IMG/VR virus record: IMGVR_UViG_3300042503_001868
Location: 1 to 27,692 of that record
Source: a virus
Direction: 5' to 3' (one strand)
DNA length: 27,692 bases
Shown: positions 1 through 27,692 of the stretch, in pieces
Layout of the letters: each line of letters starts with the position of its first letter
Numbering within the stretch: position 1 is the first letter of the stretch
Position numbers and translations under genes: made by a program
Notes under the pieces: generated by a model
Databases searched by the model: none
What the model was told of the DNA's origin: nothing
What the model saw: the letters and a program-made list of their open reading frames with translations, nothing else

Positions 1-1
1 T

Positions 2-76
2 GGAGGAAAACAATCCAAGCAGAACCAGGGCAATGCTACAGCAAAGAAAGCAAAAAACGGTGGTAAGAAAAAATAA
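2..76 (+). CDS. C-terminal end of an upstream gene (partial)
   Basis: An open frame enters from the left edge and ends at TAA (74-76). The 24 visible residues are rich in Lys, Gln, Asn and Gly and end in a basic Lys tail, as in a disordered C-terminus. The stop lies 9 bases before the next start, so both probably belong to one transcript. Too little is visible to name the product. Confidence 0.55.
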   Translation, partial: GGKQSKQNQGNATAKKAKNGGKKK

Positions 77-85
77 TGAGGTTTT

Positions 86-286
86 ATGCCAAGAGAGTGG
101 AATACTCCCAAGCGTGAATGTTGGAACGCCCCAATTCATCAAATACTTAAAGCAATAGATAATCACACTCGCCTTCATATGGAGACGGGTGATTTTTGGC
201 ACGAAGAACAAGCACAAATTTTAAGAAAATACGTTAAAGATTTAAAAGTCTGGATTCATAAAGAAGAGGGTGTTTGGAGTGAATGA
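86..286 (+). CDS. Small conserved-type phage protein, unknown function
   Basis: This encodes 66 residues, hydrophilic and rich in Trp and His, with no signal peptide or membrane segment. A TGAGG ribosome site lies a few bases before the ATG. Its last codons overlap the GTG start of the next small gene by 8 bases, which suggests translational coupling. I do not recognise a named domain. The compact style fits the small genes between modules in cyanomyoviruses. Confidence 0.7.
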   Translation: MPREWNTPKRECWNAPIHQILKAIDNHTRLHMETGDFWHEEQAQILRKYVKDLKVWIHKEEGVWSE

Positions 287-431
287 ATTTCCTTGGGGCG
301 TAATTATAATTCTTTGTTCTGGTTTGATATTTGCCGCATATGTAATTTACTACATATTAAAGTTAGCATATTTGGAGATGCAAGATGAAACATCTGAGTC
401 TGATCCTATCGATCACAAGTCTCACCATTAG
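279..431 (+). CDS. Tiny membrane protein with GTG start
   Basis: A 50-residue frame starts at GTG (279-281), with the purine-rich stretch AAGAAGAGGG just upstream, and ends at TAG (429-431). Residues about 7-30 form one hydrophobic segment (Ile, Leu, Tyr, Ala), followed by an acidic and His-rich cytoplasm-like tail. It overlaps the gene before by 8 bases and the gene after (start 385) by 47 bases in another frame. The function is unknown. The membrane segment and the ribosome site are the reasons for calling it. Confidence 0.5.
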   Translation: MNEFPWGVIIILCSGLIFAAYVIYYILKLAYLEMQDETSESDPIDHKSHH

Positions 432-597
432 TGGTGCTCTTTGTGTAGGAGCATACATTACTTATCAAAAAGCACAAAAGATTCTAGATAATCCAGAAGA
501 GTTTGTTGGTGCTGTTGTAGAGAAACAATTATCGAAAGCATTTGAAAAATTACCTATTCCTAAGATAAATACTGAGAAGTTCAAATTGCCATTTTAA
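385..597 (+). CDS. Small membrane-anchored protein, unknown function
   Basis: This encodes 70 residues. Residues about 4-26 are a hydrophobic signal-anchor, and the rest is a charged helical tail ending in Pro- and Lys-rich sequence. GGAG lies at 373-376, about 8 bases before the ATG. It is likely inserted in the inner membrane with the tail on one side. A late-promoter-like ATAAATA box follows immediately (597-603), so the next gene may start a new transcript. No named family recognised. Confidence 0.6.
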   Translation: MKHLSLILSITSLTISGALCVGAYITYQKAQKILDNPEEFVGAVVEKQLSKAFEKLPIPKINTEKFKLPF

Positions 598-603
598 TAA
601 ATA
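597..603 (+). promoter_or_regulatory. T4-type late promoter box (ATAAATA)
   Basis: The box lies 19 bases before the ATG at 623 and overlaps the stop of the preceding gene. T4-like phages drive late genes from a TATAAATA-like -10 box without a -35 element. This copy lacks the leading T (the base before it is A). Confidence 0.45.
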
Positions 604-622
604 ACTAAAAAGTATTCACAAA

Positions 623-1066
623 ATGGATTCACAAGAACTTTGCGGTCTTCAAGAAGCATACTTGGAAGTTTATAGTCAGTTGGATGAAGCGATGGTCGAA
701 GGTCCTCGTAAAGACAAAATGATTGCAAAACAGTGGAGTCCTCATACGACCTCAAGAGATACTGCTAATGCTTTTAATATTGCAGTTCGCGATGAACGTC
801 CACGAGATAAAAAATCAACTGGAGGCAAAGGGGCAAGATATTCTGATTTTGGAGACAGAGGTTTTGGAAATAAAAATCGTCGCCGCCGGGGTTTAAAACC
901 ACTGCGAGGGAACACCAGACCAGAACAAAATCAAAATGAAGAATTGGATATTTACAGCATCGTTCTTTCGCACCTTCTTGATGAGGGATATGCTGATACT
1001 CAAGAACAAGCAGAAGTTATTATGGTGAATATGAGTGAAGAGTGGAGGGATAGTATTATTGGTTGA
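623..1066 (+). CDS. Hydrophilic phage protein with acidic C-terminal motif
   Basis: This encodes 147 residues. The middle (about 40-105) is basic and low in complexity, rich in Arg, Lys and Gly, and probably disordered. The last 40 residues contain an acidic helical motif with the pattern LLDEGYADT followed by MVNMSEEWR. From memory, this motif recurs at the ends of several different T4-like cyanophage proteins, where it may be a shared docking or processing element; that role is inference. A late-type box sits 19 bases upstream of the start, and another follows the stop. Function unknown; a structural or assembly role is possible. Confidence 0.7.
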   Translation: MDSQELCGLQEAYLEVYSQLDEAMVEGPRKDKMIAKQWSPHTTSRDTANAFNIAVRDERPRDKKSTGGKGARYSDFGDRGFGNKNRRRRGLKPLRGNTRPEQNQNEELDIYSIVLSHLLDEGYADTQEQAEVIMVNMSEEWRDSIIG

Positions 1067-1072
1067 TAAATA
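1065..1072 (+). promoter_or_regulatory. T4-type late promoter box (GATAAATA)
   Basis: Seven of eight bases match TATAAATA. It overlaps the stop of the preceding gene and lies 27 bases before the nuclease ATG at 1100. Confidence 0.5.
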
Positions 1073-1099
1073 TTAGTAAGAGTATATCAAATCAAATAA

Positions 1100-1513
1100 A
1101 TGGCGGATAAAGACCCATATATCTACAGAGTAAAACAAGTATTAAGAGTAGTTGATGGTGACACAATCGATGCGGACATTGATCTTGGGTTCGATATTTC
1201 TCTTACTAAGCGAGTACGCCTTAGTGGTGTTGATACTCCAGAAAGTCGTACAACCGATATCAAAGAAAAAGCACTTGGATTAGAAGTTAAGGAATGGTTA
1301 AAGAAAAATCTTGATGGTAAAAAAAATATTCTTATTAAAACAGAACTTCCAGATTCGACTGAAAAGTATGGGAGAATTCTTGGAAGGTTATATGTTGATG
1401 ATGTATGTCTTAATGATCGTATGATCTCTGACGGATATGCTTGGGAATACTCAGGAGGAACCAAAGTGAAGGATTTTGCTTTACTAGAATCAAAAAGAAA
1501 GTCGAGCTGCTAA
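1100..1513 (+). CDS. Staphylococcal-type thermonuclease (SNase family)
   Basis: This encodes a 137-residue calcium-dependent-type nuclease that would cut DNA or RNA. The SNase core is intact: VDGDT (Asp19, Asp21), RLSGVDTPE (Arg40, Asp45, Thr46, Glu48) and KYGRILGR (Arg92) correspond to the metal and catalytic residues of the family. No signal peptide is visible, so it probably acts in the infected cell, for example on host nucleic acid. The family is common in T4-like cyanophages. The stop falls inside the end of the oppositely oriented gene (24-base tail-to-tail overlap), so the C-terminus is short after the last conserved block. A late box precedes it. Confidence 0.9.
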   Translation: MADKDPYIYRVKQVLRVVDGDTIDADIDLGFDISLTKRVRLSGVDTPESRTTDIKEKALGLEVKEWLKKNLDGKKNILIKTELPDSTEKYGRILGRLYVDDVCLNDRMISDGYAWEYSGGTKVKDFALLESKRKSSC

Positions 1514-2356
1514 TTTTTTAGCAATTTTTTTAGCGGGGGCAAAGAGAGGTTTAAATCTTTCTTTGCCTTCTTTTGTAAATTTATCTTTTATTACATCATC
1601 AATAATTATTTTATTATCAATCTCATAGAGAGCATTAATTTCAACTTGATCCCGAATGTATTGTTCTATATTAGTTACTTGTTCTACTAGACGAGTTCCT
1701 TCTGCAGAATATTCAAAGATATCAATATGACCTTCTTCTGCTAGAACATAATGTAGGACGGGTTTGACTTGTTTGATTTTAATTTTAAATTTGTTCTTGG
1801 TTGCTTCTTTGATGATTGGTTCTGCTGCATTTTTGAGAGCATTGAGAACTGTTGTAGATGCTATTGTGGCGGCAGTGGTTACTACTGCGACAGCACCAGC
1901 CGTAGCAACAAGAGAAGGGTCAGGTAAATTAATATTGACTCCATAGACGCTAAAAGTTGGTGTAGTTATTGGTTTATCTGCTGGTATTTCAGCAATCGGC
2001 ACTTGAGGAGGAGGAGTTTGAGCAACCTGAGGTAGTTGAGGGGGGGAGGTATCTGGTAATCCTCTTGACTTTTCGCCCTTATCTTGTTGTTCCTTTTCTT
2101 TCTCTGCTTTTACTGCAGCATCAAACTCTTCTTGTGTAGGAACATTAATAACTGGATACTTGATTGAAGTATCTGGCATTTCAAATACTGGAAGTGCCAT
2201 TCCACGAACAACTGGAACCTCTACACTATGAAGTACTGGTGGTTCTATTGTTGAAATGACACTAGGACCATTAATGCCAACTTTTGGTATTTGGTTGGTA
2301 TTGTTCTTTATATTGGCAATTCCGTTGGCATTATTTATTTGCTGTATTGGTTCCAT
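1490..2356 (-). CDS. Proline-rich protein with a central membrane segment, last gene of the reverse late block
   Basis: This encodes 288 residues. The N-terminal 90 residues contain the pattern PPVLHSVEVPVVRG, which I associate with a family seen in cyanomyoviruses and marine cyanobacteria (from memory, without a known function). Residues about 90-135 are charged and then Pro-rich. Residues about 150-172 are a small-residue hydrophobic segment (Ala, Val, Thr), and the rest is a charged helical domain with a Lys-rich end. It starts 26 bases inside the previous gene of the block, indicating coupled translation. A virion or envelope role is plausible because of the late promoter of the block. 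Confidence 0.75.
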   Translation of the reverse strand: MEPIQQINNANGIANIKNNTNQIPKVGINGPSVISTIEPPVLHSVEVPVVRGMALPVFEMPDTSIKYPVINVPTQEEFDAAVKAEKEKEQQDKGEKSRGLPDTSPPQLPQVAQTPPPQVPIAEIPADKPITTPTFSVYGVNINLPDPSLVATAGAVAVVTTAATIASTTVLNALKNAAEPIIKEATKNKFKIKIKQVKPVLHYVLAEEGHIDIFEYSAEGTRLVEQVTNIEQYIRDQVEINALYEIDNKIIIDDVIKDKFTKEGKERFKPLFAPAKKIAKKLAARLSF

Positions 2357-2903
2357 TAGGATACCTCACAACTACGTCAGCACAAATTTTATGATATGGA
2401 CTTTCTGGATGAAAGGTAATACCATTCTTAATTGCTTCACCACACTTCAATAATCTAACTAATTCAAAATCTAATCGACTTTTATCTACTTCACTCTGTT
2501 GCCTTTTGATTTCTGTTCGTGCTCTTTCTTTACACAATTCGGTTAAACTACCATCTAAAGGAAAGTTGAAACCCATACTGACACCAGCATTACCATTATG
2601 CGTTTGGAATGCTTCTGGATCGGCACTACCATTCATATTTCCTAATATAAATGGTGATAAACTCATTGTTGGACCCTGACAAGAAACACCACCACCATAA
2701 GTATTCATGGCATAAGGACCTTGTAATACTTGAACTGCCTGATTGGTTACATTACCAGTAGCAGATGCAGAAGGTCCTGCAATATTGGTATTACTTGGTG
2801 CTTGTTGTGCTCTACCCGATGCAGTGAGTAAAAGAATTATTATTGGGTAAATACAGAAACTGAGTTTGTGGTAGATTTTTGTTCTGTAGTTCTGTCTATC
2901 CAT
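2331..2903 (-). CDS. Exported-looking protein, third gene of the reverse late block
   Basis: This encodes 190 residues. A basic N-terminus is followed by a hydrophobic stretch (about residues 16-30, YPIIILLL) and an Ala-rich possible cleavage site, so export or membrane anchoring is likely. The mature part has TNQAVQVLQG and YGGGVSCQG patterns, then a Cys-containing helical region. It has four Cys after the signal, compatible with disulphides outside the cytoplasm. The start lies 64 bases inside the preceding gene, and no later ATG gives the same signal sequence. The family is recognised only as cyanophage-type hypothetical; function unknown. Confidence 0.7.
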   Translation of the reverse strand: MDRQNYRTKIYHKLSFCIYPIIILLLTASGRAQQAPSNTNIAGPSASATGNVTNQAVQVLQGPYAMNTYGGGVSCQGPTMSLSPFILGNMNGSADPEAFQTHNGNAGVSMGFNFPLDGSLTELCKERARTEIKRQQSEVDKSRLDFELVRLLKCGEAIKNGITFHPESPYHKICADVVVRYPNGTNTANK

Positions 2904-3205
2904 GTTTCCTTAGCCACTCCAGTGCCTAATATGGTCTCACTGAATTGAAATGGGGCACCTTGAGTCATAATGCTATAATTTGCTCCAGGAGCAGGAGTTC
3001 CTGGAATATTAATATTTGTTCCCGTCACAGTATAAGATGTGCCAGTTGTGTATTCCACCTGGCGTATAGATTCTACAATTTTTGTAATTGTTTCTGTTGT
3101 TGCATTAATAGTTCCCCTAGTAAAGTTGGGAACCACTTGTTCAGCATAAGCAGGAGTACAAATGACTCCCGCTGCTAAAAGCAATGCGGGAGTTATGTAT
3201 CTCAT
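2840..3205 (-). CDS. Secreted small protein, paralogue of its upstream neighbour
   Basis: This encodes 121 residues with a clear signal peptide (residues 1-21, ending AYA). The mature part is Thr-, Ser- and Asn-rich with a beta-type composition. It shares with the neighbour at 3202-3663 the pattern 'S-Y-(S/T)-x-(S/T)-G-T-N-I' followed about 20 residues later by 'A-F/P-x-F-S-E-T', so the two look like tandem duplicates. Start and upstream stop overlap by 4 bases (ATGA). Low charge and repeated polar beta segments would suit a surface or fibre subunit, which is inference only. Confidence 0.75.
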   Translation of the reverse strand: MRYITPALLLAAGVICTPAYAEQVVPNFTRGTINATTETITKIVESIRQVEYTTGTSYTVTGTNINIPGTPAPGANYSIMTQGAPFQFSETILGTGVAKETWIDRTTEQKSTTNSVSVFTQ

Positions 3206-3663
3206 TTGAATACGCTCAACTCGATGCTACGCTGTGCAGTTGCTGTAGTTCCAGCACCACCAGCAGTAACAGTAGGAACACCAGTAGGTGATAATGTACC
3301 AGCAAGAGTACCCTTATCCCCACCAACTTGAGTTACACTATCTCCATATAGATTTGGTGTTCCAATAACACCATTTGTTACTGTTTGAGTAGTTACTGGT
3401 GTATCTGCAACATTGCTTGTTTCTGAGAAACTGAATGCTTGACCTGCCGTATTGATGTCGTAACTTCCAGCACCACCTACACCGCCGAATGTATTTGCTT
3501 TAATATTTGTACCTGAAGCAGAATATGATGCTCCAATTCGAGTTGATTGTACCGCAGCACCCTGGACACCAAGTTGAACAGAATCAGTAATTCTTGATGT
3601 AATTTCAGCAGCACTTACAGGAGTAATGAAGAATAACGAAGAGATTAAAAGTAATCTTTTCAT
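3202..3663 (-). CDS. Secreted Gly/Thr-rich protein, first gene of the reverse late block
   Basis: This encodes 153 residues with a signal peptide at 1-18 (ending VSA). The mature part is rich in Gly, Thr, Ser, Ala and Val, lacks Cys and nearly lacks charged residues, which is typical of beta-structured surface polymers. It shares SGTNI and FSFSET patterns with the next gene. A late-type CATAAATA box on this strand (3688-3695) lies 25 bases upstream of the start, implying late expression and possibly a virion or host-surface role. Function unknown. Confidence 0.75.
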   Translation of the reverse strand: MKRLLLISSLFFITPVSAAEITSRITDSVQLGVQGAAVQSTRIGASYSASGTNIKANTFGGVGGAGSYDINTAGQAFSFSETSNVADTPVTTQTVTNGVIGTPNLYGDSVTQVGGDKGTLAGTLSPTGVPTVTAGGAGTTATAQRSIELSVFK

Positions 3664-3681
3664 TTTTCTATTTTGTAGGAC

Positions 3682-3711
3682 TTGAAGTATTTATGAAAAA
3701 TATGATATACT
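3682..3711 (+). promoter_or_regulatory. Sigma70-like promoter for the coiled-coil gene
   Basis: TTGAAG (3682-3687), an 18-base spacer and TATACT (3706-3711) lie 24 bases before the ATG at 3735. This would be read by host RNA polymerase early in infection. Confidence 0.55.
3688..3695 (-). promoter_or_regulatory. T4-type late promoter (CATAAATA) for the reverse block
   Basis: Read on the minus strand the box is CATAAATA, ending 25 bases before the ATG at 3663. It sits between the -35 and -10 of a divergent forward promoter, so the two could interfere. Confidence 0.5.
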
Positions 3712-3734
3712 ATCAATAGTTCAAATTTATTTTT

Positions 3735-3938
3735 ATGACCGAACAACAAGAACATCTTACAAATCTTTTGCAACAACGCCAAACTCTGTCTCAAGAACTT
3801 GAATCCCTTCAAGGTCAAGCATCTGCAAAAAGAGAACTTTTTCTTAAAGTTCAGGGTGTGATTGAATATTTGACTCAAATTGGTGTAGTGCTTCCCGAAC
3901 CAGAAGAGACGGATGAAGAAGTGTCTGAGGATAGTTGA
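3735..3938 (+). CDS. Small coiled-coil protein
   Basis: This encodes 67 residues. Residues 1-50 are a strongly heptad-like helix rich in Gln, Glu and Leu, and the tail is acidic (EEVSEDS end). There is no signal or catalytic motif. It has its own sigma70-like promoter upstream and a hairpin terminator at 3967-3986, so it is probably a one-gene unit. Small Gln/Glu coiled-coil proteins of this sort are frequent in cyanomyoviruses; function unknown. Confidence 0.75.
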   Translation: MTEQQEHLTNLLQQRQTLSQELESLQGQASAKRELFLKVQGVIEYLTQIGVVLPEPEETDEEVSEDS

Positions 3939-3944
3939 CAAATC

Positions 3945-3951
3945 CTAAATA
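3945..3951 (+). promoter_or_regulatory. Possible late promoter box (CTAAATA)
   Basis: CTAAATA resembles the late box and stands upstream of the tail-lysozyme gene, but 136 bases before its preferred start. It would make a long leader, so support is weak. Confidence 0.3.
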
Positions 3952-3966
3952 TTAACTTAATATGAA

Positions 3967-3986
3967 AAATCCCACATCAGGGATTT
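3967..3986 (+). terminator. Hairpin terminator after the coiled-coil gene
   Basis: AAATCCC and GGGATTT pair perfectly around a 6-base loop. The trailing T tract is short and interrupted (TTTCGTT), so termination may be partial. Confidence 0.45.
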
Positions 3987-4086
3987 CGTTATGAGACTGT
4001 GATGTGAAATTAGAGCCGTGGAAAGTGCCCTCCGAGAGGTTGGGTGTACCCCCTTTCTATACGGATGTAGAGTTCAATTAAAATTA

Positions 4087-4734
4087 ATGCAACAATTCTT
4101 TACTGTAGCCCTGCCCCTTTTGGCATCGGTTACAACCAGTACGACAACACTGCCATTCGTCAACTACAAGATGCAAGGTCCTCCTCCGCCATTGGAAGAG
4201 ACAATTAAATTAAATCTTGTAGATGAAAAGAAGACAGCAATCCGAGAGGTTGCTCCCGAAAAACCAAAAGAGAAAAGGCTAATTTGTAAAGGGTGTTCAG
4301 AACATGAACAACTTGCTGTGGATTATTTCCAAGAGCAAGGAATTAAAGACAGAAACGCCCTTGCTACTATCCTGGGCAATATTAAGCAAGAATCTATGTT
4401 CGTGCCTAATATTTGTGAAGGTGGTAGTAGGACTCAGTACCATCACTGCGGTCGTGGTTATGGTCTGATCCAATGGACATCTGCCGATCGTTATTATGGA
4501 TTGGGTGATTTTGCTAAGAGATTTGGTGGAAATCCATCATCTTTTCAAACGCAACTTGGTTATCTAACGACTGAGGTTCAATGGAAACGAATTGCTGACA
4601 GGATGAAAACTCCTGGAAAATCTATCAATCGTTACATGGACTATGCGTATAGTTGGATTGGTTGGGGCATTCATGGTGCTCGCACATCTTATGCTCATGA
4701 ATATGCTAACCGACTGATCACGGTAGAAGTTTGA
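4087..4734 (+). CDS. Phage tail-lysozyme domain protein (peptidoglycan-cleaving)
   Basis: With the ATG at 4087 the protein has 215 residues. An N-terminal hydrophobic stretch (about 1-22) could be a signal-anchor, and a Pro-rich, charged linker follows to about residue 65. Residues about 68-215 match the phage tail-type lysozyme fold: the ILGNIKQES segment carries a probable catalytic Glu102, then RGYGLIQWT and a Trp-rich C-terminal part follow. It would hydrolyse the glycan strands of peptidoglycan at entry or lysis. The frame stays open back to a GTG at 4018, but the upstream residues look non-coding and Cys-rich. A strong terminator follows. Confidence 0.8.
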   Translation: MQQFFTVALPLLASVTTSTTTLPFVNYKMQGPPPPLEETIKLNLVDEKKTAIREVAPEKPKEKRLICKGCSEHEQLAVDYFQEQGIKDRNALATILGNIKQESMFVPNICEGGSRTQYHHCGRGYGLIQWTSADRYYGLGDFAKRFGGNPSSFQTQLGYLTTEVQWKRIADRMKTPGKSINRYMDYAYSWIGWGIHGARTSYAHEYANRLITVEV

Positions 4735-4741
4735 TTTAGTT

Positions 4742-4766
4742 AAGGGAGTTTGCACTCCCTTTTCTT
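4742..4766 (+). terminator. Rho-independent terminator after the tail-lysozyme gene
   Basis: AAGGGAGT and ACTCCCTT form an 8-bp stem around a TTGC loop, followed by TTCTT. It starts 8 bases after the stop codon. Confidence 0.75.
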
Positions 4767-4777
4767 ACATATATAAA
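4750..4777 (+). promoter_or_regulatory. Possible promoter overlapping the terminator
   Basis: TTGCAC (4750-4755, in the terminator loop and arm), a 16-base spacer and TATAAA (4772-4777) would start transcription just before the small gene at 4804. The match is moderate, but the arrangement recurs at 11752 and 27638. Confidence 0.35.
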
Positions 4778-4803
4778 CATATCTTATTTTATTGGAGATT
4801 ATT

Positions 4804-4995
4804 ATGTCAGAAACAGTACAACAACTCACAGATGCAGTTGCAGCGTGGCAAGTTGAAGATGAAAAGTTTGTTGCTGGAAACAACGCAGCAGGCACCCGTG
4901 CTCGTAAAGCACTTCAAGAAATTTCTAAAATTGTCAAGACCCGTAGGACTGAGATCACTGAAGAGAAAAACGCCCGTAAGGAAGCAAAGGGTTGA
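4804..4995 (+). CDS. Small basic protein with a KAAGTRARKAL-like helix
   Basis: The best start is ATG 4804, with TTGGAG at 4792-4797; the frame also has a TTG at 4792 that is more likely part of the ribosome site. The 63-residue product has an amphipathic N-terminal helix and then the pattern NNAAGTRARKALQEI with a Lys/Arg/Glu-rich tail. The pattern resembles the conserved segment of small histone H1-like (Hc1-type) proteins seen in bacteria and algal viruses, so nucleic-acid binding is possible; this is a resemblance, not a proven homology. The stop overlaps the -35 box of the tRNA promoter. Confidence 0.75.
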   Translation: MSETVQQLTDAVAAWQVEDEKFVAGNNAAGTRARKALQEISKIVKTRRTEITEEKNARKEAKG

Positions 4996-5020
4996 CGAAT
5001 GACTCTCAATACCCTATAAT
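4992..5020 (+). promoter_or_regulatory. Strong sigma70-type promoter of the tRNA cluster
   Basis: TTGACG (4992-4997), a 17-base spacer and TATAAT (5015-5020) are near consensus. The -35 overlaps the preceding stop codon. Complementary arms CTCTCAA (5002-5008) and TTGAGAG (5028-5034) flank the -10, a possible operator or leader hairpin. Confidence 0.8.
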
Positions 5021-5045
5021 ATGAGGGTTGAGAGATCAACTGCGA

Positions 5046-5090
5046 CACTCCCCTTCGGTAGGTTCAGGAGTGGCGGCGATAGGAACCTAC
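5046..5090 (+). ncRNA. Predicted pseudoknot in the tRNA leader
   Basis: Two perfect helices interlock: CACTCC (5046-5051) with GGAGTG (5067-5072), and GTAGGTTC (5058-5065) with GAACCTAC (5083-5090). This is an H-type pseudoknot topology of 6 and 8 bp located between the promoter and tRNA-Arg, ending 5 bases before the tRNA. It could be a processing signal, a regulatory RNA or a stand-alone small RNA. Structured manA and wcaG RNA motifs are known from T4-like cyanophages; I cannot test whether this is one. Confidence 0.5.
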
Positions 5091-5095
5091 TTTAT

Positions 5096-5168
5096 GGGCA
5101 CGTAGCATAATGGATAATGCATCAACCTTCTAAGTTGCCGATTGCTGGTTCGAGTCCAGCCGTGCCTG
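5096..5168 (+). tRNA. tRNA-Arg (anticodon TCT)
   Basis: A complete cloverleaf: the acceptor GGGCACG pairs with CGTGCCT (one G-U), the D stem is GCAT/ATGC, the anticodon loop CTTCTAA gives TCT, and the T arm GCTGG-TTCGAGT-CCAGC is perfect. The top anticodon-stem pair (T-C) is mismatched. CCA is not encoded. It reads AGA, which is common in AT-rich phage genes. Confidence 0.95.
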
Positions 5169-5187
5169 TTGGAGATTTATTCTCCAA
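5169..5187 (+). other. Spacer hairpin between tRNA-Arg and tRNA-Asn
   Basis: TTGGAGA and TCTCCAA pair around TTTAT directly after the tRNA-Arg discriminator base. There is no T tract, so a processing stem is more likely than a terminator. Confidence 0.45.
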
Positions 5188-5205
5188 GTTTAACTGAATA
5201 AGCAA

Positions 5206-5277
5206 TGGGGTGTAGCACAATGGCAGTGCGTCGAGCTGTTAACTCGCAGGTTACTGGTTCGAATCCAGTCACCCCAG
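5206..5277 (+). tRNA. tRNA-Asn (anticodon GTT)
   Basis: The acceptor TGGGGTG pairs with CACCCCA, the anticodon loop CTGTTAA gives GTT, and the T arm ACTGG-TTCGAAT-CCAGT is perfect. The first pair is T-A. CCA is not encoded. Confidence 0.95.
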
Positions 5278-5425
5278 TTGGAAGGTCTGGAAATTTCTGG
5301 GTCTTCCTCTAAATCCTAAAGTCTAGAATTTAGGTCGGGGATTTGATCACCCCCGTTTGGATAGGTAAGGAAAGTAAAAGGAGCATGGGAACCGTATGGA
5401 GATACCGCACCTGCCTTATCCATTT
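5278..5425 (+). other. 148-base structured spacer in the tRNA cluster
   Basis: No tRNA or convincing gene is visible. Several hairpins can form: GGAAG/CTTCC across 5280-5308, CTAAAT/ATTTAG, and CGGGG/CCCCG near 5336-5358. Near the 3' end GGATAGG can pair with CTTATCC, as in a tRNA acceptor, but the D, anticodon and T arms are absent. It may be a decayed tRNA or an unrecognised small RNA. A 16-codon frame after AGGAGC (ATG at about 5384) is too short to support. Confidence 0.3.
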
Positions 5426-5497
5426 GCCCTTGTAGCTCAGTGGTAGAGCAACGGTTTTGTAAACCGTTGGTCGTCTGTTCGAATCAGATCGGGGGCT
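5426..5497 (+). tRNA. tRNA-Thr (anticodon TGT)
   Basis: The acceptor GCCCTTG pairs with CGGGGGC (two G-U), the D arm is GCTC/GAGC, the anticodon stem ACGGT/ACCGT encloses TTTGTAA, and the T loop is TTCGAAT. The discriminator T5497 is also the first base of the next promoter's -35. Confidence 0.95.
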
Positions 5498-5525
5498 TGA
5501 CATAATACTCATTATGTTTTATACT
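5497..5525 (+). promoter_or_regulatory. Sigma70-type promoter for tRNA-Gly
   Basis: TTGACA (5497-5502), a 17-base spacer and TATACT (5520-5525). The spacer contains the inverted arms CATAAT/ATTATG followed by TTTTAT, so the same bases may act as a weak terminator of the upstream tRNAs or as an operator. Confidence 0.75.
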
Positions 5526-5549
5526 TTCTTTTGTGTGAAGGAAGTGCTC

Positions 5550-5569
5550 GGAAGAGAGAAATCTCTTCC
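5550..5569 (+). other. GNRA-loop hairpin before tRNA-Gly
   Basis: GGAAGAGA and TCTCTTCC form a perfect 8-bp stem closed by a GAAA tetraloop, 4 bases before tRNA-Gly. It is probably a 5' leader or processing element. Confidence 0.5.
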
Positions 5570-5573
5570 AAAT

Positions 5574-5644
5574 GCGTGATTGATGTAGTGGTAACATTCC
5601 TCCCTTCCAAGGAGATCTCCTCGGTTCGAATCCGTGATCACGCT
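5574..5644 (+). tRNA. tRNA-Gly (anticodon TCC)
   Basis: The acceptor GCGTGAT pairs with ATCACGC, the anticodon loop CTTCCAA gives TCC, and the T loop is TTCGAAT. One T-T mismatch lies in the T stem, and the top anticodon pair is C-A. CCA is not encoded. Confidence 0.93.
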
Positions 5645-5662
5645 TTCTTAACCAAATCTTAG

Positions 5663-5691
5663 TTGACATAAGACTCAAAGTGCTCTAAGAT
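5663..5691 (+). promoter_or_regulatory. Sigma70-type promoter upstream of the porin
   Basis: TTGACA (5663-5668), a 17-base spacer and TAAGAT (5686-5691). It lies about 100 bases before the porin start, ahead of a separate late box, so the porin may be read in two phases. Confidence 0.65.
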
Positions 5692-5698
5692 ACTCTCA

Positions 5699-5717
5699 TC
5701 TTAAGGTTTGCTTAAGA
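5699..5717 (+). other. Hairpin in the porin leader
   Basis: TCTTAAG and CTTAAGA pair around GTTTG just downstream of the -10 box. It may be an attenuator or operator and lies just before the late box. Confidence 0.4.
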
Positions 5718-5721
5718 CTCC

Positions 5722-5728
5722 CTAAATA
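5722..5728 (+). promoter_or_regulatory. Possible late promoter box (CTAAATA) of the porin
   Basis: CTAAATA stands 60 bases before the ATG at 5789, giving a leader that contains the 17-base repeat at 5743-5759. Confidence 0.35.
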
Positions 5729-5742
5729 ACGAAGATTTGCAT

Positions 5743-5759
5743 TGTTGTAAATCTTTACA
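5743..5759 (+). repeat. 17-base repeat with palindromic core, copy 1
   Basis: TGTTGTAAATCTTTACA recurs exactly at 27669-27685. Its core TGTAAA-TC-TTTACA is an inverted repeat. Here it lies in the porin leader; the other copy is just after a promoter. This suggests a shared regulator site. Confidence 0.6.
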
Positions 5760-5788
5760 TTGTCGTTTAGTACACAAAAAACATTTTT

Positions 5789-7273
5789 ATGAAAATCAAA
5801 CAACTGATGCTTGCACCTGTTGCTCTTGGTATGATTGCTCCTGCTGTTGCGAATGCCGCAGACCTTAATATTGCAGCAGTCAATCAATACTCCTCTGAGC
5901 AGGCAACAAGCGTCACTCAATTCTCTGATGTTCAACCTTCCGATTGGGCATATCAGGCACTCAGCAACCTTGTAGAGCGTTATGGTTGCGTTGCTGGTTA
6001 TCCTAACGGCACTTATGGTGGTGGTAAGGCAATGACCCGTTATGAGGCAGCAGCACTTCTGAATGCTTGCCTTGATCGTGTAACCGAAGTAACTGATGAA
6101 CTCCAACGTCTTTCGAAAGAGTTTTCTGAAGAACTTCTAGTTATTCGTGGTCGTGTTGATAAACTCGAAGCACAAGTTGGACAACTTCAAGCAACTCAGT
6201 TCTCCACTACATCTAAACTACGTGGTGAAGCAACCTTCGTTCTTGGTGGTGTAGAAGGCGCTCGTCTTGCTAATAATTCTAACGTTGGCAACACAGCATT
6301 CAACTATGATGTTCGTCTGAACTTTGATACTTCTTTCACTGGTAAGGATTTGCTGAAGACTCGTCTGCGTTCTGGTAATTTCTCCAGTCAACCCTTTGGT
6401 TCTTCCTCGTCTCTGTTCAAACTGGATAAGGCAGAAAGTTTTGCCAATGCTGTGCAACTTGACCGTCTGTACTATCAGTTCCCTGCACTTGCTAAAGGTG
6501 TGACTCTGACTGCTGGTGCTATCGTTCGTAACACTGAGATGGCATGGATTCCTACTGCCTATAAGTCTGACATTCTGGACTTCTTCGCTGTTGCAGGCGC
6601 TCCTGGTGTCTATAACAAGGCAACTGGTTCTGGTTTCGGTGCTCAGTGGGCACAACCTACCAAGAAAGGTAAAGGTGGTTTCGTTGCTGGTGTAAACTAT
6701 GTTGCCCAGAACGGTTCTGATTCTAGCAAAGGTGAATTTGATGAATCTGGTGCTCTGAATACTCTGGCACAGTTTGGTTATCGTGCTCCTCAGTACGGCA
6801 TTGCATTTGGTTATCGTTATGGTACTGAAGGCACTCGTGTTCGTACCTTCAACGGTGTTGCTGGTAATGCTGGCACTCTTGCTGCTAATCAAACCTCTAA
6901 CGGTTATGCTCTGAATGCTTATTGGCAACCTAAGAAGGCAGGCATTGTTCCTTCAATCTCTGGTGCTTATGGTTGGAACACTGTAGAAGGTCCTGCTACT
7001 CCCCGTGCTGCTACTAAGTCTCAGACTTGGTTTGCTGGTGTCCAGTGGGCAGATGTATTTGCTAAGGGTAATGCTGCTGGTTTTGCCATCGGTGCTCCTG
7101 GCAACGCTGCTTCCCTTAAAAAGGATGCTCTGATGTGGGAAACCTTCTATCGTTATCGTGTGAGTGATAATATCAGCATCACTCCTGCAATCTTCTATGT
7201 CTCTAATAATCAGGGATTCAAGAATGCTTCCTCTAACTATGGTGGTGTGATTCAAACCCAGTTTAGGTTCTGA
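5789..7273 (+). CDS. SLH-domain outer-membrane porin of cyanobacterial type
   Basis: This encodes 494 residues. A signal peptide (1-23, ending VANA) precedes an S-layer-homology domain (about 45-100, SDWAYQAL and MTRYEAAALLNACL), which in cyanobacterial porins anchors the barrel to peptidoglycan. Then come a coiled coil (about 100-135) and a long beta-barrel that ends in Phe (TQFRF), as needed for outer-membrane insertion. Length and layout match marine Synechococcus Som/iron-uptake porins. Codon choice is more GC-rich and regular than in the glycan genes, suggesting high expression or host origin. In a phage it could alter host uptake or mask a receptor; that is inference. Confidence 0.9.
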   Translation: MKIKQLMLAPVALGMIAPAVANAADLNIAAVNQYSSEQATSVTQFSDVQPSDWAYQALSNLVERYGCVAGYPNGTYGGGKAMTRYEAAALLNACLDRVTEVTDELQRLSKEFSEELLVIRGRVDKLEAQVGQLQATQFSTTSKLRGEATFVLGGVEGARLANNSNVGNTAFNYDVRLNFDTSFTGKDLLKTRLRSGNFSSQPFGSSSSLFKLDKAESFANAVQLDRLYYQFPALAKGVTLTAGAIVRNTEMAWIPTAYKSDILDFFAVAGAPGVYNKATGSGFGAQWAQPTKKGKGGFVAGVNYVAQNGSDSSKGEFDESGALNTLAQFGYRAPQYGIAFGYRYGTEGTRVRTFNGVAGNAGTLAANQTSNGYALNAYWQPKKAGIVPSISGAYGWNTVEGPATPRAATKSQTWFAGVQWADVFAKGNAAGFAIGAPGNAASLKKDALMWETFYRYRVSDNISITPAIFYVSNNQGFKNASSNYGGVIQTQFRF

Positions 7274-7297
7274 TATTCTGTCTACATAGTGTAAATT

Positions 7298-7317
7298 GGG
7301 GGGATGAAAATTCCCCC
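7298..7317 (+). terminator. Terminator-like hairpin after the porin
   Basis: GGGGGGA and TTCCCCC pair (one G-U) around TGAAAA, 25 bases after the stop. The T tract is poor (TTCTC). Confidence 0.5.
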
Positions 7318-7351
7318 TTCTCAAATCTGATTAAACTAGAGCATTTAAAAA

Positions 7352-7525
7352 ATGAAAATAACACTCTGGTACTGTGAATCTATGCAACAATGGCGGTGGA
7401 CTTTATGTGATTCCTCTCGCCCTGTTCGTAGGCAAGAATCTGGTCAACAACCATTTCTTCGTGATGCTATGAATGATATAGCAAATACGGTAGAATTTAT
7501 GCTACAATCTAGTTATCCTGATTGA
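7352..7525 (+). CDS. Small protein, unknown function
   Basis: A 57-residue frame lies between the porin terminator and tRNA-Val. It starts at ATG 7352 and ends at TGA 7523-7525. It is Trp- and Arg-rich at the N-terminus (WYCESMQQWRW) and ends in an amphipathic helix. No clear ribosome site is seen, but composition and position fit the conserved tiny genes of cyanomyoviruses. No named domain recognised. Confidence 0.5.
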   Translation: MKITLWYCESMQQWRWTLCDSSRPVRRQESGQQPFLRDAMNDIANTVEFMLQSSYPD

Positions 7526-7531
7526 TTTATT

Positions 7532-7603
7532 GGGCGATTGGCACAGCGGTAGCGCGGATCCCTTACAAGGATTAGGTCACTGGTTCGAATCCAGTATCGC
7601 CCA
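7532..7603 (+). tRNA. tRNA-Val (anticodon TAC)
   Basis: The acceptor GGGCGAT pairs perfectly with ATCGCCC, the anticodon loop CTTACAA gives TAC, and the T arm ACTGG-TTCGAAT-CCAGT is perfect. It begins 6 bases after the upstream stop, and no clear own promoter is visible. Confidence 0.96.
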
Positions 7604-7606
7604 CTT

Positions 7607-7614
7607 TATAAATA
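7607..7614 (+). promoter_or_regulatory. T4 late promoter (TATAAATA) of the Dps-like gene
   Basis: An exact match to the T4 late box, 21 bases before the ATG at 7636 and 3 bases after tRNA-Val. Confidence 0.65.
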
Positions 7615-7635
7615 CTTGAAAAAAGTATTGGTGTA

Positions 7636-8226
7636 ATGGAAAAATTATACAAACTCATTAGTGATGTGCAGGCAAATCTTTTTGTCCTTTTTCATAAGAC
7701 ATGGGTTTTTCATTGGAATGTGGTAGGGACTGATTTTCAACAACTTCATACACTTTTTGGTGAACAATATGAAACTATGTTTGAAGAAATTGATCGTATC
7801 AGTGAACATATGCGTTTTATGAATGTTCGTCCAATTGGAACTCTCACAAGAATGGTTGAGGTTGCAACAGTTGGTGAAGGATCTAACACATCCCAAATTG
7901 ACGAAATGGGACAAAAACAAATTATCCCTGGTAAACCGATTATAAAATCTGATGAGATGATCAAGCGTTTGATGATTGATAATCTCACTTTAATTGAATT
8001 ACTTACTGCTTTATCTGAGGAAGCAGAATTACAAAAGCAGTATGCGACTGCTAGTATTTCTCAAGATTTGATGGAATCTCATGGTAAATTTGTTTGGATG
8101 TTAAGATCATTTACTGAAAAAACTGCTAAACTTTCAATCGAAGATTCTGAACAAACCCCTATTGAAGTTCCTGAAGAACAACCAGTAGATCCATATCAAG
8201 TACAACCATTCGTTCAGCAACAATAA
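7636..8226 (+). CDS. Dps/ferritin-like protein
   Basis: This encodes 196 residues. His26, His38, Asp53 and Glu57 have exactly the spacing (12, 15, 4) of the ferroxidase ligands in Dps proteins, within HWNV and EEIDRISEH motifs. Dps forms a 12-subunit shell that oxidises and stores iron and protects DNA. Unlike compact Dps, it has an extra polar loop at about residues 80-115 and a Pro/Gln-rich tail after about 170, which could bind another protein. A perfect late box lies 21 bases upstream, so it is made late in infection, perhaps to protect or package phage DNA or to handle iron. It follows tRNA-Val, and a porin lies nearby. Confidence 0.88.
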   Translation: MEKLYKLISDVQANLFVLFHKTWVFHWNVVGTDFQQLHTLFGEQYETMFEEIDRISEHMRFMNVRPIGTLTRMVEVATVGEGSNTSQIDEMGQKQIIPGKPIIKSDEMIKRLMIDNLTLIELLTALSEEAELQKQYATASISQDLMESHGKFVWMLRSFTEKTAKLSIEDSEQTPIEVPEEQPVDPYQVQPFVQQQ

Positions 8227-8253
8227 ATTTTATTAATTGATTTCATAATAAAA

Positions 8254-8511
8254 ATGGAAAATTTACGTATTCGTTGCAAGTCGTGCAACAGAGAGATAGA
8301 AGGGCATCCTAGCAAAACAGTATCTTGTGGTTGCTCAAATATGGCAACTATTCGTGGAGATAAGATTTCAGCAGTTGACTTATCCTCTGTTGTTATGTTG
8401 AATAATATAATTGACAAAAAAGATAAAAATATTTTAAAAACCGAAGATTTAATCTGGCAGGAAGAAAGAAAAAAAAGAAAAATTAAAAAATTAGATTTTG
8501 AGGTAAGATAA
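8254..8511 (+). CDS. Small zinc-ribbon-like protein
   Basis: This encodes 85 residues. Cys8, Cys11, Cys25 and Cys27 form a CxxC...CxC set compatible with zinc binding. Then comes the pattern IRGDKISAVDLSSVV and a Lys-rich basic tail. From memory this is a small family widespread in T4-like cyanophages with no known role. It is 27 bases after the Dps-like gene and could share its late transcript; a good terminator follows at 8552-8571. Confidence 0.75.
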   Translation: MENLRIRCKSCNREIEGHPSKTVSCGCSNMATIRGDKISAVDLSSVVMLNNIIDKKDKNILKTEDLIWQEERKKRKIKKLDFEVR

Positions 8512-8551
8512 ATAATTTTGCCTGACTTGGTGGTTCTTTTCAGGTTGGGAT

Positions 8552-8573
8552 AAAGCACCTTTGGGTGCTTTTC
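8552..8573 (+). terminator. Rho-independent terminator
   Basis: AAAGCACC and GGTGCTTT form a perfect 8-bp stem with a 4-base loop, followed by TTCC. It closes the Dps-like/zinc-ribbon unit. Confidence 0.7.
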
Positions 8574-8576
8574 CTG

Positions 8577-8584
8577 TATAAATA
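8577..8584 (+). promoter_or_regulatory. T4 late promoter (TATAAATA) of the first GIY-YIG gene
   Basis: An exact late-box match 27 bases before the ATG at 8612, inside the large inverted repeat. Confidence 0.6.
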
Positions 8585-8611
8585 ATAATAACCACCAAGT
8601 TAAGAGCAGTT

Positions 8612-9352
8612 ATGTGTTCTCCAAGAATATATACATATAAAATTACTTTTGAAGAAGTTCCATATTACTATTATGGAATGCACGAAGAGAAATTGTATGA
8701 TGAAGAATATTGGGGGTCACCTAAAACACACAAATGGTGTTGGGATTTTTACACTCCAAAAAAACAAATATTAGAATTATTTGATACTAGAGAAGAAGCA
8801 AATCATATGGAGCAAAGGTTGATAAGACCTTATTATAAAGATGATGAAAATTGTTTAAATGAAAATTGTGGAGGTCAAATAAGTAAAAAGTATTGTCGTA
8901 AAGGTGGAACAAAAACTAAAACTAATAAAAAGGGAATTTTTTCTAGATCTAAAAAAGATTGGATTGAACATTGTAAGAAGAATGGCAATACTACAAAACA
9001 AAAAGGAGTTGGAATTTTTTCTTTGACCACCGAACAGAGGTCTAATAATAGTAAAAAATTTAATATGGAGCAACAAAAAAATAAAAAGGGAATATATTCA
9101 TACACAAAAGATGAAAGAAAAGAATGGTCTAGAAAATCTGGATTGAAAAACTTAAAAAATAAAACAGGAATATTTTCTTTAACAAAAGACGAAAGAATAG
9201 AAATATCTAGCAAAGCAGGGAAGATTGGTTCTTCTCAAAAATGGATGTGTACTGTTACTGGATTTATTAGTGGCGCTGGACCACTAACTTTATATCAAAA
9301 TGCAAGAAATATAGATATTTCTAATAGAATAAAACTTGACAATACCATTTAA
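8612..9352 (+). CDS. GIY-YIG homing endonuclease with four 26-residue repeats
   Basis: This encodes 246 residues. The N-terminal 85 residues look like a GIY-YIG nuclease domain of the phage type (VPYYYYGMH, a helix with Glu67, then Asn83 in CLNENCGG). Four repeats then start at residues 108, 134, 160 and 186, each with a GIFSLTKDER-like core. They resemble NUMOD3-type DNA-binding modules that spread along a long target. The C-terminus (WMCTVTGFISGAGPLT) is a further motif common in phage homing nucleases. It is probably a selfish element that cuts alleles lacking it. It has its own late promoter and is flanked by an inverted repeat. The last codons contain the tRNA-Ser -35 box. Confidence 0.8.
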   Translation: MCSPRIYTYKITFEEVPYYYYGMHEEKLYDEEYWGSPKTHKWCWDFYTPKKQILELFDTREEANHMEQRLIRPYYKDDENCLNENCGGQISKKYCRKGGTKTKTNKKGIFSRSKKDWIEHCKKNGNTTKQKGVGIFSLTTEQRSNNSKKFNMEQQKNKKGIYSYTKDERKEWSRKSGLKNLKNKTGIFSLTKDERIEISSKAGKIGSSQKWMCTVTGFISGAGPLTLYQNARNIDISNRIKLDNTI

Positions 9353-9364
9353 TTGATATATAAT
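9336..9364 (+). promoter_or_regulatory. Sigma70-type promoter of tRNA-Ser
   Basis: TTGACA (9336-9341), a 17-base spacer and TATAAT (9359-9364): full consensus. The start point would fall only a few bases before or at the tRNA 5' end. Confidence 0.8.
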
Positions 9365-9373
9365 ATTTTTATT

Positions 9374-9460
9374 GGTAGCGTGGCAGAGTCCGGTTTATTG
9401 CGTTTGTCTTGAAAACAAATGAGGGTAACACCTCCGTTAGTTCAAATCTAACCGCTACCG
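9374..9460 (+). tRNA. tRNA-Ser (anticodon TGA)
   Basis: A class II tRNA with a long variable arm (GAGG...CCTC). The acceptor GGTAGCG pairs with CGCTACC, the anticodon stem TTTGT/ACAAA encloses CTTGAAA (TGA), and the T arm is GTTAG-TTCAAAT-CTAAC. The discriminator is G, as expected for Ser. Confidence 0.95.
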
Positions 9461-9519
9461 TTTACAAATATTACAAAATTTTAGATTTTCTTAATCTATA
9501 TTTTTGTATCAACACAAAC

Positions 9520-9550
9520 TTGACATAGTAGAAATACTCACTAGTATAAT
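9520..9550 (+). promoter_or_regulatory. Possible promoter for the small-gene run
   Basis: TTGACA (9520-9525) and TATAAT (9545-9550) are both exact, but the spacer is 19 bases, longer than at the other promoters here. It lies 24 bases before the ATG at 9575. Confidence 0.55.
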
Positions 9551-9574
9551 TAGTAGTATTCAACTTAAAACCCT

Positions 9575-9724
9575 ATGGATCAGCACACCTATGACAATTG
9601 GGTGAAGATCAAGGAGACATTCGAATCTTCTGGTAATATGGACAATATGTTCTATAAAAGAGCAGTCGAAATTGTGAAAACCAAGAGAGACCCTCTGGCA
9701 AAGTTTCTTGGTGATGAAAAATGA
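9575..9724 (+). CDS. Small soluble protein, unknown function
   Basis: This encodes 49 residues, a helical charged protein (MDQHTYDNWVK start, ending LAKFLGDEK). A promoter lies just upstream. The stop TGA (9722-9724) overlaps the ATG of the next gene (9721), so the pair is translationally coupled. It is of a cyanophage-type small family that I cannot name. Confidence 0.6.
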   Translation: MDQHTYDNWVKIKETFESSGNMDNMFYKRAVEIVKTKRDPLAKFLGDEK

Positions 9725-9924
9725 TGTATGAGCATGAAGAGTTTATTACACGCTCAGAAGTTAAGGAGATGATCGATGCAGCAATACGACGACACAACCG
9801 TAATGCTTCTATCATTAGTATGTGCGTCGGTTGGGTGGTTCTTGCTCTATTTGCTGAGGGACTTTTAAGGTTGATTGGTGTTATTCCACCATTATTTCCA
9901 TTTCTTAAAATTACTCTTAACTAA
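9721..9924 (+). CDS. Small single-span membrane protein
   Basis: This encodes 67 residues. A charged N-terminal helix (about 1-28) precedes a hydrophobic segment (about 30-60), so the N-terminus is probably cytoplasmic. ATG at 9721 or 9724 are both possible; the first overlaps the previous stop as ATGA. Function unknown; small membrane proteins cluster here. Confidence 0.65.
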   Translation: MMYEHEEFITRSEVKEMIDAAIRRHNRNASIISMCVGWVVLALFAEGLLRLIGVIPPLFPFLKITLN

Positions 9925-9932
9925 TCTTTTAT

Positions 9933-10037
9933 ATGGAAAAAGAAAATATGAGTAGCACAATATTTTCAGCAATGACTATTTTTGGTATAATAGGTTTATT
10001 GATTATTTGGTCACTTGAACATGCATATGTAAAATGA
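9933..10037 (+). CDS. Tiny membrane peptide
   Basis: A 34-residue frame with a charged start (MEKEN) and a hydrophobic segment at about 10-27. Its TGA (10035-10037) overlaps the next ATG (10034). The coupling and the clean membrane segment support it despite its size. Function unknown. Confidence 0.45.
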   Translation: MEKENMSSTIFSAMTIFGIIGLLIIWSLEHAYVK

Positions 10038-10150
10038 TCTTTCATATTGTAGAATATCTGGCACATAGTCCAGTTTGGTTGTTTATATGTGGTATGGGGT
10101 TGACAACCGTTCCAATAATGGGTATAATGTTTATACACCGCACTAAATAA
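10034..10150 (+). CDS. Tiny membrane peptide
   Basis: A 38-residue frame, starting in the stop of the previous one (ATGA). A hydrophobic span at about 13-34 ends in a basic IHRTK tail. The TAA (10148-10150) overlaps a CTAAATA box just before tRNA-Pro. Function unknown. Confidence 0.45.
   Translation: MIFHIVEYLAHSPVWLFICGMGLTTVPIMGIMFIHRTK
10143..10149 (+). promoter_or_regulatory. Possible late box (CTAAATA) before tRNA-Pro
   Basis: It lies 9 bases before the tRNA 5' end and overlaps a stop codon. The spacing would start transcription at or inside the tRNA, so it may be coincidental. Confidence 0.2.
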
Positions 10151-10158
10151 CGGTGTAA

Positions 10159-10234
10159 CGGGGTATCGCCTAACTTGGTCATGGCACCTGCTTTGGGAGC
10201 AGGAATAATTTCAGTTCAAATCTGAATACCCCGA
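10159..10234 (+). tRNA. tRNA-Pro (anticodon TGG)
   Basis: The acceptor CGGGGTA pairs with TACCCCG, the anticodon stem CCTGC/GCAGG encloses TTTGGGA (TGG), and the T arm is TTCAG-TTCAAAT-CTGAA. C1-G72 would be typical of bacterial tRNA-Pro, and the discriminator is A. Confidence 0.95.
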
Positions 10235-10236
10235 TC

Positions 10237-10254
10237 GCCAGTTCCTTAACTGGC
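10237..10254 (+). other. Hairpin after tRNA-Pro
   Basis: GCCAGTT and AACTGGC pair perfectly around CCTT, 2 bases after the tRNA. There is no T tract; it is likely a 3' end or processing stem just ahead of the next promoter. Confidence 0.45.
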
Positions 10255-10258
10255 ACAC

Positions 10259-10287
10259 TTGACGTACAAGTCTCAAACCCTTATAAT
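10259..10287 (+). promoter_or_regulatory. Sigma70-type promoter
   Basis: TTGACG (10259-10264), a 17-base spacer and TATAAT (10282-10287), 23 bases before the ATG at 10311. The hexamers are identical to those of the tRNA-cluster promoter at 4992. Confidence 0.8.
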
Positions 10288-10310
10288 ACTAGAGTAAACA
10301 AAACAAAACA

Positions 10311-10526
10311 ATGTCTCTGATCCAAAAATTCAAGAAAGATGTTAGCACTCTTCGTCTCGCTGCTAACGGGGAAATCTACCTTGATGTAAAGAGTCCGAAA
10401 CTTTATAAAAAGGTCCGTCGTTTTTATGAGAACGAGGGAGTAGTATTTTCAGGTGATCCTCTTGATGACTACGAAATGCTTATGGAATATGTTCTTGCCG
10501 ATCTTGAGTCCATTGAGGTTGCATGA
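10311..10526 (+). CDS. Small acidic protein, unknown function
   Basis: This encodes 71 residues: a basic N-terminal part (SLIQKFKKDV), a central beta/alpha region and an acidic C-terminus (DPLDDYEMLMEY). The strong promoter upstream suggests early expression. The TGA overlaps the ATG of the next gene by 4 bases. Not a family I can name. Confidence 0.7.
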   Translation: MSLIQKFKKDVSTLRLAANGEIYLDVKSPKLYKKVRRFYENEGVVFSGDPLDDYEMLMEYVLADLESIEVA

Positions 10527-10768
10527 GTACCAAAGTTATTCTTGAACGAGAAGGATTTAGATTCGTTGAAAAGGGAATTATTGAACTAAACGGAAAACCA
10601 GATTTTCGTCTTCAAACGCAAGATTATTATTCTAAAAGGTGGAATGACGTTTATTTGTTTGATAATTCTATGCAATGTTCTGTTGCAATGGAAGATATTG
10701 AATATGCGAAATGGTTGACTGATCAACCATGCTACATTGATCCTGATGACATTGAAGATTGGGATTAA
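10523..10768 (+). CDS. Small acidic protein, unknown function
   Basis: This encodes 81 residues, probably a beta-rich fold with a Trp- and Tyr-rich core and a very acidic end (DPDDIEDWD). It starts in the stop of the gene before (ATGA), so it is coupled to it. Early expression from the promoter at 10259 is likely. Function unknown. Confidence 0.7.
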   Translation: MSTKVILEREGFRFVEKGIIELNGKPDFRLQTQDYYSKRWNDVYLFDNSMQCSVAMEDIEYAKWLTDQPCYIDPDDIEDWD

Positions 10769-10814
10769 TCGTCACGGATGGACGTTAACAGCACTGGTCG
10801 GGAGCAAACCCCTT

Positions 10815-11042
10815 ATGTCTAAAACATGTATCCTGAGATATATCGGGAACTTTCTCCTTCTACTTGGTTATCAAATCATGTTGTGGGGAGATTTCAAAAA
10901 TGGTTTGATGATAAAGTTTATTGGGGGACTACTCGGTATTCCTTTTGCTATCAAACTCAAACTCTGGGATGTGCTATTTCTGATAGCATTCTTTGGTATT
11001 ACCGAACTATCAAAGTTGTCCCAACTTTTCTTGGTTTCTTAA
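10815..11042 (+). CDS. Small membrane protein with two to three spans
   Basis: The ATG at 10815 gives 75 residues (MSKTCILRYIGNFLLLLGYQ start). Hydrophobic stretches at about 8-24, 33-46 and 50-70 predict two or three spans. The frame is open further upstream (10737), but that part overlaps the previous gene and looks non-coding. From memory, a similar small membrane protein (ILRYIGN..LLGYQIMLW) occurs in other cyanomyoviruses. Function unknown. Confidence 0.65.
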   Translation: MSKTCILRYIGNFLLLLGYQIMLWGDFKNGLMIKFIGGLLGIPFAIKLKLWDVLFLIAFFGITELSKLSQLFLVS

Positions 11043-11064
11043 AACTAAGTGGTGGAGCCATTCA

Positions 11065-11072
11065 TATAAATA
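11065..11072 (+). promoter_or_regulatory. T4 late promoter (TATAAATA) of the second GIY-YIG gene
   Basis: An exact match 23 bases before the ATG at 11096. It fixes that start against the longer open frame beginning at 10826. Confidence 0.65.
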
Positions 11073-11095
11073 ATTACTATAAATGTAATATTGAT

Positions 11096-11659
11096 ATGAA
11101 GACCTATTACACTTATGCTTATCTTCGTGAAAATGGAACTCCGTATTACATAGGAAAGGGAACTGGTCGCAGAGCATATCATAAAAATCATAATGTTCCA
11201 AGACCATCCAAAGATAAAATATTATTTTTAAAGAAAAACCTTTCCGAAGAAGATGCATTAAAACACGAAAAATATCTAATATCAATATTAGATAATCTTT
11301 TAAATAGAAAAAGTGGTGGAAGTAAAGGAAGAACTCCATTAAGTGAAGAACATAAATTAAAAATTAGTAAAAAATTAAAAGAGGTTAGACCTTTACAAGT
11401 CATTACAAAAGAACATAAAGATAATATCAAAAACTCTGTAAAAAATCACTGGAATTCTCTTTCTGGTGAAGAAAGAACTAAAAGAATTTCAAATTTTATT
11501 AAACTTCCTAAAAAAATTTTTATAATTGAAGGTAGAGAGTATCTTGGTATTCAATCTATTATGGAGCACTATAATATGACTAAAATAGAAGTTACTAATA
11601 GGATTTATAGTAAATCTAAAAAGTGGTCTTCTTGGTCCCCGCAAGATAAGGCACAATAA
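11096..11659 (+). CDS. GIY-YIG homing endonuclease
   Basis: This encodes 187 residues from ATG 11096. The nuclease domain (about 1-75) has TYAYLRENGTPYYIGKG, Arg26, Glu58 and Asn70, in the right order for the GIY-YIG catalytic set. A NUMOD3-like helix pair follows (about 78-118, SEEHKLKIS pattern). The C-terminus (about 140-172) resembles a NUMOD1-type DNA-binding helix (SIMEHYNMTKIEV). It would cut a specific site in related phages and spread itself. A perfect late box lies 23 bases upstream. It is a different subtype from the nuclease at 8612. Confidence 0.85.
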   Translation: MKTYYTYAYLRENGTPYYIGKGTGRRAYHKNHNVPRPSKDKILFLKKNLSEEDALKHEKYLISILDNLLNRKSGGSKGRTPLSEEHKLKISKKLKEVRPLQVITKEHKDNIKNSVKNHWNSLSGEERTKRISNFIKLPKKIFIIEGREYLGIQSIMEHYNMTKIEVTNRIYSKSKKWSSWSPQDKAQ

Positions 11660-11669
11660 AAATTCTTGC

Positions 11670-11743
11670 TGGTGCGGATGGGACTCTCTCCCGCCTGGTT
11701 TCTTGCCTCCAGTCAAAGGGCAAGTGGCGAGCCTGAAATACCT
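11670..11743 (+). ncRNA. Structured leader before the glycan operon (riboswitch-like, unidentified)
   Basis: This GC-rich island in AT-rich surroundings lies between the endonuclease stop and a strong terminator. Helices visible: CTTGCC (11702-11707) with GGCAAG (11719-11724), a GGGA/TCCC stem near 11680-11692, and CCTGG/CCAG contacts that could cross them. A structured element followed by a terminator and then the first glycan gene is the layout of an attenuator or riboswitch. The wcaG RNA motif, known from cyanobacteria and cyanophages near exopolysaccharide genes, is a candidate. It is not a tRNA on either strand. Confidence 0.35.
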
Positions 11744-11773
11744 AAGGAGAGTTGCATAAACTCTCCTTTTTTT
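11744..11773 (+). terminator. Strong Rho-independent terminator before the glycan operon
   Basis: AAGGAGAGTT and AACTCTCCTT form a 10-bp stem around a 5-base loop, followed by TTTTT. It insulates the operon from upstream genes or acts as a regulated attenuator. Confidence 0.85.
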
Positions 11774-11780
11774 GTATAAT
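11752..11780 (+). promoter_or_regulatory. Probable promoter of the glycan operon
   Basis: TATAAT (11775-11780) is consensus. TTGCAT, 17 bases upstream (11752-11757), is a weak -35 lying in the terminator loop. The predicted start is about 20 bases before the first gene. Terminator and promoter overlap here just as at 27631-27666. Confidence 0.5.
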
Positions 11781-11809
11781 TATATGGGATACTTAATTGT
11801 GGAAAAAAT

Positions 11810-12610
11810 ATGATTGCAAATGATGATCTGGGAAATTTGGGTAGACTTGGAAACCAGATGTTTCAATATGCTGCCCTTCGTGGTCTTGCTGCAAAGCATA
11901 GTTATGAGTATTGTCTTCCTCCAAGACAAGTTGTCGCAACACGCGATATTAACTGTGCAAATTCAGATATTACATTATTTGAGTGTTTTAACATTCCTGA
12001 TGCTATAAGAAAAGTTACTAATTTCCCAAGAATTCAAGAGTCAACTTTTGGATTAGATCGAAATCTTTGGGAAAATTGTCCAGATAATATTAGCCTTTAT
12101 GGATATTTTCAGACTGAAAAATATTTTAAGCATATTGAAAATAAAATTCGTGAGGCGTTCACATTTGTTGATGATATTAAACAACCAACTGAAGAGGCAT
12201 TTAAGTCTAACTTTGGTGATATTGAAGTAATTGCCATTCACCTTCGTAGGGGTGATTATTTACAATATCCACATCATCCAGTTCAAACTCTTGAATATTA
12301 TGCTCAGGGATTGTCTCATATGCCAGAAGACATTCCAGTTATGATCTTTTCTGATGATATTGAGTGGTGTAAGGAGCAAGAAGTTTTTCAGGGAGATCGT
12401 TTTATCTTTGCAGAAGGAAACAGCACAGGCGTTGATCTTTGTCTCCAATCTCTTTGCGCATATCACATTATTGCTAATTCTTCATTCTCTTGGTGGGGTT
12501 CTTGGTTGGCAAAGAGTAAAAAAACAGTTGCCCCAAGTATTTGGTTTGCTGGACCAGATGCTTCTAAAGATCTCAGCAATCTTTATCTTCCAGATTGGAT
12601 TATAATTTAA
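11810..12610 (+). CDS. Alpha-1,2-fucosyltransferase-like enzyme (GT11)
   Basis: This encodes 266 residues. All the main GT11 motifs are present: GRLGNQMFQYA (residues 11-21), HLRRGDY (144-150) and SSFSWWGSWLA (224-234). GT11 enzymes move fucose from GDP-fucose to the O-2 of galactose, making H-antigen-like ends on O-antigens. The HxRRGD loop binds GDP-fucose. No signal or membrane segment is seen, so it acts in the cytoplasm at the membrane. First gene of the operon; the next starts 11 bases on. Codons are less AT-biased than in the following genes. No GDP-fucose synthesis genes are in the window, so the host or another phage locus must supply it. Confidence 0.88.
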   Translation: MIANDDLGNLGRLGNQMFQYAALRGLAAKHSYEYCLPPRQVVATRDINCANSDITLFECFNIPDAIRKVTNFPRIQESTFGLDRNLWENCPDNISLYGYFQTEKYFKHIENKIREAFTFVDDIKQPTEEAFKSNFGDIEVIAIHLRRGDYLQYPHHPVQTLEYYAQGLSHMPEDIPVMIFSDDIEWCKEQEVFQGDRFIFAEGNSTGVDLCLQSLCAYHIIANSSFSWWGSWLAKSKKTVAPSIWFAGPDASKDLSNLYLPDWIII

Positions 12611-12620
12611 AAAAATACTT

Positions 12621-13886
12621 ATGGAAAATGTCATTCCAAGTGTAATATATTTTCACATAGCAACGATTGGAAAATATCAAGAAATTTTTGATGAAATTTA
12701 TTCTGAAATAATACAATCTGGATTGATGGATAAAGTTAATTTGTTAAATCTTTCTGTGGTTGGAGGGGGTGAATTGACCGTTCAACCACACAGCAAGATT
12801 AAAATTCATAAACATCTTTATGTTGAAACTGGAGAATTTTTTACTTTAAATTTAATTAAAACATTTTCAGATTCAATAGATGAAAATTGTAAAATTTTAT
12901 ATGTTCATACAAAAGGAGTAACAACCCCAGATAATCCTTGTATAGATGATTGGCGTCAATATATGACTTATTTTAATGTTAATCAATATCAAAAGTGTTT
13001 TGATACATTGGAAGAATATGATTCTTGTGGAGTTGATTTGGTTAATGAACCTACTATTCATTATTCTGGAAATTTTTGGTGGGCAAATTCTTCTTATATT
13101 AAAAAACTTCCCACCATTGATGAAATTAAATTTCCCAAAACTCCCCCCATACTTTCTATACGCCATAACTGCGAATTTTGGATTGGCATGGGTGGTGGTA
13201 ATTTGAAAAGTCTTTGGAATTCTAATATAAACGTATATGAAAGACATCTACATAGATATGAAATATTAAAATATAAAAAAATGAAATTGATTGATATTTT
13301 GAAAGAATTTAATTTAGATTCTGATTTTTTTAATGAAGGTTATGATAAAGGAGGAACTGATAAAAATACTTGCCATAGTTATATTGAAAATGTATATGAA
13401 AAAGAATTTAAAACTTATAGAGAAAAGGAAATTGATTTATTAGAAATTGGAATAGAAACTGGTGGTTCTTTAAAATTATGGAAAGAATATTTTTTAAATT
13501 CTAAATCTATTATTGGCGTTGATATTTCTGATGAAAAAATAGATAAAAAATATAGGGATATTGCTGGCGTAACTATGCATTTTGGCGATGCTTATGATGA
13601 AAAGTTTTCTGAAAACATAGGAGAATTTGATATTATTATTGATGATGGACCGCATACATTGGAAAGTCAACTAAAATCTTTAGAATTATATTTGCCGAAA
13701 TTAAAGCAAAATGGACTTTTTGTAATTGAAGATGTGCAGAGTATTGAATGGTTTGATTTGTTGATTGATAAATCTGAAAAAGTATGCCAATCTATTGATA
13801 ATGACATTGAATATGTTGTTGAATGTATTGATCTTCGTGATAAAAAGGGGAGATGGGACGATCTATTATTTTTAATTAAAAGTTAA
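12621..13886 (+). CDS. Fusion of a glycosyltransferase-like domain and a SAM methyltransferase
   Basis: This encodes 421 residues. Residues 1 to about 215 form a GT-like domain of unassigned family (ILYVHTKGV near 92-100, NFWWANSSYI near 151-160, HNCEFWIGM near 182-190). Residues about 235-421 are a class I methyltransferase: LEIGIETGGS (274-283) is the SAM-binding loop, GVDIS (299-303) the acidic strand and IIDDGPHT (about 337-344) the active-site region, similar to macrocin/MycE-type sugar O-methyltransferases. One chain could add a sugar and methylate it, capping a glycan. It is very AT-rich. Confidence 0.75.
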   Translation: MENVIPSVIYFHIATIGKYQEIFDEIYSEIIQSGLMDKVNLLNLSVVGGGELTVQPHSKIKIHKHLYVETGEFFTLNLIKTFSDSIDENCKILYVHTKGVTTPDNPCIDDWRQYMTYFNVNQYQKCFDTLEEYDSCGVDLVNEPTIHYSGNFWWANSSYIKKLPTIDEIKFPKTPPILSIRHNCEFWIGMGGGNLKSLWNSNINVYERHLHRYEILKYKKMKLIDILKEFNLDSDFFNEGYDKGGTDKNTCHSYIENVYEKEFKTYREKEIDLLEIGIETGGSLKLWKEYFLNSKSIIGVDISDEKIDKKYRDIAGVTMHFGDAYDEKFSENIGEFDIIIDDGPHTLESQLKSLELYLPKLKQNGLFVIEDVQSIEWFDLLIDKSEKVCQSIDNDIEYVVECIDLRDKKGRWDDLLFLIKS

Positions 13887-13896
13887 TTGAAGAAAT

Positions 13897-14589
13897 ATGT
13901 TTGTAATTCCTTGTAAGTATAATCAAAAGTTTCCATTTATCATTGAATTAGTTGAATCTATAAGAAAACATCATCCTGTTGAAAAAATAGTTGTTGTTGA
14001 TAGTGATTCAAATGACAAAACTTATTTTTCTAGTTTAAGTAAGTATGATGTGATTGTTGAAGATGTTAAAAATCACAATTGGATGATTGGTGCATATTGG
14101 CATACTTATAAAAAGTATCCTGATGAGGAATTTTATTATTTTTTACACGACTCTATGGTGGTAAAAGATAATATGGATTACTTAAAGAAAAAAGATTTAA
14201 CAATTTTATGTTATTTTGATAGAACAATAGGAAACTTTAATTCATGGGGTGAAAATATAAATTTAAACTCAAACTATGAATACGTTTTTTCCGGTCTTGG
14301 GTGTTATGGTCCTATATTTTTTTGTAAAAATAAAGTAATGAAAAAAATGCTTGATATGGGAGCAGATAAATTTTTACCATCTAATAAAGAGGAAACGGGA
14401 TATTGTGAAGGTTGTTATGGATTTTTTTTAGAAGAACAGGGATATGATTTAAAAGAATGCTCTTTATATGGAGATGTTCTTTATAATGAAAGTCCATTAG
14501 GACTATCGGGAACTTTTCCACATAATACAAATTGGCAATTCCCGATAGAAAAATTTTATGCTTCGCACATTGATCTCAAAAGACTATGA
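13897..14589 (+). CDS. Glycosyltransferase-like protein (GT-A type)
   Basis: This encodes 230 residues. The N-terminus has a GT-A-like start (MFVIPCKYNQ, then IVVVDSDSND at 31-40), and HDS at 84-86 is in the usual place of a metal-binding DXD variant. The family is not recognised. The stop overlaps the next ATG (ATGA), so it is coupled to it. It is AT-rich like its neighbour upstream. A retained nucleotide-sugar transferase role is inferred from fold hints and context. Confidence 0.6.
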   Translation: MFVIPCKYNQKFPFIIELVESIRKHHPVEKIVVVDSDSNDKTYFSSLSKYDVIVEDVKNHNWMIGAYWHTYKKYPDEEFYYFLHDSMVVKDNMDYLKKKDLTILCYFDRTIGNFNSWGENINLNSNYEYVFSGLGCYGPIFFCKNKVMKKMLDMGADKFLPSNKEETGYCEGCYGFFLEEQGYDLKECSLYGDVLYNESPLGLSGTFPHNTNWQFPIEKFYASHIDLKRL

Positions 14590-15335
14590 AATCTAAAATT
14601 CCCTTATTCATTTACACACATTCTGATTGTTCATTTATTTGGAGTGCTCTCATTGGGCAGATAAACGAACATGTAAAAGATATTGAAATACATTTTGCAT
14701 ACAATAATACAATTGATGATATTGAAAAGTATGGTATTCCTAAAAGTTGGATTAGGCACACTTATACTGATAATATTGTATGGACAAAAAGAATCAATTC
14801 TATTTTAAAAGAAATTGATTGTGAATATCTTCTTTTTATACATGAAGACTGGATTCCTACTGGGATAGTTTCTGGAAAAATTTTAGATGAAATGTATAAT
14901 TTTATGAGCAAAAATTCTTGGGATTATTTGCTAAGTTATGCTCATCATAGTGTGGTTGAATCTCAGGATGGTATTTTTACTGGTTATGATGACTATTATT
15001 TTTACAAAGAAGATAGTCATATTTTTCAACCAGCTATATGGAAAAAAACTGTATTTCAAGAGTTTACTGATAAGTTAGATAAAGCAAAAAACCAGAATGA
15101 AGATCAAGATTGTTTATCGTTTATGAGAAGTAAGAATACTTATAGTATTCAAAATGCTAAAACAGTTAGGGAATATAGGACAACAAACTCTATTATATTC
15201 CCCCATATGCACGCTCTTTCCGAAGGTCTTTGGAATTTCACAAAGTATCCAACATTGAAGTGTTTGTTAGACGGTTATGGGATAGACACCGATAGTAGGG
15301 GTATACATACATGGTGGGAATTGGATACCCAGTAA
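14586..15335 (+). CDS. Glycosyltransferase-like protein
   Basis: This encodes 249 residues. The start PLFIYTHSD is followed by a beta/alpha region, then LLFIHEDWIP (82-91), where HED replaces the DXD motif. Trp and Tyr are abundant towards the C-terminus. It is coupled to the gene before by a 4-base overlap. A family could not be named; a sugar transferase is the best guess from position and the E/D motif at the end of a hydrophobic strand. Confidence 0.55.
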   Translation: MKSKIPLFIYTHSDCSFIWSALIGQINEHVKDIEIHFAYNNTIDDIEKYGIPKSWIRHTYTDNIVWTKRINSILKEIDCEYLLFIHEDWIPTGIVSGKILDEMYNFMSKNSWDYLLSYAHHSVVESQDGIFTGYDDYYFYKEDSHIFQPAIWKKTVFQEFTDKLDKAKNQNEDQDCLSFMRSKNTYSIQNAKTVREYRTTNSIIFPHMHALSEGLWNFTKYPTLKCLLDGYGIDTDSRGIHTWWELDTQ

Positions 15336-15361
15336 ATATTAAATTCATTTAAGCGTACATT

Positions 15362-16318
15362 ATGATTACTATTAATTATCTTGCTCATGACCGTTCCACT
15401 AATTTTTGGAATATAACAAAATATTTTTTAAATCGTATTAAAGAAGAAAATAAAAGAGAAATACGAGTTAATATTTTATCCACTCATACTGCTGATTTTG
15501 AGAGACTTGATGGTATTGAGACTAATATAGTTTTATTCAACTCTGGATATAACTATATGGCAAAAGTTGAATATGCTTTATCCCAAGATACTAAGTATTC
15601 CGTAAAACTTGATGAAGATTGTTTCATTGGAAATCATGTATGGGATTACATGATTGAAAATGTTAAAGTGCTTGATTCTGATGATAACTTTATTTTGGCT
15701 CCGTTACTTTCTAATAACATCCCTTTGGTTGATCGATTTATTGAGTCTTTTGTAACTGATGAATCTGTAAAAGAACAGATTTATTCTGACTTTTTGAAAA
15801 GAAATATGCCAAATGGTCTGTGGGGTGTTGATTATTCACCTTTGAATGAATACACACTACAAGCAAGATCTTGGGATTCTAACGCTTTCTATGAGGGGGT
15901 TAGTAAAATTAATCATTATTATAAGGGTATTCATCCTATTCGTATTTGTGCAGAAGCGCAGATTATTTTGAACGAATATATTATTAGTAATTTTGATAGG
16001 ATAACTGATAAACAAGACTATTCTATTGAAGAATTTACTTGCCCATATTACACAAATAGTGTTTTTATGATTAAAACTGAAGATTGGAGGAAGGTTGTAA
16101 TGACTCCTGGTTCGGATGGATTTGATGAGGTTCCTTTCAATAACTTTAAAAATACACATAATAAAAAAACTTTTTATGTTGGAAATGGATTTTCAATTCA
16201 TTTGACTTATAATACTATTCATAATTCCAGTTACAGTTGCTGGAATATTGGTATGGCAAACGGTCTTGAATATGAGATTAATTTGTTAAAAGAAATCAAT
16301 TCTAAATTAGGTTATTGA
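15362..16318 (+). CDS. Glycosyltransferase-like protein
   Basis: This encodes 318 residues. It begins ITINYLAHDRSTN, has SVKLDEDCF (80-87) with a DED motif typical of GT-A metal sites, and ends with a GNGFSIHLTY stretch rich in aromatic residues. It has no membrane segment. It probably adds a sugar to the same glycan as its neighbours. Gaps to the adjacent genes are 26 and 4 bases. Family unassigned. Confidence 0.6.
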   Translation: MITINYLAHDRSTNFWNITKYFLNRIKEENKREIRVNILSTHTADFERLDGIETNIVLFNSGYNYMAKVEYALSQDTKYSVKLDEDCFIGNHVWDYMIENVKVLDSDDNFILAPLLSNNIPLVDRFIESFVTDESVKEQIYSDFLKRNMPNGLWGVDYSPLNEYTLQARSWDSNAFYEGVSKINHYYKGIHPIRICAEAQIILNEYIISNFDRITDKQDYSIEEFTCPYYTNSVFMIKTEDWRKVVMTPGSDGFDEVPFNNFKNTHNKKTFYVGNGFSIHLTYNTIHNSSYSCWNIGMANGLEYEINLLKEINSKLGY

Positions 16319-16322
16319 AATT

Positions 16323-16661
16323 ATGAAACATAAAGATGATTTAATCAAATACTTTAAAGTATTTTCTGATAAAAATATTGATGAACTTTCAGAAATGTTC
16401 TCTAATGATATAGAACTAAAAGACTGGAATATTTTTGCTAGCGGTAAGAAAAATGTTGTCGCTGCGAATTGTGATATTTTTAATAGTGTTAATACTATTC
16501 ATGTAACTCCTATTAAGTTCTATTCAAATTCCGAAACTTCTTATGCTGTTCAGATCTTCATACTTGTCAATGGTGAAGAAAAATTGGATGTAATTGACGT
16601 TATCAAATTTAATAGTAATGGATTAATCAATTCTATTGTTGCCTTTAAATTGGAAGGTTGA
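16323..16661 (+). CDS. NTF2/SnoaL-like small protein
   Basis: This encodes 112 residues with the size and pattern of the cone-shaped NTF2-like fold: N-terminal helices (DDLIKYFKVFSDKNID), an FSNDIELKDW strand start, then alternating strands ending in VAFKLEG. Such proteins are often small isomerases, dehydratases or partner subunits. It sits 4 bases after one gene, and its stop abuts the cupin gene; in sugar clusters NTF2-like proteins travel with nucleotidyltransferases. Substrate unknown. Confidence 0.65.
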   Translation: MKHKDDLIKYFKVFSDKNIDELSEMFSNDIELKDWNIFASGKKNVVAANCDIFNSVNTIHVTPIKFYSNSETSYAVQIFILVNGEEKLDVIDVIKFNSNGLINSIVAFKLEG

Positions 16662-16663
16662 AA

Positions 16664-17005
16664 ATGGAAATACACAATAAACCTTGGGGTTCCTACACTA
16701 ATCTTCTAGATGAAGAATATACAAAGGTGAAGAAGATCATTGTTAAACCTGGAGAGTCTCCTAGTTATCAATATCACTTTAAAAGGAGTGAAATATGGGT
16801 AATTGTGAAGGGAACTGCTCAAGTAAAAATAGATGATGTTTTTAATTATTATAGAGTAGGTGACATTATTGTTATTCCAAAAGAGGCAAAGCATCAAGTT
16901 AAAAATATTGGGGAAGATGATTTAGTATTTGTTGAAGTTCAATTGGGCGAATACTTTGGTGAGGATGACATTGTAAGATTGGATGACAAATATGGCAGAG
17001 TATAA
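16664..17005 (+). CDS. Cupin, phosphomannose-isomerase-like
   Basis: ATG 16664, with GGAAGG at 16652-16657, gives 113 residues; a TTG at 16658 is less likely. The single cupin barrel has the NKPWGSY start and a QYHF...E set, then DIIVIPKEAKHQV, all as in the C-terminal cupin of bifunctional mannose-6-phosphate isomerase/GDP-mannose pyrophosphorylase. It may isomerise a sugar phosphate or only bind one. Its C-terminus overlaps the next gene. Confidence 0.75.
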   Translation: MEIHNKPWGSYTNLLDEEYTKVKKIIVKPGESPSYQYHFKRSEIWVIVKGTAQVKIDDVFNYYRVGDIIVIPKEAKHQVKNIGEDDLVFVEVQLGEYFGEDDIVRLDDKYGRV

Positions 17006-18548
17006 AGTTTTACTTACAACTAGTGGTCTTGGATCTAGACTTGGTAATTTAACTAAGTTCACAAATAAGAGTTTAGTTCGGGTTGGAGATAAACCTGTTA
17101 TATCTCATATCATTGAGACTTATCCACAAGATGTTGAGTTTATTGTAACTCTTGGGCATTATGGGTCTCATGTAAAACAGTATCTAACTCTTGCACATAG
17201 CGACCGAAACATTCAATTTGTTGAGGTTGATAATTATACTGGTGATGGAAGTAGTTTACTTTATTCCATCTCTTTATGTGAAGAGTATTTGCAATGTCCA
17301 TTTGTTTTTCATGCTTGTGATACTGTTCTTCCTAACAACTACATTTCAAATATAGATTTTTCTACTAATTGGTCTATCGGTGGTACCGGAGATAACAGTC
17401 AATCATATAGAACTATTAATTGTGTTAATGGAAAAATTGCTTCCATTAATGAGAAAGGTGAACAAAACTTTGACTTTGTTTATGTTGGAGTTTCTGGTAT
17501 TAGACAGTATGATGTATTTTGGGAAATTTGTAAAAATATTCTCCAAAAAGTAAGTACCAGTGATCTAAGTGATTGCCATGTTATTCGTAAAATGAATGAT
17601 TTTTCTGTCTTATCAGTTGATGAGTGGTATGATATTGGAAATATTGATGCACTCAAAAGAACTAGATCAAAAATAAAGGGGACAATTCATGTTCTTGATA
17701 AAGAAGATGAAAATATCTTCATCTTTGATGACTTTGTAATTAAGTTCTTTCATAATAAAAAAATTTGTTATGACCGAGTTTTGAGAACTAAAAGTTTAGA
17801 TAACTTAGTGCCTAAACTTTTAGATAGTACTGAAAACTTTTATAAGTACGAATATATTAATGCCGATTTAATGTCAGATGTTGTAGATAGGGATAAGTTT
17901 TCAAAATTATTAAACTGGGCGAATGATAATTTATGGGTAGAAAGAGAGCAAGAAAATTTTTATAATAATGCCCTGTCATTTTATAAAGATAAAACTTTAT
18001 TGAGGATTGAAAAATTTTTAGATAAACATAATTTAACTGATAATGTTGATTGCATTAATGGTTTAAAAGTTCCTAGAATTAAAGACCTTGTATCTAAAAT
18101 AAATTTCAAAGATATTATTGGACCAAATCCAACAGGATTTCATGGCGATTTTATCTTGGACAATATTTTAATCTCAGATTCATTTACATTAATTGATTGG
18201 AGACAGGATTTTAATGGTATAATTGAATCAGGAGATATGAATTATGATCTGGCGAAATTAAATCATAATCTTATTCTTAATCATGAAATGCTACATAACA
18301 ATTATTTTAAGATAGATTTTTCTAAACAAATAAATTGTGATGTTTATATTAAAAAATCTTTGATTGATTGTAAAAATATTCTTAGGAAATTTTGTGAAGA
18401 TAAAAACATAAACTTTAATAATATTGAAATTCTCACATCTTTAATATGGTTGAATATGTCTCCACTTCACGAACATCCTCTTGATATGTTTTTATATTAT
18501 TTTGGAAAGTATAACCTTTATCTTAATATTCAGGAGAATTTTAAATGA
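16992..18548 (+). CDS. Nucleotidyltransferase fused to a choline/aminoglycoside-type kinase
   Basis: ATG 16992 gives 518 residues; ATG 16983 is also in frame. Residues 1 to about 225 are a sugar-phosphate nucleotidyltransferase: SGLGSRLGNLTKFTNKSL is the NTP-binding loop with Asn in place of the usual Pro. Residues about 235-518 are an APH/choline-kinase-like domain with HGDFILDN (His384, Asp386, Asn391) and LIDWRQ (Asp402). The pair resembles a LicC plus LicA arrangement: phosphorylate a small alcohol or sugar, then activate it as an NDP derivative. The substrate is not readable from sequence. The TGA overlaps the next ATG. Confidence 0.75.
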   Translation: MAEYKVLLTTSGLGSRLGNLTKFTNKSLVRVGDKPVISHIIETYPQDVEFIVTLGHYGSHVKQYLTLAHSDRNIQFVEVDNYTGDGSSLLYSISLCEEYLQCPFVFHACDTVLPNNYISNIDFSTNWSIGGTGDNSQSYRTINCVNGKIASINEKGEQNFDFVYVGVSGIRQYDVFWEICKNILQKVSTSDLSDCHVIRKMNDFSVLSVDEWYDIGNIDALKRTRSKIKGTIHVLDKEDENIFIFDDFVIKFFHNKKICYDRVLRTKSLDNLVPKLLDSTENFYKYEYINADLMSDVVDRDKFSKLLNWANDNLWVEREQENFYNNALSFYKDKTLLRIEKFLDKHNLTDNVDCINGLKVPRIKDLVSKINFKDIIGPNPTGFHGDFILDNILISDSFTLIDWRQDFNGIIESGDMNYDLAKLNHNLILNHEMLHNNYFKIDFSKQINCDVYIKKSLIDCKNILRKFCEDKNINFNNIEILTSLIWLNMSPLHEHPLDMFLYYFGKYNLYLNIQENFK

Positions 18549-19123
18549 CTACTAATAATGCAGCAGGTCAGCATCAACACAATCTGCTAGAAGAGCAGTT
18601 TTTATATGTGTCTTCAATAATTAATCCAGAATATAAACATATTCTCGAATTCGGTGTTTATAGTGGAAGAACCATTGATATAATTAGAAAAAAATTTAAT
18701 GATTCTTACAAAGTTTTTGGTTTCGATTCATTTGAAGGATTGCCTGAGGATTGGACAAATACACCGTGTTATAAGGGATTTTTTAGTACAGATGGTATTG
18801 TTCCTAATATTGATGGCGTAAAATTTTATAAAGGTTGGTTTGAAGATACTATTCCACAATATTTGGAAGAGGTAGATACTATTAGTCTTCTTCACATTGA
18901 TTGTGATTTATATTCTTCTACTAAAACTATTTTTAATTATTTACATCCATACATTAAAAGTGGAACAATTATTGTTTTTGATGAGTGGATTTATAATTAC
19001 GATCCTAATTGTAATGATCATGAACAAAAAGCTTTTTATGAATATGTTGATAAGTATAATGTTAAATTTGAGTTTATTGATTTTCAAAACCATCCCGAAA
19101 GAAAGATTGTAAAAATCCTATGA
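18545..19123 (+). CDS. TylF/macrocin-type O-methyltransferase
   Basis: This encodes 192 residues. The SAM site ILEFGVYSGRT (33-43), GFDSFEGLPE (59-68) and LLHIDCDLYSST (115-126) are hallmarks of the TylF family, which methylates sugar hydroxyls with a metal ion held by the Asp residues. It would methylate a sugar of the glycan. It overlaps both neighbours by 4 bases, so it is tightly coupled. Confidence 0.85.
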   Translation: MTTNNAAGQHQHNLLEEQFLYVSSIINPEYKHILEFGVYSGRTIDIIRKKFNDSYKVFGFDSFEGLPEDWTNTPCYKGFFSTDGIVPNIDGVKFYKGWFEDTIPQYLEEVDTISLLHIDCDLYSSTKTIFNYLHPYIKSGTIIVFDEWIYNYDPNCNDHEQKAFYEYVDKYNVKFEFIDFQNHPERKIVKIL

Positions 19124-20118
19124 GTTTCCCCAAGTATTACATAGGCCCGATGAGTAAAAATGTTGTTGACTGTGTTATTAAACATGGGCAAAAACATTCT
19201 GTTGGGTTGATCCCTTCGAGAAGGCAGGTTGATTACTGCGGTGGATATGTGAATAATTGGAATACTAAAATATTTTCTGAGTATGTAAAAAAACAAAATT
19301 CATCTATTCTACTTTGTAGGGATCACGGTGGGGAATTACAGGGAAAGGATCCTGATGATGGAGTAAAATCCTTTATTGAAGATTGTTCTTATTTTGATCT
19401 TATCCATATTGATCCTTTTAGAGTTTCTAACTCTATAGAGCAAGCAGCAGAAAAAACAAAAGAAATTTTGATACAACTTTGGAATCAAAATCCTAATGTA
19501 ATGTATGAAGTTGGAACTGAAGAAGCAATATTTAAATATGAACCAAAAGAGTTAAACTGGTTTTTAAAATATCTTAAAAATTCATTGGAGTGTGACCAAT
19601 TTCAACAAATAAAGTATGCGGTTGTTCAGTCTGGAACTCGCTTAGATTTATCTACAAGAACAAATACAGGAAATTTTAATAATCGAAGATTGCAGAATTT
19701 TATTCAAGTTGTAAAGGACTTTGGAATACTCAGTAAAGAGCATAATGGAGATTATCTTACAGATTCATTTGATGTTGAGATGAGATTTCAATCTGGACTT
19801 GATGCAATTAATATCGCACCAGAGTATGGGCAAATAGAATCTGAGTATTATTTGGAAGAATGTAAGAAAGACGATAAATTATTTGAAGAATTCTATCAGA
19901 TATGCTATAATTCTGGTAAGTGGAAAAAATGGATTCCTAATCTTAAAGGAGTTTCAAAAGACCAACTTATAATAACCTGTGGTCACTATGTTTTATCTGA
20001 TAAAGAGTTTGTAGATAAAATAAAATCAAATTTTTCATCTGCTGATAAAATCATACAGAAAAGAATTAAATCTAAACTTAGATTATTAAATGAGCAAACT
20101 AAAAACTATTGCGTTTGA
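19120..20118 (+). CDS. KbaZ/GatZ-like class II aldolase subunit homologue
   Basis: This encodes 332 residues and probably a TIM barrel. GLIPSRRQVDYCGGYVN (29-45), LLCRDHGG (64-71) and LIHIDPF (94-100) follow the order seen in the tagatose-bisphosphate aldolase KbaZ/GatZ family, with MYEVGTEE and INIAPEYG later. Such proteins bind phosphorylated ketoses; here it may make or break a sugar phosphate for activation by the adjacent nucleotidyltransferases. The match is from memory of the family pattern, so certainty is moderate. The end overlaps the next gene by 29 bases. Confidence 0.55.
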   Translation: MSFPKYYIGPMSKNVVDCVIKHGQKHSVGLIPSRRQVDYCGGYVNNWNTKIFSEYVKKQNSSILLCRDHGGELQGKDPDDGVKSFIEDCSYFDLIHIDPFRVSNSIEQAAEKTKEILIQLWNQNPNVMYEVGTEEAIFKYEPKELNWFLKYLKNSLECDQFQQIKYAVVQSGTRLDLSTRTNTGNFNNRRLQNFIQVVKDFGILSKEHNGDYLTDSFDVEMRFQSGLDAINIAPEYGQIESEYYLEECKKDDKLFEEFYQICYNSGKWKKWIPNLKGVSKDQLIITCGHYVLSDKEFVDKIKSNFSSADKIIQKRIKSKLRLLNEQTKNYCV

Positions 20119-20467
20119 TCTTGATGATGTTATTTGCTATCGTTCTAGCAAGTACGAACATCTGGGACCTAACAAGTATGATTATTGTGAACCAGATCAA
20201 AGTGTTATTGATCTGGTTAATTCTTTGCATAATGATGGTCATAAAATAGTCATATATACTGCAAGAGGAATGTCCCAATTCAAAGGGAATGTGGCACTTA
20301 TTTACAGTGAACTATATTCTAAAACTATTCAACAATTAAATCGTTGGGGATTGAAGTACGATCAACTTGTAATGGGTAAAATTCATTATGATTTATTGAT
20401 CGATGATAAAGTATTAAATTCTTTTAATATCACAAAGGATACTGTTATAAATTTTTTGTATGAATAA
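20090..20467 (+). CDS. HAD-like phosphatase (capsule-biosynthesis type)
   Basis: This encodes 125 residues. AFDLDDVIC supplies the HAD nucleophile Asp10 and Asp12, IYTARG (55-60) is motif II with Thr57, and LLIDDK near 106-111 is motif IV. It lacks a cap domain. Small HADs of this type occur in capsule and LPS loci and remove phosphate from sugar phosphates. It overlaps the aldolase-like gene by 29 bases and the next gene by 8. Confidence 0.75.
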   Translation: MSKLKTIAFDLDDVICYRSSKYEHLGPNKYDYCEPDQSVIDLVNSLHNDGHKIVIYTARGMSQFKGNVALIYSELYSKTIQQLNRWGLKYDQLVMGKIHYDLLIDDKVLNSFNITKDTVINFLYE

Positions 20468-21830
20468 GTTAGTAATTTTTGATCTTGATGGAGTTCTTGT
20501 TGATAGTAGGGAGCAACATTATGAAGCACTCAATCGTGCTTTGAAAAATGTTTCATATGATTATATTATAAGTCGGGAAGAGCACCTCAGTGTTTATGAT
20601 GGTCTCCCTACTTCAAAAAAGCTTGCAATGCTCACTGAAAAAAAGGGACTTCCAGTAGATAAGCATCAGCAAATATGGGAAGACAAGCAAAAAGAAACTC
20701 TTAAACTTTTTTCTGATTTAGAGCACGACTATGAATTAATGCATTACTTTCAGCAACTTAAACACAGAGGATATCAAGTTGCAGTTGCAAGTAATAGTAT
20801 TCGTAATACTGTCAAATTAGTTTTGCTTCGATTGGGTTTATTAGAGTTTGTTGATTACTGTGTTAGTAATGAAGATGTAACTCGAAATAAACCATTTCCA
20901 GAAATGTATTGGAAATGTATGACCGCTTGTAATGCACTTCCAAAAGACACTATAATTTTTGAAGATAGTCATATTGGTAGGCAAGGTGCTTTAGATAGTA
21001 AGTCACATCTAATAGCAATAGAAAATAGATATGACTTAAATCAAGAAAAAATAGATAAAGTTTTTAAAACTTTTGCATCTAAAAAACTTACAGCAGTACC
21101 CTGGAAGTCTGATAAAATGAATGTTCTTATTCCTATGGCAGGTGCTGGTAGTCGCTTTGCGAATGCTGGATATACCTTTCCTAAACCACTGATTGAAGTG
21201 AATGGTAAACCAATGATTCAAGTGGTAGTTGAGAATCTTAATATTGAAGCAAATTATACTTTTATTGTTCAGAAGGAACATTATGAGAAGTATAGTCTTC
21301 AATATCTTCTAAACTTGATTGCTCCTAACTGCAATATTGTTCAGGTGGATGGTGTTACTGAAGGTGCTGCTTGCACTACTCTACTTGCCAAAGAGTTCAT
21401 TAATAATGATTCTCCACTTGTAATGGCAAACTCTGACCAGTTTGTGGAGTGGAACAGTAATGAATGTCTCTATGCATTTAATGCCGATGGTATTGATGGT
21501 GGTATTGTTAGTTTCAAGGCAACTCATCCTAAGTGGTCCTATGCCAAGGTTGGTGAGGATGGTTTTGTATCTGAAGTTGCTGAGAAAAAACCAATCAGTG
21601 ATAATGCAACGGTTGGTATCTATTTTTGGAAGAAAGGTTCTGACTATGTGAAATATGCCGAACAAATGATTGAGAAAAATATCAGAACTAATAATGAGTT
21701 CTATGTCTGCCCAGTCTTCAATGAAGCAATTCAAGATGGAAAAAAAATTCGAATCAAAGATATTGAAAAGATGTGGGGAATTGGAACTCCTGAAGATCTT
21801 AATTATTTCTTGGAGCATTATAAGCAATGA
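20460..21830 (+). CDS. Fusion of a HAD phosphatase/mutase and a nucleotidyltransferase
   Basis: This encodes 456 residues. Residues 1 to about 215 are a HAD with a helical cap: FDLDGVLVDS (Asp8, Asp10), VASNS and FEDSHIGRQGA motifs, of the beta-phosphoglucomutase type. From Met220 a nucleotidyltransferase follows: LIPMAGAGSRFANAG, FPKPLIEVNGKPM and MANSDQF. A fused pair could dephosphorylate or isomerise a sugar phosphate and make an NDP-sugar. The internal ATG (21117) might allow separate expression. The stop overlaps the next start (ATGA). Confidence 0.8.
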   Translation: MNKLVIFDLDGVLVDSREQHYEALNRALKNVSYDYIISREEHLSVYDGLPTSKKLAMLTEKKGLPVDKHQQIWEDKQKETLKLFSDLEHDYELMHYFQQLKHRGYQVAVASNSIRNTVKLVLLRLGLLEFVDYCVSNEDVTRNKPFPEMYWKCMTACNALPKDTIIFEDSHIGRQGALDSKSHLIAIENRYDLNQEKIDKVFKTFASKKLTAVPWKSDKMNVLIPMAGAGSRFANAGYTFPKPLIEVNGKPMIQVVVENLNIEANYTFIVQKEHYEKYSLQYLLNLIAPNCNIVQVDGVTEGAACTTLLAKEFINNDSPLVMANSDQFVEWNSNECLYAFNADGIDGGIVSFKATHPKWSYAKVGEDGFVSEVAEKKPISDNATVGIYFWKKGSDYVKYAEQMIEKNIRTNNEFYVCPVFNEAIQDGKKIRIKDIEKMWGIGTPEDLNYFLEHYKQ

Positions 21831-22291
21831 AACTTATAGCACATCGAGGTAATATTGATGGATCAAATCCTTTGGAAGAGAATAACCCAGAATATCTGGA
21901 AAAAGCACTAATAGAAGGATTCAACGTTGAAATTGATATTAGATATGATACGTATGATAGAAAATTTTATCTTGGTCACGATGAACCACAATATCATGTA
22001 GATTGGTTTTGGTTATCTAAGTACAAAGATTTTTTATGGATTCATTGTAAAAATATTGAATCACTCTATGAGTTTTCTTATGGAACCGAAGGGTTCAATT
22101 ATTTTTGGCACCAAGAGGATGATTTTACTTTGACGAGTAAAAATTATATTTGGACTTATCCTGGTAAAACTTATACTCCAAAATCAGTAATTGTTATGCC
22201 AGAATGGAATATGTCAGTAGAGGTATTTACTGATCTAAAAGCATTTAATTGTCATGGAATTTGTAGTGATTATGCCAAACGATTATTGTAG
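21827..22291 (+). CDS. Short glycerophosphodiester-phosphodiesterase-like protein
   Basis: This encodes 154 residues. The N-terminal half has the GDPD pattern: AHRGN (His6, Arg7), EIDIR (Glu35, Asp37) and LGHD (His51). Usual GDPD enzymes have about 240 or more residues, so this is a shortened variant with a WTYPGK and CSDYA end. It may cleave or transfer a glycerophosphoryl or similar phosphodiester group on the glycan; the function in such a short form is uncertain. Confidence 0.65.
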   Translation: MKLIAHRGNIDGSNPLEENNPEYLEKALIEGFNVEIDIRYDTYDRKFYLGHDEPQYHVDWFWLSKYKDFLWIHCKNIESLYEFSYGTEGFNYFWHQEDDFTLTSKNYIWTYPGKTYTPKSVIVMPEWNMSVEVFTDLKAFNCHGICSDYAKRLL

Positions 22292-22304
22292 GAATATTTA
22301 AATT

Positions 22305-23030
22305 ATGGATTTTACCTTTGGTATTATTACTAATGGAACGGAAGATGACAAAATTAATGAAATTATCGATAGCATTGAAGTTCAAAATATTCCAAATTAT
22401 GAAATTATAGTCGTTGGAAATTCTAAGGTTATCAGAAATAAAACTGAAGTAATAAAGTTTGACGAAACTATAAAAAAATCTTGGATTACTAAGAAAAAAA
22501 ATATTGTTACTAATTGTGCTAGTTTTGAAAACATAGTATATCTGCACGATTACATTAAATTTGATAATGATTGGTATACTGGATTTTTGAAGTTTGGTAA
22601 TAATTTTGATTTATGTATGACTAAAATTGTAAATCCGGATGAAACAAGATATCGTGATTGGTGTCTTTGTATGTGGAACGATCCTAGGAATGTGAGTACT
22701 TATGGTGAGAGGAATGAATTAATTAGCAGAAGTGTTGAACCTGGAATGAAGTGTCTTCTTCCTTATGATGAAGAAAGATTCACAAAATACATGTATTTTT
22801 CTGGGGCCTATTGGGTTTCTAAAAAAAATGTTATGATAGAGTTTCCTTTGAATGATGAATTGGTTTGGGGAGAAGGTGAAGATGTTATATGGTCTATTGC
22901 AGTTAGAGAAAATTATGAATTTAAAATGAATAAGTATTCCAAAGTAAAATTATTAAAGTACAAAGATCCAATATATAATATTGCTGATCATAGTACAATC
23001 GAAGAATTATCTAAAAAGTTGTTAAAGTAA
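22305..23030 (+). CDS. Glycosyltransferase-like protein (GT2 type)
   Basis: This encodes 241 residues. The GT-A start TFGIITNGTEDD and YEIIVVGNS (32-40) resemble GT2. VYLHDYIKF (78-86) is in the DXD position, FSGAYWVSKK and WGEGEDVIWS fit the acceptor and ED motifs. It lies 13 bases after the previous gene and 17 before the next. Substrate unknown. Confidence 0.65.
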   Translation: MDFTFGIITNGTEDDKINEIIDSIEVQNIPNYEIIVVGNSKVIRNKTEVIKFDETIKKSWITKKKNIVTNCASFENIVYLHDYIKFDNDWYTGFLKFGNNFDLCMTKIVNPDETRYRDWCLCMWNDPRNVSTYGERNELISRSVEPGMKCLLPYDEERFTKYMYFSGAYWVSKKNVMIEFPLNDELVWGEGEDVIWSIAVRENYEFKMNKYSKVKLLKYKDPIYNIADHSTIEELSKKLLK

Positions 23031-23047
23031 ATTTGTAAATTATTTTT

Positions 23048-23833
23048 ATGGAAAATTTTAATGGTTGGGACATTAACCCAAATGATGCAAAAGAATATAT
23101 TGATATTTGTAATAAAATTTTAGAAGATGATGAAGTCTTTTCTAATTTTAAAGTATTGCCAGAATATAATGTTATTCTTGAGCACGTTGATTTTGAGTTG
23201 GGGCAAAAATATTTTGACCATATTCAAGAGGTTGGTAAAGAAATTTATGATGAAAATCTGGATCAATTTTTAGAAAATGATTTGATTGGAAATCCTAAAC
23301 AATTTGTTTATGGTGATGGTAAAATATCACCAACTACTCTCAGATATATTAAAAATTGTTTAGACTTGAGTTCAATCTGCGAAAATGAAGAGATTTCCAA
23401 AGTAGTTGAAATTGGTGGTGGATATGGTGGTTTATGTAAAACCTTAAGTGTTTTATGTGATTTTGATGAATATATAAATGTCGATCTTTCTGAGGGACTA
23501 AAAGTTCAAGAAAAATATTTAAAAAACTTTTCAAAGATATACTCAAAAATTAAATTTATTCCGTGTGAGCGATTAGATAGTATTTCTGATATAGATCTTT
23601 TAATTAGTAATTATTCTCTTTCAGAACTTGATATTCAATCTCAATTAAATTATTATGATAAAGTAATCAAAAATAGTAAGATAGTCTATATTACATATAA
23701 TTTAATGGTTGATAATGTTTATGATAATTATAGTTGTATAGTTTCAAAATTAAAGGATGATGGATTTACTTTTTATAATAATTATTCAGAATGTGGAAAT
23801 ACTAAAAATATAATCATAGTTGCTAAAAAATAA
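23048..23833 (+). CDS. Putative sugar O-methyltransferase
   Basis: This encodes 261 residues. An N-terminal helical part (1-110) precedes a class I SAM fold with VVEIGGGYGGLC (119-130). Then come the acidic strand INVDLSEG and ISNYSLSEL near 195-203, as in the family annotated as putative sugar O-methyltransferases in polysaccharide clusters. It would methylate a residue of the glycan. It is very AT-rich. Confidence 0.75.
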   Translation: MENFNGWDINPNDAKEYIDICNKILEDDEVFSNFKVLPEYNVILEHVDFELGQKYFDHIQEVGKEIYDENLDQFLENDLIGNPKQFVYGDGKISPTTLRYIKNCLDLSSICENEEISKVVEIGGGYGGLCKTLSVLCDFDEYINVDLSEGLKVQEKYLKNFSKIYSKIKFIPCERLDSISDIDLLISNYSLSELDIQSQLNYYDKVIKNSKIVYITYNLMVDNVYDNYSCIVSKLKDDGFTFYNNYSECGNTKNIIIVAKK

Positions 23834-23848
23834 TTACAGTAAATCGAT

Positions 23849-24544
23849 ATGAAAATCTGCATCTTAACTATTGCAACAAACAAGTATATTCAGTTTGTTG
23901 AAAGACTCCTTGATAACATTGAAGAGAACTTTCTCAACGGACACGATATTGAGTGTTTGCTTTTCACAGACCACGAAGTAGAAGCATCTGACAATGTAAG
24001 AGTTTGTCAAATTGACCACGAACCTTGGCCAATGCCTACGTTGAAGAGATACAATTACTTCGTAAAAGAAAAGGAGTTTATCTCTCAGTTTGATTATTGT
24101 TTCTACTTCGATGTGGATATGGGTCTGGTAGATAAGGTTGGTGATGAGGTTCTAAGAGACCTGGTTGCCACTCAGCACCCCTACCAGTCCTTCTATCCAA
24201 AGGAGCAGAGGTCTTATGATAGAAACCCACAGTCGCTGGCATACGTGCCTGTGGGTGGGGAAGGTGAGCACTATTACGCTGGTGGATTTAATGGGGGTTC
24301 TACAAAGAGATTTCTTGAAATGGCAGAGGTTCTTGCAGATCGTGTAACCAGAGATCTTGAAAATGGTGTGATTGCCTTATGGCACGATGAATCTCAAATG
24401 AATCGGTATTTAATTGATAATCCACCAACTTTGAGTCTGACACCTTCATATTGTTTTGCAGAAGAACAAATGGGAAATGTAGAGTATCCATTTGCTCCTA
24501 AAATTATTGCCTTGAAGAAGAATCACAATGAACTTAGATCTTAG
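23849..24544 (+). CDS. GT6 glycosyltransferase (ABO blood-group type)
   Basis: This encodes 231 residues. The GT6 signature set is complete: ICILTIATNKY (3-13), YFDVDMG (86-92) with a DXD metal site, YYAGGFNGGS (142-151), WHDESQMNRYL (178-188), SLTPSYCF and a C-terminal KNHNELR. GT6 enzymes add alpha-1,3-linked GalNAc or Gal, the ABO type often to fucosylated galactose. GT6 has been reported in the cyanophage P-SSM2. The GT11 gene heads the same operon, so a blood-group-like end is possible. The base composition is less AT-rich than upstream. It overlaps the next gene by 17 bases. Confidence 0.85.
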   Translation: MKICILTIATNKYIQFVERLLDNIEENFLNGHDIECLLFTDHEVEASDNVRVCQIDHEPWPMPTLKRYNYFVKEKEFISQFDYCFYFDVDMGLVDKVGDEVLRDLVATQHPYQSFYPKEQRSYDRNPQSLAYVPVGGEGEHYYAGGFNGGSTKRFLEMAEVLADRVTRDLENGVIALWHDESQMNRYLIDNPPTLSLTPSYCFAEEQMGNVEYPFAPKIIALKKNHNELRS

Positions 24545-25172
24545 AGAAATACCTGCTCTTTACATGAATTTGGGGCAGCATACTGAAAAGAATGAGAGTA
24601 TGCAAACCCTTCTGAAAGAATGTGGATTTAAACATATCATTCGTGTAGAAGGAGTTGCTCGCCCAGATAATCCAGTTGCTGGATGTTCTTCTGCTCATCA
24701 CAAGGGTCTATCTGAGATAGATCCTCCCTTTATTTTATTTGAGGACGACTGCGTAATCAAGAACTTTCGTCCAGAGATTGAAGTTCCAGATGATGCTGAT
24801 GCAATATATCTTGGTATTTCATCTTGGGGAAGAATGAATGGTCATTCTGGACCTTATGTTCAATATGAGCATATTAAAGATGATCTCTATCGTGTGCATA
24901 ATATGCTTGGGGGACATTCAGTATTGTATCTTACTGATGAGTATGTTAGAATGTGCCAAAGGATAACCTACCATGCTGGTTATGTAATTGAAGATTATCA
25001 AGATATTGGATTTGCTGAGATTCAGCGTTGGTTTAATGTTTATACTTTTGATGATCCATTTTTCTTCCAAACAAGTGGGTATCATGGAACTGTCAATCCA
25101 TTGACAAGTTATCCCACTGAAGAATGTTTTAACTTTAATAAAAACTATTTTTTACCTGAGAGAGTTGTATGA
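24528..25172 (+). CDS. GT25-like glycosyltransferase
   Basis: This encodes 214 residues. PALYMNLGQHTEKNE (9-23) corresponds to the GT25 start, CSSAHHKGL to the conserved SH-containing helix and ILFEDDC (69-75) to the metal site. GT25 enzymes add galactose or other sugars in LPS outer cores. It overlaps both neighbours, so it is translationally coupled. Confidence 0.7.
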   Translation: MNLDLREIPALYMNLGQHTEKNESMQTLLKECGFKHIIRVEGVARPDNPVAGCSSAHHKGLSEIDPPFILFEDDCVIKNFRPEIEVPDDADAIYLGISSWGRMNGHSGPYVQYEHIKDDLYRVHNMLGGHSVLYLTDEYVRMCQRITYHAGYVIEDYQDIGFAEIQRWFNVYTFDDPFFFQTSGYHGTVNPLTSYPTEECFNFNKNYFLPERVV

Positions 25173-26068
25173 CTAAATCACTAGTTACTGGTGGTGCTGG
25201 ATTTATTGGTTCTAATCTTGTAGACCGCCTTCTTGAAATGGGTCATGAAGTTGTGGTAATTGATAATGAGTATTCTGATGCTCATGATCATTTTTATTGG
25301 AATGATAAAGCACAAAATTACAAATACGATATCCGTGATTATGAAAACACTCGCCCTCTTTATGATGGTGTAGATTATGTGTTTCATATTGCGGCAGAAG
25401 CACGTATTCAACCTGCCATTGAAAATCCTATTGAAGCAGTCAGCATCAACTCTGTTGGAACAGTAACTGTTCTTCAATGTGCCCGTGAAGCAGGTGTGAA
25501 GCGTGTGATGTATTCTTCTACTTCTTCTGGATATGGGTTGAATGAAACTCCTAATGTTGAGACTCAATCTGATGACTGTTTGAATCCTTATTCAGTTTCG
25601 AAAGTTAATGGGGAAAAACTGTGTAAGATGTATACAGATCTTTTTGGTCTTCAAACAGTTTGTTTCCGTTACTTTAACGTATATGGAGAACGTCAACCTC
25701 TTAGGGGTCAATACGCTCCTGTGATTGGTATTTTCCTACGCCAACGTTCCGCAGGAGATCCATTGACAATTGTTGGTGATGGAAATCAACGTCGTGACTT
25801 TACCTATGTTGGTGATGTTGTAAGTGCGAATATTATGGCAGCAATTTCAAATCCTGACCCAGAAGCATTTGGTCAAGTTTATAATGTTGGAACTGGTAAT
25901 AACTATTCCATTAATCAAATTGCTGAAATGTTTAATCATGAAACAGTTAATATTGCTCCTCGTCTAGGTGAGGCGATGATAAGTCTTGCTAACAATCAGA
26001 AACTTTGCAATACCTTTGGTTGGAAACCATCAATGAAACTTGAAGACTGGCTTGTTGCACAACTATGA
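25169..26068 (+). CDS. NAD-dependent sugar epimerase/dehydratase (extended SDR)
   Basis: This encodes 299 residues. The Rossmann loop TGGAGFIGS (7-15) binds NAD(H), SSTSS (116-120) and Tyr141-x3-Lys145 (PYSVSK) form the catalytic site, and FRYFNVYG and RRDFTYVGDV are substrate-side motifs. It is typical of UDP-glucose 4-epimerase or NDP-sugar dehydratase enzymes of about 310 residues, slightly short here. It would prepare an NDP-hexose, such as UDP-Gal or UDP-GalNAc, for the nearby GT6/GT25 enzymes. Exact substrate not readable. Confidence 0.88.
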   Translation: MTKSLVTGGAGFIGSNLVDRLLEMGHEVVVIDNEYSDAHDHFYWNDKAQNYKYDIRDYENTRPLYDGVDYVFHIAAEARIQPAIENPIEAVSINSVGTVTVLQCAREAGVKRVMYSSTSSGYGLNETPNVETQSDDCLNPYSVSKVNGEKLCKMYTDLFGLQTVCFRYFNVYGERQPLRGQYAPVIGIFLRQRSAGDPLTIVGDGNQRRDFTYVGDVVSANIMAAISNPDPEAFGQVYNVGTGNNYSINQIAEMFNHETVNIAPRLGEAMISLANNQKLCNTFGWKPSMKLEDWLVAQL

Positions 26069-26826
26069 TTCACATTTTTACTTCGGTCGTTAATCGTCCA
26101 GACTTTGTAGTTCTTCAGGATAAACTTTTTAAAAAATTTTTGAAGAACAAATATACATTTCATATTGTTGATGATTCTATAGATCCACAAATAACAGAGC
26201 AGTTTAAAAATATCTGTTCTGTCGATGGATATGAATATTATAAAACTCCAACGGATTTGGAGCACAGTGATCCATCAACAAAAGTTGGTAATGTAATTCA
26301 ATGGGCATTTGATAAAATTGTAAAAAAGAAATGTTCTTCTGATGTAGTTTTTTGGTCAGATTCTGATATGTTTCTGATTGATGATTTTGATATTGAAGAA
26401 TATGTTTCTGATTGTGTGGTCGCAGGTCTTCCACAAGTTAGAGGACACATTAAGTATATGTGGAATGGCATTATGTTTTTCAATATGCCAAAACTTATGG
26501 AATTGGACTCAGATATTAAATTTAATATCGATTATGTTGATGGGCATATGCTTGATACTGGTGGTCAGACCTATCATTATTTTAAAAGAAATAAAATTGA
26601 TATGAAGGTAACTGATAAAGAATCTCCAGAGTATCCAACTCATTACAACGATATTGATTTGCAAAAAGATGCTGGCGGATATAATTTTGAGTTACATCTG
26701 GATGGTAAGTTCCTTCATTATCGTGCTGCTACTAATTGGCATTCTAATTGGAGAGGGTCTGAAGATCCTCTTGCCAATAAAACAAAAGTCTTCAATCAAA
26801 TTATTGAAAGTATTCTTTCCGAATAA
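26065..26826 (+). CDS. Glycosyltransferase-like protein with DSD motif
   Basis: This encodes 253 residues. IHIFTSVVNRPDF at the start, VVFWSDSDMF (94-103) as DXD, GIMFFNM and an HYRAATNWHSNW end give a GT-A-like layout. It starts in the stop of the epimerase gene, and its own TAA shares its last base with the next ATG. Family unassigned. Confidence 0.65.
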   Translation: MIHIFTSVVNRPDFVVLQDKLFKKFLKNKYTFHIVDDSIDPQITEQFKNICSVDGYEYYKTPTDLEHSDPSTKVGNVIQWAFDKIVKKKCSSDVVFWSDSDMFLIDDFDIEEYVSDCVVAGLPQVRGHIKYMWNGIMFFNMPKLMELDSDIKFNIDYVDGHMLDTGGQTYHYFKRNKIDMKVTDKESPEYPTHYNDIDLQKDAGGYNFELHLDGKFLHYRAATNWHSNWRGSEDPLANKTKVFNQIIESILSE

Positions 26827-27620
26827 TGGATAAAAATAAAGCAGCATATAAACTCAAGGGTCTTCCTCCCATTTATTATCTGAATCTGGATGAACAACCA
26901 GAAAGAGCAGAGTATATGGAAGGTCAATTTAAGTATTGGGAAATTGAAGATTATACTCGTATCTCTGCCTATGATGGTAGGGATGGTAGAGACTTGGGGG
27001 AGATTCTTAAAGGTCGTTATCCTGATATGATGTCTTCTGGTGAGGTAGGTTGTGTAACTTCGCATCTGAAGGCACTGAAGCACTTCTTAGAGACTTCTGA
27101 TTCTCCTTGTGCCCTGATTATGGAGGATGATTGCGATTTGGATACTGTAAGACATTGGGGATTTACCTGGAAAGATTTTTTCTGTAAAGTTCCTTATGCT
27201 TATGATGTAGTCCAACTTGCAATTATTAATCCAGCGCAAGTTCATATGAAGTTACATCGTAGATTTGTAAATGATTTTTCTACTGCTTGCTATTTGATTA
27301 CAAGAAATCATGCACAGAAACTAATTAATTTTCATGTTCGTGGTGATAAGTATAAGATTGATAATGGAGTTAAACCCAGAGCAGTTGCAGATGATTTGAT
27401 TTATAATTCTGGAAATACTTACGCAATTCCTTTATTTCTTTATAAGATTGAACTAGGTTCTTCTATTCATACAGATCATATTGATATTTTTCATAAATCA
27501 AGTTATGAAGGTTTGTGGAATTTTTGGAAAAACGATTCTTCAAATATTGAAGATTGGAAACCAATTTTTGATTATGATCCGTACTTTGGGACACTACCGC
27601 CAGGATTTGAGGGTAAATGA
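26826..27620 (+). CDS. GT25-family glycosyltransferase
   Basis: This encodes 264 residues with the best GT25 match in the window: IYYLNLDEQPERA (16-28), RISAYDGRDG, GEVGCVTSHLKAL (72-84) and LIMEDDCD (97-104). GT25 enzymes are LPS core or O-antigen galactosyl/glucosyltransferases. It is the last gene of the operon, with a terminator 10 bases after the stop. Confidence 0.85.
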   Translation: MDKNKAAYKLKGLPPIYYLNLDEQPERAEYMEGQFKYWEIEDYTRISAYDGRDGRDLGEILKGRYPDMMSSGEVGCVTSHLKALKHFLETSDSPCALIMEDDCDLDTVRHWGFTWKDFFCKVPYAYDVVQLAIINPAQVHMKLHRRFVNDFSTACYLITRNHAQKLINFHVRGDKYKIDNGVKPRAVADDLIYNSGNTYAIPLFLYKIELGSSIHTDHIDIFHKSSYEGLWNFWKNDSSNIEDWKPIFDYDPYFGTLPPGFEGK

Positions 27621-27630
27621 ATGAGGAGGG

Positions 27631-27655
27631 GGGGTGCTTGACACCCCTTTCTTTT
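27631..27655 (+). terminator. Terminator of the glycan operon
   Basis: GGGGTG (27631-27636) and CACCCC (27642-27647) pair around CTTGA, followed by TTTCTTTTT. The loop and right arm also carry the -35 box of the next promoter. Confidence 0.75.
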
Positions 27656-27666
27656 TGCTATATAAT
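27638..27666 (+). promoter_or_regulatory. Consensus sigma70-type promoter at the right edge
   Basis: TTGACA (27638-27643), a 17-base spacer and TATAAT (27661-27666): an exact consensus. It drives whatever lies beyond the window. The 17-base repeat starts 3 bases after the -10, so it spans the predicted start point. Confidence 0.8.
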
Positions 27667-27668
27667 TC

Positions 27669-27685
27669 TGTTGTAAATCTTTACA
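27669..27685 (+). repeat. 17-base repeat with palindromic core, copy 2
   Basis: An exact copy of 5743-5759. Here it lies across the expected transcription start of the edge promoter, a position typical of a repressor site. Confidence 0.6.
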
Positions 27686-27692
27686 AAAGATA

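Follow-up and report, generated by a model that had tools for sequence, protein, structure and literature searches.

Positions 11810 to 27620 of the viral DNA analysed here (the window, 27,692 nt) carry a 20-gene operon that, judging from its sequence, very probably assembles a complex sugar chain, and whose cytosolic enzymes may re-tailor the surface glycan of the host by way of host export, a reading to which we give an even chance. The source is a freshwater T4-like cyanophage related to S-SRM01, and the operon is a fresh version of the known cyanophage "LPS cluster," sited as in P-SSM2 and S-SRM01. A glycan-building phage operon akin to the P-SSM2 cluster had been proposed in an initial annotation of this DNA, and both synteny and common genes bear this out. 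The window contains no structural genes.

Exactly 20 ORFs of 110 aa or more tile the forward strand from 11810 to 27620, with spacing between genes of -29 to +26 bp, in agreement with the nearly gapless forward operon first described; the reverse strand of the same stretch has three ORFs of this size, and 50 base shuffles gave a mean of 0.06 and a maximum of 1. All 20 ORFs are intact. A twin cassette with 98-100% amino acid identity occurs at locus L004 from another metagenome, and a related cassette (about 74-95% identity, with 55% for the first gene) occurs at L005 and L006 from further metagenomes; the operon is therefore not an assembly artefact.

Comparison of 86 related loci, chosen mostly by the presence of a GT6 gene, revealed a variable middle between conserved GT11, GT6, GT25-fold, C4-epimerase-like, and GT25 genes. 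The human A/B blood-group sugars are likewise products of the GT11 and GT6 families, which are paired in this best-conserved portion of the operon. In the window, where all features described here lie on the forward strand, the first of these encodes a member of the GT11 alpha-1,2-fucosyltransferase family (11810..12610; PF01531 92 bits; phrog_2644 E 1e-100) with the HxRRGD motif present as HLRRGDY, and a GT11 gene is found at 74 of the 86 loci. The GT6 protein (23849..24544; PF03414 133 bits) belongs to the ABO-transferase family, matching PDB 4ayj (E 6e-38) and ABO transferases (E 5e-35); the initial annotation did not name this family. Of 63 distinct sequences, 97% or more keep its DXD motif (D88, D90) and AGG donor triad, and the AGG triad and HDE, with the DXD retained, are common to BoGT6a, a characterised A-antigen-type GalNAc transferase (PMC3961637). 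The next gene encodes a GT25-fold (GT-A) protein (24528..25172; AF2 pTM 0.86; 81/86 loci), whose model resembles Mimivirus R655 (E 6e-6) and COLGALT1 (E 3e-5) in Foldseek. It is followed by a UDP-sugar C4-epimerase-like SDR protein (25169..26068; PF01370 191 bits; PDB 4zrm, WbpP, WbgU), the family of which would fit a C4-epimerase with UDP-Gal or UDP-GalNAc as candidate products, with a score below the NCBIfam galE cutoff; an epimerase-type gene occurs at 81 of the 86 loci when weaker SDR matches are counted in. A probable GT-A glycosyltransferase with an invariant D-x-D in an alignment of 13 sequences (26065..26826; no PDB match) precedes the conserved last gene of the island, a GT25 gene (26826..27620; PF01755 45 bits; 67/86 loci) with 73% amino acid identity to PSSM2_271.

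The middle genes begin with a two-domain protein (12621..13886) that joins an N-terminal half lacking an assignment to a methyltransferase (PF13578/PF13847, phrog_21658), followed by a weak GT2-like protein (13897..14589; PF00535 E 0.004, below cutoff), two soluble proteins that are possibly glycosyltransferases (14586..15335, no family match; 15362..16318, no convincing match), and a SnoaL-like small protein (16323..16661; PF12680 E 3e-4, below cutoff). Then come a cupin of the mannose-6-P isomerase type II domain family (16658..17005; PF01050 104 bits), a LicC-like nucleotidyltransferase (PDB 1jyk E 7e-8) fused to an APH/choline-kinase-like domain with a weak APH match (16983..18548), a TylF-type O-methyltransferase (18545..19123; PF05711 52 bits), and a GatZ/KbaZ-related class II aldolase-fold protein (19120..20118; AF2 pTM 0.82; Foldseek 4to8 E 7e-8), distant homologs of which match PF08013. 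The fused protein conserves the motifs HGDF..DN and LIDWRQD and, among phage records, is matched only by a single-cell marine virus. The remaining genes encode a HAD phosphatase (20090..20467; PF08645, phrog_1238), a HAD phosphatase fused to a sugar-1-P nucleotidyltransferase (20460..21830; PF13419 98 bits, PF00483 46 bits), a GDPD-like small hydrolase with an IAHRGN motif and invariant residues (21827..22291; phrog_34507; no PDB match), a possible glycosyltransferase (22305..23030; no family match), and a weak methyltransferase-like protein (23048..23833; PF08242 E 0.024). PDB profile searches gave nothing useful for the aldolase-like, GDPD-like, and 26065 proteins. The trio of cupin, nucleotidyltransferase-kinase, and aldolase recurs in about ten diverse cellular genomes, as seen from the neighbourhoods of the aldolase homolog; among the annotated ones, two include KdsC-like HAD phosphatases and one a flippase, and no characterised product was found in these neighbourhoods. 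The middle module (cupin, kinase-nucleotidyltransferase, aldolase-like protein, and phosphatase), also newly described here, probably serves a rare activated sugar.

Gene content is roughly as first claimed. The two nucleotidyltransferases, the epimerase-like protein, the aldolase-fold protein, and the phosphatases (HAD phosphatases plus the GDPD-like protein) are all present. Of about ten proposed glycosyltransferase-like proteins, the GT11, GT6, GT25, GT25-fold, and D-x-D (26065) proteins stand and about five others are weakly assignable; three methyltransferase domains are found, the one at 23048 being weak. The further suggestion that the set is complete enough to act by itself finds no support. 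Bacterial O-antigen clusters encode a flippase, a polymerase, and an initiating enzyme, and a self-sufficient O-antigen operon exporting its own polysaccharide would accord with the many glycosyltransferases, sugar-nucleotide genes, and methyltransferases found together here. However, family searches of the operon proteins turned up neither Wzx or Wzy nor a ligase, an ABC exporter, or an initiating phosphoglycosyltransferase, and none of these proteins has a transmembrane segment; we reject such self-sufficiency as highly improbable on the content of the window, since it would require export genes in some other part of the genome. With no export machinery in the operon, its products must either use that of the host or be attached to an intracellular target. 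The GDP-fucose synthesis genes GMD and FCL are likewise absent from the window, so that the phage would have to obtain GDP-fucose from its host or from a different phage locus.

In relatives, these two genes, identified by NCBIfam, are kept on an all-or-none basis: among 46 loci where their place is visible, 27 have both, none has one, and 19 have neither. GT11 and GT6 lie together at a single site in 61 phage records, compared with 71 records that have GT6, and these represent about ten separate lineages. The conserved GT11-GT6 core and the all-or-none GDP-fucose pair across related loci are new observations. Selection on the glycan genes bears on the idea, considered by Sullivan et al. (2010; PMC3037559), that such clusters are functionless stuffer DNA filling the heads of large-genome cyanophages: it is mostly large LPS clusters that enlarge the genomes of P-SSM2 and S-SSM7 (PMC3037559), and cluster contents differ greatly among phages. 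However, each of the eleven glycan gene families measured has a median dN/dS far below 1, at 0.07-0.20 in nine and 0.33 and 0.38 in two (GT6 0.067, nucleotidyltransferase-kinase 0.077, aldolase-like protein 0.095, GMD 0.10, epimerase 0.13, GT11 0.38). These new selection data argue against stuffer DNA, as do the conserved catalytic motifs, the full set of intact ORFs, and the paired retention of GMD and FCL, and we reject the idea as very unlikely. The highest value, that of GT11, is consistent with changing specificity.

The region upstream of the operon carries the left-border feature of the Kyanoviridae hli-proximal LPS cluster, a PSSM2_254/255-type pair of small conserved ORFs (71 and 81 aa; 10311..10768), which in relatives delimits the glycan island on its left side and lies immediately 5' of the cassette in most loci. 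The first ORF has 87% amino acid identity to S-SRM01 gp293, and the pair has 57-58% to PSSM2_254/255. Next to it are a small hydrophobic ORF of 75 aa beginning MSKTCILRYIG (10815..11042), kept at the same place in L006, and a GIY-YIG-like homing endonuclease ORF (11096..11659), a motif-based call with no Pfam match above threshold, which is inserted against the following RNA and is missing from the twin L004. Farther upstream and outside the operon, an SLH-OprB outer-membrane porin (5789..7273; Pfam OprB 48 bits, SLH 37 bits), with 75% amino acid identity to the S-SRM01 porin and a full-length match in no other phage isolate record, is possibly a second surface-changing gene.

At the operon head lies a wcaG RNA (RF01761; 11633..11738; cmscan 81.6 bits versus a gathering threshold of 42, E 5e-14), a candidate cis-regulatory element; this RNA and the two terminators flanking the operon were overlooked in the initial annotation. 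It is followed by an intrinsic terminator hairpin of 10 pairs with a T-run (11744..11768), the loop of which holds the weak -35 of a promoter-like TTGCAT-17-TATAAT (11752..11780); some relatives have TTGACA or TTTACA instead. This arrangement, newly described here, is widespread, as 20 of 21 distinct heads have the hairpin and T-run after the RNA (shuffled rate 0.010) and 19 of 21 have the promoter-like -35 in the loop. Since wcaG was earlier proposed as a cis-regulatory RNA and possibly a riboswitch (PMC2864571), the near-constant hairpin might suggest a riboswitch-like attenuator of read-through into the operon, rather than a mere unit boundary with a new promoter, and this would be compatible with any functional reading. 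However, a similar composite closes the operon with no wcaG RNA, consisting of an intrinsic terminator (27628..27650) whose loop carries the -35 of a perfect TTGACA-17-TATAAT promoter for the next unit (27638..27666), and the attenuator is for this reason held only as a rival. The head of L031, with a promoter-like element and no hairpin, and the exclusion of wcaG RNA from any transcript begun at the TATAAT -10 of the operon head also count against it, so that we regard it as tentative and less likely than not. On the right, the contig stops at 27692, just past this terminator and promoter, so an hli/ferredoxin/psbA border would lie beyond it; a PhotoRC-II RNA is found downstream in relatives L006 and L040.

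Starting from the observed genes, families, synteny, purifying selection, RNA element, and absent membrane parts, we propose that soluble cytosolic enzymes, probably at an early stage of infection, would produce sugar nucleotides and carry out sugar transfer, with the conserved core giving a blood-group-like cap. GT11 would put alpha-1,2-fucose on a galactose-type sugar (H-type), and GT6 would add alpha-1,3-GalNAc or Gal (A/B-type), with UDP-Gal or UDP-GalNAc supplied by the C4-epimerase-like enzyme. The GT25-type enzymes would build or extend the chain, and the swappable middle module may contribute O-methyl groups and a rare activated sugar. As the operon has no gene for an initiating enzyme, a flippase, a polymerase, or a ligase, the phage enzymes would act on lipid-linked or lipid A-core intermediates of the host, which would export the product. 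The re-tailored surface of the infected cell would most likely block co-infection and re-adsorption of progeny. The sugar and linkage identities, acceptor, timing, and benefit are those that we infer from the genes. GT11 and GT6 substrates are assigned in this way even though one GT11 enzyme, HhFT2, is an alpha-1,3-fucosyltransferase (PMC4202792), which counts against the host-surface reading, as do the lack of GMD and FCL in the window, the high dN/dS of GT11, the weak -35 (TTGCAT), and the inclusion of protein (collagen) glycosyltransferases in GT25 families.

The main rival is that the cytosolic enzymes glycosylate tail fibres, collagen-like proteins, or capsid proteins of new virions. All operon enzymes are soluble and no exporter is encoded, Mimivirus and other giant viruses have clusters of glycosyltransferase, sugar-nucleotide, and methyltransferase genes that serve to glycosylate the virion (PMC9614988), the core protein at 24528 is predicted to share its fold with Mimivirus R655 and human collagen galactosyltransferase, and the P-SSM2 collagen-like protein PSSM2_296 is encoded beside tail fibre genes. 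However, collagen-like repeats occur only in P-SSM2 (PSSM2_296) among the loci scanned, no report of a cyanophage virion glycan was found in the literature consulted, and bacteria are known to use GT11/GT6 pairs for surface glycan (PMC4202792, PMC2846917). Furthermore, a late-promoter motif lies upstream of five window genes outside the operon and of none of the 20 operon genes, which is only mild timing evidence because overlapping genes leave scant space for internal promoters. We consider virion decoration possible and rather doubtful; the weak early-type promoter, the lack of late motifs, and the occurrence of GT11/GT6 in bacterial surface glycan lean toward the host surface. Modification of the phage's own DNA bases, as in T4 DNA glucosylation, might be suggested by relatives annotated "glucosyltransferase" or, beside GT11, "DNA beta-glucosyltransferase." However, none of GT6, GT11, and GT25 is a DNA glucosyltransferase family, and a review finds no evidence for hydroxymethylcytosine or DNA glycosylation in cyanomyoviruses (PMC2984593); this idea is rejected as having next to no chance of being correct.

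Whether cyanophage LPS genes are functional or stuffer was an unsettled question in 2010 (PMC3037559), and the selection data here indicate that they do function. The GT11-GT6 core predicts an alpha-1,2-fucosylated, alpha-1,3-GalNAc/Gal-capped glycan that would be detectable by lectins, antibodies, and mass spectrometry. If the host surface is the target, some of Earth's most abundant viruses would change the surface of important photosynthetic cells while infecting them, and both co-infection and grazing would be affected. The most general form of this proposal, in which abundant T4-like cyanophages carry an A/B-type capping pathway (GDP-fucose synthesis, H-type fucosyltransferase, ABO-family transferase, and epimerase) free of export genes, with early recoding of the host surface through the host exporter, a wcaG switch, and serotype-like exchange of middle cassettes, is speculative and, taken whole, unlikely.

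Several known systems resemble this operon in part. For Synechococcus phage S-SCSM1, cell-wall genes for GMD, GDP-fucose synthase, and an alpha-1,2-fucosyltransferase are reported, along with a wcaG RNA (PMC9602691), in a different gene set; a GT6 partner and the pathway reading did not appear in the parts of that source consulted. Giant viruses (Mimivirus, chlorovirus) also encode glycosyltransferases, sugar-nucleotide enzymes, and methyltransferases (PMC9614988), but their product is known to be on the virion. In Helicobacter mustelae, a fucosyltransferase gene adjoins a GT6 gene (HMU12060/HMU12050) and blood group A is displayed on LPS (PMC2846917), although these are cellular genes working with the cell's own LPS machinery. 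The same family pair in Escherichia coli O86 (WbwK GT11, WbnI GT6) makes the H- and then the B-type determinant (PMC4202792); the phage operon, by contrast, lacks genes for a flippase, a polymerase, and an initiating enzyme, and the AGG triad of its GT6 is that of BoGT6a, which transfers GalNAc. A close counterpart is the hli-proximal LPS cluster of P-SSM2 (PSSM2_257-271) and S-SRM01 (gp296-312), from which the window differs in its missing GMD and FCL and in a 14-gene middle block that is mostly AT-richer. The genomic place, the border ORFs, and the GT25 last gene are the same, P-SSM2 also has GT11, GT6 (81% amino acid identity), GT25-fold (60%), epimerase (59%), and GT25 (73%) genes, and the shared LPS-cluster genes T4-GC 260 (GT11), 265 (epimerase), and 266 (GT25) (PMC3037559) are all present in the window.

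The window is a linear IMG/VR virus record of 27,692 bases, in which positions 11810-27620 are tiled by 20 forward ORFs with spacings of -29 to +26 bases. ORFs of 110 aa or more number three on the opposite strand of this interval and are almost absent after shuffling. Intrinsic terminators flank the operon (11744-11768 and 27628-27650). The same cassette occurs in a contig from another metagenome (L004) at 98-100% aa identity, and in two further contigs (L005 and L006), whose GT11 differs, at about 74-95%. ORF tiling, the reverse strand, shuffles and these contigs confirm the near-gapless 20-gene forward operon of the initial annotation, which is real, conserved, and under selection. At both flanks, terminator-promoter composites (27628-27666 and 11744-11780) place a -35 in the terminator loop and the T-run in the spacer, followed by TATAAT.

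Within the upstream 11.8 kb, some stretches match Synechococcus phage S-SRM01, which came from a Singapore reservoir, and the last operon gene (GT25, 26826-27620) shares 75% DNA identity with PSSM2_271 of P-SSM2. Both phages carry a glycan cluster at the same place, with two small ORFs before it and hli/ferredoxin/psbA after it. LPS clusters near hli03 have been described before, in a study that asked if they serve a function or are stuffer DNA (Sullivan et al., 2010; PMC3037559). This shared place and these published clusters make the operon one of a known kind, and the proposed link to LPS-type clusters of T4-like cyanophages such as P-SSM2 is borne out by location and the PSSM2_271 match. 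It represents a variant form of the cyanophage LPS cluster already on record, with a specific, testable predicted core chemistry for which our literature searches found no earlier statement. That such genes are functionless filler of the phage head is argued against by low dN/dS medians: GT6 0.067, middle-module genes 0.077-0.11, GMD 0.10, epimerase 0.13, GT25 0.18, FCL 0.20, GT25-fold gene 0.33, and GT11 0.38 (pairwise, by a simple counting method, with non-independent pairs and paralogs pooled in some families).

The surrounding DNA also encodes seven tRNA genes (5095-10234) and, on the minus strand (1490-3663), a block of small proteins, some with signal-peptide-like starts, that resemble function-unassigned genes of P-SSM2 and DSL-LC02/03. 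An SLH-OprB outer-membrane porin (5789-7273) is full length, among phage isolate records, in S-SRM01 only; porin and operon together could change the host surface.

Gene order, read in 86 loci on contigs fetched mostly by their GT6 gene, follows a common frame. Small ORFs come first, in many loci with GMD and FCL (GDP-fucose synthesis); GT11 and a variable block follow, and then come GT6, a protein of GT25 fold (window 24528-25172), an epimerase (25169-26068), often a DXD protein (26065-26826), and GT25. GMD and FCL occur together in 27 loci, are both missing from 19, including the window operon, and never occur singly; in P-SSM2 and S-SRM01, GMD scores above the NCBIfam cutoff and FCL just under it. 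GT6 is found in 71 annotated phage records and GT11 in 103, nearly all of them from cyanophages, and a joined query places both together in 61; one species contributes about 45 of these as closely related strains, which leaves about ten independent lineages. Core genes of the window have a GC of 0.35-0.40 and most middle genes 0.25-0.32, and in locus L061 blocks at 88-98% form a mosaic with unrelated genes, as would be expected of an exchanged cassette.

Within the middle module, the aldolase-like protein (19120-20118) is confidently predicted to form a class II aldolase-type barrel (pTM 0.82), and its distant homologs fall in the GatZ/KbaZ family. It recurs with the cupin (16658-17005) and the nucleotidyltransferase-kinase (16983-18548), whose nucleotidyltransferase half is closest to LicC, in some ten cellular genomes from several phyla, two of which, annotated, have KdsC-like phosphatases beside the trio. 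The module is predicted to yield an unusual sugar or alcohol in activated form.

At the operon head lies a wcaG RNA (11633-11738, 81.6 bits), as in loci L006, L013, L031, and L040; a 2010 study put this element forward as a cis-regulatory RNA for exopolysaccharide genes of cyanophages (PMC2864571). In 20 of 21 distinct heads it is followed by a hairpin of 9-12 bp and a T-run (0.010 in shuffles). By a loose criterion, all 21 heads also carry a promoter-like element (0.36 in shuffles), with the -35 inside the hairpin loop in 19. The arrangement could act as an attenuator or just mark where one transcription unit ends and the next begins. Late-promoter motifs stand 26-34 bases upstream of five window genes outside the operon but before none within it. 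A GIY-YIG-like homing endonuclease ORF (11096-11659), missing from the twin L004, abuts the RNA, and its last codons form the wcaG 5' arm GCAAGA (11641-11646), which pairs with TCTTGC (11664-11669); relatives build the same helix from other sequences (CTTGC/GCAAG, CCAATT/AATTGG).

To the initial annotation the set looked complete enough to act by itself. This is not supported, as hydropathy reveals no transmembrane segment in any operon protein, and family searches gave no match to flippases, polymerases, ligases, or initiating transferases; in 31 further bordered cassettes, some of them near-duplicates, single transmembrane segments are at most occasional. Assembly of the glycan must use host carriers or take place on targets in the cytosol, virion proteins for example. 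We favor the former, giving about even odds that the enzymes would re-tailor the host surface glycan early in infection. Glycosylation of virion proteins seems rather unlikely, although a core protein has a predicted collagen-galactosyltransferase-like fold and P-SSM2 encodes a collagen-like protein, PSSM2_296 (L003 35609-36373), adjoining tail fibre genes.

The operon GT11 (11810-12610), of the alpha-1,2-fucosyltransferase family, has the HxRRGD motif, and the epimerase is similar to C4-epimerases of UDP-Glc and UDP-GlcNAc. Among proteins of solved structure, GT6 (23849-24544), of the ABO-transferase family, is closest to BoGT6a and the ABO enzymes; across 63 distinct phage sequences, conservation of its DXD, YYAGGFNGG, and HDE residues is at least 97%. 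GT6 was noted previously in two cyanophages, and NXN replaces DXD in most bacterial GT6 (PMC3961637). A second phage type, directly after GT11, has QGC in place of AGG (YWQGCLWGG in S-CAM9, L168 9816-10532; YLQGCLWGG in B23, L169 9789-10511) and possibly uses another donor sugar. GT6 homologs of 42-44% aa identity occur in uncultured phage records of 635-642 kb (LR745206 425992-426660; LR756502 444234-444905).

From these motifs and resemblances, GT11, GT6, and the epimerase may constitute a blood-group-like core chemistry; our literature searches found no paper giving this cyanophage set such a pathway reading. Known systems offer parallels. BoGT6a, which shares the AGG triad with the window GT6, uses UDP-GalNAc and the acceptor 2'-fucosyllactose to form A-antigen-like products (PMC3961637). 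For phage S-SCSM1, GMD, GDP-fucose synthase, and an alpha-1,2-fucosyltransferase have been listed (PMC9602691). In H. mustelae, a fucosyltransferase gene adjoins GT6 (PMC2846917), and in E. coli O86 the determinant is made by the same GT11-GT6 pair (PMC4202792).
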